Positions 1 through 50,480 of a stretch of 50,480 nt of DNA are shown here, in pieces. A program made the translations under genes and the position numbers. The DNA comes from Candidatus Wolfebacteria bacterium (GTDB lineage Bacteria; Patescibacteriota; Minisyncoccia; Phycocordibacterales; NVSU01). The notes beneath the pieces are model-generated. The model saw only the letters and a list, made by a program, of their open reading frames with translations, searched no databases and was not told the origin of the DNA. The stretch lies in assembly GCA_002401345.1 (NCBI GenBank), contig NVSU01000004.1, positions 628-51,107 of the forward strand, read 5' to 3'. Every line of letters starts with the position of its first letter. Within the stretch, counting starts at the first letter, position 1.

Positions 1-678
1 ATATTCCGGAAGAACCTTGAATACAATTATGAGTGCAGTTAGTATTGCAAAACCACACAAGATTGACGCGACACCGGTACGTGTAACTGTTATAAAAATA
101 TACACCACTGTAGCTGGAACAATAAAGGCTGCATACGCAACTGCCAACCAATAGAGCGCTTTATTTTTCTTATTGTTCTTGTCACGCATGTGAAAGAAAA
201 TCATTGAGATTCCTATAATCAAAAATAGTAAATAATATGCACTGTGCAATAATTTATAGGAACCTAATGAATCAAATATGACAAAATTTCCTGTACATGA
301 TGTTGATATAAATATATCTGGAACAAAAATGATTATAAGTGAAAGAATCACCGCAATGATATACCCTATTTTTGTCCATATAGTTTTTTTAGTTATAAGT
401 GATATTAGGTGTACTCCTAGTATCGGCAGAAACGCTATACTTATAAATGCAATTTTTGACCAGAGGAGTGGTTGAACACCTTTACAGATTAAATATTCAG
501 ATAGCTGAAAAATTCCAAGGATGAATAATAGTAATGCAGAAAGACGACCAAACAAATTCATTCGATATTTTATGATGACATACAGTGCTAACACTATCTC
601 TATAATGAACGTGAGCAGCGTGACTAAGGGAGTGAAACAATATAATGTTATTGAGTTATTTTTCTTAGAACATTTCAT
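1..678 (-). CDS. Polytopic membrane protein, 3' end cut by window edge
   Basis: An open minus-strand frame runs from an ATG at 678 to the window edge without a stop, giving 226 codons. The translation is very hydrophobic, with about seven predicted membrane segments separated by short Lys/Arg-rich loops (for example a loop rich in K and N about residues 165-173), so an inner-membrane protein is likely. I do not recognise the family and see no catalytic motif. The start is the only ATG at the N-terminus and lies exactly at the end of the structured leader copy A (677-813): the terminal repeat itself supplies the AT of the start codon. No Shine-Dalgarno sequence is visible. The true C-terminus lies outside the window. 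Confidence 0.75.
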   Translation of the reverse strand, partial: MKCSKKNNSITLYCFTPLVTLLTFIIEIVLALYVIIKYRMNLFGRLSALLLFILGIFQLSEYLICKGVQPLLWSKIAFISIAFLPILGVHLISLITKKTIWTKIGYIIAVILSLIIIFVPDIFISTSCTGNFVIFDSLGSYKLLHSAYYLLFLIIGISMIFFHMRDKNNKKNKALYWLAVAYAAFIVPATVVYIFITVTRTGVASILCGFAILTALIIVFKVLPEY

Positions 679-813
679 CCCGTAGTGAAAAATGACATTG
701 CTCCTTCAAGAGCATGTGAATCAAAATTTAAATTATTTGTAAAGTTTCGAATTACGTTGTTCATATTAAAAATATAGTATCCAACTAATGTCATTTTCTA
801 CTACGGGATTCAT
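677..813 (-). promoter_or_regulatory. Family 1 structured leader/repeat, copy A
   Basis: A 133-bp element (677-809) reading on the minus strand towards the gene at 678. Its ends are inverted repeats (ATCCCGTAGTAGAAAATGAC and its near complement) able to form a helix of about 20 bp; a small hairpin with GCTC/GAGC arms lies near the 3' end. An ATG directly before it (811-813) opens a 15-codon mini-ORF (766-813) starting M-N-P-V-V-E-N. Nearly identical in sequence to copy B and related to copy C. The A and U of the downstream start codon are paired in the terminal helix. Confidence 0.75.
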
Positions 814-907
814 CGTATATATTCTATTATACCTTGAAACTTTCAATATCTACTACATACTGTTTCAACCTGTCCTCCTGTGGAGGGAACCTTGTGTGAA
901 TGAAAAT

Positions 908-934
908 AAAAAAAGCCCCCACAATGGAGGGCTT
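908..934 (-). terminator. Rho-independent terminator
   Basis: On the minus strand an AGCCCTCC...GGGGGCT hairpin is followed by a run of T (forward A run at 908-914). It lies just downstream of the small membrane protein gene ending at 962. Confidence 0.8.
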
Positions 935-961
935 TAAAAGTTTCAGATCAGTAGATCTTCA

Positions 962-1240
962 TTAACCAAGTTCAATATGACCTTTTTTGGAATGTATCTC
1001 CTTCCTGAGTTTTTTGCAGTGCCAGTGTTCATATATCAAGAATGGAGTGACAAGAAGCGCTACTACAATAAGACCAGTTGCTTCTGCAGCTTGATCCATA
1101 AACACAACAAGGGCAGCAACGAGACATAATCCAATGACTGCCAAAAGTAATTGATTTCTTGTTTGTTTAGAGTGCTTTAACAATCTATGCAGGCGTGACT
1201 CATTATCTTCTTGTTCTGAATGATTAGGTGATAAATCCAT
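962..1240 (-). CDS. Small membrane protein, unknown
   Basis: A 92-residue protein with a charged N-terminal third (acidic, then His/Lys/Arg rich), two hydrophobic segments about residues 32-50 and 54-70, and a basic C-terminal tail containing H, K and C. I do not recognise a family; small proteins of this two-helix type are frequent in Patescibacteria. It is a single-gene unit: a good promoter lies at 1283-1311 and a terminator directly follows the stop. Function unknown; an inner-membrane location is inferred only from hydrophobicity. Confidence 0.7.
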   Translation of the reverse strand: MDLSPNHSEQEDNESRLHRLLKHSKQTRNQLLLAVIGLCLVAALVVFMDQAAEATGLIVVALLVTPFLIYEHWHCKKLRKEIHSKKGHIELG

Positions 1241-1282
1241 ATTGTATTTAATTTAATGTTCAAAAATGTAATTTCTACGTGC

Positions 1283-1311
1283 AATATATCACGATATAAG
1301 TCCATTGTCAA
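1283..1311 (-). promoter_or_regulatory. Sigma70-type promoter for the 962-1240 gene
   Basis: On the minus strand TTGACA (1306-1311), a 17-nt spacer and TATATT (1283-1288). The start codon is about 42 nt downstream. Confidence 0.75.
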
Positions 1312-1374
1312 CATATCGTAATGGTTCAATAGCTTGGAATCACTTTTAGTAGTAAATTCAAATATATGTCATAT

Positions 1375-1403
1375 AAAAAAATAGTCCTGATTGCTCAGGA
1401 CTA
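1375..1403 (-). terminator. Rho-independent terminator
   Basis: Minus-strand hairpin TAGTCCTGA...TCAGGACTA followed by seven T residues, immediately after the stop of the 1411-1947 gene. Confidence 0.85.
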
Positions 1404-1410
1404 TAAAGTT

Positions 1411-1947
1411 TCAATTTGCACGAATGTTTGTTTTCCTATCAAATTCACATCGTTTTAATGGCTCAAGCGTTGGAGTAACATGTATCAATTTCTCCTCTTC
1501 ATCATTTCCCTCCTCTACATCAGGTCTGAGTTCAGTCTGAACAATATAGAAATTCATAATATTCCACTCATCACCTAATTCATGATTAAAGTCAGATCTA
1601 AGAATCTGCCATGATCCACCCTCAAATTCGAAATTAAATTCAATCTTTATTGCATCAATAATCTCTTCTATATCTTTGTCATCCACTACCAAAAGTATTG
1701 TCGGTTCCTGATATAGTTTTCCTAATACAGAATTTATGAGATCGCACCTAGTATAAAGGCTAGCCATAAAGTTAACTCGTGATCCAAATAACTGCTCGGA
1801 CAAATCAAAAATAATTTTCAACTTTTCCTGTCCTGCGATTACTTTTCTGAATTCTGGATTCATATACACTAAAGGTAAAATCTCTCTCGTTTCAAAATGA
1901 ATGTTTATTGTCTTACTGCCGTACGTTGCGATGAATATTCTTTTCAT
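1411..1947 (-). CDS. Hypothetical protein
   Basis: A 178-residue soluble protein with ATG start at 1947 and its own terminator at 1375-1403. It has a mixed alpha/beta character, an acidic stretch near residues 143-152 (EEGNDEEE) and a basic C-terminus. No signal peptide, membrane segment or recognisable motif. It stands alone between a promoter-bearing gap and the small membrane protein gene. I cannot assign a function; coding status rests on ORF length, clean start and a terminator at the right place. Confidence 0.6.
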   Translation of the reverse strand: MKRIFIATYGSKTINIHFETREILPLVYMNPEFRKVIAGQEKLKIIFDLSEQLFGSRVNFMASLYTRCDLINSVLGKLYQEPTILLVVDDKDIEEIIDAIKIEFNFEFEGGSWQILRSDFNHELGDEWNIMNFYIVQTELRPDVEEGNDEEEKLIHVTPTLEPLKRCEFDRKTNIRAN

Positions 1948-2064
1948 ATTAAAAAACTAAACGGTTTAAATCTTTTTCTAGAATATCATTGTTTATAGGA
2001 AATGTCAATTTTGGGAATTGTCTAAACTCCTTATTTTTTGGTACTCTGTACCTATACATCGTTA

Positions 2065-2191
2065 GATCCTGTAGTCCCGACGTCCCTAAAATGTCGGGAG
2101 TCGGGAAGCCGATCGTAGCATCGGCTCTCAGTTTGGTTAGAGTGCATCGTTGACATCGATGAGGTCAGAGGTTCAAGTCCTCTCAGGATCA
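2065..2191 (+). tRNA. tRNA-Val (GAC) with a 50-nt insertion before the D-arm
   Basis: The acceptor GATCCTG (2065-2071) pairs 7/7 with CAGGATC (2184-2190). D-stem CTCT/AGAG (2125-2128, 2139-2142), anticodon arm CATCG-TTGACAT-CGATG with anticodon GAC, and T-arm AGAGG-TTCAAGT-CCTCT are all intact; the discriminator is A and CCA is not encoded. Between nucleotide 10 (TAG, 2072-2074) and the D-stem lie 50 extra bases (2075-2124) that fold into two hairpins: TCCCGAC/GTCGGGA and GCCGAT/ATCGGC. Removing them leaves a normal 77-nt tRNA. The insertion is not in the anticodon loop, where bacterial group I introns sit. It could be an uncharacterised intervening sequence, a tolerated expansion, or inactivation. 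Confidence 0.75.
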
Positions 2192-2192
2192 C

Positions 2193-2330
2193 ATGAATCC
2201 CGTAGTAGAAAATAGCATTAGTGGGATACTATATTTTTAATATGAATAACATAATTCGAAACCTTGTAAATAATTTAAATTTCGGTTCACATGCTCTTGA
2301 AGGAGCAATGCCATTTTTCACTACGGGATG
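2193..2330 (+). promoter_or_regulatory. Family 1 structured leader/repeat, copy B
   Basis: A 133-bp element (2197-2329) beginning two bases after the tRNA-Val discriminator region. It has the same terminal inverted repeats as copy A, and the pair that is A-T in copies A and C is G-C here, a compensatory change. The mini-ORF 2193-2240 encodes 15 residues starting M-N-P-V-V-E-N, almost the same peptide as in copy A. The ATG at its 3' boundary (2328-2330) is the first codon of the mini-ORF of the next element, so copies B and D sit in tandem. Confidence 0.75.
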
Positions 2331-2454
2331 AATCCCGTTAGAGATCTAAACGCTATGTAGTGGACTTTACAGAGAATCTACAGATATAATAAAAACAATC
2401 AGAATTTATTACGCATTATACGGAAATCTTTGATTTCCTATCTCTAACGGGATG
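2328..2454 (+). promoter_or_regulatory. Family 1 relative (element D) before a duplicated tsaD start
   Basis: A different sequence with the same design: terminal inverted repeats ATCCCGTTAGAGAT / ATCTCTAACGGGAT (2332-2453, 14 bp), internal hairpins (TGTAG/CTACA; GGAAATC/GATTTCC at 2422-2438), a mini-ORF 2328-2360 starting M-N-P-V and ten codons long, and a 3' boundary that falls on an ATG (2452-2454) followed by the first codons of tsaD. Confidence 0.65.
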
Positions 2455-2589
2455 AAAATATTAAGTATAGAAACCCCAGTACCTCATCGCTTCGCGCTGG
2501 CTACTCGCCTCGCTAATGCTCTGGCGAAGCGGGCGGGGCAAGAAGTAGTGTTACAGATTAATATAAGAAAATTAGTAAAACACGATTGA
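2452..2589 (+). CDS. 45-codon leader ORF from a duplicated tsaD start
   Basis: The 23 bases 2452-2474 are identical to the first 23 bases of tsaD (2595-2617), so this ORF starts M-K-I-L-S-I-E-T like TsaD and then runs through a GC-rich palindromic stretch (CGCTTCGC...GCGAAGCG, about 2490-2530) to a TGA at 2587-2589, five bases before the tsaD ATG. It is probably a relic of an insertion into the tsaD start, and could act as a leader peptide coupled to tsaD. A free-standing function is unlikely. Confidence 0.5.
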   Translation: MKILSIETPVPHRFALATRLANALAKRAGQEVVLQINIRKLVKHD

Positions 2590-2594
2590 ACAAC

Positions 2595-3779
2595 ATGAAA
2601 ATATTAAGTATAGAAACAAGTTGTGATGAGACTGCATTAAGTATTATTGATGCAGGTGGTGAGTTAGATGCTCCTACATTCTCAATTCTATCTAATCAAA
2701 TTGCATCTCAAATAGAAATCCATAAAGAATATGGGGGTGTCTTCCCTGCACTTGCCAAACGTGAACATAGCAAAAATATACTACCGCTTTTGGAAAAAAC
2801 TCTGAATGATGCACATGTGATCAACTCTGGTAGCACAACTGTCAATGAAGACGCCCAAAAAAAAGCACATTCTATATTAGAGCGAGAAGATATGCTTTCA
2901 ACACAATTATTAGAATATGTGTCTTCTCATGAGATACCCGACATAGATCTTATAGCAGTCACGTACGGACCCGGTCTAGAACCTGCACTGTGGGTAGGAC
3001 TTAATTTTGCAAAAGCACTTTCAGTGCTATGGAATAAGACGCTTATCCCAGTAAATCATATGGAAGGACATTTGGTGTCTTCTCTACTTTCAATTGACAA
3101 TGATCCTACAGGTATACAAAAAATAAATAAAGTAGAATTTCCTGCGATTTCACTTCTTATTAGCGGTGGACATACGGAATTGGTGTTAGTAAAAAACTGG
3201 ATGGACTACACTATTTTAGGAGAAACTGTTGATGATGCAGTAGGAGAGGCATTTGATAAAGTGGCCCGTATGCTCGAGCTTCCTTATCCTGGTGGACCAG
3301 AAATTTCAAAACTTGCAGAAAAATCATCAACTTCTGATCTTGAAATCACTCTTCCTCGACCCATGATTAACTCAAAAGATTATAATTTTTCATTTTCAGG
3401 TCTCAAGACTGCTGTCTTATATAAACTAAAGGAGTTTCCCGAAATAACTGACGACATTAAAATAACAATTGCAAAAGAATTTCAAAATGCCGCCACTGAT
3501 GTTCTCATTAAAAAAACTATGCGTGCAGCAGATGAATATGGAGCAAAGACGATTCTTGTAGGAGGAGGCGTCGCCGCAAACACCCACATTAGAGAGACAT
3601 TAGAAAATGAGTCTGAAAACAGAGATCTTATGCTCCGTATACCACGAAAAGACATTGCAACGGATAATTCTATAATGATCGGTATGGCAGGATATTTTCG
3701 TTACTTGGGAAGTAAAAATGGGACAATAGATCTTCCTGACCCCCACCCACTTCGCGCCTGTGGGAATTTGGGATTATAA
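2595..3779 (+). CDS. tsaD: tRNA N6-adenosine threonylcarbamoyltransferase TsaD
   Basis: TsaD transfers the threonylcarbamoyl group made by TsaC/TsaB-type partners to A37 of ANN-decoding tRNAs in the cytoplasm. The protein opens with the nucleotide-binding ETSCDET motif, has the metal-binding HMEGH at about residues 155-159, then SGGHTELV and a C-terminal GGGVAANTHIR region. At 394 residues it is longer than the usual about 340; the extra lies near residues 75-120, between the ALAKREHSKNI and GPGLEP motifs. ATG 2595 is preferred over the TTG at 2586 because families start at M-K-I-L. A terminator follows directly. The start region is duplicated 143 bp upstream. Confidence 0.95.
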   Translation: MKILSIETSCDETALSIIDAGGELDAPTFSILSNQIASQIEIHKEYGGVFPALAKREHSKNILPLLEKTLNDAHVINSGSTTVNEDAQKKAHSILEREDMLSTQLLEYVSSHEIPDIDLIAVTYGPGLEPALWVGLNFAKALSVLWNKTLIPVNHMEGHLVSSLLSIDNDPTGIQKINKVEFPAISLLISGGHTELVLVKNWMDYTILGETVDDAVGEAFDKVARMLELPYPGGPEISKLAEKSSTSDLEITLPRPMINSKDYNFSFSGLKTAVLYKLKEFPEITDDIKITIAKEFQNAATDVLIKKTMRAADEYGAKTILVGGGVAANTHIRETLENESENRDLMLRIPRKDIATDNSIMIGMAGYFRYLGSKNGTIDLPDPHPLRACGNLGL

Positions 3780-3806
3780 AAACCCTTACATAAAAGTAAG
3801 GGTTTT
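3779..3806 (+). terminator. Terminator after tsaD
   Basis: Hairpin AACCCTTAC ataaaa GTAAGGGTTTT overlapping the last base of the stop codon. Both flanks carry A/T runs, so it may also serve the converging gene at 3865-4152. Confidence 0.8.
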
Positions 3807-3864
3807 GGATATACTTGATCTTTATAGGACCTCTTCATAGTCAACAAAAGGTTGATCAAAAAAT

Positions 3865-4152
3865 TTACCAGCTTTTTTGTCTACATTGATCGCACATATC
3901 ATCAATGTGATCAGTAGTAGTATCAGTGTTCATATTTGTATTAATTACGTATACTCCACATCCTCCACTACAATATCCTTCATATCTATTGTGTAGCAGA
4001 TATGGACTTGAAACAACAGTTATTATAGCCATAATAACTAAGGTACTTATAACAATTGATACAACAACAGCAATTAACGCTAAACCCGAAAAAAGAAAAA
4101 ACGATAGCACAAGACCAGCTAGACCCACAATAAATAGTACGATTTTTTTCAT
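3865..4152 (-). CDS. Small membrane protein with Cys-rich tail
   Basis: A 95-residue protein: two hydrophobic segments (about residues 4-22 and 24-50) followed by a soluble tail with CSGGC and, 25 residues later, CDQC, which could bind one zinc ion as a CxxxC/CxxC site. No family recognised. It has a consensus promoter at 4208-4236 and converges on tsaD. The opposite-strand frame of 80 codons in the same place lacks a promoter and is taken as a shadow. Confidence 0.6.
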   Translation of the reverse strand: MKKIVLFIVGLAGLVLSFFLFSGLALIAVVVSIVISTLVIMAIITVVSSPYLLHNRYEGYCSGGCGVYVINTNMNTDTTTDHIDDMCDQCRQKSW

Positions 4153-4207
4153 ATTCTGTGTATTTTAAAGTATTATTTGTTTCAAAAAACTCTATTTATT
4201 CATACAG

Positions 4208-4236
4208 ATAATACTATTCTATATACACACTGTCAA
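4208..4236 (-). promoter_or_regulatory. Promoter for the 3865-4152 gene
   Basis: Minus strand TTGACA (4231-4236), 17-nt spacer, TATTAT (4208-4213). Confidence 0.75.
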
Positions 4237-4312
4237 GAATTATCTGTATACGGGAACATAGGAAAACCTATTTTAGGATGTATATATTTTTGAATTATAA
4301 ACCTCTTTTCTT

Positions 4313-4341
4313 TTGAATAAAGCCTTATATTTTGCTATCAT
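4313..4341 (+). promoter_or_regulatory. Promoter of valS, predicts a leaderless mRNA
   Basis: TTGAAT (4313-4318), 17-nt spacer and TATCAT (4336-4341) with an upstream TG (extended -10). Transcription should begin about 4348, directly at the ATG 4349. The in-frame TTG at 4313, which would lengthen ValRS by 12 residues, is the -35 box itself. Confidence 0.6.
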
Positions 4342-4348
4342 TGAACAC

Positions 4349-7138
4349 ATGAACGATGATAATAAAGCGGACGATCCCAAAAAAGAAACTACATCTAAGT
4401 TCACAGATAAATTCTTAAAACCCTATGATTCCAAGGAAACTGAGGATCGTATATACAAACTCTGGGAGGAGAGTGGCTTTTTTAATCCTGATACCCTTAT
4501 AAAGGAGAATATTATCGATGCTGAGGCTGAGCCCTTCTCTATCGTACTTCCACCACCTAACGTTACGGGAACACTTCACACTGGACATGCTGCAATGCTC
4601 GCAATAGAAGATATAATGGTTCGATTTAATCGAATGAGAGGAAAAAAGGCATTATGGATCCCTGGAACAGACCATGCTGCAATTGCGACTCAATCACTCG
4701 TAGAAAAGCAACTCGCTAAAAAGAAGATACGGAGGCAAGACATAGGTCGTGAGGAATTTCTGAAACACGTTGATGCATTTGCCAGCGAATCACATGACAC
4801 GATCGTAAATCAGATTCGAAAAATGGGTGCGTCTATAGATTGGTCTCGCGAAGCATTTACACTTGATAATACTCGTGAAAAAGCTGTTCGTACTGCATTT
4901 AAAAGAATGTATGATGATGGATTGATTTATCGAGGATATAGAATTGTAAACTGGGATCCCAAGGGCCAAACAACTATTTCAGATGATGAGGTTCAACACG
5001 AGGACAGAAAGGCACACATGTATACCTTTAAATATTCTAAAGACTTCCCTATCTCAATTGCGACCACACGACCCGAAACAAAAGTTGGTGACACTGCTGT
5101 GGCAGTTCATCCTGATGATGACCGATATAAAAAATATATTGGTAACACCTATGAACTCGAATTTGCAGGTGTTCCCCTTTCAATACAAATTGTAGGAGAT
5201 GATAAAGTTGATCCAGAATTTGGAACTGGAGCAGTAGGAGTAACTCCTGCTCATAGTATGACCGACTGGGAAATAGCTCAGCGACATGACCTTCCAATGA
5301 AACAAGTGATCAATGAGTATGCAAAGATGATGGTAGATGCGCCAGAGCTCAAGGATAAGAAAACTACTGAGGCGAGGGAGATCATTGTGAAATGGCTCAC
5401 TGATGAGGAACTTCTCGAACATACAGAAGAAGTAGATCAAAGTATTTCTGTGGCTGAGCGTACAAATGGAATTATTGAGCCAATACCTAAATTACAATGG
5501 TTTATAGACGTACATAAAGAATTTACTCTCGCTAATTCACATATAGATGGAATAAAATCTGGTCAAAAGACATCACTAAAGGAGCTTATGCTTACTGTTG
5601 TTAAAAATGATCAAATCAAGATCATTCCCGAAAGATTTGAAAAAACATATTTTCATTGGATAGAAAATCTGCGTGACTGGAATATCTCGCGACAAATCTG
5701 GTATGGCCACAGAGTTCCTGTATGGTATGACAAGGATGATGCTATTCATCTTCAAGAGGAACATAACATTATTTTCATACGTCATGGACAAAGTGAAACT
5801 AATGCGAGTGGGATTATTGCAGGAAATACCGACACACCATTAACAGATAAGGGGCGAGCACAAGCACAAGATGAAGTTAAAAGCTTAAAGGAACGTAACA
5901 TTACGAAAATTATCTCCTCTGATCTAAGTCGATCAAAAGAAACCGCTGAGATTATAGGGCGTGAACTCGGCATTAAAGTTGAGTCATGGTGTGAATTGCA
6001 CGAAGTTGATGCAGGAGATATTCAAGGTACATTTAAGGATCCTGAAAATCATTTTCTACAAAGGGCACAAGATGCACACACAGGTGAAACATTAGAACAA
6101 ATTGAATATCGTGCGCGATTAATTATTGAGAAACTAAAATCTCTCAATGAAACTGGAAATGTACTTGTCGTCGGTCATGATGCATTTATTGCAATGATAT
6201 TTGGCGTGTGGAACAATGTTCCCAAAGAACGACTTATGGACCATATAAATAGCTGGAAGAGCTTGGACAATGCAAAAGGATTGGATGTTCAAATCTTAAC
6301 TGATCCCCAGGGAGAAGATTTAACACAAGACCCTGACACACTTGATACATGGTTCTCTTCTGGACTATGGACATTTTCAACACTCGGATGGCCTTCTCAA
6401 ACTGATGACCTCAAGACATATCACCCAACGAACGTACTGGAAACAGGACATGATTTGCTATTTTTCTGGATTGCACGAATGATTCTTATGACCACATATC
6501 TTCTGGGTGATATCCCCTTTCGAACAGTATACTTCCACGGACTTATTTTAGATAAAGATGGAAAGAAGATGAGTAAGTCTCGACCGGAGACTGCCATTGA
6601 TCCACTCATTGCAATAGAAAAATTTGGTGCTGACGCACTTCGTATGGCTATGATTGTTGGAGTGGGCCCAGGAAGCAGTAACACCCTCTCCGATGAGAAA
6701 ATTAAGGCGTATAAAAAATTTGCAAATAAACTTTGGAATGCAACACGATATGTACTTGAGAGTATAGGGGATTTTGATACGGAACGCACAGTCACACTTA
6801 CAAAGAAGCACGCGTCGTATATAGACGAATTACATGCGCTCGTAAATGAAATAACTAATGAAATGGAAGAATACAAATATTACCTCGTAGCAGAAAAACT
6901 CTATCACTATTTCTGGCATACGTTTGCAGATGTTATTATAGAAGAGAGCAAAGACCTACTTACACATGGTACTGAGGAGGAAAAACTGTCTGCTCACTAT
7001 ACACTTTGGACAATTCTGACCACACTTCTAAAACTACTTCATCCTTTTATGCCGTATGTCACAGAAGAAATTTGGGGAGCACTTCCGCATAACAAAACTC
7101 ATTTATTAATGGTCGAAAAATGGCCAATTCAAAAATAG
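4349..7138 (+). CDS. valS: Valyl-tRNA synthetase with inserted histidine-phosphatase domain
   Basis: Class I synthetase that charges tRNA-Val in the cytoplasm. The HIGH-type motif LHTGH lies near residue 75, the editing-domain TTRPETKVGDTAVAVHP near 235, and KMSKS near 739, followed by the anticodon-binding helical part ending at residue 929. Unusually, after GHRVPVWYDKDD the chain does not continue into the short, often zinc-binding connector but into about 160 residues (roughly 472-630) of a phosphoglycerate-mutase/histidine-phosphatase fold: RHGQSETN near 478, SDLSRSKETAEI, and VVGHDAFIA near 609. The synthetase resumes at DPDTLDTWFSS near 661. All phosphatase hallmarks (RHG, R of SR, second H) look intact. 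Start ATG 4349 is chosen from the promoter position. Confidence 0.95.
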   Translation: MNDDNKADDPKKETTSKFTDKFLKPYDSKETEDRIYKLWEESGFFNPDTLIKENIIDAEAEPFSIVLPPPNVTGTLHTGHAAMLAIEDIMVRFNRMRGKKALWIPGTDHAAIATQSLVEKQLAKKKIRRQDIGREEFLKHVDAFASESHDTIVNQIRKMGASIDWSREAFTLDNTREKAVRTAFKRMYDDGLIYRGYRIVNWDPKGQTTISDDEVQHEDRKAHMYTFKYSKDFPISIATTRPETKVGDTAVAVHPDDDRYKKYIGNTYELEFAGVPLSIQIVGDDKVDPEFGTGAVGVTPAHSMTDWEIAQRHDLPMKQVINEYAKMMVDAPELKDKKTTEAREIIVKWLTDEELLEHTEEVDQSISVAERTNGIIEPIPKLQWFIDVHKEFTLANSHIDGIKSGQKTSLKELMLTVVKNDQIKIIPERFEKTYFHWIENLRDWNISRQIWYGHRVPVWYDKDDAIHLQEEHNIIFIRHGQSETNASGIIAGNTDTPLTDKGRAQAQDEVKSLKERNITKIISSDLSRSKETAEIIGRELGIKVESWCELHEVDAGDIQGTFKDPENHFLQRAQDAHTGETLEQIEYRARLIIEKLKSLNETGNVLVVGHDAFIAMIFGVWNNVPKERLMDHINSWKSLDNAKGLDVQILTDPQGEDLTQDPDTLDTWFSSGLWTFSTLGWPSQTDDLKTYHPTNVLETGHDLLFFWIARMILMTTYLLGDIPFRTVYFHGLILDKDGKKMSKSRPETAIDPLIAIEKFGADALRMAMIVGVGPGSSNTLSDEKIKAYKKFANKLWNATRYVLESIGDFDTERTVTLTKKHASYIDELHALVNEITNEMEEYKYYLVAEKLYHYFWHTFADVIIEESKDLLTHGTEEEKLSAHYTLWTILTTLLKLLHPFMPYVTEEIWGALPHNKTHLLMVEKWPIQK

Positions 7139-7148
7139 AAATAATATA

Positions 7149-7835
7149 ATGACAACAGCACAAATCATAATTGCACTCATCGGAGGACTTATTCCCGCAC
7201 TGTTATGGCTCTGGTTCTGGTTACGTGAAGACAAGGAGAAGCCTGAACCGAAGGGACTTCTTTTGATAACATTCTTACTCGGTATGGCAGTCGTGGGTAT
7301 CGTACTTCCACTAGAAAGACTAGCCGATACACTTATACCGAATGCGACAGGTACACTTGTAGCATGGGCCTCAATAGAAGAACTTGCTAAATTTGCTGCA
7401 GCCGCCGTTATAGCACTTAGAACCAAATATGCAGATGAACCAGTAGATTTTCCAATATACTTGATGACTGCTGCTCTTGGTTTTGCAGCGCTTGAAAATG
7501 GACTCTTTCTCTTAAACCCAGCAGTGGTAAATGATGCTGCAGTGAGTTTTTTGACTGGTGACTTACGATTTCTCGGAGCAACCTTACTACATGCTGTTGC
7601 AAGTGCACTTATAGGTATATCAATAGGTCTTTCCTTCTATAAAGGCTGGTTCGCAAAAAAAGCATATGTTATTTTTGGAATAGTGGCCGCAATCGTCTTG
7701 CACAGTTTGTTTAATTTTTTTATAATGAGAGGAGGAGACAATTTTTTCAGTGTGTTTAGTTTCATCTGGGTTGTCTCAATCATAATAATATTTATTTTTG
7801 AAAAACTAAGACGAATGAGTCTCGTAACTGCATAA
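7149..7835 (+). CDS. PrsW-like intramembrane protease
   Basis: A 228-residue protein with about seven membrane segments. The PrsW/CAAX-like metal or glutamate motifs are visible in order: ASIEELAKFAA about residues 78-88, GFAALENGLF about 111-120, LLHAVASALIG about 142-152, and LHSLFNFF about 181-188. This family includes PrsW of Bacillus, which cleaves anti-sigma factors at membranes; here the substrate is unknown. The gene starts 11 bp after valS and is probably co-transcribed with it. rseP at 34968-36065 is another membrane protease of the window but is not linked. Confidence 0.75.
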   Translation: MTTAQIIIALIGGLIPALLWLWFWLREDKEKPEPKGLLLITFLLGMAVVGIVLPLERLADTLIPNATGTLVAWASIEELAKFAAAAVIALRTKYADEPVDFPIYLMTAALGFAALENGLFLLNPAVVNDAAVSFLTGDLRFLGATLLHAVASALIGISIGLSFYKGWFAKKAYVIFGIVAAIVLHSLFNFFIMRGGDNFFSVFSFIWVVSIIIIFIFEKLRRMSLVTA

Positions 7836-7866
7836 TTGTGGTTGCGTGATTTATTATTTAAACTAT

Positions 7867-8331
7867 ATGCTAAAAAAACGATCATTTTTTGAAAGACTTA
7901 CAGGAAGTGTAAAATTGGAAGACGACAATGAACTAGAGCTCGACGAACAAGAAATAGATTTGGATAATGTATTAGAGGAGAATGATAACTGGGTTGAAGA
8001 GGTTGGTGAATTATCTGTGGATGTATTTGAAACTCCAACTGATATTGTGGTGAAAGCAATGGTTGCAGGTGTACGACCAGATGAACTTACTATAAATATT
8101 TCCCGCGACTCATTAACGGTTGAGGGACATAGAGAGGAAAGTAGCACCGTAAGCGAAGATAATTATTATTCACGTGAACTTTACTGGGGTTCATTTTCAA
8201 GAACAATAGCACTTCCCCACGAAGTTGAACCAGATCAAGCAGTTGCAACTGAGAAACATGGATTGCTTATTCTAAAGATTCCTCGAATCGACAAAGAAAA
8301 GAAAGCTACGGTAAAAATTAAATCTATATAA
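7867..8331 (+). CDS. Small heat-shock protein (Hsp20/alpha-crystallin)
   Basis: A 154-residue ATP-independent holdase of the cytoplasm. The alpha-crystallin domain covers about residues 57-150: it starts at GELSVDVFETPTDIVVKA, contains GVRPDELTINIS and the typical GLLILKIPR near the C-terminus. The N-terminal arm is rich in Asp/Glu (residues 20-45). ATG 7867 is preferred over an upstream in-frame start at 7846, which would add seven hydrophobic residues. A strong terminator follows. It may be transcribed with prsW-like 7149-7835 or from a promoter in the 31-bp gap. Confidence 0.9.
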   Translation: MLKKRSFFERLTGSVKLEDDNELELDEQEIDLDNVLEENDNWVEEVGELSVDVFETPTDIVVKAMVAGVRPDELTINISRDSLTVEGHREESSTVSEDNYYSRELYWGSFSRTIALPHEVEPDQAVATEKHGLLILKIPRIDKEKKATVKIKSI

Positions 8332-8339
8332 TAGACAAC

Positions 8340-8371
8340 AAAAAAACACCCCTAGTGGGGTGTTTTTTTGT
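8340..8371. terminator. Bidirectional terminator
   Basis: Perfect hairpin AAAACACCCC TAGT GGGGTGTTTT with A and T runs on both sides, between the converging hsp20 and 8390-9253 genes. Confidence 0.9.
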
Positions 8372-8389
8372 TGAATGAGTGTGTGTAGA

Positions 8390-9253
8390 TTATTCTTCGT
8401 CGTCCTCATCATCATTTTCGTCTTCGTCATCTGACTCTTCTTCATCATCATTTTCGTCTTCGTCATGTGACTCTTCTTCATCATCATTTTCGTCATCTGA
8501 TTCACTTGCTGCTCGTACTGCATCTCTAAATGCATCTTTTGCATCTTTAAGTGCGTCTTTAAAGTCATCTACTGCAGCTGCAATAGTATCTTTATGATCA
8601 CTTATTGCATCACGAACTGACTCGCTTATGTTTTTGATTACATCTTTACTTTCCTTCAACTCTGCCTTAGCAGCCTCCATACTTGCCTTAAGTTCGGCTC
8701 GTATCTCTGAAGGATTATCTCCAGCTTCACAACTCGCTTGAGCTGTATCTATAGCTGCTACTACTGATCCTCTAAACTCTGCAAGTGCAGCATCAACATC
8801 TACATTTCGTGATTCAAGCACTAGATCAACTTCTGCTCGAAATGAGTCATTTGCAGCATCAATGATTGCTCGTCGTGTTTCAAATGCATCCCTTACTGCA
8901 AGCTTGAACTCATCAAGTGCAGCTAATTTAACAGGATCATCTCCCAATTGCTCTTCTAGATGAGCAAATCGATCATTTCGTTTTGTATCAGCTTCTGTTC
9001 GCTTCTCTTCAATTCTTGAAGCTCGATCAGCTTTACGATCAGATAATTTTCGCGCTTGCTCTGTTCGACGTGCAGCAATTTTTTCAGTTTGAGCATCTAG
9101 TCGACTGTTAACTTTATCTGATAATTGTGTGATCCGCTCACATGTATTTCGACCATGTGAACTTCCTTGTGCGTATGCCGTAAAAGGCACCATACTCACC
9201 ACTATTGCTAATCCAATAATTAATGAGATTCCTTTATTCATAGTTATATTCAT
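8390..9253 (-). CDS. Secreted acidic coiled-coil protein
   Basis: A 287-residue protein with a signal peptide (hydrophobic core about residues 9-22, cleavage near the AYAQG). The mature part is almost entirely helical and highly charged (RTEQARKLSDRKADRASRI and similar), as expected for a long coiled coil, and ends with about 38 residues of Asp/Glu only broken by Ser, Asn and His. That tail is encoded by imperfect tandem repeats of about 39 bp (8405-8500). One Cys near residue 172. Family unknown; surface or envelope-associated by inference. ATG 9241 is an equally possible start (four residues shorter). Confidence 0.7.
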   Translation of the reverse strand: MNITMNKGISLIIGLAIVVSMVPFTAYAQGSSHGRNTCERITQLSDKVNSRLDAQTEKIAARRTEQARKLSDRKADRASRIEEKRTEADTKRNDRFAHLEEQLGDDPVKLAALDEFKLAVRDAFETRRAIIDAANDSFRAEVDLVLESRNVDVDAALAEFRGSVVAAIDTAQASCEAGDNPSEIRAELKASMEAAKAELKESKDVIKNISESVRDAISDHKDTIAAAVDDFKDALKDAKDAFRDAVRAASESDDENDDEEESHDEDENDDEEESDDEDENDDEDDEE

Positions 9254-9422
9254 AAAAATTAATAAATTATTATTAGTAATAAAAAATTATAATATTAAGA
9301 GGGACGACTATTATTCCTCTATATATACTGACGATACATAGTTATTTATATTACACGACATTTGTGTATATACAACAATAATATCATAGAGTCAAAATAT
9401 TAAAATTATACCTTTTGACTTG

Positions 9423-9497
9423 TGCTCGGGGGCGGACTTGAACCGCCGACCCTTCGCTCTTCAGGCGAATGCTCTAAACCAACTGAGCTACCCGAGC
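9423..9497 (-). tRNA. tRNA-Phe (GAA)
   Basis: Acceptor GCTCGGG/CCCGAGC, D-arm GCTC...GAGC, anticodon arm TTCGC-CTGAAGA-GCGAA with anticodon GAA, T-arm with GGTTCAAGTCC. Discriminator A; CCA is not encoded. Confidence 0.95.
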
Positions 9498-9509
9498 AGA
9501 AACTTTTGT

Positions 9510-9803
9510 TTACTCATCTTTGTTCAAAATATCATTGATGATACTTCCATCTGTAACCGACTCACTAAATTCAGTTAACTGAGTTACCCCAGAGACAGTT
9601 TGCTCAAAAATTGAGCGTGCTTGCTCTAAAAATGGACGAATGAAAAGGAATCCTACTAATGCAGCTCCAATAATAATAAGCCATTTAATAACCTTAAAAA
9701 AACGAGATCGCTTTTCAGCACTTCTCATCTGCTTTAAGATCTTATTATTCTCCTTTGAAAGCGCGATAGAAACTTCTAATAACTTTTTATCATTCGGATC
9801 CAT
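9510..9803 (-). CDS. Small single-pass membrane protein
   Basis: A 97-residue protein with a charged N-terminal coiled region (about residues 1-36), one membrane helix (about 39-57, rich in I, L, G and F) and a C-terminal amphipathic region. No known motif. It lies 12 bp upstream of tRNA-Phe on the same strand, with only the tRNA between its stop and the gap. Function unknown; similar short one-helix proteins are common in Parcubacteria. Confidence 0.6.
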   Translation of the reverse strand: MDPNDKKLLEVSIALSKENNKILKQMRSAEKRSRFFKVIKWLIIIGAALVGFLFIRPFLEQARSIFEQTVSGVTQLTEFSESVTDGSIINDILNKDE

Positions 9804-9846
9804 GAGAAAAATATATCATAAATATGCTCCTTATGCTACTGAAATA

Positions 9847-9875
9847 TTTGTGTCCCCGGACTGAGTCGAACAGTC
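9847..9875. repeat. 29-bp direct repeat, left copy (tRNA-Arg 3' end fragment)
   Basis: Identical over 29 bases to 11012-11040. On the minus strand it reads as a tRNA T-arm and acceptor 3' strand (GACTG-TTCGACT-CAGTC-CGGGGAC-A) without the rest of the tRNA. Together the two copies bracket the regulator gene 9937-10917. Confidence 0.85.
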
Positions 9876-9896
9876 TAGCTCGATCAAGTTTGATAT

Positions 9897-9923
9897 AAAA
9901 AAGCACGGATTACTCCGTGCTTT
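9897..9923 (-). terminator. Terminator of the 9937-10917 gene
   Basis: Minus strand AAAGCACGGAGTAATCCGTGCTTTTTT: seven-base-pair stem followed by T residues. Confidence 0.85.
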
Positions 9924-9936
9924 AAAGCTATTATTT

Positions 9937-10917
9937 CTATTTTCTTGGTTGAATTGGCATTACATCACTATATGCAATGTCATATTTCTCAAGAAGTTCG
10001 TCAAGTTCATTCATAGACTTTGAACCAAAATTTCTCATTCCTAAATATTCATGTCTAGGAAAAGACGCAATATGACCTAAAGAAATATTTCCAAGGCTTC
10101 GAATTCCATAATAGCGCAAGATGACTGCCCGAATACAATTACTTAATCTGACAGACACATCAAGTTCCAATAATGATTTAGAAAGAACTTTTATCTTGTC
10201 ATCTCCAAGACCTTGCTTCGATTTATCAGTCTCTTCCTTTGATTGATATTGAAGCAATTTTTGTTCAAGTTTATTAATAATTTGTCCTTGCAGTCTAACT
10301 TTTTCACAATACTCTTTATACTGTAACATTCGTTCATCGAATCTTCTCATTTTATATATTACATACCTTAAACCTTTCTGAAATATTTGACGAACTCGTT
10401 CACTCGTAAGATCAAATTTTTCAGAAATCTCGTCAAAAGTATTATTCTCAAATAAGACTAAATACAAGACTTCATCTTGTCTTGAAAAACGAGACTGTTC
10501 ATTAAGAAAAACTTTTTTGAATAGATCTTGAAAAAATTCAAGTTTTTCAATTCTGTCATGAAATCCTGTATACCATGTAAGTTTAAATTTCATATATTCC
10601 TCTGTCTCATTTCTCACAAATAAAAGTTTTGAACCCCTTTTATTTGATAAACGAAGATGAGGAAATTTATCTTTGAGGCAAAGATTTCTAATCGTTGACA
10701 TGCTAATGCCAGTTAGTACATACACCTCATCAATCAACAATAACGGTTCATCTAATGACACTTTTAATTTCTTCTCAAGTTTATCTTTGTCAATAAATAA
10801 TTTATTTCCTTCATATACAGGTTTAGGTAAAACTCCTTTTTGTATATATCTTGAAATAGAACTCTTATTATGTTGGATAAGAGTTGCAACTTCATCAAGT
10901 GAGAGCATATTGTTCAT
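9937..10917 (-). CDS. Putative regulator: double HTH, sigma4-like, alpha-CTD-like
   Basis: A 326-residue DNA-binding protein with an unusual domain order. Residues 4-45 (DEVATLIQHNKSSISRYIQ) and about 57-105 (DEVYVLTGISMSTIRNLC) look like two excisionase/MerR-type helix-turn-helix units. Residues 155-190 (FDEISEKFDLTSERVRQIF) match a sigma-70 region 4. A coiled segment follows (195-235), then about 260-320 (GIRSLGNISLGHIASF, GMRNFGSKSMNELDELL) resembles the RNA polymerase alpha C-terminal domain. Known of the parts: all contact DNA or polymerase. Inferred: a transcription regulator. It sits alone between tRNA-derived direct repeats, with its own terminator. No recombinase is nearby. ATG 10908 is an alternative start. 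Confidence 0.65.
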   Translation of the reverse strand: MNNMLSLDEVATLIQHNKSSISRYIQKGVLPKPVYEGNKLFIDKDKLEKKLKVSLDEPLLLIDEVYVLTGISMSTIRNLCLKDKFPHLRLSNKRGSKLLFVRNETEEYMKFKLTWYTGFHDRIEKLEFFQDLFKKVFLNEQSRFSRQDEVLYLVLFENNTFDEISEKFDLTSERVRQIFQKGLRYVIYKMRRFDERMLQYKEYCEKVRLQGQIINKLEQKLLQYQSKEETDKSKQGLGDDKIKVLSKSLLELDVSVRLSNCIRAVILRYYGIRSLGNISLGHIASFPRHEYLGMRNFGSKSMNELDELLEKYDIAYSDVMPIQPRK

Positions 10918-11011
10918 TTCCTTTTATTTTAAAGTTCACTATAGTAATCTGTATTCTACACAATATAATACCATCATTATCATATAGAATCAAATATAAA
11001 ATTTTCTATTT

Positions 11012-11040
11012 TTTGTGTCCCCGGACTGAGTCGAACAGTC
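11012..11040. repeat. 29-bp direct repeat, right copy
   Basis: Same 29 bases as 9847-9875; here they form the T-arm and acceptor 3' strand of the tRNA-Arg-like gene at 11016-11119. Confidence 0.85.
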
Positions 11041-11119
11041 AGCTGCTCCTTAGGAGGGAGCCGTTTTATCCATTAAATCCCGACGTTACAGTCGGGACCC
11101 CGACCTTGCGTCGGGGCTA
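11016..11119 (-). tRNA. tRNA-Arg (CCT)-like gene with hairpin insert and displaced 5' acceptor
   Basis: The minus strand shows D-loop TTTAATGGATAAA, anticodon arm GCTCC-CTCCTAA-GGAGC (anticodon CCT), T-arm GACTG-TTCGACT-CAGTC and acceptor 3' strand CGGGGAC with discriminator A at 11016. Before the D-arm, directly after a TAG (11117-11119), are two hairpins in 39 bases (11078-11116: CCCCGAC/GTCGGGG and TCCCGAC/GTCGGGA), the same position as the insert in tRNA-Val. No matching 5' acceptor strand adjoins; the only GTCCCCG nearby is at 11481-11487, beyond another whole tRNA. It may be a tRNA broken by insertion or a very unusual split gene. Confidence 0.5.
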
Positions 11120-11124
11120 TACTA

Positions 11125-11212
11125 TGCCCTCATCAGGAATCGCCTCTCCCCGACTCAATATTTCATATTTCGCTGGACTGCGTTTTGTATTCAATCATTT
11201 CACCACGAGGGC
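11125..11212 (-). pseudogene. Degenerate tRNA-Leu-like sequence
   Basis: 88 bases with acceptor strands GCCCTCG / TGAGGGC, a Leu-type D region (GTGAAATGATTGAATAC) and a variable arm AATAT-GAA-ATATT, all as in a class II tRNA. The T-stem strands TCGGG/CCTGA are present but the loop is enlarged, with extra bases replacing the invariant TT, and no normal anticodon arm can be drawn. Probably a decayed tRNA-Leu. Confidence 0.4.
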
Positions 11213-11360
11213 ACTTCTTATTTCTTAGATTATTTCACTCCCAAAGAAATAAAGTCGCATTCTTGAACAAAACGGGAGCCGCTGGTCGAAATCCACAATT
11301 TATATATTCACTATGTTCATTATAAATTGGGACCTTCGGTTCTCATCTAGGAGTCACTGT
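11213..11360. other. 148-bp spacer in the tRNA cluster, unassigned
   Basis: Contains an inverted repeat (CAATTTATA/TATAAATTG, about 11296-11331) and short GC-rich blocks (CTCCC/GGGAG, GGACC) that could belong to another decayed structured RNA. I cannot fold a tRNA or a known ncRNA from it and see no ORF. Confidence 0.3.
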
Positions 11361-11403
11361 AACGTAAAAAACTCAGGCAAAACATGCTTGAGCTTTTTAC
11401 GTT
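11361..11403 (-). terminator. Terminator after tRNA-Arg
   Basis: Long stem AACGTAAAAA / TTTTTACGTT with an inner CTCA/TGAG, placed four bases downstream of tRNA-Arg (CCT). Confidence 0.75.
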
Positions 11404-11406
11404 ATA

Positions 11407-11478
11407 TGCCCTCATCAGGAATCGAACCTAAATCTAGTCCTTAGGAGGGACTTGTTTTATCCATTAAACTATGAGGGC
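11407..11478 (-). tRNA. tRNA-Arg (CCT)
   Basis: A complete 72-nt tRNA: acceptor GCCCTCA/TGAGGGC, D-arm GTTT...AAAC, anticodon arm AGTCC-CTCCTAA-GGACT (CCT), T-arm TTAGG-TTCGATT-CCTGA, discriminator A, no CCA. It lies two bases after GTCCCCG (11481-11487), which is the exact complement of the acceptor 3' strand of the broken tRNA-Arg at 11016-11119. Confidence 0.9.
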
Positions 11479-11488
11479 TTCGGGGACA

Positions 11489-11530
11489 ATTATACAAAAG
11501 AGCACCTTTTACGATGCCCTTTTGTATAAT
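11489..11530 (-). terminator. Terminator-like hairpin between glutaredoxin and tRNA-Arg
   Basis: ATTATACAAAAG ... CTTTTGTATAAT with further pairing inside. It lies after the glutaredoxin stop and may end that mRNA or shape the tRNA 5' leader. Confidence 0.6.
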
Positions 11531-11555
11531 AAACTATTTTTCGAATTCTGCACTA

Positions 11556-11789
11556 TTACAATTCAAGTAATTGCATTAGTTTGTCTTTGTTGAATCCTAC
11601 TATAATTTCATTTTCTATATCTATAACGGGCACACCCATTTGTCCACTTTTCTCAATCATTTCTGTCCTTTTTTCTGCGTCAGTTGAAACATCGAATTCT
11701 GTGTATTCCACGTCATTAGCTTTGAAAAATTCTTTTGCAATAGTGCAATATCCACACGTAGGTGTGCTATAAATTAATACTGATTTCAT
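11556..11789 (-). CDS. Glutaredoxin-like thioredoxin-fold protein
   Basis: A 77-residue dithiol oxidoreductase of the NrdH/glutaredoxin group. The active site is CGYC at residues 12-15, preceded by the first beta strand (MKSVLIYSTPT); the cis-Pro motif MGVPVIDIE is at about 51-59 and the G-F of the C-terminal glutathione/partner site at 65-66. Such short glutaredoxins reduce ribonucleotide reductase or other disulphides and are usually recycled by thioredoxin reductase; trxB is at 46603-47547 in this window. Monocistronic, ATG start, hairpin downstream. Confidence 0.85.
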   Translation of the reverse strand: MKSVLIYSTPTCGYCTIAKEFFKANDVEYTEFDVSTDAEKRTEMIEKSGQMGVPVIDIENEIIVGFNKDKLMQLLEL

Positions 11790-11890
11790 ACTATTCTCAT
11801 CAAATATTGGTAACTAAATACTGGAATATTCGATATAACTACTAATAATGTAGTCCAGTATAACATAAATAGAAAACCAATCTAAATGTA

Positions 11891-11919
11891 TTGTGACAAA
11901 GCACATATGAAGCTATAAT
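11891..11919 (+). promoter_or_regulatory. Promoter of cysS, predicts a leaderless mRNA
   Basis: TTGTGA (11891-11896), 17-nt spacer, TATAAT (11914-11919). The cysS ATG is at 11929, only nine bases after the -10 box, so the 5' leader should be zero to three bases. Confidence 0.6.
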
Positions 11920-11928
11920 AAATGCACT

Positions 11929-13287
11929 ATGGCATTAGAACTCTATAATACACTTACAAGAACTAAAGAAAAATTTATGCCTCTTACTCCTCATCATGTA
12001 GGGCTTTATACATGTGGTCCCACAGTATATAACTATCCCCACATAGGTAATTATCGTGCGTATGTGTTTGCAGATCTGCTCAAGCGTCATTTAGAATACT
12101 CAGGGTATGAGGTAACACATGTAATGAATCTTACTGATGTTGATGATAAGACTATCAAAGTATCTCAGGAAGAAGGAAAAAGTTTAAAAGAGTTCACTGA
12201 ATTTTATTCTAAGGAATTTTTTAGGGATCTTGAATCTCTTCATATAGAAAAAGCGGACGAATATCCGCGTGCAACGGATCATATTAATGAGATGGTGGAA
12301 CTTATCAGTACCCTCTTAGATAAAGGATATGCATATAAGAGTGATGATGGAAGTATCTACTTTAGTGTGGAGAAATATAAAGACTATGGTCAATTGTCAC
12401 ACATCGACACAACTGAACTCAAGGAAGGAGCCTCAGGTAGAATAATTGCTGATGAGTATTCAAAAGATAGTGTAAATGATTTTGCACTTTGGAAAGCGTG
12501 GGATGAAAGTGATGGAGATGTATTCTGGGATACAAAGATCGGAAAAGGTCGTCCGGGGTGGCATATTGAATGTTCCGCCATGAGTACAAAATATTTAGGA
12601 AAAAACTTTGACATACATACTGGAGGAGTTGATTTAATATTTCCTCACCATGAGAACGAAATAGCTCAGTCCACATGTTGTACAAATAGTTCATTTGTAA
12701 ATTATTGGCTTCATAATGAGTGGGTATTGGTTGATGGTAAGAAAATGTCAAAATCATTGAATAATTTTTATCGACTTTCAGATATAGAGAAAAAAGGAAT
12801 TTCGGTGGTCGCCTATAGATACTGGCTACTTATGGCACAGTACAGAACGGCTATTAATTTCACATGGGAGGCCCTAGAGGCGGCTGAGAGTGCATTAAAG
12901 CACCTAATGAGCCTTTATATACAGCTTAAAGATGAAAAAGGGGTTATACAAGAAACATACAAAAAAGAGTTTATCCAGTACATGGATAATGACCTCGATA
13001 CTCCTCGAGCATTAACTGTGCTATGGGAAGTAATAAAAGACAGCACCCTCTCGGACGGAGATAAACGTGCGACTATAATAGACTTTGATAGAGTATTTGG
13101 TCTTGGCTTTAAAGATTTAAAACTGGAACCACTCCCTGATAACATAATTCAATTAGTAGATCAGAGAGAAACTGCTCGTAAAGAACACAACTGGGATGAA
13201 GCTGATGTGCTTCGAACTGCAATTCAAAAAGAGGGGTATGAAGTTAAAGACACAGACCATGGACCACTCATCACTCCAATTCTCTAA
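11929..13287 (+). CDS. cysS: Cysteinyl-tRNA synthetase
   Basis: Class I synthetase charging tRNA-Cys. CGPTVYNYPHIGNYRAY (about residues 29-45) holds the first zinc Cys and the HIGH-type motif; further zinc ligands are in HIECSAM and HHENEIAQS, and KKMSKSLNN is near residue 267. Length 452 is normal. It starts directly behind a promoter with no Shine-Dalgarno sequence and ends in front of a bidirectional terminator, so it is a single-gene transcript. Confidence 0.97.
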   Translation: MALELYNTLTRTKEKFMPLTPHHVGLYTCGPTVYNYPHIGNYRAYVFADLLKRHLEYSGYEVTHVMNLTDVDDKTIKVSQEEGKSLKEFTEFYSKEFFRDLESLHIEKADEYPRATDHINEMVELISTLLDKGYAYKSDDGSIYFSVEKYKDYGQLSHIDTTELKEGASGRIIADEYSKDSVNDFALWKAWDESDGDVFWDTKIGKGRPGWHIECSAMSTKYLGKNFDIHTGGVDLIFPHHENEIAQSTCCTNSSFVNYWLHNEWVLVDGKKMSKSLNNFYRLSDIEKKGISVVAYRYWLLMAQYRTAINFTWEALEAAESALKHLMSLYIQLKDEKGVIQETYKKEFIQYMDNDLDTPRALTVLWEVIKDSTLSDGDKRATIIDFDRVFGLGFKDLKLEPLPDNIIQLVDQRETARKEHNWDEADVLRTAIQKEGYEVKDTDHGPLITPIL

Positions 13288-13307
13288 ATAAAATTAAGAT
13301 TTAAAAA

Positions 13308-13335
13308 AAGCCTTACCAATTATTTGGTAAGGCTT
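13308..13335. terminator. Bidirectional terminator
   Basis: AAGCCTTACCAA TTAT TTGGTAAGGCTT with flanking A and T runs, between the converging cysS and 13345-14031. Confidence 0.9.
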
Positions 13336-13344
13336 TGTGTATTC

Positions 13345-14031
13345 TTATTGTGTAACACGTCTATGAACAGAAATCTTAAGTAAAGGAATGATGTCTTGAT
13401 CGGAATACTCTAACACTAATTCCTTATTTGAAACATTCTTATATGCTTCTATGATCAAGTTATTTTCCTCCTTAATCCTCTTGCGTGACACGCGAATCAG
13501 TTCATTATACAGTTCTGCAATATCATACTGTGTCCTCAGTGTATGTTTATCAGCTGTATGTTGTTTAATTCTTGCATCGATATTTGCTTTCTTTTTACGT
13601 TCCCTAAATTCAGACAGTTCATCTGCTATCTCAATAGTGTCGCGTTGCAACATCGAAATAGCTTCATTTTTTTTACCGCCACCAATTTTTCTTGCTTTTA
13701 CAGAATCAAGTTTATGTACCAATTCACTCATTGTGGAATTTAAACGCATTTCCTCTTCAGTAAATGAATTATATTTAGCGGAGATCTGTATTCCATTAGT
13801 TCTAATGTGCGTCTCTTGCTTCATTATATTTATACTTAATACCTCAGACCTCTCAATTAGTTTCTTGATAAAGGAATTATCAGTATCAGCGATAATGTAG
13901 ACAAAGGTCACACTATCACTTGTATATGTCGCAATGGTGTCACCACTATTGGCATATGCATTACTAGTAAGTAATTGAAACAATACAATTACTACAATAG
14001 ATACACTTCGAATATGTCCATAACTGTTCAT
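13345..14031 (-). CDS. Secreted coiled-coil protein, unknown
   Basis: A 228-residue protein with an N-terminal signal peptide (hydrophobic about residues 9-22, possible cleavage after NAYA). The mature region is largely helical and charged, with KARKIGGGKKNE near 115-126 and long Glu/Lys/Arg heptad-like stretches from about 90 to 200. No family recognised. It diverges from the lysozyme-like gene at 14165 and both share a 130-bp promoter region, suggesting joint envelope-related expression. Confidence 0.6.
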   Translation of the reverse strand: MNSYGHIRSVSIVVIVLFQLLTSNAYANSGDTIATYTSDSVTFVYIIADTDNSFIKKLIERSEVLSINIMKQETHIRTNGIQISAKYNSFTEEEMRLNSTMSELVHKLDSVKARKIGGGKKNEAISMLQRDTIEIADELSEFRERKKKANIDARIKQHTADKHTLRTQYDIAELYNELIRVSRKRIKEENNLIIEAYKNVSNKELVLEYSDQDIIPLLKISVHRRVTQ

Positions 14032-14071
14032 GTGTTCAATTTTTAAGGTTCATATTTAAACTATTTGTCTA

Positions 14072-14100
14072 ATAATGACATATATAAGACATACAGTCAA
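14072..14100 (-). promoter_or_regulatory. Promoter of the 13345-14031 gene
   Basis: Minus strand TTGACT (14095-14100), 17-nt spacer, CATTAT (14072-14077). Confidence 0.55.
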
Positions 14101-14103
14101 TCA

Positions 14104-14132
14104 TCGACATATTAACTATAACATGGTAATAT
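14104..14132 (+). promoter_or_regulatory. Promoter of the 14165-14659 gene
   Basis: TCGACA (14104-14109), 17-nt spacer, TAATAT (14127-14132). It lies inside the longer reading frame that opens at 14075, supporting the start at 14165. Confidence 0.5.
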
Positions 14133-14164
14133 ATAAAAAAGTTAGTTCCACGAAAACTGAATAT

Positions 14165-14659
14165 ATGAAAAAGTTTCTAAGTCTTTTATTGTTTATAGGT
14201 ATCTTTTTGAGTACTTCAAGAGATGATCACGCTATTAGCATGAGCACATCTATTGATGATCCTAAAAATCCATTTAAAAATATGGACGAGCTTATTGAGG
14301 CAATCGCATGCAAGGAATCCAGACACAATGATAATGCAATGGGTGATCTCACAGAATTTGATAGCATCTTGAATGGCATTGATACTGCATATGGATATCT
14401 GCAAATTACCAATGATGTGATTATTGACGTAAATCAAACACTTGGCACCAATTATCGTTCAATAGATGCAAAAGGCAATCGCGAACTCTCCATAAAGCTT
14501 TTTTACGTATACATAGAGAGATATGCAACTTTTGTCAGGCTTAAAAGAATAGCTACTCAAGAGGATATTGCTCGCATATGGAACGGAGGACCAAATGGAT
14601 TTAAAAAAGAAACAACAATAGTATATTGGGAGGATGTAAAATCTTGTCCCAATAAATAA
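14165..14659 (+). CDS. Secreted lysozyme-like (transglycosylase) protein
   Basis: A 164-residue protein starting MKKFLSLLLFIGIFLS, a clear signal peptide. The mature part carries AIACKESRHND (possible catalytic Glu near residue 45), TAYGYLQI and IARIWNGGPNGFKK, the order seen in SLT/goose-type lysozyme-like folds, where the first Glu cleaves peptidoglycan glycan strands. Substrate inferred: cell wall. The longer frame from 14075 would add 30 residues without a signal-peptide look and would include the promoter. Terminator follows at once. Confidence 0.65.
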   Translation: MKKFLSLLLFIGIFLSTSRDDHAISMSTSIDDPKNPFKNMDELIEAIACKESRHNDNAMGDLTEFDSILNGIDTAYGYLQITNDVIIDVNQTLGTNYRSIDAKGNRELSIKLFYVYIERYATFVRLKRIATQEDIARIWNGGPNGFKKETTIVYWEDVKSCPNK

Positions 14660-14683
14660 ACCGCCCTTATGGCGGTTTTTTTT
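14658..14683 (+). terminator. Rho-independent terminator
   Basis: AACCGCC CTTAT GGCGGTTTTTTTT overlapping the stop codon of the lysozyme-like gene. Confidence 0.95.
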
Positions 14684-14723
14684 ATATAGATACTGTGAAG
14701 CTCGAATTAGTATACAATCTCGT

Positions 14724-15785
14724 CTATACTCCTTCCTTTTTTAATTCTTCAATGAGTTCTTTAGATTTATTAGTCAATTTTTTAGGTAATGAAATATTTA
14801 TTTTCACTAATAGATCACCTCTCTGACCGCTGCCCTTTGGAACACCCTTCCCTGCTACTCGAAGTACTTCATGTGCGGAAACTCCTACTGGAATTGGAAG
14901 CTCAATGTCTCCATCTAATGTAGCTATTGTGTACGTGGTACCTAATAATGCATCCGAAAGTTTAATATTCAAATCCATAGTTAAATTTAGTCCATTTCTT
15001 TTAAATGTTGCATGGGGTGCCACATTTATTTTAATATAGAGATCACCAGATGTCCCTTTAGACACAGCTTCTCCAAAACCTAACAACCGTATCATCTCGC
15101 CATTTTGAATACCAGCAGGAATAGCCACATTTATTTCGTGTTGATCCTTTAGAATACCTGCTCCCTTACAGGAAACACATTTTTCATGTGGGACCTTTCC
15201 TGATCCAACACAAGTCTCACATATACGAACACTTGAGAATGTCCCCAGCATCGATTGCTTGGTTTCGTGAACCTGACCCTGTCCATTACATCTCGTACAT
15301 GTCTCCATTTTAGTGCCTGGTTTTCCTCCTGTATTCTCACATATCTTACATTCAGACATTTTATTCACTAAAATTTTTCTTTCAATACCGAATATAGATT
15401 CTTCAAATGAAATATGTAATTCAGTGGAAATATCCCTTCCGCGAGGTGCGCGTTGAGCACCTGCCATTCCACCCGTAAAAAATTGACTGAAGATATCATT
15501 TAAATTCCCAAAATCAAAACCTGCCTGTTGTGCCTGAGAAAAATCACTATACCCTGCACCACCGCCACCTGCACCAGAAAACACTCGCCCATATGAATCA
15601 TATTCTGAGCGTTTTCTTTCGTCAGAGAGCACTTGATATGCCTCATTTACTTCCTTAAATTTTGCTTCATTCCCACCTTTTTTATCTGGATGATATTTGT
15701 GGGCAAGCTTATGAAAGGCTTTCTTTATTTGATCTTTGGTAGATTCCTTTGAAACTCCAAGTATTTGGTAATAGTCTTTAGACAT
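14724..15785 (-). CDS. dnaJ: Chaperone DnaJ
   Basis: Hsp40 co-chaperone that delivers substrates to DnaK and stimulates its ATPase. J-domain at residues 1-66 with HPD at about 32-34, a Gly/Phe-rich linker (GAGGGGAGYSDF region), four CxxCxGxG-type zinc repeats (CKICENTG, CTRCNGQG, CETCVGSG, CVSCKGAG) about 145-215, then the two beta-barrel substrate domains to residue 353. Third gene of grpE-dnaK-dnaJ, eight bases after dnaK. Confidence 0.97.
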   Translation of the reverse strand: MSKDYYQILGVSKESTKDQIKKAFHKLAHKYHPDKKGGNEAKFKEVNEAYQVLSDERKRSEYDSYGRVFSGAGGGGAGYSDFSQAQQAGFDFGNLNDIFSQFFTGGMAGAQRAPRGRDISTELHISFEESIFGIERKILVNKMSECKICENTGGKPGTKMETCTRCNGQGQVHETKQSMLGTFSSVRICETCVGSGKVPHEKCVSCKGAGILKDQHEINVAIPAGIQNGEMIRLLGFGEAVSKGTSGDLYIKINVAPHATFKRNGLNLTMDLNIKLSDALLGTTYTIATLDGDIELPIPVGVSAHEVLRVAGKGVPKGSGQRGDLLVKINISLPKKLTNKSKELIEELKKEGV

Positions 15786-15793
15786 ATAATATA

Positions 15794-17719
15794 TTATGAA
15801 TTATTTTCCTTATTCTCATCGGTAGATTCTGTAGTATCTGTAGCTTCTTCTTTTGAGTCTGCAGGTTCATTAGGGGCTTCTGATGCATTCCTGTCCTCCG
15901 TAGCTTTTGCAGAGGAGGGTGCTTTTGCCATCGCATCACCAATTTTTTGCATTTCAGTTGAGAGTTCCTCTGAAGATTTCTTGATTGCGTCTATATCGTC
16001 TCCTTCGCTCACTTTTTTAAGTGAATCAATCTTCTCTTGAACAGTTTTTTTAATCTCTTCATCTATTCCTTCTCCTGCATCCTTCAAAGCCTTTTCAGCA
16101 GTAAATACCATTGTATGTGCAAGATTTTTAACCTCCACATCTTCTTTTTTCTTTTTATCCTCTTCTGCATGCACTTCTGCATCTGATGTCATTTTTTTTA
16201 TATCTTCATCAGAGAGACCAGAACTTGCTTCAATTCTAATTGATTGCTCTTTGCCACTTGCCTTATCGAGTGCTTTCACATTTAGAATTCCATTTGCATC
16301 AACATCAAATGAGACCTCAATTTGAGGCACGCCCCTGCTTGATGGTGGAACACCTTCCAAAATAAACCTTCCAAGGCTCTTATTATCAGCTGCCATTGGT
16401 CGTTCTCCTTGTACAATATTAATTTCAACTGATGTTTGATTATCTGCTGCAGTAGAAAATACCTGAGACTTTGATGCTGGTATTGTTGTGTTTTTTTCTA
16501 TCAATTTAGTTGCAACTCCTCCAAGTGTCTCTATACTAAGTGAAAGCGGGATTACATCAAGAAGTAGTACATCTTTTACATCACCTTGCAATACTCCAGC
16601 CTGAATTGCTGCACCTGAGGCAACAACCTCATCTGGGTTAATAGTAAGATTAGGTTCCTTTCCAAAAAATTCCTTCACTGCTTCTACAATTGCTGGCATT
16701 CGAGTTTGTCCTCCCACAAGTATGATTTCATTTATGTCTGTTTTATCAAATGAAGAATCAGCGATTGTTTTCTTGGTAATCTCAATCGTATATTCAATAA
16801 ATTCCTGAACGAGTTCCTCAAGTTTACTTCTGCTTAATTTCATAAGTAGGTGTCGAGGACCTGAGCTATCAGATGTAATAAAAGGAATATTAATTTCAGT
16901 CTCAAGGGTTGATGAAAGCTCGTGCTTTGCCTTTTCTGCCGCTTCCTTTAGTCGCTGTAATGCCAATGGGTCTTTTGAAACATCAATTCCGCTCTCCTTT
17001 TTGTATTCATCCACAATCCATCCCATTATTTTTTTGTCAAAATCCTCTCCACCTGTGTGAGAATCACCACTTGTTGCTTTTACCTCAATCACATCGTTAC
17101 TCACCTCAAGTACAGATACATCAAATGTACCTCCACCCAGGTCGTAGATTACGATCTTCTCATCATTCTTTTTATTAAATCCGTATGCAAGTGCTGCTGC
17201 AGTAGGCTCATTAATTATTCTCTTCACCTCAAGCCCAGCGATTTTCCCAGCATCTTTAGTTGCTTGACGCTGAGCATCATTAAAGTATGCAGGAACAGTA
17301 ATAACGGCCTCTGTTACTTTTTCACCAATTTTTTCTTCTGCGTCAGCTTTTAGTTTACTAAGAATCATTGCGGATATTTCTTCTGGTCGATAGAATGTAT
17401 CACCCATTTTTACTTCAACGCCACCTTTCTCACCCTTTCGAGTTTCAAATGGACTGGATTCTATATCTTTCTGTACCTCCTTATCGTCAAAATTATGACC
17501 CATCATTCGCTTTATCCCAGAAATAGTATTCTCGGGATTTGTCACTGCCTGGCGCTTTGCAAGCATTCCCACGAGTCGCTCATTCGTTTTTGCGAGCGCA
17601 ACAACAGAAGGTGTTGTTCGTGCACCTTCTTTATTCTCTATAATTTTTGGTTGTCCACCTTCGATGATGGAAACTGCTGAATTTGTTGTACCTAAATCTA
17701 TTCCTATTATTTTTGACAT
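15794..17719 (-). CDS. dnaK: Chaperone DnaK (Hsp70)
   Basis: 641-residue ATP-dependent chaperone. Signature [10 protein letters not shown] at the N-terminus, [12 protein letters not shown] near 195 and [10 protein letters not shown] near 335, followed by the substrate-binding domain and an acidic tail. Near residue 600 the tail contains [15 protein letters not shown], encoded by a palindromic stretch (15890-15925, arms CCTCC/GGAGG) that looks like an in-frame mobile repeat. The start is preceded by a perfect 15-bp hairpin at 17731-17764, between grpE and dnaK. No CIRCE operator was seen. Confidence 0.97.
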
Positions 17720-17730
17720 ATTATTTTTAT

Positions 17731-17764
17731 AGAGTAATACTAATATTTCTATTAGTATTACTCT
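17731..17764 (-). promoter_or_regulatory. Perfect 15-bp hairpin in the grpE-dnaK gap
   Basis: AGAGTAATACTAATA and its exact complement separated by four bases, 11 bases before the dnaK ATG. It could be a processing or stability stem, an attenuator, or (speculatively) a thermosensor-like structure; there is no long T run after it, so a terminator is less likely. Confidence 0.6.
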
Positions 17765-17771
17765 TTAATTA

Positions 17772-18368
17772 CTATTTCTTGTATGAAAAAACTTTAACTC
17801 GAGCTGGACGAAGCACTCTCTCATCCGTATCGCCTGCACTCTTTATGATATATCCGACACTTTCAATTGATAGTATCTTTCCGTCATCTTCTTTATTTTT
17901 TGTATCAATTGTTTCAACTGATTGATGATATATTGGATCAAAGTCTACATCTATCTCATCAATCTTTAAAATTCCACTTTGCTCAAATATTGAAAACATT
18001 TGACTATAGATATGCTCTACTCCAATCCTCCAGTTTTTATCTACACGCTCCCATGCCTCCTTATTTGAAAATGCCATATCAAAACTATCTAGTACTGGAA
18101 GAAATTTAAGTAAGACATCTTCCGTAATATATTTGGATACTTCTCCACGTGCCTTTTCTTGAGCTATTTTATAGTTCGCAAATTCTGCACGCTCTCTTTG
18201 CCATCCATCTAAATATTCTTGTCGCTCATTTTTACAAAGTAACAATTTTTGTTTTACATCTGCGAGCTTGGAGCCTATGTGCTCCTCCACATCTTCAAGT
18301 TCAATGTCTACCACATCATTATCGTCACTTTTATGGTCTTTGTCAAGTTTTGATTTCTTTTTTGGCAT
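17772..18368 (-). CDS. grpE: Nucleotide exchange factor GrpE
   Basis: 198 residues; releases ADP from DnaK. Acidic, disordered N-terminus (DKDHKSDDNDVVDIELED), long helix about residues 35-95 with the family-typical RERAEFANYK, then the C-terminal beta domain with DPIYHQSVETI and a GYIIKSAGDTDERVLRPARVKV ending (split here: GYIIKSAG, RVLRPARVKV). First gene of the chaperone operon, 403 bp downstream of dnaK's partner genes' usual order kept (grpE-dnaK-dnaJ). ATG 18368; a possible -10 TATAAT lies at 18410-18415. Confidence 0.95.
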   Translation of the reverse strand: MPKKKSKLDKDHKSDDNDVVDIELEDVEEHIGSKLADVKQKLLLCKNERQEYLDGWQRERAEFANYKIAQEKARGEVSKYITEDVLLKFLPVLDSFDMAFSNKEAWERVDKNWRIGVEHIYSQMFSIFEQSGILKIDEIDVDFDPIYHQSVETIDTKNKEDDGKILSIESVGYIIKSAGDTDERVLRPARVKVFSYKK

Positions 18369-18458
18369 ATAGTACGTATTGAAATAAATTTTTCTGGTGA
18401 TTTTACGAGATTATAGAATATAAAGTGTCCTTGATTATATCACAAATAACAGGACAAG

Positions 18459-18486
18459 AAAAAACAGAGCATGTTGCTCCGTTTTT
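18459..18486 (-). terminator. Terminator of the ribosomal protein operon
   Basis: Minus strand AAAACGGAGCA ACA TGCTCTGTTTTTT just after rpsI. Confidence 0.85.
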
Positions 18487-18498
18487 AATCTCTATACT

Positions 18499-18966
18499 TT
18501 AACGTTTAGACCATTGCGGAGCCTTTCTCGCCTTCTTCAATCCAAATTTTCTTCTTTCTTTCATTCGAGGATCTCTCTTTAAATATCCAAGTTTTTTAAG
18601 TCTTGAACGTAACTCTTCATCAAAACCAGCTAAGACACGTGAAATTCCATGACGAACTGCCTCTGCCTGAGAGTGAATACCTCCACTCATCACATGTACA
18701 GTTATACTAAATTTAGAATCCAATTTTGTTTTTAGAAATGGATCGTTAACGGTTTTTAGTAATTCCTCTGTTACAAAATACTCAGACGCGTCTTTATCAT
18801 TCACCATAAATGAACTCTTGCTCGCTGGAGTAAGTCGAACGCGCGCAGTAGATGTTTTTCTTCTTCCCACTGCTTCAGTATACCGATCTGTGTTTTTTAA
18901 TTCCAAATCAATTAGACCTTTAGTTTTTGATGTTTCAGTTGTTACTGTTGTTTCTGTTACTTCCAT
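18499..18966 (-). CDS. rpsI: 30S ribosomal protein S9 (uS9)
   Basis: 155 residues, 30S head protein whose basic C-terminus reaches the P-site tRNA. After a Thr-rich N-terminal extension of about 28 residues come YTEAVGRRKTSTARVRL, GGIHSQAEAVRHGISRVL and the final KKARKAPQWSKR, the family signature. Last gene of the operon, five bases after rplM, followed by a terminator. The N-terminal extension (TETTVTTETSKTK) is not part of the usual core and the start could lie further in. Confidence 0.95.
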   Translation of the reverse strand: MEVTETTVTTETSKTKGLIDLELKNTDRYTEAVGRRKTSTARVRLTPASKSSFMVNDKDASEYFVTEELLKTVNDPFLKTKLDSKFSITVHVMSGGIHSQAEAVRHGISRVLAGFDEELRSRLKKLGYLKRDPRMKERRKFGLKKARKAPQWSKR

Positions 18967-18971
18967 ATATT

Positions 18972-19316
18972 TTATTCAGATATTATAAGGTTTTTCATCA
19001 ATAATGCCCGTAATCTATTAGCGGGAAGCATTCCGTATACTGCTTTTCTAAAAACTTCAGAATACCCCTTCTTTTCGATTACCTTTTCCATAGTTTCAAA
19101 TTTTTGACCTCCCGGATAACCGGAATATCTCACATATTCAACGCTCTTAAGTTTTTTAGGGTTAATGCTCGCCTTTGAAGTATTTGTTATATGCACTTTA
19201 TTTCCTGAGACTTTATTTTTCTCAAAATCAGGTCTGTCTTTCCCCATCAACAATACCGCTGCCTGAGTTGCAGTCCTTCCAAGTGATTTTCCATTTGCAT
19301 CTAATGTATGTTCCAT
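18972..19316 (-). CDS. rplM: 50S ribosomal protein L13 (uL13)
   Basis: 114 residues, slightly short for L13 (usually about 140). DANGKSLGRTATQAAVLLMGK at the N-terminus (shown split: DANGKSLGRTATQ), VHITNTSKASI, YSGYPGG and AVYGMLPANRLRA are all classic L13 features. Binds 23S rRNA early in assembly. Coupled to rpsI by a five-base gap, the usual L13-S9 pair. Confidence 0.95.
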   Translation of the reverse strand: MEHTLDANGKSLGRTATQAAVLLMGKDRPDFEKNKVSGNKVHITNTSKASINPKKLKSVEYVRYSGYPGGQKFETMEKVIEKKGYSEVFRKAVYGMLPANRLRALLMKNLIISE

Positions 19317-19363
19317 GTGTGTATGTGTATCTATTATCTAGTGAAGGCAGTGTAGCACAAGCG

Positions 19364-19717
19364 CTATACAAATTCAATAAGTGCCATCTTACTCGCATCA
19401 CCCTGTCGACGTGGTAATTTTAATATCCGTGTGTATCCACCATTTCTGTCCATGTACTTTGGTGCAACATCCTCAAATAATTTCTTTGCTTCACTTTTTT
19501 GATTCATAAGTCGTGCAACTGCTATCCTTCTTGAACTCAGTGTATTAGTCTTTCCTAATGTAATTAGTTTCTCTATATACGGACGCAATTCTTTTGCTTT
19601 AGCCTCTGTTGTCTTTATTCTTCCATATCGAATAATAGACAATGCAAGAGACCGCAAAAGTGCATTTCTTACTTTACGTTTTCTACCAAATTTTCTATTT
19701 TTATTATGATGTCTCAT
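19364..19717 (-). CDS. rplQ: 50S ribosomal protein L17 (bL17)
   Basis: 117 residues. Starts [20 protein letters not shown], the typical opening, with [20 protein letters not shown] (20 residues) and the C-terminal [15 protein letters not shown]. It sits at the peptide exit side of the large subunit. Follows rpoA by 21 bases as in most bacteria. Confidence 0.97.
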
Positions 19718-19738
19718 ATATCAATCTATATTCTTACG

Positions 19739-20731
19739 TTATTCTTTGAGAGTAATACCAAAATTGCCAAGTGCTTTCTTGATCTCCTTTATACCTTTTT
19801 CTCCTAAACCTTTCAACTCAAGCAAATCTTTTGCACTCTTTCGAGCAAGTCCACCTACTGTTCTTATATTTGCTTCATCTAGTGCATTCGCTGTACGAGA
19901 TGAAAAATCAAGAGTGTCTATTCGTGTCTTCATTACATCTGTGAAGTCATCTTCTTTTTCTTCAACTTTCTCTTCTACAGGCTCCTCGGTCTCAGCTTTT
20001 TCTTTCATTTTTTCTGCTTCTTCATGAATCTCATCTATGCCTTTAAAATCAAATATAGCTTGAAGTTGAGTTATCATTATTTCAATCGACTTCTCAAGTG
20101 CTTCACGTGGTGTGATTGTTCCATCAGTATCAATAGATATTCGAAGTCTATTGTGGTTTGTTTTATCTCCCACTCTCATATTTTCTACCTCATAACTTAC
20201 TCTCTGTACGGGAGAAAAAATTGCATCAACTGCGATTTCACCCACTTCAACCTTTTCTTTCTGTAGTACTTCTTTAGATACAAACCCAAGGCCTTTTTCT
20301 ACAGTCATTTCAATATTCAAATTTGTGTTTTTGTCAGTTACGTCTGCAATAAAGAGGTCTTTATTGAGTACTTCAACTTGTCCTCCTGATGTAATATCCG
20401 CTGCAGTTACCTTGTGTGGTCCTTTAACTGATATTGTTACCTTTTGGGGCTCATCTGTAAGCATTTTAAATCGAACCTTTTTAAGATTAAGAAGAATAGT
20501 TATCACATCCTCTTTCACGCCATCAATTACCGAAAATTCATGACTTACGCCATCAATCTTTAGAGATGTTATTGCAGCACCCGGAAGTGATGAAAGGATA
20601 ATGCGTCGAAGTGAATTTCCGAGTGTATGACCATATCCAGGATATAAATTATCTATTTCATAGACTCCCTTTGTATCTTCTTCAAGAACAATTCGAGGCT
20701 TAGATGGTAATAGTATGTTGTATTCTGACAT
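19739..20731 (-). CDS. rpoA: RNA polymerase alpha subunit
   Basis: 330 residues; alpha dimerises to nucleate RNA polymerase. N-terminal domain about 1-230 with GYGHTLGNSLRRILSS-like GHTLGNSLRRIILSSLPGAA and NLKKVRFK; an acidic linker (EEPVEEKVEEKEDD, about 245-260); C-terminal domain about 268-330 with RTANALDEANIRTVGGLA and LKGLGEKGIKEIKKAL, able to contact UP elements. The regulator at 9937-10917 carries a similar C-terminal fold. Confidence 0.98.
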   Translation of the reverse strand: MSEYNILLPSKPRIVLEEDTKGVYEIDNLYPGYGHTLGNSLRRIILSSLPGAAITSLKIDGVSHEFSVIDGVKEDVITILLNLKKVRFKMLTDEPQKVTISVKGPHKVTAADITSGGQVEVLNKDLFIADVTDKNTNLNIEMTVEKGLGFVSKEVLQKEKVEVGEIAVDAIFSPVQRVSYEVENMRVGDKTNHNRLRISIDTDGTITPREALEKSIEIMITQLQAIFDFKGIDEIHEEAEKMKEKAETEEPVEEKVEEKEDDFTDVMKTRIDTLDFSSRTANALDEANIRTVGGLARKSAKDLLELKGLGEKGIKEIKKALGNFGITLKE

Positions 20732-20782
20732 AATTATTTTTATTTTGAATAATAATTAATAGTAATTATAAAATGAATGTGA

Positions 20783-21391
20783 TTATCGACTGTAGAACTC
20801 CATAACTGAACTAAAGTCCAAAAAGGATTGATCATTCTTTGGTACTCCTGTGATTTTCCCCTCAACTTTATTTGCATCAAATCCAAGCCATGCAGGAACT
20901 ACAAAATCCTTTAGCTTCTTAGCTAAATTGGTGAAAAGTACACTTTTTTTGCTTCCTTCTCGAACAGTTATAATGTCTCCATTCTTTACTTGATATGATG
21001 GAATTTTCAATCTGGTACCATTCACAAGAAAATGCCCGTGGGCAACCATCTGTCGTGCAAGACGACGTGTGTGTGCAATACCGAGTCGGTAAATTGTATT
21101 ATCAAAACGCGACTCAAGAAATTCATAAAGAGAGTCAGATGAGTTAAATCCCTTTTTTTCAGAAGCTTTCTTTACATAGTTAGAGAATTGCTTCTCAGAC
21201 ACTCCGTAACTAAATCGAACTTTCTGTTTCTCAATTAACTGAGTTCCATATTCCGAAATCATTTTTCGTCTTTTGGTACCTCGAACCTTCGCATGCCTTC
21301 CCTCTGAAAGCGCGAATTTTTGAGTCTGGCATTTCTCAAATACACCAGCTCCCAACCGTCTACATATTTTATATTTTGCCTTATTAATCAT
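20783..21391 (-). CDS. rpsD: 30S ribosomal protein S4 (uS4)
   Basis: 202 residues; primary 16S rRNA binder. KYKICRRLGAGVFEK at the start (only one Cys, so a zinc-free C-minus form), EKQKVRFSYGVSEKQ, and the S4 RNA-binding domain about 93-155 with SRFDNTIYRLGIAHTRR and ARQMVAHGHFLVNG. In many bacteria S4 represses its own operon. Lies between rpsK and rpoA. Confidence 0.97.
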   Translation of the reverse strand: MINKAKYKICRRLGAGVFEKCQTQKFALSEGRHAKVRGTKRRKMISEYGTQLIEKQKVRFSYGVSEKQFSNYVKKASEKKGFNSSDSLYEFLESRFDNTIYRLGIAHTRRLARQMVAHGHFLVNGTRLKIPSYQVKNGDIITVREGSKKSVLFTNLAKKLKDFVVPAWLGFDANKVEGKITGVPKNDQSFLDFSSVMEFYSR

Positions 21392-21417
21392 ATGACCTGT
21401 TTACACTATTAAAAAAA

Positions 21418-21852
21418 TTATACTCTTCGTGGTTTTTTAGGACGCGGTCCATTATGTGGTACTGGTGTCCTGTCTTTAATCATGGTTAGTTCTATTCCGT
21501 GTGCCATGAATGCTCGAATAGTAGGTTCACGACCTGATCCTATTCCTTTTACTACTACATCAGCTTCTTTTACTCCCATAGAATGAGCCTTTTCACCTAT
21601 GAGATCACCAATTTTTGATGCAGCAAATGGTGTACCTTTTTTTGCTCCTTTAAAGCCAAGTGCCCCAGATGAAGACCAAAACACTGCATTTCCTGATTTG
21701 TCTGTAAGTACAGCTTTTGTATTATTAAATGTTGCTTGAACATAAAGCGTAGCTGAACTAAGTTTTCTCTTTGATGAACGAGAAAGTGACCGAGCCTTGA
21801 GCTCTCGGTTAACTGATCCTCCTTCTTTTTTTACAATACGTTTTTTACCCAT
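21418..21852 (-). CDS. rpsK: 30S ribosomal protein S11 (uS11)
   Basis: 144 residues. Core motifs ATFNNTKAVLTDKSGN, SSGALGFKGAKKGTPFAA and the C-terminal VTMIKD-type ELTMIKDRTPVPHNG followed by RPKKPRRV. A basic N-terminal extension of about 30 residues precedes the core. Platform protein of the small subunit; second of the S13-S11-S4-alpha-L17 block. Confidence 0.97.
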   Translation of the reverse strand: MGKKRIVKKEGGSVNRELKARSLSRSSKRKLSSATLYVQATFNNTKAVLTDKSGNAVFWSSSGALGFKGAKKGTPFAASKIGDLIGEKAHSMGVKEADVVVKGIGSGREPTIRAFMAHGIELTMIKDRTPVPHNGPRPKKPRRV

Positions 21853-21872
21853 ACTATTTTAAAATAAATATT

Positions 21873-22253
21873 TTATGTCTTCTCAACCTTTCGTCTTCCT
21901 GAACCCATAGTCTTTCGTACATTCCCTCGAACTGTTCGTGAATTAACCTTTGTTCGTTGTCCTCGTGTCGGAAGATTTTTCATATGTCGACTACCCCTAT
22001 AACTATTAATATCTTTGAGTCGTTTAATATTTGAAGAAATCTCTCGATTCAAGTTTCCTTCTATAGTATATGACTCTATTTCTTTTTTTATTTGAGCTTC
22101 CTGATCTGTAGTTAACTCGCCTGCTGTAGTACGTGGGTCAATGTGTACTTTCTCTAGTATTTTTAATGCACGTGGACGTCCTATACCAAAAAGCGCCGAG
22201 AGTGAAATCTCAAGTTGCTTATCATTTGATATATTAATTCCTAAAATTCTCAT
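21873..22253 (-). CDS. rpsM: 30S ribosomal protein S13 (uS13)
   Basis: 126 residues. MRILGINISNDKQLEISL opening, GIGRPRALKIL helix-hairpin motif, and the C-terminal GSRHMKNLPTRGQRTK and TVRGNVRKT tail that contacts the P-site tRNA. Forms bridges to the large subunit. Preceded by rpmJ with a 24-base gap. Confidence 0.97.
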   Translation of the reverse strand: MRILGINISNDKQLEISLSALFGIGRPRALKILEKVHIDPRTTAGELTTDQEAQIKKEIESYTIEGNLNREISSNIKRLKDINSYRGSRHMKNLPTRGQRTKVNSRTVRGNVRKTMGSGRRKVEKT

Positions 22254-22277
22254 AATTGGGTGATACGATGCATTTCT

Positions 22278-22388
22278 CTATTGCTTCTGTTTATGCTTTG
22301 GATTATTGCAAATAACACGAAGATGACCCTTTCGCTTAACTATTTTGCAATTTACGCATATTTTCTTAACAGATGCTTTTACTTTCAT
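22278..22388 (-). CDS. rpmJ: 50S ribosomal protein L36 (bL36)
   Basis: 36 residues (ATG 22386-22388, TAG 22278-22280), the usual length. [20 protein letters not shown] has the CxxC pair, followed by C at residue 27 and H at 32, the complete CCCH zinc site. It begins the transcript driven by the promoter at 22466-22494 and precedes rpsM as in most bacteria. Confidence 0.95.
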
Positions 22389-22465
22389 ATTGTAAAATAA
22401 TGTTTATTTACAAGCTTATTTATTGCTTTTCCAACTAAAAACGAGCGCAGCGCGCAAGTTGTACC

Positions 22466-22494
22466 ATTATAAAAAAAATAATACTTTTTGTAAA
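22466..22494 (-). promoter_or_regulatory. Promoter of the rpmJ-rpsM-rpsK-rpsD-rpoA-rplQ operon
   Basis: Minus strand TTTACA (22489-22494), 17-nt spacer, perfect TATAAT (22466-22471). A GC-rich inverted stretch (GCGCGCTGCGCTCG, 22442-22455) follows within the first 20 transcribed bases, in an otherwise AT-rich leader of about 70 nt. Confidence 0.8.
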
Positions 22495-22539
22495 GTATAT
22501 TAAGTGAATAAATACCTTATATACAAAAGAGTAATTCCT

Positions 22540-22770
22540 CTATGTCCTCTTTACAATTCTCCCTTTATCTCCATCAGGACTAAGAACCATTTCTACTCTA
22601 TCTCCAATCAAAACCTTAATCCTGAATTTTCTCATTTTCCCTGCCAAATATGCCAAGATAATTTTCTCATTATCAAGTTCAACTCTAAATTGAGTATTAG
22701 GCAACGCCTCTGTTACAGTCCCTGAAACAGTTTCGATTATTTCTTTTTTTTTCTCATCTCTTCTTTTCAT
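22540..22770 (-). CDS. infA: Translation initiation factor IF-1
   Basis: 76 residues of S1/OB fold; blocks the ribosomal A site during initiation. [20 protein letters not shown] (20 residues), [19 protein letters not shown]-type core and [20 protein letters not shown] at the end. ATG 22770 is preferred over an in-frame start 24 bases upstream. IF-1 normally precedes rpmJ; here an extra promoter separates the two. Confidence 0.95.
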
Positions 22771-22818
22771 TATATAGTCGATTAATTGTAACAAATAGCA
22801 TATACAGAACCAAATCTA

Positions 22819-24210
22819 TTAGTTATCAATTTTTTCTGTATTAATAATTTTTATATCTTTAGATTTTTCTGGAAATGTTTTTTTCCAAAATGGTTTTATT
22901 ACTACTTCTGCTCTATCTATATTGTTATATTCAGATAATATAGATTCAAATCGTCTCTTATGTACTCCTTGCAATTCACCTATAAGTTTTTCTTGATCTA
23001 CATCCCATACTATACGTGCCTGTCCTGACAATGTAAACATTATCTCTTCTACTTGTTCAGGTAAGATAAATTCCTTGTCCTCAAGTACAAATACAAGTTC
23101 ATCGCTATTTGAAATTGAAACGTCGCTTCCATCAAATTGACTTACGACTCGCTCAGCAACACTGTCGGCGAGTTCCTTTTTGTCGAAGATAAATGCATAC
23201 AATGTTCCCTCTTCCTTCACTGATACAAGCGTGTCTTCTGATTCAAAGAATGAAGTTTCATTCTTTGTTACATATATAGTGTCATCCCAAAATGTGAACC
23301 CTGATGGAACTTGTGCTGAAATGTTTTTCAGTAATGTTGCTTGTAAATTTGAGCGTACAGATTCTTTAGCCTTATTTGCCTCCTCTTCTGTCAGTCTATA
23401 TCTCTTACCTGTTAATCCTCCTGTTATCTCTGTTTGAGAACGTGCATAGAATTTATCAAATTTAGGTGTTCCTTTAAATCCGAACACAGTGAAATCTGTG
23501 AGATCTGTATCAAATTCCTCTCCTGGCTCTTCAGCACGTACCGTCACAATAACCGATCCAGGAATCGTTTCACCATCAACAATAGTCGCACCCGGTACAG
23601 TGGTTGGAGAATCTGTTTTATATATTTTACCATCTGCTGATTCAAGGCGTGTATCAACCAATAGTCGCTGATTCTTTGAGCTATACTCATTAAAGATTAT
23701 CACTTTCCCTGTAGACCTTCGTTCAACTTCAACTTCAACAGTTGCTGTCACAATTTTGATTTCTTCTCCTGTAACCGCCATAATCTGAAACGATAATCCT
23801 TCAGATGAATCATTTTTAGTAGCAGTGAAGCTATCTTCTAATACAAATGTACCCATCGTTGGAGTGATCGTTACTCGAGCACCACTAAACAAAAGAGACA
23901 ATGCAAAGAAAAGAATTACTACTGACACAAATGCAATAAACCACAATGCAATTTTAGGCCCTTGAGCTACTCCAGCTGGACTATAGCTATCTGCAGACAC
24001 CTTTCTTTTTTTGACAGTCTTTCGTGTAGGTTTTATTACTCGCGGCCTAATTTGAGATGGTGTAGTTTTTTTTACACTACCGCGCACAGGCACACTACCG
24101 CGCACAGGCCCATTAGCACGGACAGTACCTTTGCCACGGGCAGAAACCGTAGTTGTTGCTACTTTTCTACTTCTATCTGATTTTTTTATATCTTGTATTT
24201 TTTTTGCCAT
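22819..24210 (-). CDS. Large single-pass membrane protein, unknown
   Basis: 463 residues from ATG 24210 (a GTG at 24246 is less likely). A basic, low-complexity cytoplasmic N-terminus has repeats of the type VRGSVPVRGSV, encoded by an 18-bp tandem repeat near 24075-24120; one membrane helix lies about residues 85-108; the rest (about 350 residues) is extracytoplasmic, beta-rich and contains Thr/Val-rich segments such as VTITPTMGTF. It ends four bases before... the next gene's stop lies at 24250, so it directly follows the actin-fold ATPase and is probably co-transcribed. Envelope or pilus-like assembly is a guess. Confidence 0.65.
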   Translation of the reverse strand: MAKKIQDIKKSDRSRKVATTTVSARGKGTVRANGPVRGSVPVRGSVKKTTPSQIRPRVIKPTRKTVKKRKVSADSYSPAGVAQGPKIALWFIAFVSVVILFFALSLLFSGARVTITPTMGTFVLEDSFTATKNDSSEGLSFQIMAVTGEEIKIVTATVEVEVERRSTGKVIIFNEYSSKNQRLLVDTRLESADGKIYKTDSPTTVPGATIVDGETIPGSVIVTVRAEEPGEEFDTDLTDFTVFGFKGTPKFDKFYARSQTEITGGLTGKRYRLTEEEANKAKESVRSNLQATLLKNISAQVPSGFTFWDDTIYVTKNETSFFESEDTLVSVKEEGTLYAFIFDKKELADSVAERVVSQFDGSDVSISNSDELVFVLEDKEFILPEQVEEIMFTLSGQARIVWDVDQEKLIGELQGVHKRRFESILSEYNNIDRAEVVIKPFWKKTFPEKSKDIKIINTEKIDN

Positions 24211-24249
24211 ATATATAGTAATACCATAGAAGTATACTATATTCACCCA

Positions 24250-25434
24250 TTATGAATATAGTTTACTCGCATAAATAGTCTCAAGTAACAAAAAAGAATC
24301 TCTCTCTACTTTATAGCCAAACTTGAGAAATCCATGTAATGCCTTGGATTCAAGTGCAATTACAGTAAATTTCTTTTCTGTAAGCATATACTGATTAAAC
24401 TGTTCGCTTTGAATCGCACCCACATACCATTGTGTAATATCTTCATCAGCTGTAATAAAAACAACATGAGGCAACGAGGTCAACTGAGACATTTTCTCTA
24501 ATGTAGTTCTAAAGTGGCCTACCCAATCATCTTGTGCATTATCCAAAATAGCATCAATTTTCTTGCGGAGTATTTTTTCCACATGACCAGATAAGTACAT
24601 ACATAACAGTGACAATGCTTCCTCTTTAGATAATTGTAGATGTGTAGCTATTCGTCGCACAAGCACATTTTTACCAGATGGGAATGTTGAAGACTCAATT
24701 AATATATCATCCTTAATTACTGACACATCTGTTATTTCTCCTCCTACATCAATCAGTATAAAATCTTTTTGATGTGAATGGATACTACGCGCTACTTCAT
24801 AAGAAGAAAAGAGAAATGACGAAAATGAAATAGTGGGAACCGGGAGACTACTGTTTATTTTGTGCTCAATAGACTGGAGAATTGATTCTGGACTCATACT
24901 TATAAAAAGTGTCAGTTCGGCGTCATGTGCCTTCTTACCTATAGGTGAGTTTGTTGAATATCCATTTAACTTCACATGAATATTCTTACTCTCAATCACA
25001 CGTATTTCATTTCCCTTTTGATTATATTTCTTAAAATGTGATGATTCAAAATTTTTCAAATCATCAGCAATCAGCTTTTGTGCAAGTGATTCTGTATAGG
25101 AGAATTCAATATCTTTACTGTAGGTGACTACTCGAGTTTGAGATGTATACCACGGAGATGCAAGAAAACAATATGCTCGTGTTGGGTATCCTGTGTCTGC
25201 ATCATTTAATTTTGCAGCTACAACGCCAATTGCATCAAGCATGAGTGTAGTAAATCTCTCATGATGTAGATCCTCCTGAAATGAGACTGGGTATCTAATA
25301 GAATACAGTACTCGAGCTTTCTTTTTTAATTTTCCACCTTTAGGGACTGCAACAAGAGCGCCTCCAATACTTGCACTTCCTATGTCAAAGATTGCAACAA
25401 TTTCATGTATTTCTTTTTTCTTTCGCCCAAACAT
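24250..25434 (-). CDS. Actin-fold (FtsA/PilM-like) ATPase
   Basis: 394 residues. IVAIFDIGSASIGGALVAV at the N-terminus is a phosphate-1 motif of the actin/Hsp70 fold and FILIDVGGEITDVSVIKDD near 225-243 is phosphate-2; IHVKLNGYSTNSPIGKKA resembles the FtsA/PilM 1C-type region. Less canonical than the true ftsA at 43097. Known of the family: such ATPases anchor membrane filaments or pilus assembly complexes. It is followed by a large one-helix membrane protein, which fits a PilM-PilN/O-like or divisome-like pair (inference). Confidence 0.65.
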   Translation of the reverse strand: MFGRKKKEIHEIVAIFDIGSASIGGALVAVPKGGKLKKKARVLYSIRYPVSFQEDLHHERFTTLMLDAIGVVAAKLNDADTGYPTRAYCFLASPWYTSQTRVVTYSKDIEFSYTESLAQKLIADDLKNFESSHFKKYNQKGNEIRVIESKNIHVKLNGYSTNSPIGKKAHDAELTLFISMSPESILQSIEHKINSSLPVPTISFSSFLFSSYEVARSIHSHQKDFILIDVGGEITDVSVIKDDILIESSTFPSGKNVLVRRIATHLQLSKEEALSLLCMYLSGHVEKILRKKIDAILDNAQDDWVGHFRTTLEKMSQLTSLPHVVFITADEDITQWYVGAIQSEQFNQYMLTEKKFTVIALESKALHGFLKFGYKVERDSFLLLETIYASKLYS

Positions 25435-25461
25435 ATACGGTATTTATTATACCAGATAGTG

Positions 25462-27150
25462 TTATTCAAGTACTGCCTTTATTCGACGAACTCCTGCAGA
25501 CGCCGACTCTTCTTTCTTTATCCTAAATGTTCCTAGCTCAGACGTGGACGTTACATGGGGTCCACCGCAAATCTCTATACTGAAAACTGCATCTTGATCC
25601 CCTATGGTGTACACATCTACTTTGTCTTCATATTTATCCTCAAATACTCCAAGTGCTCCCATGTCTTTCGCTTCATCTAATACTACAGATGTACATGTCA
25701 CAGGTAGTGATTCTTTAATTTTTTCATTAATAAGCTCCTCCACTTTCTTTTTTTCATCATCGGTCATTTTCTCATGGTGTGAAAAATCGAATCGTAATCG
25801 TTCGGTCGTAATATTACTTCCCTTTTGAACTACATGATTACCAAGCACTTCACGCAACGCCTGATGAAGCATGTGTGTGGCTGTGTGATATTTTATTTCC
25901 ATTTCACTATGGCCTGCAAGTCCTCCTTTGAACTTTCCTGCTGCACTAGAGCGAGATCGCTCCTGATGCGCACGCATCTTTTCAAAAAAATCTTCTTCGT
26001 TAATTTTTTCTCCTTTTTCTAGAGCTAATTCTTGTGTCATCTCTAGTGGAAATCCATAGGTCGTAAAAAGTACAAATGGATCTCTTTCTCCTTTATCAAA
26101 TTGTTTCAATCCTTGGGCGAGTGTTTTTTTGAATTTATCTTCTTCCTTTTTTATTTCTGAGATTATAGTGCTGCGCATCTCATCACTTATAGGATATATA
26201 TCTCCGTATATAGCCTGTACTGAATCAAAAAATACAGACAAAGAGTCAAGTACTCCTAGACTTTCCATGTAGCGAACTGCGCGACGTAATAAACGCCGCA
26301 AGATATATCCTCTCTCACTATTTGACGGTAGCACTCCATCAGACAATAAAAAGATACTTGTCTTTATGTGATCAGCAATAATTCGAATTATACGATTATT
26401 TCCTACTTTGGATTCAGATGAAACTTTTTCTTCAATGTCCTTCATAAGTGTTTCAAATACGTCAGTCTCAAATACATTTTCTTTCTTTTGGAGCATTGTC
26501 AATAATCTCTCTAGTCCCATTCCAGTATCTACTCCTTTTTGTTTAAGTGGCGACTTGGATCCATTAGCATTACAATAATATTCATTGAACACTATATTCC
26601 ATATTTCCACTCCATTCACATAAATCTCTGTTGTGGGACCACATGGACCCTCATTGCCTGTAGGACCCCAAAAATTATCTTCTTTCCCAAATTTCTTAAC
26701 GATAAGAGAAGAATCAATTGCGTTCCAAATATTCTCTGATTCAGTATCTCCAGGAATATCCGAGTCACCTTCATATACAGATACATAATCAATTTCCAAT
26801 TCAAGTTCCTTTGTTATAAATTCATGCGCGAGCTCAATTGCCTCTTTTTTAAAATATCCTCCAAAAGAAAAGTTTCCAAGCATCTCAAAAAATGACAGAT
26901 GGGTATCATCTCCAACTTCCTCTATATCTGATGTTCGAATACTTTTTTGAACTGACGTGGTATTACTCGTACCAAAATCACTTTTAGCTTTTTTAACTCC
27001 ACTATAGTATGGCTTGAACTGTTGCATTCCTGCAGTCGTAAAAAGTACCGATGGGTCATTTTCGGGTATAAGAGAAGATGAGGGAACAATTGCGTGCCCT
27101 CGTGATTCAAAAAAATCTAGAAATTTTTTTCGTATGGTCTTTGAGTCCAT
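25462..27150 (-). CDS. alaS: Alanyl-tRNA synthetase, short form
   Basis: 562 residues against about 870 for typical bacteria. The class II catalytic core opens with RKKFLDFFESRGHAIVPSSS and has FTTAGMQQFKPYY and MGLERLL. The editing domain is present with HTATHMLHQAL (about residue 420) and CGGPHVTSTSELG near the C-terminus. The chain stops right after the editing domain, so the C-Ala/DHHA1 part is missing. This is a shortening, not a frameshift: the end is a clean stop behind GVRRIKAVLE. Short forms are known in reduced genomes. Confidence 0.95.
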   Translation of the reverse strand: MDSKTIRKKFLDFFESRGHAIVPSSSLIPENDPSVLFTTAGMQQFKPYYSGVKKAKSDFGTSNTTSVQKSIRTSDIEEVGDDTHLSFFEMLGNFSFGGYFKKEAIELAHEFITKELELEIDYVSVYEGDSDIPGDTESENIWNAIDSSLIVKKFGKEDNFWGPTGNEGPCGPTTEIYVNGVEIWNIVFNEYYCNANGSKSPLKQKGVDTGMGLERLLTMLQKKENVFETDVFETLMKDIEEKVSSESKVGNNRIIRIIADHIKTSIFLLSDGVLPSNSERGYILRRLLRRAVRYMESLGVLDSLSVFFDSVQAIYGDIYPISDEMRSTIISEIKKEEDKFKKTLAQGLKQFDKGERDPFVLFTTYGFPLEMTQELALEKGEKINEEDFFEKMRAHQERSRSSAAGKFKGGLAGHSEMEIKYHTATHMLHQALREVLGNHVVQKGSNITTERLRFDFSHHEKMTDDEKKKVEELINEKIKESLPVTCTSVVLDEAKDMGALGVFEDKYEDKVDVYTIGDQDAVFSIEICGGPHVTSTSELGTFRIKKEESASAGVRRIKAVLE

Positions 27151-27159
27151 TATACAGCT

Positions 27160-27636
27160 CTATTCATTAGGATTATCTTCAAGAAATCGTTTCGTTTTTC
27201 TCAGACGATGTTCAATGGCCCATAATACTACAAATATAAATAATGTGAGAAGTGTCGCAATGAGCGCAAGTAAATAGAGACCAAACCCTACTGATATACC
27301 AATTCCTGCTGACACCCACAATCCACTCGCACTAGTGAGTCCACTAACTTTCTCATCTTTAAAAAATATAAGTCCTGCTCCAAGAAATCCTACTCCGACA
27401 ATTACCTGACTTGCGATACGAAGTGGATCAAAATTTGTAATGTCTATGTACTGCGCACTTACAATTTGAGACACAATAACAAAGAGTGCTGCTCCCATTG
27501 ATACAAGTGCATACGTTCTCATTCCCGCAGTCTTATGAGCAAAGAGTCGCTCTAATCCAATTGACATACCAAATAGCATTGCCACGAAAAGCTTAAAAAT
27601 AAACTCAAATGTTTGAAAATCTAAAAATGCCTCCAT
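27160..27636 (-). CDS. MgtC/SapB-family membrane protein
   Basis: 158 residues with four to five membrane helices. MSIGLERLFAHKTAGMRTYALVS carries the family hallmark (GLERxxxxKxAGxRT), followed by SMGAALFVIVS, GVGFLGAGLIF and GLTSASGLWVSAGIGI. MgtC-type proteins are linked to magnesium homeostasis or to regulation of membrane ATPases; the exact role is not predictable. Ten bases upstream of alaS. Confidence 0.9.
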   Translation of the reverse strand: MEAFLDFQTFEFIFKLFVAMLFGMSIGLERLFAHKTAGMRTYALVSMGAALFVIVSQIVSAQYIDITNFDPLRIASQVIVGVGFLGAGLIFFKDEKVSGLTSASGLWVSAGIGISVGFGLYLLALIATLLTLFIFVVLWAIEHRLRKTKRFLEDNPNE

Positions 27637-27694
27637 ATATCATGCAATTGATTAATGTATATGAAATCATTGTACCAAATCTTTAAGAAAATAA

Positions 27695-27722
27695 AAAAGC
27701 CTTCACATATGTGAAGGCTTTT
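27695..27722 (-). terminator. Terminator of the 27747-28762 unit
   Basis: AAAAGCCTTCACATATGTGAAGGCTTTT, near-perfect palindrome with A/T runs on both sides. Confidence 0.85.
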
Positions 27723-27746
27723 GAGTATGAAGTAGAAAATTTAATT

Positions 27747-28076
27747 TTAGAGGTGTAACACTTCTTGCCGATTAATAAAGGCATCCATGATTCTTTCTGT
27801 AGATTTTTTTATTTTATCAAAAGAATAAAATTGCTTTACCACTAAAGAAGGAACAGTAGGATACTTTTCCTTATGAACTTCTTGGTATGTCTCATGAGAT
27901 TTTATTTGCAAAGGAACTACATGCTTGTTCATTCTATTATCTAAATGAAGTATTTCAATATCAATCCCCTTGGCATCTTTAAATGTTGATGCCTTTGCTG
28001 CAAAAAATACAGATTCGATTTCATTAATTATCTTAACAACCTCATCCTCCAACAAAAATCCATATTCACATGATGA
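27747..28076 (-). CDS. Downstream part of a possibly frameshifted gene, nuclease-like
   Basis: In the -1 frame relative to the gene upstream, an open stretch of 109 residues begins at about 28076 and ends at 27747. Its only start codon is a TTG at 28055, so it is likely made by fusion. The sequence LEDEVVKIINEIES...DAKGIDIEIL...VVPLQIKSH has the order Glu - Asp - (x) - Gln-x-Lys of PD-(D/E)xK nucleases (inference from pattern only). Fusion at the A7 run (28077-28083) would give a protein of about 338 residues. Confidence 0.5.
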   Translation of the reverse strand, partial: SSCEYGFLLEDEVVKIINEIESVFFAAKASTFKDAKGIDIEILHLDNRMNKHVVPLQIKSHETYQEVHKEKYPTVPSLVVKQFYSFDKIKKSTERIMDAFINRQEVLHL

Positions 28077-28762
28077 TTTTTTTGAACTATAATTTGTTTC
28101 AACGTATCTTTGTCATACCCTAGACACAAGAATATTAGAGCGTCGTATTTTCTATCTCGTCGTGGTATATTTCTGATGTCATGTTCTCTTAACTTTCTAT
28201 CCAGTCTGAATTCAAATTTAAATCTTATTCTTTTTTCAGAATAAACCTTCACATATAATTTTCTAGAATTTTCTTCACCTGAAATTTTTTTTTCGAATGA
28301 AATAATAACACCATCATCAATCATATCTTGAAAACATCCAGATATTTTTCTCACCAATGCTCTAAATTCATTTCTTTTTCTAAGGACTAGTGTTGGTCGT
28401 ATGTATAATTTTTCTGATTGCATAAATCCAACTATCCGATCTTTAAGAATATACGTTATTTTTTCAATTTTCAATCGACACATAATGTCTGGACTCAAAA
28501 ATATTTGATATCGCACAGATGTGTCATCAACTCGTATTTTTTGTGATGAAATTACACCATTAGTTTCCCAATGCTTTGGTACTGTAATATCTAATAACAC
28601 AATATAATCACTACGCATAAGTTTATAGCGCCGAGAGATCAAACATTTATCAGGAGAAACATCTTCGAGAAGTTCAAAGGATTTATAAAACCCCTCTAAT
28701 TTTAAATCTGATAACAGTGAATACATTATTTTCTCAAGCTGAAGTATGTCATCTTCTACCAT
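28028..28762 (-). CDS. Upstream part of a possibly frameshifted gene, unknown
   Basis: 244 residues from ATG 28762. A basic alpha/beta protein with no motif I recognise; the last 15 residues (after IIVQK) lie beyond the slippery run A AAA AAT (28076-28082 region) and overlap the next frame by 28 bases. If the ribosome slips -1 there, translation continues as KSSCEYGFLLEDEVV into the nuclease-like segment. A sequencing error in the A7 run, or a decayed gene, explains the data equally well. Confidence 0.55.
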   Translation of the reverse strand: MVEDDILQLEKIMYSLLSDLKLEGFYKSFELLEDVSPDKCLISRRYKLMRSDYIVLLDITVPKHWETNGVISSQKIRVDDTSVRYQIFLSPDIMCRLKIEKITYILKDRIVGFMQSEKLYIRPTLVLRKRNEFRALVRKISGCFQDMIDDGVIISFEKKISGEENSRKLYVKVYSEKRIRFKFEFRLDRKLREHDIRNIPRRDRKYDALIFLCLGYDKDTLKQIIVQKNHHVNMDFCWRMRLLR

Positions 28763-28868
28763 TAATTAAATTTTAAAGGACATTATCACAAACTATACCC
28801 TTGTGAAATAGGAATAAAATATCTGGCAATAGTATACCACCAATACTTACTATGGTCAAATATTGAGT

Positions 28869-30029
28869 TTATTCAATAATCCCCCCTCCAAGACACACCT
28901 CTCCGTCATAGAGCACGAGAGATTGTCCTGGGGACACGATTGTTGGCTCTTTAAACTCTACCGACACAGTAGTATCATTTATAGTTTTTATTTCGCAGGG
29001 AATCATTTTTCCTAAGTGGCGAATTCGACCACTGTATTCCTTATTAATCTGTGGAATATAATTTACTATCCAATTTACATCTATAAGAGAAACTATATTA
29101 TCAGTTGATTTGTTTTTATGTAGTAATTTATTCTCAGATACAGTTAATGTATTTGCATGCATATCCTTAGCTATAATATAAAGCGGCTTATCATTCGTTC
29201 CTTTTTTGATAATGGTAAACCCATGTCGCTCCCCTAATGTATAAAACAATACTCCTGTGTGATACCCAATAATTTCGCCATGTTCATTCAATACATCTCC
29301 CCTTTTTTCCTTGATATAGTGTTTGAGAAAATCTTTCATATCTAGCTTTCCAAGAAAACACACCCCCTGGCTATCTTTTTTCTTGTACGTCGGCAATTCA
29401 AATTTTTCTGCCAATTTTCGAACATGATCTTTCTCTATGTCACCAATGGGAAATATAATATGTGGAAGTTGATCTTGAGAAAGTGTCCACAGAAAATAGC
29501 TCTGATCTTTTTTAGGATCCCGACCTGTCAAAAGTAAATTTCCCTCTTTAGTAATTTTGTTTCTTGCATAATGTCCCGTCGCAACATAATCAGCTCCCAT
29601 TGAAAGGGCCTTATCATAAAATGCTCCAAATTTTACATGCTTATTACACATCACGTCTGGATTAGGAGTATTCCCCTTTGAGTACTCATCTATCATATAG
29701 TCAGCAACTTCTTTTTTATAAATATCCTCAAAATCAAATTCCAGGAACGGAATATCCAAGTGTGCCGCAACTCTGATCGCATCACGTCTGTCATCTCGCC
29801 ATGTGCACCCTATTCTCCTCTGTAGATCAACTTGAAGGAAATCTGGCTGCCATACGCGAATAAAAACACCAACGACCTCATAGCCTTGTTTTTTCAATAA
29901 TGCAGCCGATACTGAAGAATCCACCCCTCCTGAGAGCCCTACAAATACAGTTTTCCTATCTGCCGTCTGATACGAGCCTCGCCCCTGGCGGGAGGCAGGC
30001 AGATTTTTTTTCGATTTTATATTAAACAT
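28869..30029 (-). CDS. mnmA: tRNA 2-thiouridylase MnmA
   Basis: 386 residues; uses ATP and a relayed sulphur to make s2U34 in tRNAs for Lys, Glu and Gln. PP-loop FVGLSGGVDSSVSAALL about residues 29-45, NPDVMCNKHVKFG with the first catalytic Cys near 128, ATGHYARN, and DSQGVCFLGK with the second Cys near 223. Residues 9-24 (NLPASRQGRGSYQTAD) are an extension not found in the family and are encoded by a GC-rich palindromic repeat at about 29960-30005. The family start is at the K-T-V-F-V segment, so the extension may be a mobile insertion. Confidence 0.95.
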   Translation of the reverse strand: MFNIKSKKNLPASRQGRGSYQTADRKTVFVGLSGGVDSSVSAALLKKQGYEVVGVFIRVWQPDFLQVDLQRRIGCTWRDDRRDAIRVAAHLDIPFLEFDFEDIYKKEVADYMIDEYSKGNTPNPDVMCNKHVKFGAFYDKALSMGADYVATGHYARNKITKEGNLLLTGRDPKKDQSYFLWTLSQDQLPHIIFPIGDIEKDHVRKLAEKFELPTYKKKDSQGVCFLGKLDMKDFLKHYIKEKRGDVLNEHGEIIGYHTGVLFYTLGERHGFTIIKKGTNDKPLYIIAKDMHANTLTVSENKLLHKNKSTDNIVSLIDVNWIVNYIPQINKEYSGRIRHLGKMIPCEIKTINDTTVSVEFKEPTIVSPGQSLVLYDGEVCLGGGIIE

Positions 30030-30052
30030 ATATAACTCTAACTATATATAAA

Positions 30053-30080
30053 AAAGAGATAACTTTAAAGTTATCTCTTT
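30053..30080 (-). terminator. Terminator of the DnaQ-like gene
   Basis: AAAGAGATAACTTTAAAGTTATCTCTTT palindrome followed by T residues on the minus strand. Confidence 0.85.
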
Positions 30081-30094
30081 AGATAGCAGTAATC

Positions 30095-30646
30095 TTAAAG
30101 ACTCATAAGTTTTTTATAGACTTCATAGGTGGCACGTGCGTCAGAGAGTGCAGTGTGGGATTTCTTATTCTCCACTCCAAAATACTGAGTTAACTTTTGC
30201 AATGAAAATCTCTCAATATCATCCTTCTTGTGAAGTAGGGCAAATGCAATAGAAATAGTATCCATCTTGTGATAATGCATCTTATTTTCTACACCTGTAG
30301 TTCTGAATGCGCGCTCTATAAATGAGTAGTCGAAGGTAACATTATGTGCAACAAATATAGCATCCTTAGTTTTCTCTGAGAGTGCCTTCATAGCCTCTTC
30401 CAAAGTATATGCAAATACCCAGTCAGATGGATTATATCCATTTACACGAAGTGCCCGGGGATCAGCATCTTGAATACGCTCAGGTTTTACTTTATATTCT
30501 AATTCATCAATTACCTCTAAAGAAGGAGATCCATCCGGATTTAAAGCCTGTCGAACAACCACCACGCCAATTTCTATTATCTCATGCTTTTCTGGATCTA
30601 ATCCAGTTGTCTCAATATCTAAAAAAGCTAAATTGTGTCTTTTCAT
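30095..30646 (-). CDS. DnaQ-like 3'-5' exonuclease
   Basis: 183 residues of the DEDDh superfamily: FLDIETTGLDPEKHEIIEIG (ExoI, D and E), HNVTFDYSFIERAF (ExoII, D) and HTALSDARATYEV (ExoIII, H and D), all four acidic residues and the His present. Could be the proofreading subunit of DNA polymerase III or a repair exonuclease; no polymerase neighbour decides. The gene is preceded by a family 2 structured leader (30647-30755) and has no Shine-Dalgarno sequence. Confidence 0.9.
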   Translation of the reverse strand: MKRHNLAFLDIETTGLDPEKHEIIEIGVVVVRQALNPDGSPSLEVIDELEYKVKPERIQDADPRALRVNGYNPSDWVFAYTLEEAMKALSEKTKDAIFVAHNVTFDYSFIERAFRTTGVENKMHYHKMDTISIAFALLHKKDDIERFSLQKLTQYFGVENKKSHTALSDARATYEVYKKLMSL

Positions 30647-30755
30647 GATTTATTTTCTTATGAGCGGAGTGAATTTGAAAATCATCACCCTGTGAAATAA
30701 TCTGCATAAGACAGATTAATTTTCTTCTCTTAAAAGAAAATCATTTCACTGGGGT
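30647..30755 (-). promoter_or_regulatory. Family 2 structured leader before the exonuclease gene
   Basis: Minus strand, 109 nt to the ATG. Terminal helix ACCCCAGTGAAAT / ATTTCACAGGGT (30743-30755 with 30687-30698), two hairpins inside it (TTTTCTT/AGAAGAAAA and AATCTG/CAGATT), then GGGTGATGATTTTC...GAAAAT forming a last helix that ends next to the start codon. A mini-ORF of 11 codons (30650-30685) ends three bases before the ATG. Same plan as the leaders of mreB and ftsZ. Confidence 0.7.
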
Positions 30756-30787
30756 CTGAAAATATATCCCGCTGTGCTTCATTATTG

Positions 30788-31804
30788 TTATAAATATTTT
30801 TGCTTGTTTTTCTTATGTTCTTCAAATGTTTTTCCATAACGAGCTACTCCATCATTTCCATGTAAATAATAGAGATATGGAGATGTCTCAGGACTAATTG
30901 CAGCCTTTATAGAGTCTAGCCCTGGATTTCCGATGGGTCCTGGCGGTAGCCCTTTATTTGTATATGTATTATACGGTGAATCCGTCTGTAAGTCACTGAG
31001 GGTTAATTCAGCACTGCCCTTTCCGTTGATAAATAAAAATGTCGCATCAACTTGGAGTGCAAGACCTATATCTATTCGTTTCCATAGTATTCCTGAGATA
31101 ATTCTTCGTTCATCACTCCTATTGGCTTCTCGTTCTATAATTGACGCCATTGTAATGACATCACTCAACTCTTCACCGAATTCATCTATTTCACTCTGAA
31201 TTGATGATATTTTATTATCAAAAGTATCTTTCATTTGTTTCACCACATCCTTTGATGTGGCTGATGGAAGATAGAAATACGTATCTGGAAATAAATATCC
31301 TTCATCACCTGCGGTGAGTTCAAGAAACTTCTCCGAGTCAAATTCATCCAATGCATTAGCATAAATTCCTGCAATTTCAGTGCGAGACAATCCCTCTGGA
31401 ATAGTTACCTTAAGTGACGTAACATTATAGTCTCCTTTCACAATACGTCGGGCAACACTGATGACACTTATACGCTTTTCGAAAAAATAATCTCCTGCAA
31501 CGATGTGTGTATCTCCACCAAATATAATTGCGAAAAATTGAAATACTGACCCAGAGCGAACTATTTTATGATCATCAAGAAGCTGCGATACTTCATTAAG
31601 AGATGAACCCTTCTCTATACGAATCGTTGAATCTTTAGGAAATTGTAGTGGTGCACTGAGTACGAATAAAAAAATAAGGACAAATAATAATGCACCTCCA
31701 AAAATAATACGTTTCTTAGTATTTAAATTACGATAAGTATTAAAATTAAATTTTCGCTCATCTATGAGAATTTCTTCCATAGATTCGAATGAGTCTGATT
31801 TCAT
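30788..31804 (-). CDS. mltG: Endolytic murein transglycosylase MltG
   Basis: 338 residues. N-terminal cytoplasmic tail, one membrane helix about residues 33-50, a LysM-like domain (RIEKGSSLNEVSQLL), then the catalytic domain with MASIIEREANRSDER (catalytic Glu near residue 216), DATFLFINGKG, SPYNTY and LPPGPIGNPG. It cuts nascent glycan strands at the inner membrane and sets their length; it often works with elongasome genes, and mreB lies 6 kb upstream on the same strand. Confidence 0.95.
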   Translation of the reverse strand: MKSDSFESMEEILIDERKFNFNTYRNLNTKKRIIFGGALLFVLIFLFVLSAPLQFPKDSTIRIEKGSSLNEVSQLLDDHKIVRSGSVFQFFAIIFGGDTHIVAGDYFFEKRISVISVARRIVKGDYNVTSLKVTIPEGLSRTEIAGIYANALDEFDSEKFLELTAGDEGYLFPDTYFYLPSATSKDVVKQMKDTFDNKISSIQSEIDEFGEELSDVITMASIIEREANRSDERRIISGILWKRIDIGLALQVDATFLFINGKGSAELTLSDLQTDSPYNTYTNKGLPPGPIGNPGLDSIKAAISPETSPYLYYLHGNDGVARYGKTFEEHKKNKQKYL

Positions 31805-31822
31805 ATTGTTCCCTATTATATA

Positions 31823-33043
31823 CTATGTAGGCAAATTTGCAGGTGGCTCAGATTTTTTGAATTCAATTCGCTTGAAACTAGGCGTTTCAGAAACCTGTCC
31901 AGGAAAGTGATATATTGTTGCCAGCTCTTCACTATTAAGGACAGATGGTGTTTTTTTATGAGGTGGATAGAAGAACGATCTTCTTTTGTATGCATCAAGC
32001 ATCAATTTTTTTTGTGTTTCTGTTCGTTTACCCGTAATATCCTGCCATGGAAATTTAAACCCTGTGGCAGCTGTAGGTGCAAAACCATTAAGTGAGGCTG
32101 ATCCATATTGCCTCAAACTTCCTATGAGTCCTGAGATATTTGCCGCATTAAATGACCCCTTCTTTGCAAGATAGATACCCCGAATTCCAGTATCGAATCC
32201 TAATTTTGAAATACTTCTTTCTATGGAACTAATCTTATCTTTCTCCCCTTGAGTAAGTGGGAGTGGTTGTTCACCTTCTTTTTTGGGTCTACTTTTCTCT
32301 TTCAACTCTTTAACAAGATCCTCTCCATATTTTTTCCATTTACGAGTTCCTCTCCATGTACCCGGCTTATGATATTCTTTCATAGTTGCTCTAACAAGAA
32401 TCTGAATCCATATTTGTTCATCTGGACCAATATGACCCATGAACTCCATCATAGGTGTAATAGGATCGATTCTCTCAAACTCCTCAAGACTTCCCACTGC
32501 TTTATCCAAACCATAGTCGATATATGTTTTTATTGGATATGGATCAGGCTGTGTGAGACCAAACTCAGCCGCCCACATTTCCCATGTTCCATCCTTTTTA
32601 TATTCCGGAAATGCCTTTGTGTAATCTTCTACTTCATTAATTTCTGCTTGTGGATACTGAGCATATATCTGACTCTCTATTAGATTTTTGAAAAACGCTG
32701 GTATATACATCATAAAATATACATTACCTCCAATAGACACTATTTCAAGAGAAAACCATCCTCGTACCATCCCCACCCAATATAATTTATACCAGTCACC
32801 GGGAAATGTCTGGTAAAAACTGTTAATTACAAGCTCCATTGCTTGAGGAGATTTATGAATTTCTTTCGGTATTTTAATCTGCAGCATCACCCATTTCATT
32901 TTTGAAATGTCTTTTGCATTTTTATAATGTAGTCGAACTTTAAATCCTATCCATAATAAAAGGGCCGCACCTACAAGTGGAGCAAGTGCAATCAGTATAG
33001 GAAATATTTTTTCACCTAGTAGAACAAAAAAATCTATTGTCAT
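31823..33043 (-). CDS. Membrane-anchored protein, possibly secretion-related
   Basis: 406 residues from ATG 33043 (an upstream TTG at 33091 would add 16 hydrophobic residues). One or two N-terminal membrane helices (about 8-30), then a large cytoplasmic part with WKKYGEDLVKELKEK, GFDTGIRGIYLAKKG and, near the end, SEELATIYHFPGQV. From memory, proteins with an ATIYHFPG-type end occur in CPR genomes next to VirB4/TraG-like ATPases; no such ATPase is in this window, so a link to a type IV-like system is only a guess. It sits 18 bases before mltG. Confidence 0.6.
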   Translation of the reverse strand: MTIDFFVLLGEKIFPILIALAPLVGAALLLWIGFKVRLHYKNAKDISKMKWVMLQIKIPKEIHKSPQAMELVINSFYQTFPGDWYKLYWVGMVRGWFSLEIVSIGGNVYFMMYIPAFFKNLIESQIYAQYPQAEINEVEDYTKAFPEYKKDGTWEMWAAEFGLTQPDPYPIKTYIDYGLDKAVGSLEEFERIDPITPMMEFMGHIGPDEQIWIQILVRATMKEYHKPGTWRGTRKWKKYGEDLVKELKEKSRPKKEGEQPLPLTQGEKDKISSIERSISKLGFDTGIRGIYLAKKGSFNAANISGLIGSLRQYGSASLNGFAPTAATGFKFPWQDITGKRTETQKKLMLDAYKRRSFFYPPHKKTPSVLNSEELATIYHFPGQVSETPSFKRIEFKKSEPPANLPT

Positions 33044-33104
33044 ATGGATTAATAGTAATATAAATAAGAATAAAAGAAAATCACTACTCAAGGTCTATAG
33101 AATA

Positions 33105-33650
33105 CTAAAATGTGATTGGGATTCGATGTTCAAGTAATTCTCGTGTAGATCCTCCACTAAATGTATTCTCAAATAATAAAAACCCGGGAATATTCTGATC
33201 CGTATTCGAATATGAAAGTTGCACAGAAAATGCAATAGGTTCAGTCGTTATTGAGTCATCTGTGAGTACTATTGGGATGCGATCAGTAGCTGAGACACCA
33301 TTTAAATCTACAATTCGAACGGTTCCCGCAATACCTTCAAATGAGGGCCAACATGCTACATTTTTTTTCTCATTGGCAATGTGTCCTTCAATTATTACAG
33401 GGTCAACTACTACCTCATGTGGTGTGGGTGACGTGACAACTATTCCACATTCAACGATATCTTGATCAACCTCCACAAGTAGATCTTCATCTGACACCTC
33501 ATCGAGAGTAGTATCAGGGGCTATGTTATTTGATGGAAAAAAAGAATTAAGTGACACAAAGGGCTCGCCCTTAGAAAAAAGCCCTAATGCTACGGCTCCT
33601 AATGTAATTCCCACTGCCGCAACAAGAATTATTGTAATGATTTTTGACAT
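33105..33650 (-). CDS. Lipid/membrane-anchored Ig-like (Gmad2-like) protein
   Basis: 181 residues: N-terminal membrane helix about 4-24, a Ser/Asp/Glu-rich linker, and a beta-rich C-terminal domain from about residue 65 (CGIVVTSPTPHEVVVDPVII, GTVRIVDLNG, FSVQLSYSN). This layout resembles Gmad2-type immunoglobulin-like domains of spore germination and sporulation proteins; the assignment rests on pattern only. Extracytoplasmic location is likely. Confidence 0.55.
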   Translation of the reverse strand: MSKIITIILVAAVGITLGAVALGLFSKGEPFVSLNSFFPSNNIAPDTTLDEVSDEDLLVEVDQDIVECGIVVTSPTPHEVVVDPVIIEGHIANEKKNVACWPSFEGIAGTVRIVDLNGVSATDRIPIVLTDDSITTEPIAFSVQLSYSNTDQNIPGFLLFENTFSGGSTRELLEHRIPITF

Positions 33651-33666
33651 ATGTATTACTGTATAA

Positions 33667-33701
33667 AAAGAAATGAGCCCCTTAGAGACTCATTTCTTTT
33701 T
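33667..33701 (-). terminator. Terminator of the 33718-34746 gene
   Basis: AAAGAAATGAG / CTCATTTCTTT stem with a T run on the minus strand. Confidence 0.85.
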
Positions 33702-33717
33702 CCTTAATTAAGTGTAA

Positions 33718-34746
33718 TTATACTGCTTTATATAGACCGTCTTTTGTTTTCTTAAAGTATTTTGGATTTTGAAGGTTTACCATAATAGTATTTCTCTTCA
33801 AAAATCGTTCCTTCATCATAAGCTCTATAATATCGTCCTTAGAGAGTGCACCTTTTTCTTTTAGAATATCCCTGAGCACATCCTTTACCACTCCATGTCG
33901 GTACCCCCATTCTGAAAGTCCATATGTACCACGTCCCACGAGTACAAATCGAGCATCTTTTATTAATTCATTATGACATGTTGCTGAATTAGTTTTCTTT
34001 TTAAAGACTTCAGTAATTGACTTAGCAACTTCTCTAAAGTGCATTGGTGATCCATGTTGTCGCATCACAAGAAATGCATAATCTTTCACACCTTTTGTTT
34101 TTATATTAGATGAAGTAGCCTTTCCCCATTCACCGAGTGGATTTCTGCTGATTTTTTTTGAAAGTAAAAGCCATCGTCGAGCAATTTCTTGATTTTTATA
34201 TTCGTGATTTAAACTCTTGATTTCGTCTAGGAATTGATCAATCATATCTGCTTCTGCAATAATGTCATCGTTGTTTAATGATTTGTACAGATTCTTTAGT
34301 CCGTCATGTATATGTCCATCAACATCATTATCAACACTCCATCGCGCATTAAAATGATCATCATCTTTGTGGCGTGTAAACTCATCTCCTAATACTAAAA
34401 AGAAATTAATATGGTTTTGAGATAATTTATCTTTTGAAATATGACTTAGTAAATCACCTTCATGAACCACAGAACCCAAAGAAACCATTAACTCTTTAAG
34501 TTCATCAAACACAGCCTTTTCTTGCTCAAATGCATCTGATTTCTTTATTGCCATAAGAGCTGCATTTTCTATTTGTCGCACTCGCTCACGCGTAATACTA
34601 TACATATTACCAATAGACTCTAAAGTCTTTCTCTCAGACTCACCTCCGAGTCCAAATCGATTTAGCACAACATCATAGGCCCTCTCATTTAGGTTACCCA
34701 TAATTTTTTTGCTTATATTTTTTGGTTTAAAAGTTAATGTTGCCAT
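33718..34746 (-). CDS. Regulator with sigma4-like and HARE-HTH-like domains
   Basis: 342 residues. Residues 18-70 contain ERAYDVVLNRFGLGG and LESIGNMYSITRERVRQIEN, a sigma-70 region 4 helix-turn-helix; there is no region 2, so it cannot act as an ordinary sigma factor. About residues 225-290 (YAFLVMRQHGSPMHFREVAK, FVLVGRGTYGLSEWGY) look like a HARE-HTH winged helix as in the RNA polymerase delta subunit, with a second similar unit to the end (KDVLRDILKEKGALSKDDII, 20 residues). Inferred role: polymerase-associated regulator. Own promoter and terminator; monocistronic. Confidence 0.7.
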   Translation of the reverse strand: MATLTFKPKNISKKIMGNLNERAYDVVLNRFGLGGESERKTLESIGNMYSITRERVRQIENAALMAIKKSDAFEQEKAVFDELKELMVSLGSVVHEGDLLSHISKDKLSQNHINFFLVLGDEFTRHKDDDHFNARWSVDNDVDGHIHDGLKNLYKSLNNDDIIAEADMIDQFLDEIKSLNHEYKNQEIARRWLLLSKKISRNPLGEWGKATSSNIKTKGVKDYAFLVMRQHGSPMHFREVAKSITEVFKKKTNSATCHNELIKDARFVLVGRGTYGLSEWGYRHGVVKDVLRDILKEKGALSKDDIIELMMKERFLKRNTIMVNLQNPKYFKKTKDGLYKAV

Positions 34747-34777
34747 AAGTTAATTTGTATGATTATTTACTATGTTG

Positions 34778-34805
34778 ATTTTATCATCACTGTAAAAAAA
34801 GTCAA
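34778..34805 (-). promoter_or_regulatory. Promoter of the 33718-34746 gene
   Basis: Minus strand TTGACT (34800-34805), 16-nt spacer, TAAAAT (34778-34783) with an upstream TG. The rest of the 221-bp gap to rseP (34806-34967) shows no ORF or clear structure. Confidence 0.6.
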
Positions 34806-34967
34806 TTGAATACACAGTGGATTCATGTCATTGTCATCCACCAATTATTCTGACTAATTAAATGGTCTATATGTAAATCGTATCTAAATCAAGCCAGTAA
34901 ATACAGGGCTTATTTGGATAAAATCTTATATTTGCATAATAACAAATAAATCAAATTTTGTCAAAGA

Positions 34968-36065
34968 TTACAATAATTTACCGATATCAAAAAAGGTAAC
35001 CACTACCATGAGTAAGATGAGTAAGAAAAATCCTATTGCATTCAAGGTGTTTGCAATCGAAGGATTAATAGGAGAACCTTTTATCTTTTCTATTAATAAA
35101 AAGAGTAGTCGTCCCCCATCCAGCGCAGGGAATGGGATTAAATTGATGATTGCGAGGTTAATTGAAATGATCGCAGTCAATGAAAGTAGAAATACAAACC
35201 CAAGCTGGGCTGCGTCGCCCACTACCCCAACAATTCCAACTGGCCCTGAGATTTTTGAGATATCGGCTTCTCCTATGAACGCATCTCTAATTAAAAGAGA
35301 GAGAGATACTACTGTATCTTTTGTTATTGTTGCAGTTAATTTTGCTCCTTCAATAAGTGCTTTATGAACTGGAAGTTTCAAAATTCCCACAAGATCCATG
35401 GCTATACCAATAGCAGGAACACTCTCTTCAACAAGGCCAATTTGAGGAAGAAGTGTGACGGATTGAGATATATCATCTCTTTCAAATGTCACTATCAACT
35501 CTTGACCGGGCCGTGATGAAACAAATTCCTTGACGGCTTCTGGTGTAAGTACATCAATTGATGATGTCGGATCACTTACTGAAGTAATTTTATCACCTTG
35601 AATTAATCCTGAAAATCCAGCTGGTGACTCATCTAATACTCCTGTAACCATAAGTGACACATTTGTAACTTCAACTCCCGCTCGTTCTTGTCCTACTGTT
35701 GATGGCAAACCAGCTATTAATCCTATCGACAACAATAGCCACGCGAGTACAAAATTAAAAATTATTCCTGCAGACAACACCGCAGCTTGAATATATTTTG
35801 GTTTGTGTATAAAACTTCGTGATCGATCTGGTCCAGTAAGTGATTCTTCGTCTGGAGTTTCTCCAAATATCTTTACAAATCCACCAAATGGCAATGCATT
35901 AAATGAATACTCTGTTTCACCTTTTTTTACACTAAATAACTTAGGAGGAAACCCAAAGCCAAATTCATCTACTCGTATTCCTGATTTCTTGGCAACAATA
36001 AAATGACCGAACTCATGAACTAACACAAGCACAACCAGAATAACTAAAAATATAAATATAGACAT
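34968..36065 (-). CDS. rseP: Site-2 intramembrane metalloprotease RseP
   Basis: 365 residues. LVHEFGHFIVA near residue 16 is the zinc-binding HExxH inside the first membrane helix, GGFVKIFGE follows, a PDZ domain spans about 130-210 (GVLDESPAGFSGLIQGDKI), and NLIPFPALDGGRLLFLL near 310 gives the third zinc ligand. Family members cut anti-sigma factors and remnant signal peptides in the membrane. First member downstream of frr, as often seen. Confidence 0.95.
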   Translation of the reverse strand: MSIFIFLVILVVLVLVHEFGHFIVAKKSGIRVDEFGFGFPPKLFSVKKGETEYSFNALPFGGFVKIFGETPDEESLTGPDRSRSFIHKPKYIQAAVLSAGIIFNFVLAWLLLSIGLIAGLPSTVGQERAGVEVTNVSLMVTGVLDESPAGFSGLIQGDKITSVSDPTSSIDVLTPEAVKEFVSSRPGQELIVTFERDDISQSVTLLPQIGLVEESVPAIGIAMDLVGILKLPVHKALIEGAKLTATITKDTVVSLSLLIRDAFIGEADISKISGPVGIVGVVGDAAQLGFVFLLSLTAIISINLAIINLIPFPALDGGRLLFLLIEKIKGSPINPSIANTLNAIGFFLLILLMVVVTFFDIGKLL

Positions 36066-36086
36066 ATAATAGAGGTAGAAATTGTA

Positions 36087-36641
36087 TTATTTTTCGAGGA
36101 GATCTATTTCTTTTTTCTTATAAAGAGATTCTAGATTTAGATTAGATGCATCGACTAATTTCTGTAATTCATCTTTAGATCTATATTTATCATCCTCAGA
36201 AATCTCTCCGTTTTTTTGTTTAGTTTGAATATCTTCCCATACCTTTTCTCTTTCTCCTCTCAAGGAAATACGTGCATCTTCTAATTTATCCTTAACTATC
36301 TTCACAAAACTAGTCCTGCGTTCAGTTGTGAGTTGAGGAAAAATAATTCTAATTCCTGTTCCGTCAACAGACAAAGAGACTCCAATATTCAACAGACCAA
36401 TTGCTTTTTCTATTTCTTTAACCTGACTATTGTCATATGGAATTACTCGAAGTGTCTTTGGGTCTTCGATAGTAATGGATGCAATATTGTTTAAAGGAAC
36501 ATGAGAGCCGTATGATTCCACGAGTACTGGATCAAGAAGAACCGGAGACGCAAGTCCGGTGTGTATTTGAGATAATTCTTTTGAAAGCCATTCTTCGACC
36601 TTCACTAGATCTTTTTTAAAATTTATAAAATCGTATGCCAT
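36087..36641 (-). CDS. frr: Ribosome recycling factor
   Basis: 184 residues, the usual length. Splits post-termination ribosomes with EF-G. LSQIHTGLASPVLLDPVLVE (20 residues) holds the conserved R/TGxA region, then PLNNIASITIEDPKTLRVIP and the C-terminal helical EDARISLRGEREK. One conserved Arg of the usual R-T-G-R-A is changed (HTGLAS), a minor oddity. 12 bases downstream of the holB-like gene. Confidence 0.95.
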   Translation of the reverse strand: MAYDFINFKKDLVKVEEWLSKELSQIHTGLASPVLLDPVLVESYGSHVPLNNIASITIEDPKTLRVIPYDNSQVKEIEKAIGLLNIGVSLSVDGTGIRIIFPQLTTERRTSFVKIVKDKLEDARISLRGEREKVWEDIQTKQKNGEISEDDKYRSKDELQKLVDASNLNLESLYKKKEIDLLEK

Positions 36642-36653
36642 ATAGTCCTAGTA

Positions 36654-37355
36654 TTATATCACAAGAGATAAATGTTCTAAAAGCATTTTTACAGATGACC
36701 CCTGTTGATTCATATATTTTCTGCACTTCCACACTTCTTGAAGCGATATAAAATCCTCTTTTGTATTTCTCATATCTGAAGCACTATTCAGTGCAATTTC
36801 AATAGTATTCAAGAATGAAAGTGCATCACCTTTAAGTACTGACGGAGAGGAATATTTTTCATGAGCCCCTAGTAGTTCTTTTACTATTGAAAGTCTGTCT
36901 TCTTTCTCACCTTCAATAAATTTTTTCGCTCGTTCAATTTCGACCGCAGTATTTTGAATAGGAGTATCATTGATTACATTACATCGAGACAGAAGTGTGT
37001 CGATAATATTATTTGCACTAGACATAAGGATAAAAAAATGAACATCCGTAGCTGGCTCTTCAAAAACTTTTAATAGTGCGTGTTGTGCTTCACGTGTAAA
37101 AAAATCTGTATCAATAATTAAAATCTTTTTTGTACCCGCAGCATCAACTCCTTTTTGTACCTGCAGTGATTTTAGTTCACGAGCATCATCGATGGTACAT
37201 ATTTCAAAATTTCTATACATCACATCTGGATTGCCTTCTATCGTAATCCCATTACTACGAATAATATCAAAAAGCTCCTCCTTGATGTGAGATCTGTCCC
37301 CCACAATGAGATATGCGTGGTGAGTAATATCGGTAATGTGAGATTTTAAGCTCAT
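36654..37355 (-). CDS. DNA polymerase III delta'-like clamp-loader subunit
   Basis: 233 residues, AAA+ related. HAYLIVGDRSHIKEELFD stands where a P-loop would be but has no GKT/S, as is common for delta' subunits. ILIIDTDFFTREAQHALLKV and FEEPATDVHFFILMSS are the Walker B and sensor 1 regions, and DTLLSRCNVI contains the SRC motif of clamp-loader arginine fingers. It is shorter than the usual 330 residues, lacking much of the C-terminal collar domain. Confidence 0.8.
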   Translation of the reverse strand: MSLKSHITDITHHAYLIVGDRSHIKEELFDIIRSNGITIEGNPDVMYRNFEICTIDDARELKSLQVQKGVDAAGTKKILIIDTDFFTREAQHALLKVFEEPATDVHFFILMSSANNIIDTLLSRCNVINDTPIQNTAVEIERAKKFIEGEKEDRLSIVKELLGAHEKYSSPSVLKGDALSFLNTIEIALNSASDMRNTKEDFISLQEVWKCRKYMNQQGSSVKMLLEHLSLVI

Positions 37356-37372
37356 ATATATGAATATACTCG

Positions 37373-38383
37373 TTATTTACTTAAGGAGGCTTTCTTGTAT
37401 GTATCTAGATGTTCAAGTGCTATACCTGTTCCATTTACAACACAATACAGAGGTTCTTCAGCAAGATATGCTTTAACTCCAATTTTTCGATACACAAGCT
37501 CAGTCAAATTTCTAAGTAGAGATGATCCACCTGTCATTATAATTCCATTGTCAATAATATCTGAGGACAACTCTGGAGGGCATTGCGCTAATACATCTTT
37601 GATTGCTCGAATCATAAGTCGAAGTTCATTATCAATCGCTTTTGCGATTTCATTTGTAGAAATAGTCGCTGAACGAGGGAGTCCTTGGATAAAATCACGT
37701 CCTTTAATAGTATACGTAAGTTCATCTTCAATAGGAATTGCAGATCCTATCTTAATTTTAACTTTCTCTGCTGTCTTATCTCCGATTGCCAGATTAAATG
37801 TTTTCTTTATGTAGTCGGCAATTGCTTGATCAATTTTATTTCCCGCACATTTTACAGAATTAGATGCAACAATACCTCCAAGAGAAATCACCGCAACATC
37901 AATCGTTCCTCCTCCAATATCAACAACCATATGTCCTTGTGATTGATAAATGGGAATACCTGCACCAATAGCTGCAAGAATTGGCTCTTTTACCACGTAT
38001 GCATTCTTTGCTCCTGCTTTTATTGCAGCTTCCACTACCGCTCGTCGCTCAGTCGAAGTCACCCCTGCAGGAACTGAAATCATCACATCTGGCTTAAAGA
38101 GATTAAAAGGTCCAAGTGCTTTATTTATAAAATATCGAAGCATTGCTTCTGTCACTCGATAATCAGCGATCACACCATCTCTCATGGGACGATACGCAAT
38201 AATACTGTCAGGTGTTTTCCCAATCATGTCCTTTGCTTCACTCCCAATCGCCAATATTTTATTTTTCTGCTCTGAGACAGCGACTACTGCAGGTTCATTC
38301 AATACAATTCCCTTCCCAGGTAAATAGACCAGTGTGTTCGCTGTTCCTAAATCTATTCCTAATTTTTTTGAAAAAAGTCCCAT
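37373..38383 (-). CDS. mreB: Rod-shape actin homologue MreB
   Basis: 336 residues, full length. KLGIDLGTANTLVYLPGKGI at the N-terminus (phosphate 1), MVVDIGGGTIDVAVISLGGI about 155 (phosphate 2), GIIMTGGSSLLRNL about 285 (adenosine). Organises cell-wall elongation at the membrane with MltG-type enzymes. The mRNA has a family 2 structured leader (38384-38483) downstream of a good promoter (38524-38551); no Shine-Dalgarno sequence precedes the ATG. Confidence 0.97.
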   Translation of the reverse strand: MGLFSKKLGIDLGTANTLVYLPGKGIVLNEPAVVAVSEQKNKILAIGSEAKDMIGKTPDSIIAYRPMRDGVIADYRVTEAMLRYFINKALGPFNLFKPDVMISVPAGVTSTERRAVVEAAIKAGAKNAYVVKEPILAAIGAGIPIYQSQGHMVVDIGGGTIDVAVISLGGIVASNSVKCAGNKIDQAIADYIKKTFNLAIGDKTAEKVKIKIGSAIPIEDELTYTIKGRDFIQGLPRSATISTNEIAKAIDNELRLMIRAIKDVLAQCPPELSSDIIDNGIIMTGGSSLLRNLTELVYRKIGVKAYLAEEPLYCVVNGTGIALEHLDTYKKASLSK

Positions 38384-38483
38384 GATAGATTAAAACGAGT
38401 GAAGTGAGTATTTAATCATCACCCTGTGAAATCTTTTGCTACATGCAAAAGAAAAAATCTTTGATTTTTTATTTCACTGGGGT
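38384..38483 (-). promoter_or_regulatory. Family 2 structured leader of mreB
   Basis: Minus strand, 100 nt from the element to the ATG. Terminal helix ACCCCAGTGAAAT / ATTTCACAGGGT (38471-38483 with 38421-38432), two hairpins (AAAAAATC/GATTTTTT and CTTTTGC/GCAAAAG), then a helix GATTAAA/TTTAATC four bases from the start codon where ftsZ has GATTTTC/GAAAATC: the helix is kept while the bases differ. A mini-ORF of nine codons (38390-38419) ends six bases before the mreB ATG. Confidence 0.75.
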
Positions 38484-38523
38484 CTAAAAAAATATACTCA
38501 TTACAATCGTTATTTGTTTGACA

Positions 38524-38551
38524 ATTTTACCATACCGAAAAGGAGTGTCAA
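38524..38551 (-). promoter_or_regulatory. Promoter of mreB
   Basis: Minus strand TTGACA (38546-38551), 16-nt spacer, TAAAAT (38524-38529). Predicts a leader of roughly 135 nt that includes the structured element. Confidence 0.65.
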
Positions 38552-38606
38552 ATTTTAATATATATGTATAATACAATCAGAATAGTGATCATATAAAACA
38601 AAAGAC

Positions 38607-39281
38607 ATGATAGAATTATTTTTATTTTTTATTATTCTTGTTATTGGAATAGTAAGCACAGCCTTATGGTTTCAAGAAACACACGTTATCGCACCTGTAA
38701 GCACTCTGTCTCTTGATAAACGTATCGTCTCACGAAAAAAAATGAGCCAGTGGACTCCAAGGAATCATGTACTCATTGAATTTCTTCCAGTCGTGCACGC
38801 TCATCTCATGAATACAAACGTACATGCAGTGCTCGAGAAATTGGGATATAGAATGCTCTCAGAGAGAGAAAAATATATTATCAGAAAGCAATATTCATAT
38901 GAATCAAGCTTTACTAACTTTATCGTTGTATTTCCGCACAAAAAAGGATCGAACTTACATACGAGTGGTATCTCGTGCATACAGTGGACTGAAAATGGTG
39001 TCACGTATACCAGTGATGCATCTCGACATAACATTCAGTGTGTAATGAGAATGAAAAAATACATTCTTAAAGACTCTTTGGTGAATTCATTCTATGTAGG
39101 TGTCACGAGGAATAAAACGACACTATGGACAACAATTCTTGATCGCACGTATGATATCAAAGTAGCACTGTCTGCTTTATTAATTTTCATTAAAAATAAA
39201 GCCCAAAAAGCTCTCACACAGAGAGCTTTTTTTTATATCCCTGTGATACACTTAGGGCATGAATCCCGTAGTAGAAAATGA
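38607..39281 (+). CDS. Hypothetical protein with N-terminal membrane helix
   Basis: 224 residues from ATG 38607. A hydrophobic helix at about residues 2-22 is followed by a soluble, basic region (LIEFLPVVHAHLMNTNVHAV, 20 residues; GSNLHTSGISCIQW). No family recognised. The frame runs straight through a strong terminator (39207-39233) and closes on a TGA inside leader copy C at 39279-39281, so the last about 25 residues may be an accident and the ancestral stop may have been lost. Confidence 0.55.
   Translation: MIELFLFFIILVIGIVSTALWFQETHVIAPVSTLSLDKRIVSRKKMSQWTPRNHVLIEFLPVVHAHLMNTNVHAVLEKLGYRMLSEREKYIIRKQYSYESSFTNFIVVFPHKKGSNLHTSGISCIQWTENGVTYTSDASRHNIQCVMRMKKYILKDSLVNSFYVGVTRNKTTLWTTILDRTYDIKVALSALLIFIKNKAQKALTQRAFFYIPVIHLGHESRSRK
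39207..39233 (+). terminator. Terminator inside the end of the 38607-39281 frame
   Basis: AAAAGCTCTC ACACA GAGAGCTTTTTTTT, a canonical terminator. Confidence 0.85.
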
Positions 39282-39395
39282 CATTATGGGAACATCATAG
39301 TGTATGTATTGTAGTAAGTCGAAATTGTATAAGTAATTAATAATATGTGGCATACATGCTCCTTAAAGAGCGATGTCATTTTTCACTACGGGATG
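39259..39395 (+). promoter_or_regulatory. Family 1 structured leader/repeat, copy C, before priA
   Basis: 132-bp element (39263-39394). Its terminal inverted repeats match copies A and B, the middle is diverged, and the GCTC/GAGC hairpin near the 3' end is kept. Mini-ORF 39259-39300 starts M-N-P-V-V-E-N-D-I. The 3' boundary CTACGGGAT runs into the priA start codon (ATG 39393-39395). Confidence 0.75.
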
Positions 39396-41354
39396 AAAAT
39401 AGTTAGTGTAATTCCATATTCTAAGGGGATTCACAAGGAAACGCTCACCTATTTCAGTTCAAAAGATATTCCTGTGGGAAGTATTGTGACTGTTCCTGTG
39501 AGAAAAAAACTTGTGACCGCATTTGTGACTGAGTCTAAAGATCTTCTCAAGGCAAAGTCTGATGTGAAGTCATCCTCGTTTAATTTAAAAAAAGTTGATT
39601 CGATTGTTGGGCCTTCTCTGTTTAATCAGGAGTTCTTTTACACCGTACGTGACCTTAAAAAATATTATGCGACTCATTCAAGTTTACTGTTTAGTTCCCT
39701 CATTCCAACACTCTTTCTAAAAAAGTACGCACAACTTACGCTTCCTCATATTGCTTCAGAAAAAAGTACCTCGTCTATACGACAAGAAAAATTATTATTC
39801 CAATCTCCTGATGAGGAACGATTGAGTTACTACAAAACCTATATTCGTGAATCATTTGCAAAAGGTGAGTCGCTTTTTATATGTCTTCCAAATAGTAATG
39901 ACATACAAACTTTTCTTCCAATAATTAGCAAAGGGATCGAACAATATGTATTTGTGCTTCATGGTGCCCTTACAGATAAAAAACAAATTGAGGTCTATAA
40001 TAAACTTATTGATGAAACACACCCTGTGGTAATTATCGCAACAGGGTCATATCTCTTTGTTCCACGCAATGATATTGGAACTATCATTGTTGAGCGAGAA
40101 AGTTCATCTACATATAAAACATTCACACGTCCCTATATTGACATGCGAATCGTTGCTGAAATCTATTCTCACTATTTAAATGCCAAGCTCATATACGCAG
40201 ATACATATTTACGAACGGAGACACTGTGGAGACATGATCAAAACGAGTTCTCTGAAGTAGATCAATTTAATTTTAGACCACCTATTCAATTGAAACATCC
40301 TATTATAGATGTAAGAAAAAATATTAAAGACGAACCACAAAAAAAATCTAAAAAATTCTCGGCATTAAATGATGAAGTACTTCAACTTATACACACTGCA
40401 TTAAAAGAAAATAGGAAAATATTCCTCTTTGTACTCCGGAAAGGTCTCGCGGGGATAACGGTCTGTAACGACTGTGGAACAGCAGTACTTTGTGAATCGT
40501 GCTCGGTACCAATGACACTTTTCAATCAGAAAAATAAGATCACCCATAAAGGCAAAAAAGAAAGCATATTCATATGTAATAAATGTAGAGCAGTTAAGAG
40601 AACAAATGTGATATGTAAAGAATGTGATAGCTGGAATCTCGTATCACTTGGAATTGGAATTGAAAGCGTACTAAAGGAAGTCAAGAATGAATTTAGTGAT
40701 GCCAAAGTATTTGTAATTGAAGGTGAAACTGTGAAGACAAAAACTCAGGGTAAAAAAATTATCTCTGAGTTTAATTCATCCACCAATGGAATACTTGTGG
40801 GGACCGAAATGGCACTTTCATATATAAATGAGAAAGTTGATGAGAGTGTGGTGGTCTCATTTGATTCATTGTTCTCAATTCCGGGGTTTAGAATTAATGA
40901 AAGGGTTCTCAAACTTCTTACTTCTCTTTCCTCAATTTCTAAAAACTCGGTACGTATACAAACCAAGAATCCTGATGAATCAATTCTTACACATATTCAA
41001 GAGAGGACCATGGTTGATTTTTTCAGAGAAGAATTAAAGCTGAGAAAACAATTCAACTATCCTCCTTTTTCGACACTTATTAAAATCAGTTTCAGTGGAA
41101 ATACAAAAGATGTAGAAAAAGCTCATGATATGTTTCATACATTATTTAATTCATACCCCCTTGAACTATTCAGGTCAGTTATTACCAAAGGTAAGCGCTT
41201 GCATGCTATACACGCAATACTCAGAATTGATCGATCTACATGGGCACTCCCCTCACGTGGTACTAAAGGCGAGCTCGACACATTGCTTCTCGAAAAACTC
41301 ATCTCTCTCCCTCCTTCATATATAGTACATATCGATCCAGAGGATCTGTTGTAA
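39393..41354 (+). CDS. priA: PriA-like primosomal protein lacking helicase motifs
   Basis: 653 residues. The N-terminal DNA-binding domain (VIPYSKGIHKETLTYFS, VPVRKKLVTAFV) and the C-terminal zinc region (CNDCGTAVLCESCSVPMTLF, CNKCR, CKECDS; eight Cys) match PriA, as do GIGIESVLKEV and FPPF-type NYPPFSTLIKIS. But the Walker A segment (TGSGKTE) is absent, DEEH is replaced by VERESSS, and the QVAGRAGR motif is replaced by LSSISKNSVRIQ. It is thus unlikely to be an ATPase or helicase and may be a scaffold for replisome loading. Start at 39393, at the end of leader copy C; an ATG at 39345 would include the repeat. Confidence 0.85.
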   Translation: MKIVSVIPYSKGIHKETLTYFSSKDIPVGSIVTVPVRKKLVTAFVTESKDLLKAKSDVKSSSFNLKKVDSIVGPSLFNQEFFYTVRDLKKYYATHSSLLFSSLIPTLFLKKYAQLTLPHIASEKSTSSIRQEKLLFQSPDEERLSYYKTYIRESFAKGESLFICLPNSNDIQTFLPIISKGIEQYVFVLHGALTDKKQIEVYNKLIDETHPVVIIATGSYLFVPRNDIGTIIVERESSSTYKTFTRPYIDMRIVAEIYSHYLNAKLIYADTYLRTETLWRHDQNEFSEVDQFNFRPPIQLKHPIIDVRKNIKDEPQKKSKKFSALNDEVLQLIHTALKENRKIFLFVLRKGLAGITVCNDCGTAVLCESCSVPMTLFNQKNKITHKGKKESIFICNKCRAVKRTNVICKECDSWNLVSLGIGIESVLKEVKNEFSDAKVFVIEGETVKTKTQGKKIISEFNSSTNGILVGTEMALSYINEKVDESVVVSFDSLFSIPGFRINERVLKLLTSLSSISKNSVRIQTKNPDESILTHIQERTMVDFFREELKLRKQFNYPPFSTLIKISFSGNTKDVEKAHDMFHTLFNSYPLELFRSVITKGKRLHAIHAILRIDRSTWALPSRGTKGELDTLLLEKLISLPPSYIVHIDPEDLL

Positions 41355-41384
41355 ATATAATCCTAAAATATACATAATAACTGG

Positions 41385-41412
41385 TTGCATTATATACCCC
41401 GTATGGTATTCT
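41385..41412 (+). promoter_or_regulatory. Promoter of rpsU, predicts a leaderless mRNA
   Basis: TTGCAT (41385-41390), 16-nt spacer, TATTCT (41407-41412) with an upstream TGG. ATG is at 41420, seven bases after the -10 box. Confidence 0.5.
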
Positions 41413-41419
41413 GAAGTCT

Positions 41420-41653
41420 ATGCCTACGAGCAAAATAATTATAGAAGTCACAAAGAATAAGAACGAAAACAATATAAATATTGTTCGTCGTTTTTCTCGT
41501 AAAATGAAGGAATCTGGAACACTCAGAAAAGTACGTTCAATTCGATATAAACAAAGAACTCCTTCTGCCTTAACTCTTAAACAATCAGCACTTCGAAGAA
41601 TCGGTAAAGCAAAAGAAAGAGAAGTACTCCGAAAACTAGGTAAAATAAAATAA
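41420..41653 (+). CDS. rpsU: 30S ribosomal protein S21-like (bS21)
   Basis: 77 residues, very basic. INIVRRFSRKMKESGTLRKV aligns with the S21 pattern (A-L-R-R-F-K-R...G-I-L), followed by RSIRYKQRTPSALTLKQSAL and a Lys/Arg-rich tail. S21 binds near the anti-Shine-Dalgarno end of 16S rRNA and helps initiation. First gene of rpsU-ybeY-UDG-like, with ybeY starting nine bases later. Confidence 0.8.
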   Translation: MPTSKIIIEVTKNKNENNINIVRRFSRKMKESGTLRKVRSIRYKQRTPSALTLKQSALRRIGKAKEREVLRKLGKIK

Positions 41654-41662
41654 ACTACTGAT

Positions 41663-42058
41663 ATGGTTTCTTATACCGGAAACAATGTATCTGTACGACG
41701 ACTCACAAATGGCAAGCTTCCGAGCTTGCCATTTACTCGTCTCAAGGAGGCAGTGCTCGGCAAAAAATATGATCTCAGTATTGTATTTGTCGGATCAAAA
41801 ATGTCTCAGGAGATTAATAAGAAATATCGAAAAAAAAATAAACCCACAAATATTCTCAGCTTTGTTCTCTCTGAGGAAAGCGGGGAACTTGTTATTAGCT
41901 TGGGTCAAGTTCGAAAAGACGCTCCCAATTTTAATAAAAGCTATCTCGACTTCCTCGGATTTCTAATTATTCACGGACTGCTTCATCTCAAAGGATATGA
42001 CCATGGAAAAGAGATGGAACTACTGGAGTCAAAATTTTCTAGAAAATTTGGTTTTTAA
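41663..42058 (+). CDS. ybeY: Endoribonuclease/rRNA maturation factor YbeY
   Basis: 131 residues. The zinc site HGLLHLKGYDH (about residues 109-119) is the full HxxxHxxxxxH motif; KYRKKNKPTNILSF matches the upstream conserved block. YbeY takes part in 16S 3'-end processing and ribosome quality control, fitting its place beside rpsU. Near the 5' end (41707-41734) the coding sequence forms a perfect 12-bp hairpin with loop TCCG, encoding TNGKLPSLPFT. A decayed second copy of the zinc-motif region lies at 42974-43028. Confidence 0.9.
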   Translation: MVSYTGNNVSVRRLTNGKLPSLPFTRLKEAVLGKKYDLSIVFVGSKMSQEINKKYRKKNKPTNILSFVLSEESGELVISLGQVRKDAPNFNKSYLDFLGFLIIHGLLHLKGYDHGKEMELLESKFSRKFGF

Positions 42059-42079
42059 CTTTTTTCACTAAATTGAAAT

Positions 42080-42601
42080 ATGGACAATTATAATAAAGTT
42101 GATGTCATGTGGGTTGGTCTCTCCGCTAAGTATATAAAAAATTCAAAAGATATATGTCCCCCGTTAGATGCACGGACTAATTCTGGAAAAGTAGTGTCAC
42201 TTGTTGAGCAACAATTAAATGACTTACGTTATTACAAAACTAACCTAGTTCCCACTCCACCGCTTGATAAGAATGGGAAACTACGTTATCCAACAAATTC
42301 TGAAATGAATAATGGATTTATCTCTCTAGAAAAGGAACTAGTAAAACTGAAGCCTAAGGTTGTGATATTGCTCGGTGAAAAGTCTTCATCGTTTATACAT
42401 AACAAAATTACACATAGTGAGAATAAAATAATCTCAATCGAACCACATGTAGAAATATCTATATATCGCGATATGCATTTTATCTCTGTAGTCCATCCTT
42501 CTTATATATACATTTATAAGAGAAGAGCGCTGGACGAATACATTCAAGAAGTCTGTTATATAATAGATTGCGCTCTTAAAAACAAAGAGGCAATAAAATA
42601 A
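42080..42601 (+). CDS. Uracil-DNA glycosylase superfamily protein
   Basis: 173 residues. MWVGLSAKYIKN (motif A region), PTPPLDKNGKLRYP, LKPKVVILLGEKSSSFI and FISVVHPSYIYIYKRRALDE (HPS, motif B) follow the order of UDG-like enzymes, which remove damaged bases. No iron-sulphur cysteines, so it is not a typical family 4 enzyme; the catalytic residue is not clear and a divergent function is possible. Starts 21 bases after ybeY. Confidence 0.65.
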   Translation: MDNYNKVDVMWVGLSAKYIKNSKDICPPLDARTNSGKVVSLVEQQLNDLRYYKTNLVPTPPLDKNGKLRYPTNSEMNNGFISLEKELVKLKPKVVILLGEKSSSFIHNKITHSENKIISIEPHVEISIYRDMHFISVVHPSYIYIYKRRALDEYIQEVCYIIDCALKNKEAIK

Positions 42602-42613
42602 TACACATTACAT

Positions 42614-42650
42614 TTAATATTTTAAAATATTAAGGATTGTATGATACAAT
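42614..42650. promoter_or_regulatory. Two palindromes upstream of the Cys-rich gene
   Basis: A perfect 20-bp palindrome TTAATATTTTAAAATATTAA (42614-42633) and ATTGTAT-G-ATACAAT (42636-42650). The first might end the upstream mRNA; the second looks like a dimeric operator and overlaps a TATGAT that could be a -10 box. Confidence 0.4.
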
Positions 42651-42686
42651 TTTCCTAGAATATTTTAAAAATTAAAACGTGAGATT

Positions 42687-42932
42687 ATGCCTTCAACTGA
42701 AGAAAACATTTGTGAAACTGAAGATTGTGACAATGTGTTATCTGTAAATGAATTTGGTCACCTTTGCTGGACACAAGCCAATACACTGAGCTATGGTAAT
42801 TGCGAGAGTACTCTATATTGTAATTGTTGTATTGACTGCAGACAAACCTGTCTTGATGGATTTATGGATGACGAAAAAGCTGGAAATATTCCGTCTCCAT
42901 GTGACTCTAATGGTCTTCTGTATAAAGAATAA
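42687..42932 (+). CDS. Small Cys-rich protein, unknown
   Basis: 81 residues, acidic, with ten Cys including CETEDC, CNCCIDC and later single Cys. No signal peptide or membrane helix, so metal (zinc) binding in the cytoplasm is more likely than disulphides. No family recognised. It stands alone, with palindromic DNA upstream and a terminator directly after its stop codon, which supports a real gene. Confidence 0.6.
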   Translation: MPSTEENICETEDCDNVLSVNEFGHLCWTQANTLSYGNCESTLYCNCCIDCRQTCLDGFMDDEKAGNIPSPCDSNGLLYKE

Positions 42933-42960
42933 AAGTCCACGCGTATGCGGGACTTTTTTA
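42931..42960 (+). terminator. Rho-independent terminator
   Basis: AAAAGTCC ACGCGTATGC GGGACTTTTTT, overlapping the stop codon of the Cys-rich gene. Confidence 0.85.
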
Positions 42961-42973
42961 TTTGTGTCTTAAA

Positions 42974-43028
42974 TTCTTAAGACACCTAGTTATTCACGGA
43001 TTACTTAATCTCAAGATATATGACCATG
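42974..43028 (+). pseudogene. Decayed fragment of ybeY
   Basis: Positions 42986-43028 align without gaps to 41963-42005 of ybeY (36 of 43 bases identical) in the same reading frame, reading FLRHLVIHGLLNLKIYDH where ybeY has FLGFLIIHGLLHLKGYDH. The second metal-binding His is Asn. There is no start, so it is a relic of a duplication. Confidence 0.65.
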
Positions 43029-43096
43029 CTATACTTATGGATAAGAAGAAGAAAAATTACCCGTCACATTTGGATTTAATTTTTTTCACGTAAACC

Positions 43097-44263
43097 ATGG
43101 CAAAAAACATCTCAGTTGGTATCGATATCGGGACTCAAACCACTCGCGTAGTGGTTGTTGAATATGTAAAAGGAAAACCTGTGCCCCGAATACTTGGAAC
43201 TGGTAAAAGTGAATCACAGGGACTCAGACAAGGATATATTCATGATTACGAAGCAACAATCGAAAGCATAAAAAAAGCTGTCGCAGAGGCGGAAAAAAAC
43301 GCAGGGGTCACTATTAAAAAAGCATTTGTATCGATTGGGGGAATATCTCTTACTTCTGAGATGGGTCATGGCTATTCAATAATTTCCCGTGGAGATAAAG
43401 AAGTCACTGAGCTCGATATCAACAAAGCAATACACGAAAGTGAGGATGCTATTGATATTAGTAATAAAAAGATTATTCATGTGATTCCCGTAACGTACAA
43501 ACTCGATGGAAATGAAGTACTTGGAAATCCTGAAGGAATGCAAGGAATAAAACTTGAAGTGAAAACTCTTTTTGTGACTGCGATGGAGCGTCATATAGAA
43601 AATCTACTCGGTGCACTCGCTGAGGCAGGTATTGATGTTCAGGATGTGATTGCGGCTCCTATTGCAGCGAGTATGGTTGCGCTTACTGAAAAGCAAAAAT
43701 CTGTGGGGTGTATTTTGATTGATATTGGGGCAGAAACAGTTGAAATTGCAGTATTTGAAAATGGTACAGTATTATCACTTCAAGTCTTCCCTATTGGATC
43801 AATGGATATCACAAATGACATCGCACTTGGATTTAAAATTCCCCTTGAAGACGCAGAAAAATTGAAACGCGGGAATATTGTAGGTGAGTTCCCTAAAAAG
43901 AAATTACAAGAAATTATCACTGCACGCGCAACTGATATATTTGAATACGTAGAAGCGCATCTTAAAAAAATAAAAAGAAACGGACTGCTTCCTGCAGGTG
44001 TAATCATCACTGGAGGTGGATCAAATATTTTAGAAATTGAAGAGCTTTCAAAAAAGATTCTCAGGCTTCCCTCAAGAAAAGGTAATGCACTCATCTTCCA
44101 GGCTAAAAAAGGAAGTGGTGATGCGTCATGGCTTGTTGCACTTGGCTTATGTGTAGTTGGACGAAGATTCTATGATCAGGACTATACACAAGAGACTCTC
44201 TCAAAAACTTTTTCTGGAATTAAGAAATTCTTTAAATCACTTTCTAAACAACTCTTACCATAG
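43097..44263 (+). CDS. ftsA: Cell division protein FtsA
   Basis: 388 residues of the actin fold. SVGIDIGTQTTRVVVVEYV (phosphate 1), the 1C domain about 85-165 with HVIPVTYKLDGNEVLGNPEG (20 residues), CILIDIGAETVEIAVFENG about 207 (phosphate 2), and GVIITGGGSNILEIEELS (adenosine). The C-terminal amphipathic tail FFKSLSKQLLP would bind the membrane and tether FtsZ. ftsZ is 1.2 kb downstream, separated by a minus-strand orphan. Confidence 0.95.
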   Translation: MAKNISVGIDIGTQTTRVVVVEYVKGKPVPRILGTGKSESQGLRQGYIHDYEATIESIKKAVAEAEKNAGVTIKKAFVSIGGISLTSEMGHGYSIISRGDKEVTELDINKAIHESEDAIDISNKKIIHVIPVTYKLDGNEVLGNPEGMQGIKLEVKTLFVTAMERHIENLLGALAEAGIDVQDVIAAPIAASMVALTEKQKSVGCILIDIGAETVEIAVFENGTVLSLQVFPIGSMDITNDIALGFKIPLEDAEKLKRGNIVGEFPKKKLQEIITARATDIFEYVEAHLKKIKRNGLLPAGVIITGGGSNILEIEELSKKILRLPSRKGNALIFQAKKGSGDASWLVALGLCVVGRRFYDQDYTQETLSKTFSGIKKFFKSLSKQLLP

Positions 44264-44265
44264 TA

Positions 44266-44304
44266 AAAATTCCACTTAGACGTCCGACGTCTAAGTGGAT
44301 TTTT
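44266..44304 (+). terminator. Terminator of ftsA
   Basis: TCCACTTAGACGT / ACGTCTAAGTGGA stem of 13 bp with flanking A and T runs. Confidence 0.95.
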
Positions 44305-44314
44305 AAAATAGGAA

Positions 44315-44345
44315 ATAAAAAAGCGCTGGAAATTTTCCAGCGCTT
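44315..44345 (-). terminator. Terminator of the 44418-45164 gene
   Basis: AAAGCGCTGGAAA / TTTCCAGCGCTTT with a T run on the minus strand. Confidence 0.9.
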
Positions 44346-44417
44346 TGCGATGCCCCGTACCGAACTTCCTAGAGCGTCCGAACCACTCGGAGTAGCTTAC
44401 TCTGGTACTTGGAGTGC
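44346..44417 (-). other. GC-rich structured 3' UTR, possible small RNA
   Basis: 72 bases between the stop codon at 44418 and the terminator, clearly more GC-rich than the surroundings. GTACC/GGTAC, AGAG/CTCT and ACTC/GAGT can pair to one branched structure. It resembles a 3'-UTR-derived sRNA or a decayed tRNA; no known family fits. Confidence 0.35.
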
Positions 44418-45164
44418 TTAAGCCATTTTTTCATGCAATTCAGGAATCCACTCACCTGACCATGATGTTAAATAGTCAGCACCTTTTCTACTTAACACAT
44501 GCAAAGAATTATCGCGCCCATACATGACAACTGAAAAGGCAAATCTATCACTTCGTTTTTGCTTTCTTCCAAATCTTTCCTCATAATAATCAATTGCATT
44601 TGAAAAAAAGCCGCTATGTACCTTTGCGTTAGCAACGGCTTCTATAAAAACAGAAAAGAGATTGAAGTTTATATTACAGAATCTCGCAACATATTCCACA
44701 AATTGTGGATGTGTGACCTTGATATTATGTAAGGCCAATTGTTCGATGATAAATATGGTCATATTCAACTGCTCATCTCTTAAACTATTCGTAATATCTA
44801 ACTCAGTAAGTTTTTCAGTAAAAATAGAAATAACTATTTCATCTCTTCGTTCCTGTGCCTTGTCTGACAATATCCCCTTTTTCTCTTCAGTCAGTTCGAA
44901 ACTGAATATATTTTTTAACAGAGAAATTCGAGGATGAGAAACTTTAGTAATAAAAAGTTTATAAATCTCTATCCTTTTTTTATTGTCGCTAATCTTATCG
45001 ATAACGATAAATTTTTTATCATTAAATAAAAAGTTGCCAAGAACGTGCAAAAATTTTTTATCTCTGTACACATCGAGTGATTCAAGTAGTTTTTTTAAGT
45101 AGGAATATAATTCATCTTCCGAATACTTTAGTACTTCCTTCAGGCGAAATGGTTCTCGTTTCAT
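44418..45164 (-). CDS. Hypothetical protein
   Basis: 248 residues from ATG 45164 (an upstream TTG at 45200 is less likely). Helix-rich, basic and soluble, with KRSDRFAFSVVMYGRDNSLH and WSGEWIPELHEKMA at the C-terminus. No motif or family recognised. It lies on the minus strand between ftsA and ftsZ, with its own terminator behind a structured 3' UTR. Its promoter region faces that of ftsZ. Confidence 0.55.
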   Translation of the reverse strand: MKREPFRLKEVLKYSEDELYSYLKKLLESLDVYRDKKFLHVLGNFLFNDKKFIVIDKISDNKKRIEIYKLFITKVSHPRISLLKNIFSFELTEEKKGILSDKAQERRDEIVISIFTEKLTELDITNSLRDEQLNMTIFIIEQLALHNIKVTHPQFVEYVARFCNINFNLFSVFIEAVANAKVHSGFFSNAIDYYEERFGRKQKRSDRFAFSVVMYGRDNSLHVLSRKGADYLTSWSGEWIPELHEKMA

Positions 45165-45284
45165 ATTAGAATTATTAAAGTTCAACGGTATTATTACCAA
45201 CTACAATATATCATGTTATTAGTGATTTGTCAAATATATCACATAGGTATTTGTTTTTTTGATAATTCTGGTATCATAGAGGCA

Positions 45285-45302
45285 TATAATAATCAAAGGA
45301 GG
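45285..45302 (+). promoter_or_regulatory. TATAAT box and orphan Shine-Dalgarno before the ftsZ leader
   Basis: TATAAT (45285-45290) is followed by a near-perfect Shine-Dalgarno AAAGGAGG (45295-45302), but no start codon follows at a usable distance; ftsZ starts 118 bases later, behind the family 2 element. No good -35 at 16-18 bp; TTGATA (45259-45264) is 20 bp away. Confidence 0.45.
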
Positions 45303-45322
45303 TTTAGATAATCAATATTTTT

Positions 45323-45419
45323 ACCCCAGTGAAATAGCGACTTCGTCGCTTCTTGCTACACAAGATTTCACGGGGTGATGATTTTCTGAAGCTCCTTTCA
45401 GTCACCAAGAAAATCTATC
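45323..45419 (+). promoter_or_regulatory. Family 2 structured leader of ftsZ
   Basis: 97 nt to the ATG. Terminal helix ACCCCAGTGAAAT / ATTTCACGGGGT (45323-45335 with 45365-45376), here with all four G-C pairs closed; hairpins AGCGAC-TTC-GTCGCT and CTTG-CTACA-CAAG; then GATTTTC/GAAAATC (45380-45386 with 45409-45415) enclosing CTGAA/TTCAG, and TATC before the ATG as in mreB. TCACC (45402-45406) could pair with GGTGA (45374-45378) in an alternative fold. Confidence 0.75.
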
Positions 45420-46598
45420 ATGGCTAAAATTAACCCAGAAATTGAATCATTTGCACGCATCAAGGTTATCGGTGTTGGTGGTGGAGGGAAAAACACTACT
45501 AATCACATGATTAAGTCAAAAATGAAAGGAGTTGAATTCATTGCGATCAATACCGACACGCAAGATCTTCACAATTCCCTTGCTGACGTCAAGATTCACG
45601 CTGGAAAAACTATCACAAAAGGACTTGGTTCAGGAATGGACCCGCTCATAGGACAAAAGGCAGCAGAAGAAAGTATTAATGAAATTGAAGATTCAATGAA
45701 AGGTGCTGATATGGTATTTATTGCCTGTGGAATGGGAGGAGGAACAGGAACAGGAGGTGCACCGGTAATTGCTCGAACAGCAAAGCAGCAAGGAATCCTC
45801 ACTGTCGCTGTAGTAACAAAACCATTCTTCTTTGAAGGTAATCAAAGAATGAGAGTTGCTGAACAAGGAATTCAGGATTTGGAAAAAGAAGTAGATGCGA
45901 TCATCGTTATACCTAATGACAGACTTCTCGCAATTACAGACAAAGATACAAACTTCAAAACTGCATTCGCAATGTGTGATCAGGTTATAAGTCAGGCAGT
46001 AGAAGGTATATCTGATCTCATTACGACTCCTGGAATCATCAACGTGGATTTTGCAGATATTAAACTAATCATGTCCAGCACAGGTTCTGCATTGATGGGT
46101 ATCGGTAGTGCATTCGGTAAAAACAGAGCTGAAGAATCAGCACTCATGGCTATTAACTCCCCTCTCCTTGAACTTTCAATTGATGGAGCACGTGGAGTAC
46201 TATTCTCAATATCAGGTGGAGACGATTTGACTATTCATGAAATCCAAACTGCTGCGAAGATTATCACTGAATCTATTGATAATGATGCAAAGGTAATCTT
46301 CGGAACAATCAAAGACGATAAATTAAAACGAGGAGAAATGAAGGTAACGGTGATTGCAGCTGGTTTTCCATCAAGTGGATCATCAAAACCAACACTTTTC
46401 CAAACATCGGACATTGATACAACTCGAGATGAGTCTACTGACGTGAGTAATTCTCTTCCAATGGAACATGTCAGAAAAGTAGAAAAAAAAACTGAAATAA
46501 GAAAACAACCACAAGAAAAACGAATTATTATTGACGAAGAGGAGGATGATAACTGGAGTGCGATACCTGCTTTTCTAAGACGATCTAATAAAAAATAA
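45420..46598 (+). CDS. ftsZ: Cell division protein FtsZ
   Basis: 392 residues, tubulin-like GTPase that forms the division ring. IKVIGVGGGGKNTTNHMI at the N-terminus, the GTP signature GMGGGTGTGGAPVIA near 100, NxDFAD-type NVDFADIKLIMS near 205 and a conserved C-terminal peptide DNWSAIPAFLRRSNKK that would bind FtsA. The linker about 325-375 is short and charged. First gene of ftsZ-trxB-mscS, which follow at four and two bases. Confidence 0.98.
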   Translation: MAKINPEIESFARIKVIGVGGGGKNTTNHMIKSKMKGVEFIAINTDTQDLHNSLADVKIHAGKTITKGLGSGMDPLIGQKAAEESINEIEDSMKGADMVFIACGMGGGTGTGGAPVIARTAKQQGILTVAVVTKPFFFEGNQRMRVAEQGIQDLEKEVDAIIVIPNDRLLAITDKDTNFKTAFAMCDQVISQAVEGISDLITTPGIINVDFADIKLIMSSTGSALMGIGSAFGKNRAEESALMAINSPLLELSIDGARGVLFSISGGDDLTIHEIQTAAKIITESIDNDAKVIFGTIKDDKLKRGEMKVTVIAAGFPSSGSSKPTLFQTSDIDTTRDESTDVSNSLPMEHVRKVEKKTEIRKQPQEKRIIIDEEEDDNWSAIPAFLRRSNKK

Positions 46599-46602
46599 AA
46601 TT

Positions 46603-47547
46603 ATGCAATACGATCTTATTATAATCGGCGGAGGTCCTGCTGGTTCAGCTGCTGCAGTCTATGCAGCAAGAAAACAACTTAAGGCACTTCTTATCGCATA
46701 TGAATTTGGTGGTCAGTCGATAGTATCAGACGACATTCAAAACTGGATAGGAACTGTTTCAATTTCAGGTAAAGAGCTCGCTAAAAATCTTAAAGCTCAC
46801 GTTGAGGCATATGCTGATGACATTTTAACTATTCAACAAGGAGAAAATGTAACATCCATTGAAAAAGATCCATCTTCAGAGGTGGAGGGAGAGGGATTTA
46901 TAGTTAAAACAGATAGTGATTCTACGTTTAGTACCAAAACTGTATTAATCTCATCCGGAAGTGGACGTCGAAAGCTTGATGTGAAAGGAGCTGAGGAATT
47001 TGAAAATAAAGGAATCACCTACTGTGCCACATGTGATGGGCCATTATTTTCTGGACAGGATGTGATCGTAATTGGTGGTGGTAATGCAGGCATGGAATCC
47101 GCTGCACAACTTCTTGCATATACAAAAAGTGTCACACTCCTCCATCGAGGAGATGAATATCGAGCAGACAAAATTACTGTAGATAAAGTACTTTCTAATC
47201 CTAAAATGACAGGTATTCTAAATGCGCAAACTATAGAGGTTAAAGGTGATTCTTTTGCAAAATCCCTCGTATACAAAGATACAAACACAGGCGAAGAACA
47301 TGAACTCCAGGCGACAGGTGTGTTTGTTGAAATCGGACAAATTCCTAATACAAGCTTTATAGGTGATGTTGCTGAACTAGATAACTATAAGCGAATCAAA
47401 ATAGATACTCGAAATCAAAAAACTTCACAGCCTGGAATATGGTCTGCGGGAGATTGTAGTGATGTACTCTATCATCAAAACAACATAGCTGCAGGAGATG
47501 CAGTCCGCGCCATTGAAGATATTTTTGTAACACTCCACACTAAATAA
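46603..47547 (+). CDS. trxB: Thioredoxin reductase
   Basis: 314 residues. FAD-binding IIIGGGPAGSAAAVYAARK at the N-terminus, redox-active CATCDG near residues 144-149, NADPH-binding VIVIGGGNAGMESAAQLLA about 157-175, and ATGVFVEIGQIPNTS and GIWSAGDCSD at the end. Transfers electrons from NADPH to thioredoxin or glutaredoxin-like proteins; the one at 11556-11789 is a candidate partner. Four bases after ftsZ. Confidence 0.97.
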   Translation: MQYDLIIIGGGPAGSAAAVYAARKQLKALLIAYEFGGQSIVSDDIQNWIGTVSISGKELAKNLKAHVEAYADDILTIQQGENVTSIEKDPSSEVEGEGFIVKTDSDSTFSTKTVLISSGSGRRKLDVKGAEEFENKGITYCATCDGPLFSGQDVIVIGGGNAGMESAAQLLAYTKSVTLLHRGDEYRADKITVDKVLSNPKMTGILNAQTIEVKGDSFAKSLVYKDTNTGEEHELQATGVFVEIGQIPNTSFIGDVAELDNYKRIKIDTRNQKTSQPGIWSAGDCSDVLYHQNNIAAGDAVRAIEDIFVTLHTK

Positions 47548-47549
47548 GA

Positions 47550-48611
47550 ATGATTACCACTCTATTTCAAAATCCAATATTCTCAAATGTTTTTTTGGGA
47601 AATACATTACAGCAATATACTATTGCGCTAATTGCATTTGTTGTATTTTTGATTATCTTGGGCATATTTCGCACAGTCATACTTGCACGTTTAGGGAAAT
47701 TAGCAGCAATAACAGAAACTGATATCGACGACACGGCTGTTAGGGTAATTAAAACACTCAAGCCTCCCTTTTATATCTTTTTATCGTTCTATTTAGCATT
47801 TCAATTCCTTACATTTGAGGCAGTCATAGTAGATCAAGTTGTTAATGTCATTTTTCTTCTATGGATTGTATACCAGGTAATAATCGCACTCTCTGTACTT
47901 GTCGACTACATGATCCAAAAGAAATTAGACAAGGATGAAGGACAAAATGTATTCGCATATTCCATATTAAAAAAAATAGCCAAACTACTTATTTGGCTCT
48001 TTGGAATACTTTTTGTTCTCTCAAATTTTGGAATAGATGTCACATCTCTTATTGCAGGCCTTGGAATTGGTGGAATCGCTATAGCGCTTGCAGTTCAAAA
48101 TATACTTGGTGATCTTCTGAGTTCTTTTGCGATCTACTTTGATAAACCGTTTGAAATTGGTGACTTTATAGTTGTAGGAGATAAAAAGGGAACGGTTGAA
48201 AAAATAGGAATAAAGACTACTCGCCTGCGATCACCCCAGGGTGAAGAAATAATAATGGCCAATAGTAAACTCACCGATGCTCATATTCAGAACTTCAAAA
48301 GAATGGAGGAACGAAGAGTGGTATTTTCCATTGGCGTAGTATATGAAACCTCATCTGACAAACTTAAGAAAATTCCTACCATTGTTAAAAAAATAATCGA
48401 ATCAACCGATGGCGCCCGTTTTGATAGGGTTCATTTCAAATCCTTTGATGATTCCGCATTATCATTTGAAATTTCATACTATGTACTCTCTTCTGAATAC
48501 ACTCAGTATTTAGATATCAATCAATCGATCAACTTTGCCATTAAAGAAACATTTGAAAATGAGAAAATCGATATGGCCTACCCCACTCAAACACTCTACA
48601 TTCAAAAATAA
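47550..48611 (+). CDS. mscS: Small-conductance mechanosensitive channel (MscS family)
   Basis: 353 residues. Three to four membrane helices in the first 190 residues; the pore helix SLIAGLGIGGIAIALAVQNI (20 residues) and LSSFAIYFDKPFEIGDFIVV begin the beta domain, followed by GTVEKIGIKTTRLRSPQGEE and NSKLTDAHIQNF. Opens on membrane tension and releases solutes after osmotic downshock. Starts two bases after trxB; terminator follows. Confidence 0.93.
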   Translation: MITTLFQNPIFSNVFLGNTLQQYTIALIAFVVFLIILGIFRTVILARLGKLAAITETDIDDTAVRVIKTLKPPFYIFLSFYLAFQFLTFEAVIVDQVVNVIFLLWIVYQVIIALSVLVDYMIQKKLDKDEGQNVFAYSILKKIAKLLIWLFGILFVLSNFGIDVTSLIAGLGIGGIAIALAVQNILGDLLSSFAIYFDKPFEIGDFIVVGDKKGTVEKIGIKTTRLRSPQGEEIIMANSKLTDAHIQNFKRMEERRVVFSIGVVYETSSDKLKKIPTIVKKIIESTDGARFDRVHFKSFDDSALSFEISYYVLSSEYTQYLDINQSINFAIKETFENEKIDMAYPTQTLYIQK

Positions 48612-48622
48612 GAAATAAAAAA

Positions 48623-48647
48623 AACCCGTCACAACTGTGACGGGTTA
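48623..48647. terminator. Bidirectional terminator
   Basis: AACCCGTCACA ACT GTGACGGGTT with A and T runs, between mscS and the converging 48662-49333 gene. Confidence 0.9.
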
Positions 48648-48661
48648 TTCTGTAGTACAGA

Positions 48662-49333
48662 TCAATGAGGTTTCATACGAGCCAACTCCTTATTAGCAAG
48701 CTCTACATGAAACTCAATAAGAGGTCGATCTTCTCCACAAAGCTTCTCAATGTAATCCACAAAAGGTTGCTTATGAGAGTGTATAAGTTCCTCATATGTT
48801 TCTCTTAATGGAATCGCATGTCTCGGATCTGTAATATCTGGATCTGAAGGTATGAATTCGGGCAAAGGTTTGATTTCAGATACAAAAGAAAGTTCGTTTG
48901 CACCCTTATCTTCATTACGTTCTACAAGCTTGTTTACCTTGAAAAAAAATCTCGGATAATCCATCTTCTTTGTAATCCGATTAAACACTAAATCATTTGA
49001 TGAAAGTGAATAATCATAGACATAATATCCACATTCTTCGAGCCATTCAATTACCAGTACTCTCTCTTTTGAAGATTTGTCTAAATCTCGCTCCCGCTTC
49101 ACAATTAAATCAATTTCGTGTCCTGTAAAAAAAGCCTTCTCAGCGAGTTCTGTAAGAACGTTAATGAATGACTGATCGTATAATGCATATTCATCTGATC
49201 TACCGCCAGGTCCCTTGCAGTTAACTCTGGCTTCATCATACCTATCTTTGTCTAATACAGTAAGAATCTTGTTTTTTTTATCTTTAAACCAACCTGCAAC
49301 AAAAAATTTAGAACCATTTTTATGTGTTCCCAT
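48662..49333 (-). CDS. Hypothetical protein
   Basis: 223 residues, soluble, charged. The N-terminus is GTHKNGSKFFVAGWFKDKKN; later ERVLVIEWLEECGYYVYDYS and EFHVELANKELARMK. Three Cys are scattered (CKGPGG, ECGYY, CGED). No known motif recognised. It converges on mscS and shares its terminator; upstream lies the IS30 element, which starts about 97 bp away. Confidence 0.55.
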   Translation of the reverse strand: MGTHKNGSKFFVAGWFKDKKNKILTVLDKDRYDEARVNCKGPGGRSDEYALYDQSFINVLTELAEKAFFTGHEIDLIVKRERDLDKSSKERVLVIEWLEECGYYVYDYSLSSNDLVFNRITKKMDYPRFFFKVNKLVERNEDKGANELSFVSEIKPLPEFIPSDPDITDPRHAIPLRETYEELIHSHKQPFVDYIEKLCGEDRPLIEFHVELANKELARMKPH

Positions 49334-49430
49334 TGTTGTTATTATTACTATTTTTTAAAGATCTTCGTGATCTTTTTCTGTATGTACAGTAACATAATTT
49401 GTATTTAAAGTCAAGTAATTGGATGGTACA

Positions 49431-50474
49431 TTCAATCAGTAAGTGCAACACTCTCATTAAATACTTCTAATGGTGTCTTCCATCCAAGGCGTTTCCTTGG
49501 ACGATTATTCAACATATATTCTACCATAGTGATCTGTTCATCCGTTACATTGGCAAAGTCGGTGCCTTTTGGAAAGTACCACCTAATGAGTCCGTTGGTA
49601 TTTTCATTACTACCTCTTTCCCAAGAAGAGTATGGATGAGCAAAATAGACAACTGCATTCAATGTGTCAGTGATTTCTTTGTATCCGGCATTTTCACTGC
49701 CATTGTCTACAGTGAGTGTTCTTCTCAACTTACATGGCAATATATTCAGTCTGTGTACTACTGCGCTCGTAGTTTCGTGAGAAGTGCCATTCTTGATTTT
49801 TGAAATGAAGACGAGCCCTGTTTTTCTTTCAACAAGTGTATTGAGTCCAACCTTGCTTTTTCTGGATACAACAGAATCACCCTCCCAGTGACCAATCTCT
49901 TTTCTCTGTTCGATATGCTCTGGACGCATATCTATGGAAATACCTTTTGCACTAAAGATTCTTTGACCTTTTCGCATTCCTTTCTTTGTTCTCCTTCTGT
50001 GTCTGCGTTTTAGATATTGTCGCAAATCATGATATCCGGGTTTCATGTATCCATGCCCTCCACGATAGACTTGGCTGTAAATGTACTGATAGATCGCTTC
50101 ATGTGAGATTGATTCAGAGGGATATTCTAAATGAAGACGACCTGCTATCTGCTCAGGAGAGAGTCCTGCTTTAAGTCCAGAAACTACATATCGTCTAACA
50201 AACCCACTCTTGAGGCGGAGTTTTCTTCCTCGATTCTTTCTTTGTTTTAATGCTTTCTCATGAGCCAGGCGTGGTGTATATTTCCTTTGAAGAGGGATAT
50301 TTCTTGTGATCTCTCTTGAGATCGACGAAGGAGAGCGTTCAAGTTCTCTTGCAATGGCTCTTACTGACTCCTTATTCCACAGCATTTCTTGTATTTTTTC
50401 GCGCTCCCTGACGCTTAAATGTTGATATTTCATAACACTTGATATATTACCAAGTGTTGCACTTACTTGTTGAA
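49431..50474 (-). mobile_element. Complete IS30-family insertion sequence
   Basis: About 1,044 bp bounded by 22-bp imperfect inverted repeats: TTCAATCAGTAAGTGCAACA at 49431 onward and its complement ending at 50474, 20 of 22 matching. The left repeat overlaps the last codons of the transposase gene. The flanking bases (GGTACA, CCTAGG) show no obvious target duplication, but the right flank is only six bases long. Confidence 0.85.
49432..50433 (-). CDS. IS30-family transposase
   Basis: 333 residues. N-terminal helix-turn-helix (LSVREREKIQEML, SVRAIARELERSPSSISREI, 20 residues) recognises the ends; the DDE catalytic core has GHWEGDSVV (first Asp), TVDNGSENA (second Asp) and SSWERGSNENTNGLIRWYFP (Glu), then NNRPRKRLGWKTPLEVF at the C-terminus. 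Reading frame intact, so the element may be active. Confidence 0.95.
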   Translation of the reverse strand: MKYQHLSVREREKIQEMLWNKESVRAIARELERSPSSISREITRNIPLQRKYTPRLAHEKALKQRKNRGRKLRLKSGFVRRYVVSGLKAGLSPEQIAGRLHLEYPSESISHEAIYQYIYSQVYRGGHGYMKPGYHDLRQYLKRRHRRRTKKGMRKGQRIFSAKGISIDMRPEHIEQRKEIGHWEGDSVVSRKSKVGLNTLVERKTGLVFISKIKNGTSHETTSAVVHRLNILPCKLRRTLTVDNGSENAGYKEITDTLNAVVYFAHPYSSWERGSNENTNGLIRWYFPKGTDFANVTDEQITMVEYMLNNRPRKRLGWKTPLEVFNESVALTD

Positions 50475-50480
50475 CCTAGG

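What the first reader, a model, noticed from the sequence alone, without database searches (positions are those of the whole stretch)
2065..2191. tRNA-Val with a two-hairpin insertion between nucleotide 10 and the D-stem
All four tRNA stems are perfect, yet 50 bases separate the acceptor/TAG from the D-stem. Bacterial tRNA introns are group I and lie in the anticodon loop. The insert is too small for a self-splicing intron and consists of two hairpins.
Basis: partly seen in the sequence, partly recalled or inferred. Interest (0 to 1): 0.65.

Follow-up and report, generated by a model that had tools for sequence, protein, structure and literature searches.

The report
Double-hairpin element inserted in tRNA-Val
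A 52-base pair of DNA hairpins sits inside a valine tRNA gene of an uncultured Parcubacterium; it is one copy of a hairpin repeat that, across Parcubacteria, is concentrated at the same spot of tRNA genes next to GIY-YIG nuclease genes and duplicated tRNA starts, so the gene is more probably knocked out by a mobile repeat than carrying a new kind of intron.

Summary
tRNA-Val(GAC) is split between nt 10 (window 2074) and nt 11 (2127) by 52 nt that fold into two abutting hairpins with 7-bp stems (DNA fold z -4.9; 0 of 200 shuffles fold as well).

It is not an intron of a known type. It belongs to a family of double-hairpin repeats. A core pattern hit 27 of 397 genomes of the order (control 0). 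A tRNA-site pattern scanned over about 85,000 species hit 17 loci, all MAGs; those with a named lineage are Parcubacteria-group. The repeat usually follows AG (43/53 sites), and about a quarter to a third of sites lie in tRNA-derived sequence. At least 15 of the 17 loci read: copy of tRNA nt 1-10, doublet, nt 11 onward, spacer or ~90-aa GIY-YIG ORF, then the same tRNA intact. Other Parcubacterial tRNAs show this arrangement with different hairpins.

The window's tRNA-Val lacks the rebuilt intact copy, so it is most likely a solo insertion or collapsed element that disables a tRNA whose job tRNA-Val(TAC) can share. Retained function is not excluded: no RNA data, genome 92% complete. The tRNA/GIY-YIG arrangement appears undescribed in the papers searched.

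The parts
2065..2074 (+). tRNA-Val(GAC) nt 1-10: acceptor 5' strand GATCCTG plus TAG
   Evidence: Pairs 7/7 with 2184-2190; an intact tRNA-Val(GAC) with a near-identical GATCCT acceptor strand exists in L072.
2075..2106 (+). Hairpin 1 of the inserted doublet (stem TCCCGAC/GTCGGGA, with an inner stem)
   Evidence: DNA and RNA folds; aligns with the first doublet of L122.
2107..2126 (+). Hairpin 2 of the inserted doublet (stem AGCCGAT/ATCGGCT, loop CGTAGC)
   Evidence: DNA and RNA folds; abuts hairpin 1 without linker, as in other family members.
2127..2193 (+). tRNA-Val(GAC) nt 11 to 3' CA: D arm, anticodon arm (GAC), T arm, acceptor 3' strand
   Evidence: ARAGORN and Rfam tRNA match.
11078..11116 (-). 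Second doublet of the window, directly 5' of a broken tRNA-Arg(CCT) body, at the same site (after TAG, before TTTAATGG)
11012..11077 (-). Broken tRNA-Arg(CCT) copy behind that doublet; its own 5' acceptor strand is missing next to it
   Evidence: Rfam tRNA 29.9 bits; sequence.
11407..11478 (-). Intact tRNA-Arg(CCT)

Best explanation
The insert is one copy of a mobile double-hairpin repeat found in Parcubacteria: two abutting GC-rich hairpins with 7-bp stems, inserted 3' of an AG, here the GTAG at tRNA nt 7-10. Shown: family membership, the identical site in many tRNAs, association with duplicated tRNA 5' ends and with GIY-YIG ORFs. Inferred: in tRNA genes the hairpins mark the left part of an intron-less GIY-YIG homing-type element (or its ORF-less derivative) that enters the 5' part of a tRNA gene and leaves a broken left copy plus a rebuilt intact tRNA. 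Inferred for the window: tRNA-Val(GAC) carries only the hairpin part, either by direct insertion or by a deletion between the two CTCAG repeats that removed the cargo and the rebuilt nt 1-10. The gene then makes no normal tRNA, and tRNA-Val(UAC) probably reads all GUN codons.
For: Same anatomy as other family members. Same site between nt 10 and 11 in the own genome at Lys, Thr and Arg copies. 27 of 397 order genomes carry the core pattern, control 0; 43 of 53 distinct sites follow AG, 29 follow TAG, and 12 are tRNA left copies by an automatic test. 17 loci in about 85,000 species for the tRNA-site pattern; at least 15 show left copy, doublet, spacer or GIY-YIG ORF, intact tRNA. GIY-YIG identity of three ORFs: PF01541 E 5e-14 to 2e-15. 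From the ORF side: 18 of 65 small GIY-YIG ORFs end at a tRNA, 11 of these with the tRNA 5' end duplicated upstream. Duplicated tRNA 5' ends: 9/54, 11/20 and 21/46 in three locus sets against 0, 1 and 2 for a reversed-query null. Intact tRNA-Val(TAC); Ala, Thr and Pro boxes each have a single U34 tRNA in the assembly.
Against: The tRNA halves show no decay. At least 219 of 297 order genomes keep a tRNA-Val(GAC) signature, so losing it is not usual. No ORF, spacer or duplicated 5' end remains at the Val locus, so a link to the GIY-YIG element there rests on the hairpins alone. About two thirds or more of the doublets lie outside tRNAs, so the hairpins may move independently. The mobilising enzyme is not identified.
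Confidence: 0.68

Rival explanations
1. The tRNA-Val(GAC) is functional. The two hairpins are kept as an extra pair of arms at the acceptor/D-arm junction, or are removed at RNA level by an unknown route.
For: All tRNA stems and conserved positions are intact; the predicted fold of the interrupted RNA keeps the acceptor and T stems with the hairpins as a separate block; no other GAC copy is in the assembly; GAC is usually retained in the order.
Against: The acceptor match follows automatically if the insertion is recent. The minimum-energy fold of the interrupted RNA loses the normal D and anticodon arms. No second case of a complete tRNA body behind a doublet without an intact copy was found, although the search only saw canonical D arms. 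No known splicing signal: no Rfam intron.
Confidence: 0.15
2. The hairpins are a REP (repetitive extragenic palindrome) pair moved by a Y1/RAYT transposase that cuts next to GTAG; the tRNA link only reflects the GTAG in tRNA genes.
For: 29 of 53 sites follow TAG and most others follow AG; GTAG-tagged REP dimers are known (PMC3733652); the genome encodes one Y1/RAYT-like protein.
Against: That gene is flanked by a different palindrome, CTTAGACGTC-g-GACGTCTAAG. Copy number is low (at most 6 core-pattern doublets per genome). REP movement does not explain duplicated tRNA 5' ends or GIY-YIG ORFs.
Confidence: 0.2
3. Assembly artefact or collapsed repeat: an intact copy existed beside a left copy and the assembler joined the two.
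For: The genome is in 24 contigs and 92% complete, and full tRNA-Asp, tRNA-Met and tRNA-Lys(UUU) genes were not found. The start of C8 and the end of C16 show alternative left flanks of one doublet.
Against: The gene lies inside a 58.8-kb contig with flanking repeats of other kinds only. Reads cannot be inspected here.
Confidence: 0.12

Closest known systems
Double-hairpin / repetitive hairpin-forming elements of mitochondrial DNA (Allomyces DHE, sponge RHE; PMC2800124)
   Same: Two adjacent hairpins, potentially mobile, inserted in RNA genes, coding and intergenic DNA.
   Different: Other genomes; no described link to duplicated tRNA 5' ends; sequences not compared here.
GTAG-tagged REP dimers and TnpA-REP/RAYT (PMC3733652, PMC8266576)
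   Same: Palindrome pairs, AG or GTAG on one side, loops variable and stems conserved.
   Different: Low copy number; the RAYT of this genome has other palindromes; concentration in tRNA genes and link to GIY-YIG ORFs.
Phage T4/T6 SegB, free-standing GIY-YIG homing endonuclease (PMC13096335)
   Same: GIY-YIG nuclease gene beside tRNA genes, with microhomology between the tRNA 5' end and the 3' end of the nuclease gene; nuclease-dependent tRNA duplication.
   Different: Phage system; no hairpin-bearing left copies described; ORFs here are ~90 aa and several end inside the tRNA; activity untested.
Insertion sequences in CPR rRNA genes (PMC11270868)
   Same: Same bacterial radiation; homing endonucleases, including GIY-YIG, in structural RNA genes.
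   Different: Mostly introns with LAGLIDADG ORFs in rRNA; tRNA is not mentioned in that paper.

Membership tests
Parcubacterial double-hairpin repeat (defined here) | Two abutting hairpins with 7-bp GC-rich stems and no linker | tested here: met
   Folds of the Val insert and of other copies give the same structure.
Parcubacterial double-hairpin repeat (defined here) | Insertion 3' of (T)AG, in tRNA genes between nt 10 and 11 | tested here: met
   GTAG at 2071-2074; 43/53 family sites follow AG, 29 follow TAG.
GIY-YIG tRNA element (broken 5' copy, ORF, intact tRNA) | GIY-YIG ORF and rebuilt intact tRNA at the locus | tested here: not met
   Neither is present at the window Val locus; met in L142, L143, L144, L219 and at own tRNA-Asn and tRNA-Glu.
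GIY-YIG tRNA element (broken 5' copy, ORF, intact tRNA) | Nuclease cuts uninvaded tRNA genes | not testable with these tools
   Needs biochemistry.
REP / RAYT system | Cognate RAYT gene flanked by the same palindrome | tested here: not met
   The one RAYT-like gene found is flanked by CTTAGACGTC palindromes; 8% of the genome is missing.
REP / RAYT system | GTAG tag beside the palindrome | tested here: met
   GTAG at the Val insert; TAG at 29 of 53 family sites.
Group I or II intron | Catalytic core matched by Rfam models | tested here: not met
   No intron match at gathering or at E up to 1; the insert is 52 nt.
Archaeal-type tRNA intron | Bulge-helix-bulge at the exon junctions | tested here: not met
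   Predicted fold leaves both junctions outside any exon-intron helix.

The most novel reading that the evidence does not exclude
Parcubacteria host an undescribed class of intron-less GIY-YIG mobile elements that invade the 5' part of tRNA genes: they leave a hairpin-bearing broken copy of the tRNA start, rebuild an intact tRNA downstream (in several cases using its TAG at nt 8-10 as the ORF stop codon), and shed solo double hairpins such as the one in the window's tRNA-Val.
Probability: 0.5. Interest if true: 0.75.

Novelty: new variant of a known kind. Interest (0 to 1): 0.6.

Why it matters
It ties a puzzling interrupted tRNA to a recurrent pattern in one of the largest uncultured bacterial groups: hairpin doublets, duplicated tRNA 5' ends and small GIY-YIG nucleases at tRNA genes. 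It suggests a role for some of the abundant small GIY-YIG ORFs of Parcubacteria, and may explain some odd or missing tRNA annotations in these genomes. It would be a bacterial counterpart of mitochondrial double-hairpin elements and of phage SegB. If the interrupted tRNA proved functional, it would be a new kind of bacterial tRNA gene.

Tried and rejected
Group I/II and archaeal-type introns: no Rfam match, 52 nt, no bulge-helix-bulge. Split tRNAs: the partial tRNA-Asp (C15) lies beside what reads by eye as a tyrosine integrase gene and looks like an attachment site; the partial tRNA-Met (C24) lies on a contig that looks unlike the rest of the genome; no 5' halves were found near either. RAYT as sole mover: its palindromes differ. 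L122 (G396) first looked like a twice-interrupted tRNA-Phe without a partner, but an intact tRNA-Phe lies just upstream. Viral contigs: no doublet of either pattern. A fixed-length target-site duplication: repeats around the GIY-YIG ORFs range from 9 to 90 nt. Genus and family searches held only this genome, so the insertion could not be dated. The tRNA-Val(GAC) census uses a strict motif and gives only a lower bound.

Full report
OBSERVATION. The two halves of a tRNA-Val(GAC) lie at 2065-2074 and 2127-2193, separated by 52 nt inserted between nt 10 and nt 11. ARAGORN and Rfam detect only the body behind the insert. The insert folds as two directly abutting hairpins with 7-bp stems and no linker: RNA z -5.4, DNA z -4.9, no shuffle folding as well. 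In related genomes of the order every hit called tRNA-Val(GAC), other than the window gene, runs uninterrupted through this point. An intact relative with a near-identical GATCCT acceptor strand exists (L072), so the 5' half is plausibly the native one.

FAMILY. The whole insert is single-copy in the 897-kb, 92%-complete genome. Hairpins CCCGAC-n-GTCGGG, however, occur at 19 sites with 0 control matches, several of them as doublets. Three doublets sit at exactly the same place of other tRNAs: upstream of tRNA-Lys (CCGCCTGTAG[doublet]CTCAG...CCGCCTGTAGCTCAGTTGG), upstream of tRNA-Thr (GCCGGAGTAG[doublet]CTCAGTTG...GCCGGAGTAGCTCAGTTGG), and in a broken tRNA-Arg(CCT) copy in the window at 11012-11116. 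A core pattern hits 27 of 397 genomes of the order with 0 control matches. Of 53 distinct sites, 43 have AG and 29 have TAG on the 5' side; 12 are tRNA left copies by an automatic test, and a few more lie inside tRNA copies by eye. By eye the others lie in sequence resembling the ribosomal L10 leader (three sites; Rfam did not report it at the gathering cut-off), in apparently coding DNA and between genes. The Val insert aligns end to end with the first doublet of L122, with compensatory changes in a closing pair and in an inner pair.

DISTRIBUTION AND ARCHITECTURE. A scan of about 85,000 species for TAG-doublet-YTCA gave 17 loci, all in MAGs; those named to a lineage are Parcubacteria-group (Kaiser-, Lipton-, Yanofsky-, Nomura-, Moran-, Niyogi-, Wolfe-, Doudnabacteria). 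At least 15 of the 17 show [tRNA nt 1-10][doublet][nt 11 onward][short spacer or ORF][same tRNA intact], for Ala, Thr, Val, Lys, Gly, Arg, Phe, Asn and others; in L141 only the start of the intact tRNA is held, in L129 the two starts differ at several bases, and L138 is cut off by the end of the stored DNA. In L142, L143, L144 and the truncated L138 the space holds a GIY-YIG ORF (L138 by eye). In L142 and L144 its TAG stop codon is nt 8-10 of the intact tRNA. L139 is a tRNA-Val(GAC) with this arrangement and an intact copy.

INDEPENDENT APPROACH FROM THE ORF SIDE. Of 65 small GIY-YIG ORFs in 31 genomes, 18 end next to a same-strand tRNA and 11 of these have the tRNA 5' end duplicated upstream of the ORF. 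Those left copies carry hairpins of other sequences, for example TCCGCCAGCTGGCGGA at the own tRNA-Asn and TCGGCCCGGGGCCGA-CCAGCCTAGGGCTGG at a tRNA-Ser. Four of these ORFs (L165, L197, L198, L199) end exactly at tRNA nt 10. Exact repeats of at least 11 nt bracket 25% of the ORFs against 0.9% in shuffles; their length runs from 9 to 90 nt, so this is not a fixed-length target-site duplication. tRNA 5'-end duplications are also common at tRNAs fetched for other reasons: 9/54 against 0/54 for a reversed-query null. In the own genome left copies were found for Gly(GCC), Asn, Glu, Lys, Leu(TAG) and Thr.

MECHANISM. The data fit a homing-type element that enters the 5' region of a tRNA gene and rebuilds it, with hairpins in the left copy. 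Which enzyme moves the hairpins, and whether the hairpins keep the left copy from being cut again, are inferences. A Y1/RAYT-like protein is encoded in the genome, but it is flanked by a different palindrome and is a weaker candidate. Nuclease activity of the GIY-YIG proteins has not been tested. Most doublets lie outside tRNAs, so the hairpins may also move on their own.

THE VALINE GENE. Unlike almost all others, the window gene has a complete body directly behind the doublet and no intact copy nearby. A search for canonical D arms lacking G10 in 397 genomes found 8 sites. Seven are left-copy types or degenerate copies and one (L221) is an odd tRNA-like sequence. That search cannot see non-canonical D arms such as the Val one. 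Direct insertion, or deletion between the CTCAG repeats of a former element, would both give this structure. The intact tRNA-Val(TAC), and single U34 tRNAs for Ala, Thr and Pro in the same assembly, make its loss tolerable; but full tRNA-Asp, tRNA-Met and tRNA-Lys(UUU) genes are also missing from the assembly, so absence there is weak evidence. Against loss, at least 219 of 297 genomes keep a tRNA-Val(GAC) signature and the gene body shows no decay. I put about 0.7 on a disabled or redundant gene and 0.15 on a functional one.

KNOWN RELATIVES. Mitochondrial double-hairpin elements (PMC2800124), GTAG REP dimers (PMC3733652, PMC8266576) and phage SegB (PMC13096335, with microhomology between segB and tRNA ends) each resemble part of the picture. 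A study of insertions in CPR rRNA genes (PMC11270868) does not mention tRNA. No paper in the library combined GIY-YIG, tRNA gene and Parcubacteria. The library lacks most subscription journals, so novelty is provisional.

Noticed in passing
window 674-813, 2193-2332, 39259-39398: Three copies of a ~140-bp palindromic MITE-like element with ends ATCCCGTAGT/ACTACGGGAT; one starts right at the 3' end of the tRNA-Val.
   Followed up: partly
window 2330-2455: A different element with ends CCCGTTAGAGAT/ATCTCTAACGGG; similar ends occur next to several GIY-YIG ORFs in related genomes (for example L202, L205, L210).
   Followed up: no
window 2452-2474 and 2595-2617: The first 23 nt of tsaD (ATGAAAATATTAAGTATAGAAAC) are duplicated around a short, partly GC-rich stretch, which resembles the tRNA left copies but at a protein gene.
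   Followed up: no
window 9847-9875 and 11012-11040: A perfect 29-bp repeat of the 3' end of the broken tRNA-Arg flanks an ORF (9937-10917) with HTH, sigma-70 region 4 and RNA polymerase alpha CTD matches: perhaps a small integrated element.
   Followed up: partly
L077 (own C12) 1217-1930: RAYT-like gene with three copies of the palindrome CTTAGACGTC-g-GACGTCTAAG: upstream, inside the ORF and downstream.
   Followed up: partly
L215, L216, L217, L222: Miniaturised tRNA-Phe 5' copies (two in tandem in L216/L222) ahead of the intact tRNA-Phe, each altered between acceptor strand and D arm, as if from repeated invasions.
   Followed up: partly
L211, L155, L213: GIY-YIG ORFs directly ahead of what reads by eye as RNase P RNA (L211) or inside 16S rRNA (L155, L213), so the target range may be wider than tRNAs.
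   Followed up: no
L080, L081, L104: Doublets inserted at AGACAG^CAGG in sequence that resembles the ribosomal protein L10 leader in three genomes.
   Followed up: partly

What the first reader, a model, noticed from the sequence alone, without database searches (positions are those of the whole stretch)
30647..45419. Family 2: covarying structured leader shared by ftsZ, mreB and an exonuclease gene
At 45323-45419, 38384-38483 (minus) and 30647-30755 (minus) the same layout precedes the start codon: helix ACCCCAGTGAAAT/ATTTCAC(A/G)GGGT enclosing two hairpins whose sequence differs completely but which always form, then GGGTGATGATT and a last helix next to the ATG that is GATTTTC/GAAAATC in ftsZ and GATTAAA/TTTAATC in mreB. 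Conserved shape with changed bases is the signature of a functional RNA. None of the three genes has a Shine-Dalgarno at its start. In each copy the first helix contains GTG-AAA followed by a stop (TAG, TAA, TGA). Regulating ftsZ and mreB together would couple division and elongation.
Basis: partly seen in the sequence, partly recalled or inferred. Interest (0 to 1): 0.85.

Follow-up and report, generated by a model that had tools for sequence, protein, structure and literature searches.

The report
Mobile hairpin elements at start codons
The folded leader in front of ftsZ, mreB and an exonuclease gene looks like a copy of a spreading hairpin element, some copies of which carry a small DNA-cutting enzyme, that sits directly against the start codons of many unrelated genes in a group of tiny bacteria whose ribosomes have lost the usual start-site finder.

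Summary
The three window copies share the described fold. About 15 copies exist in this 897-kb genome, and a covariance model of the hairpin beside the ATG hits 88 of 297 genomes of the order, with real covariation. The genes that follow have little in common: nusA, ribosomal proteins, fusA, groEL, dnaK, pilB and others. Four results point to a mobile element. (1) In the aspS copy of this genome and in five other genomes, a complete GIY-YIG nuclease ORF lies inside the closing helix, threaded through its three-way junction. (2) In one genus, two of 16 species carry the element between rpsS and rplV, while 14 have a 2-48 nt gap. (3) Copies within a genome share interior sequence. (4) The hairpin before the ATG has an inverted partner motif upstream in 64 of 121 copies, 18 expected. 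The order lacks the anti-Shine-Dalgarno (0 of 25 readable 16S tails; 38 of 40 outside the class keep it), which may be why inserts against AUG are tolerated. Best reading: GIY-YIG elements plus ORF-less, MITE-like derivatives. A role in translation is not excluded.

The parts
45323..45376 (+). ftsZ copy: P1 closing helix (45323-45335 with 45365-45376) and two inner hairpins (45336-45364)
   Evidence: R1 match 81.2 bits
45377..45419 (+). ftsZ copy: P3 hairpin ending directly at the ATG (45420)
   Evidence: R2 match 45.6 bits over 45373-45422; fold
45283..45322 (+). ftsZ copy: possible decayed inverted end (P0), with AAAGGAGGTTTAG complementary to the P3 loop; weak
   Evidence: antisense R1 match 24.7 bits over 45283-45376; pairing score rank 1 of 121; no clear hairpin on its own
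38421..38483 (-). mreB copy: P1 (38471-38483 with 38421-38432) and two inner hairpins (38433-38470)
   Evidence: R1 match 92.1 bits
38384..38420 (-). mreB copy: P3 hairpin ending directly at the ATG (38383)
   Evidence: R2 match 54.3 bits over 38381-38424
38484..38525 (-). mreB copy: possible inverted end (P0), AAATAACGATTGTAATGAGTATATTT; weak
   Evidence: antisense R1 match 32.2 bits over 38420-38525; antisense R2 13.8 bits, E 0.43
30687..30755 (-). exonuclease copy: P1 (30743-30755 with 30687-30698) and two inner hairpins (30699-30742)
   Evidence: R1 match 88 bits
30647..30686 (-). exonuclease copy: P3 hairpin ending directly at the ATG (30646)
   Evidence: R2 match 51.3 bits over 30644-30690
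30756..30796 (-). exonuclease copy: possible inverted end (P0), spanning the upstream gene's stop codon (30788-30790); weak
   Evidence: antisense R1 match 29.8 bits over 30686-30796; stop position; no clear hairpin on its own
45420..46598 (+). ftsZ
   Evidence: TIGR00065, 404 bits
37373..38383 (-). mreB
   Evidence: NF010539, 457 bits
30095..30646 (-). DnaQ-type 3'-5' exonuclease
   Evidence: best NCBIfam match NF006316, 100 bits, below its cut-off of 247

Best explanation
The three leaders are ORF-less copies of a mobile element family that spreads in the intergenic gaps of an order of Patescibacteria (Parcubacteria). SHOWN: the full-length form is [P0 hairpin]-[P1 5' strand]-GIY-YIG nuclease ORF-[P1 3' strand]-[P3 hairpin]-ATG. 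The two inner helices of the P1 three-way junction are formed by the ORF and the nucleotides just before it, and its last codons lie in the P1 3' strand. Many short forms (the three window copies included) keep P1, two inner hairpins and P3 without the ORF; others have only a long P1 with an unrelated interior. The P0 motif is the reverse complement of the P3 loop. The element is present in some species of a genus and absent, with a gap of a few nucleotides, in others. INFERRED: the short forms are internal-deletion, MITE-like derivatives; the GIY-YIG nuclease cuts a target or the element's branched ends and repair or transposition copies the element, also in trans for ORF-less copies. The transcript folds the insert into compact helices against the start codon (and, in many copies, close behind the upstream stop codon), limiting harm to the operon. 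Ribosomes of this order have no anti-Shine-Dalgarno, so an insert directly against AUG breaks no SD-AUG spacing. Effects on ftsZ or mreB expression would be incidental or later co-option.
For: GIY-YIG ORF inside P1 in L061 (aspS, own genome), L127, L241, L279, L298, L337; GIY-YIG similarity upstream of P3 in 9 of 144 elements, plus a different-P1 copy before yebC in the own genome (L370); PF01541 in 3 of 3 proteins given, best E 7.8e-18. P1 and both inner helices on the six forms: 95.7% of cells paired, 10 of 35 pairs changed on both sides, 0 of 500 shuffles as high on either, slid versions at most 50.5% (the structure was drawn from these sequences). Empty sites: 14 of 16 species of genus g55 have a 2-48 nt rpsS-rplV gap, 2 have 210 and 219 nt inserts; upstream of rpsS 3 of 16 carry the element by my reading (the script flagged 2). 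Interiors: 7.3% of 205 same-genome pairs score at least 30 against 0.47% of 6236 different-genome pairs; for the mean score, 0 of 2000 label permutations as high; ftsZ-rpsN-hppA and mreB-comEC look like sister copies. P0 motif (up to 2 mismatches) in 64 of 121 copies, shuffled 18.1, highest 32. Gene set heterogeneous.
Against: Matches sit at start codons very exactly (129 of 144 model ends are ATG), although R2 includes the ATG columns and native gaps are only a few nt. Core genes recur: NusA is the commonest family (8 of 133 proteins), which a regulatory or vertically inherited leader also predicts. P3 pairs beside the ATG covary, suggesting selection on the hairpin in place. Only 6 of 10 own-genome interiors compared have their best match in the own genome. 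P0 is weak in all three window copies and its motif was not found in 57 of 121 copies. No target-site duplication was found and no movement observed. Only 9 of 144 copies show a GIY-YIG ORF. The filled and empty species of genus g55 are diverged (RpsS 49-64% identical to G260's).
Confidence: 0.72

Rival explanations
1. A cis-regulatory RNA (riboswitch- or protein-bound leader) that co-regulates growth genes, ftsZ and mreB among them.
For: Covarying structure; position at 5' ends; recurrence in front of nusA, rplK, rplT, groEL and others in different genomes; ftsZ carries it again in G263 (L330) and mreB in G405 (L131), identified by NCBIfam.
Against: Inner hairpins and P3 loops are not conserved as an aptamer would be; genes heterogeneous; presence differs within a genus; copies contain a nuclease gene; interiors more alike within genomes.
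Confidence: 0.12
2. A portable translation-start module: P3 (with P1) positions ribosomes that lack an anti-SD at the AUG, or couples termination at the upstream stop (P0) to restart at the AUG.
For: P3 abuts AUG. In 45 of 121 copies the stop of an upstream same-strand frame lies 15-50 nt before P1, and 35 of these 45 have the P0 motif. CCTCC is missing from 25 of 25 readable 16S tails of the order and from the 4 element-bearing genomes of other orders with readable 16S (one of them, G339, reads TCTCC). No SD in the window.
Against: Only about 15 genes of the genome have it; orthologues without it use 2-48 nt gaps. P0 and P3 do not clearly pair element by element: z 0.08, n=121; z 1.1, n=38; a broader duplex score gave a weak excess, 297 of 10000 permutations as good, n=41. 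In the other orders the anti-SD association alone is not significant (p=0.14).
Confidence: 0.1
3. An intercistronic RNA-processing or stability element (RNase III-type cleavage in P1, P0 as a 3' end, P3 as a 5' end).
For: Long helices between stop and start; palindromic intergenic repeats of other bacteria act so (recalled).
Against: No direct evidence; also found behind what looks like a promoter with no same-strand gene just upstream (mreB).
Confidence: 0.06

Closest known systems
MITEs and palindromic intergenic repeats (ERIC, Correia/NEMIS, RPE, REPIN; recalled)
   Same: Short, inverted-repeat ends, folded, intergenic, many copies per genome, ORF-less
   Different: Fuller form encodes a GIY-YIG nuclease instead of a DDE or Y1 transposase (inferred partner); one end lies directly at start codons; three-way junction in many copies
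Free-standing GIY-YIG homing endonuclease genes (phage T4 seg genes and others, recalled)
   Same: Single GIY-YIG domain (PF01541), intergenic, next to conserved genes
   Different: Embedded in a covarying RNA/DNA fold with inverted ends; many ORF-less derivatives at many different sites
GIY-YIG insertions in CPR rRNA genes (PMC11270868, passages read)
   Same: GIY-YIG ORFs in CPR insertions that match neither group I nor group II introns
   Different: Those lie inside rRNA genes; these lie before protein genes. Whether they share the fold was not settled: a loop-motif scan of 30 16S loci gave two matches, both outside the 16S match
Loss of the anti-SD in Campbellbacteria and Wolfebacteria (PMC10783764, passages read)
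   Same: Candidate phyla lacking CCUCC (that they belong to Parcubacteria is recalled)
   Different: Here seen in every readable 16S tail of one order (25) and in 27 of 45 readable genomes of other orders of the class

Membership tests
MITE (non-autonomous derivative) | terminal inverted repeats | tested here: met
   P0 motif, reverse complement of the P3 loop, in 64 of 121 copies against 18.1 shuffled; P1 strands pair; R1 hits the three window copies on the other strand as well. In the other 57 copies the P0 motif was not found
MITE (non-autonomous derivative) | full-length partner with the same ends | tested here: met
   GIY-YIG forms with P0, P1 and P3; that they mobilise the short forms is inferred
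MITE (non-autonomous derivative) | empty sites in relatives | tested here: met
   rpsS-rplV: 14 of 16 empty, 2 filled
MITE (non-autonomous derivative) | target-site duplication | tested here: inconclusive
   filled and empty species too diverged to define junctions
GIY-YIG homing endonuclease | GIY-YIG catalytic domain | tested here: met
   PF01541 in 3 of 3 proteins given
GIY-YIG homing endonuclease | site-specific cleavage of the empty allele | not testable with these tools
   needs biochemistry
Group I or II intron | match to intron covariance models | tested here: not met
   no Rfam match at E<=0.1 in 7 GIY-YIG-bearing loci
Riboswitch or other Rfam family | match to an Rfam family | tested here: not met
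   window: tRNAs only; 5 related loci: only 6 miRNA-type matches, all below gathering scores
ftsZ-mreB regulon leader | restricted to functionally linked genes | tested here: not met
   133 downstream proteins match 450 NCBIfam models; the commonest (NusA) only 8

The most novel reading that the evidence does not exclude
A new class of mobile element whose nucleic-acid fold is part of the element's machinery: a GIY-YIG nuclease ORF threaded through a conserved three-way junction, with ends that insert between stop and start codons and bring a start-codon hairpin that works as a portable translation start in a lineage that has lost the anti-Shine-Dalgarno.
Probability: 0.2. Interest if true: 0.88.

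Novelty: new variant of a known kind. Interest (0 to 1): 0.7.

Why it matters
It turns what looks like a division/elongation RNA regulon into evidence of a mobile element family that has colonised the start codons of core operons, including ftsZ, mreB and ribosomal-protein genes, in genome-reduced bacteria. It also links this to order-wide loss of the anti-Shine-Dalgarno, a testable idea about why start codons can be invaded and how such ribosomes find them. Covariation at gene starts in these genomes should not be read as regulation by default.

Tried and rejected
Mini-ORF GTG-AAA-stop: 6 of 13 own copies only, rejected. TATAAT upstream of P1 as a promoter: it lies in the P0 hairpin, and a separate TTGACA/TAAAAT promoter is seen further upstream of mreB (by eye). 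GGGTGAT as an extended Shine-Dalgarno: dropped once the 16S tail proved to lack the complement. Direct P0:P3 pairing: above mono-shuffled upstreams on 38 elements (19.3 against 14.9), and a broad duplex score favoured own pairs weakly (297 of 10000 permutations as good, 41 elements), but focused scores do not (z 1.1; z 0.08, n=121; z 2.2 for 36 deviating loops), so not claimed. P3 foot as a guide matching the native sequence before ATG: not supported; in the window list only the three element copies have TC before ATG (by eye). Class-wide anti-SD loss: an early reading from three genomes was wrong; 18 of 45 readable genomes of other orders keep CCTCC. Element motif inside 16S genes: not found. 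PADLOC: nothing. L329 was first taken for mreB; NCBIfam says dnaK.

Rows dropped: 6 antisense rows and rows with weak P1 or no ATG before (144 to 121); elements with interiors outside 15-140 nt before (114 kept); aspS and DUF167 copies left out of model R1 (10 of 12). The 144 elements come mainly from the best-scoring lists, so they favour canonical copies; P1 was located as the best-pairing upstream stretch, so P1 is not counted as evidence there. Searches over many genomes used stricter filters and capped the number scored per genome, so prevalences are lower bounds. The one hit genome seen outside the class, G728, has its two hits beside what I read by eye as tRNA and GIY-YIG sequence, not at an ATG. 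Part of the table was cut from view; its counts are.
Full report
1. The observation. All three sites are as described: helix P1 (ACCCCAGTGAAAT with ATTTCAC[A/G]GGGT), two inner hairpins of unrelated sequence, then hairpin P3 ending directly at the ATG. The core string occurs 3 times against 0.07 expected. Folding alone gives P1, both inner hairpins and a P3 stem in the three copies. In the window P1 hardly varies; variation is in P3 and the inner hairpins.

2. More copies. The same string has 8 exact copies and 6 with one to three mismatches in this 897-kb, 24-contig genome; one of the six (C8) looks like chance and one is an inverted copy. They stand before comEC, nusA, the exonuclease, mreB, ftsZ, a DUF167-like gene, aspS, rplL, rpsN, fusA, rplB and hppA. 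NCBIfam supports ftsZ, mreB and, more weakly, the exonuclease, nusA, and aspS, rplL, rpsN, fusA, rplB, a membrane pyrophosphatase (hppA) and ndk; comEC and DUF167 are my reading. Model R1 adds ndk and others. In the order, R1 hits 63 of 297 genomes and a model of P3 alone (R2) 88 of 297; in the class 32 of 383; in a phylum sample of 145 the own genome and one other, G728. An exact consensus pattern hits 44 stretches in named genomes: those with a lineage name are Nomura-, Taylor-, Lloyd-, Zambryski-, Yonath- and Vogelbacteria or 'Parcubacteria/Patescibacteria group'; the rest are called 'bacterium'. Rfam shows no such family in the window or in 12 related loci.

3. Structure. On 38 aligned P3 sequences (37 distinct) 90.3% of cells pair (80.5% in shuffles), 10 of 15 pairs change on both sides, and the covariation score is 0.284 against 0.126 +/- 0.010, with slid controls at most 0.058. 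The pair closing the apical loop is GC 10, CG 8, UA 8, GU 2, with 9 unpaired. So P3 is a selected hairpin, in RNA or in single-stranded DNA.

4. Position and genes. Of 144 distinct matches 129 end in ATG and 127 open a frame of at least 40 codons or one running off the locus; 136 have an ATG within 8 nt. R2 contains the ATG columns, so part of this is built in. Of 133 downstream proteins the commonest NCBIfam family is NusA (8), then PilB, GlmS/asparagine-synthase types, RNA polymerase, L11, L20, DnaK and GroEL (3-5 each, first 25 of 450 families shown). This is a broad housekeeping set, not a division/elongation pair.

5. The other end. Upstream of P1 many copies have a hairpin P0 whose loop GAGCGAAGCGA is the reverse complement of the P3 loop UCGCUUCGCUC. 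The motif, with up to two mismatches, lies within 42 nt of P1 in 64 of 121 copies against 18.1 in shuffles (highest 32). Of 100 copies with an upstream same-strand frame of at least 60 codons, 45 have its stop 15-50 nt before P1, and 35 of these 45 have the motif. P0 and P3 do not clearly co-vary with each other, so I read them as inverted element ends, not as partners in one helix. In the window P0 is weak in all three copies.

6. The nuclease. Six copies (own aspS; L127, L241, L279, L298, L337) contain a complete ORF of 84-91 codons between the P1 strands; it ends ...RLKSYFTG or ...YLTG followed by TGA in five, the stop straddling P1 and P3, while in L127 it runs four codons further. The three given to Pfam match GIY-YIG, PF01541. 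The folded element shows P1 closed and two long inner helices formed by the ORF and the stretch just before it in all six. Over the six forms 95.7% of cells pair and 10 of 35 pairs change on both sides. Nine of 144 copies show GIY-YIG similarity there. A second type, with a different P1 and a 79-codon open frame, precedes yebC (my reading) in the own genome (L370). Of 9 GIY-YIG matches in the own genome I read two as inside such elements; one frame (L369) looks like uvrC.

7. Mobility. In genus g55 the rpsS-rplV gap is 2-48 nt in 14 of 16 species and 210 or 219 nt, filled by the element, in G260 and G788. Upstream of rpsS G260, G788 and G054 are filled; the script's motif flag missed G788, which I read by eye. 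G123 and G236, and perhaps G780, show a P1-like helix without P3, by eye. Interior sequences are more alike within genomes than between (7.3% of 205 pairs against 0.47% of 6236 at score 30 or more); of 10 own-genome interiors, 6 have their best match in the own genome. Sister copies: ftsZ with rpsN and hppA; mreB with comEC.

8. The ribosome. The only 16S gene found in the genome has helix 45 followed by GAATAATTC, with no CCTCC. In the own order 0 of 25 readable 16S tails have CCTCC (7 loci unreadable); outside the class 38 of 40 have it and the other two are one mismatch away (4 unreadable). Other orders of the class are mixed: 18 of 45 readable have it, and the 4 element-bearing genomes among them lack it, one of them reading TCTCC (6 unreadable; Fisher p=0.14 alone). 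Loss in single candidate-phylum genomes is in print (PMC10783764, passages). A survey of 128 species lacking the core names mainly Bacteroidetes, Tenericutes and Proteobacteria (PMC6107228, passages). A review says most CPR lost era, whose protein binds the 16S tail (PMC10582724, passages). I found no report of order-wide loss or of this element in searches, of which I saw listings and the passages named here.

9. Reading. The simplest account is a GIY-YIG-associated mobile element with ORF-less derivatives that persists between stop and start codons. Loss of the anti-SD removes the spacing constraint that would make such insertions harmful elsewhere; this link is inference. Whether P3 helps, hinders or does nothing for translation of ftsZ and mreB is open.

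Noticed in passing
L019 (G000:C6:49932-51426) and 16S loci of relatives: Absence of the anti-Shine-Dalgarno CCTCC in 25 of 25 readable 16S tails of the order; own-order tails often read GTGGAATATTTCAA or similar; other orders of the class are mosaic.
   Followed up: yes
window 11123-11478: A tRNA-Arg (cct) gene whose 3' end sequence (GATTCCTGATGAGGGCATA) appears again about 280 nt further on, with a P0-like hairpin in between (R2 match on the + strand, 11297-11328, 28.5 bits, opposite to the tRNA): perhaps an ORF-less element at a tRNA 3' end.
   Followed up: partly
L123, L133, L134, L232 (G728): The same hairpin motif without a following ATG, beside what I read by eye as GIY-YIG ORFs or tRNA 3' ends, suggesting a related tRNA-targeting variant.
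   Followed up: partly
L009, L010, L011, L049 upstream of P1: A second P1-type element directly upstream of the start-codon copy of rpsN, fusA, rplB and nusA; some begin after a recurrent ..AACATT|ACCC.
   Followed up: no
L367 (G000:C6:2256-2465): GIY-YIG ORF flanked by repeats of a tRNA 5' end (TTCCGCAGTAGCTC).
   Followed up: no
L365 (G000:C11:21982-22194): GIY-YIG ORF enclosed by an inverted repeat CCGTACGAAAT/ATTTCGTACGG, its stop overlapping the next gene's ATG.
   Followed up: no
L346-L361 upstream of rpsS: A promoter-like stretch followed by a terminator-like hairpin (CGAGCTC..GAGCTTG, TTTTGTTT) before rpsS in many species of genus g55; perhaps an attenuator.
   Followed up: no
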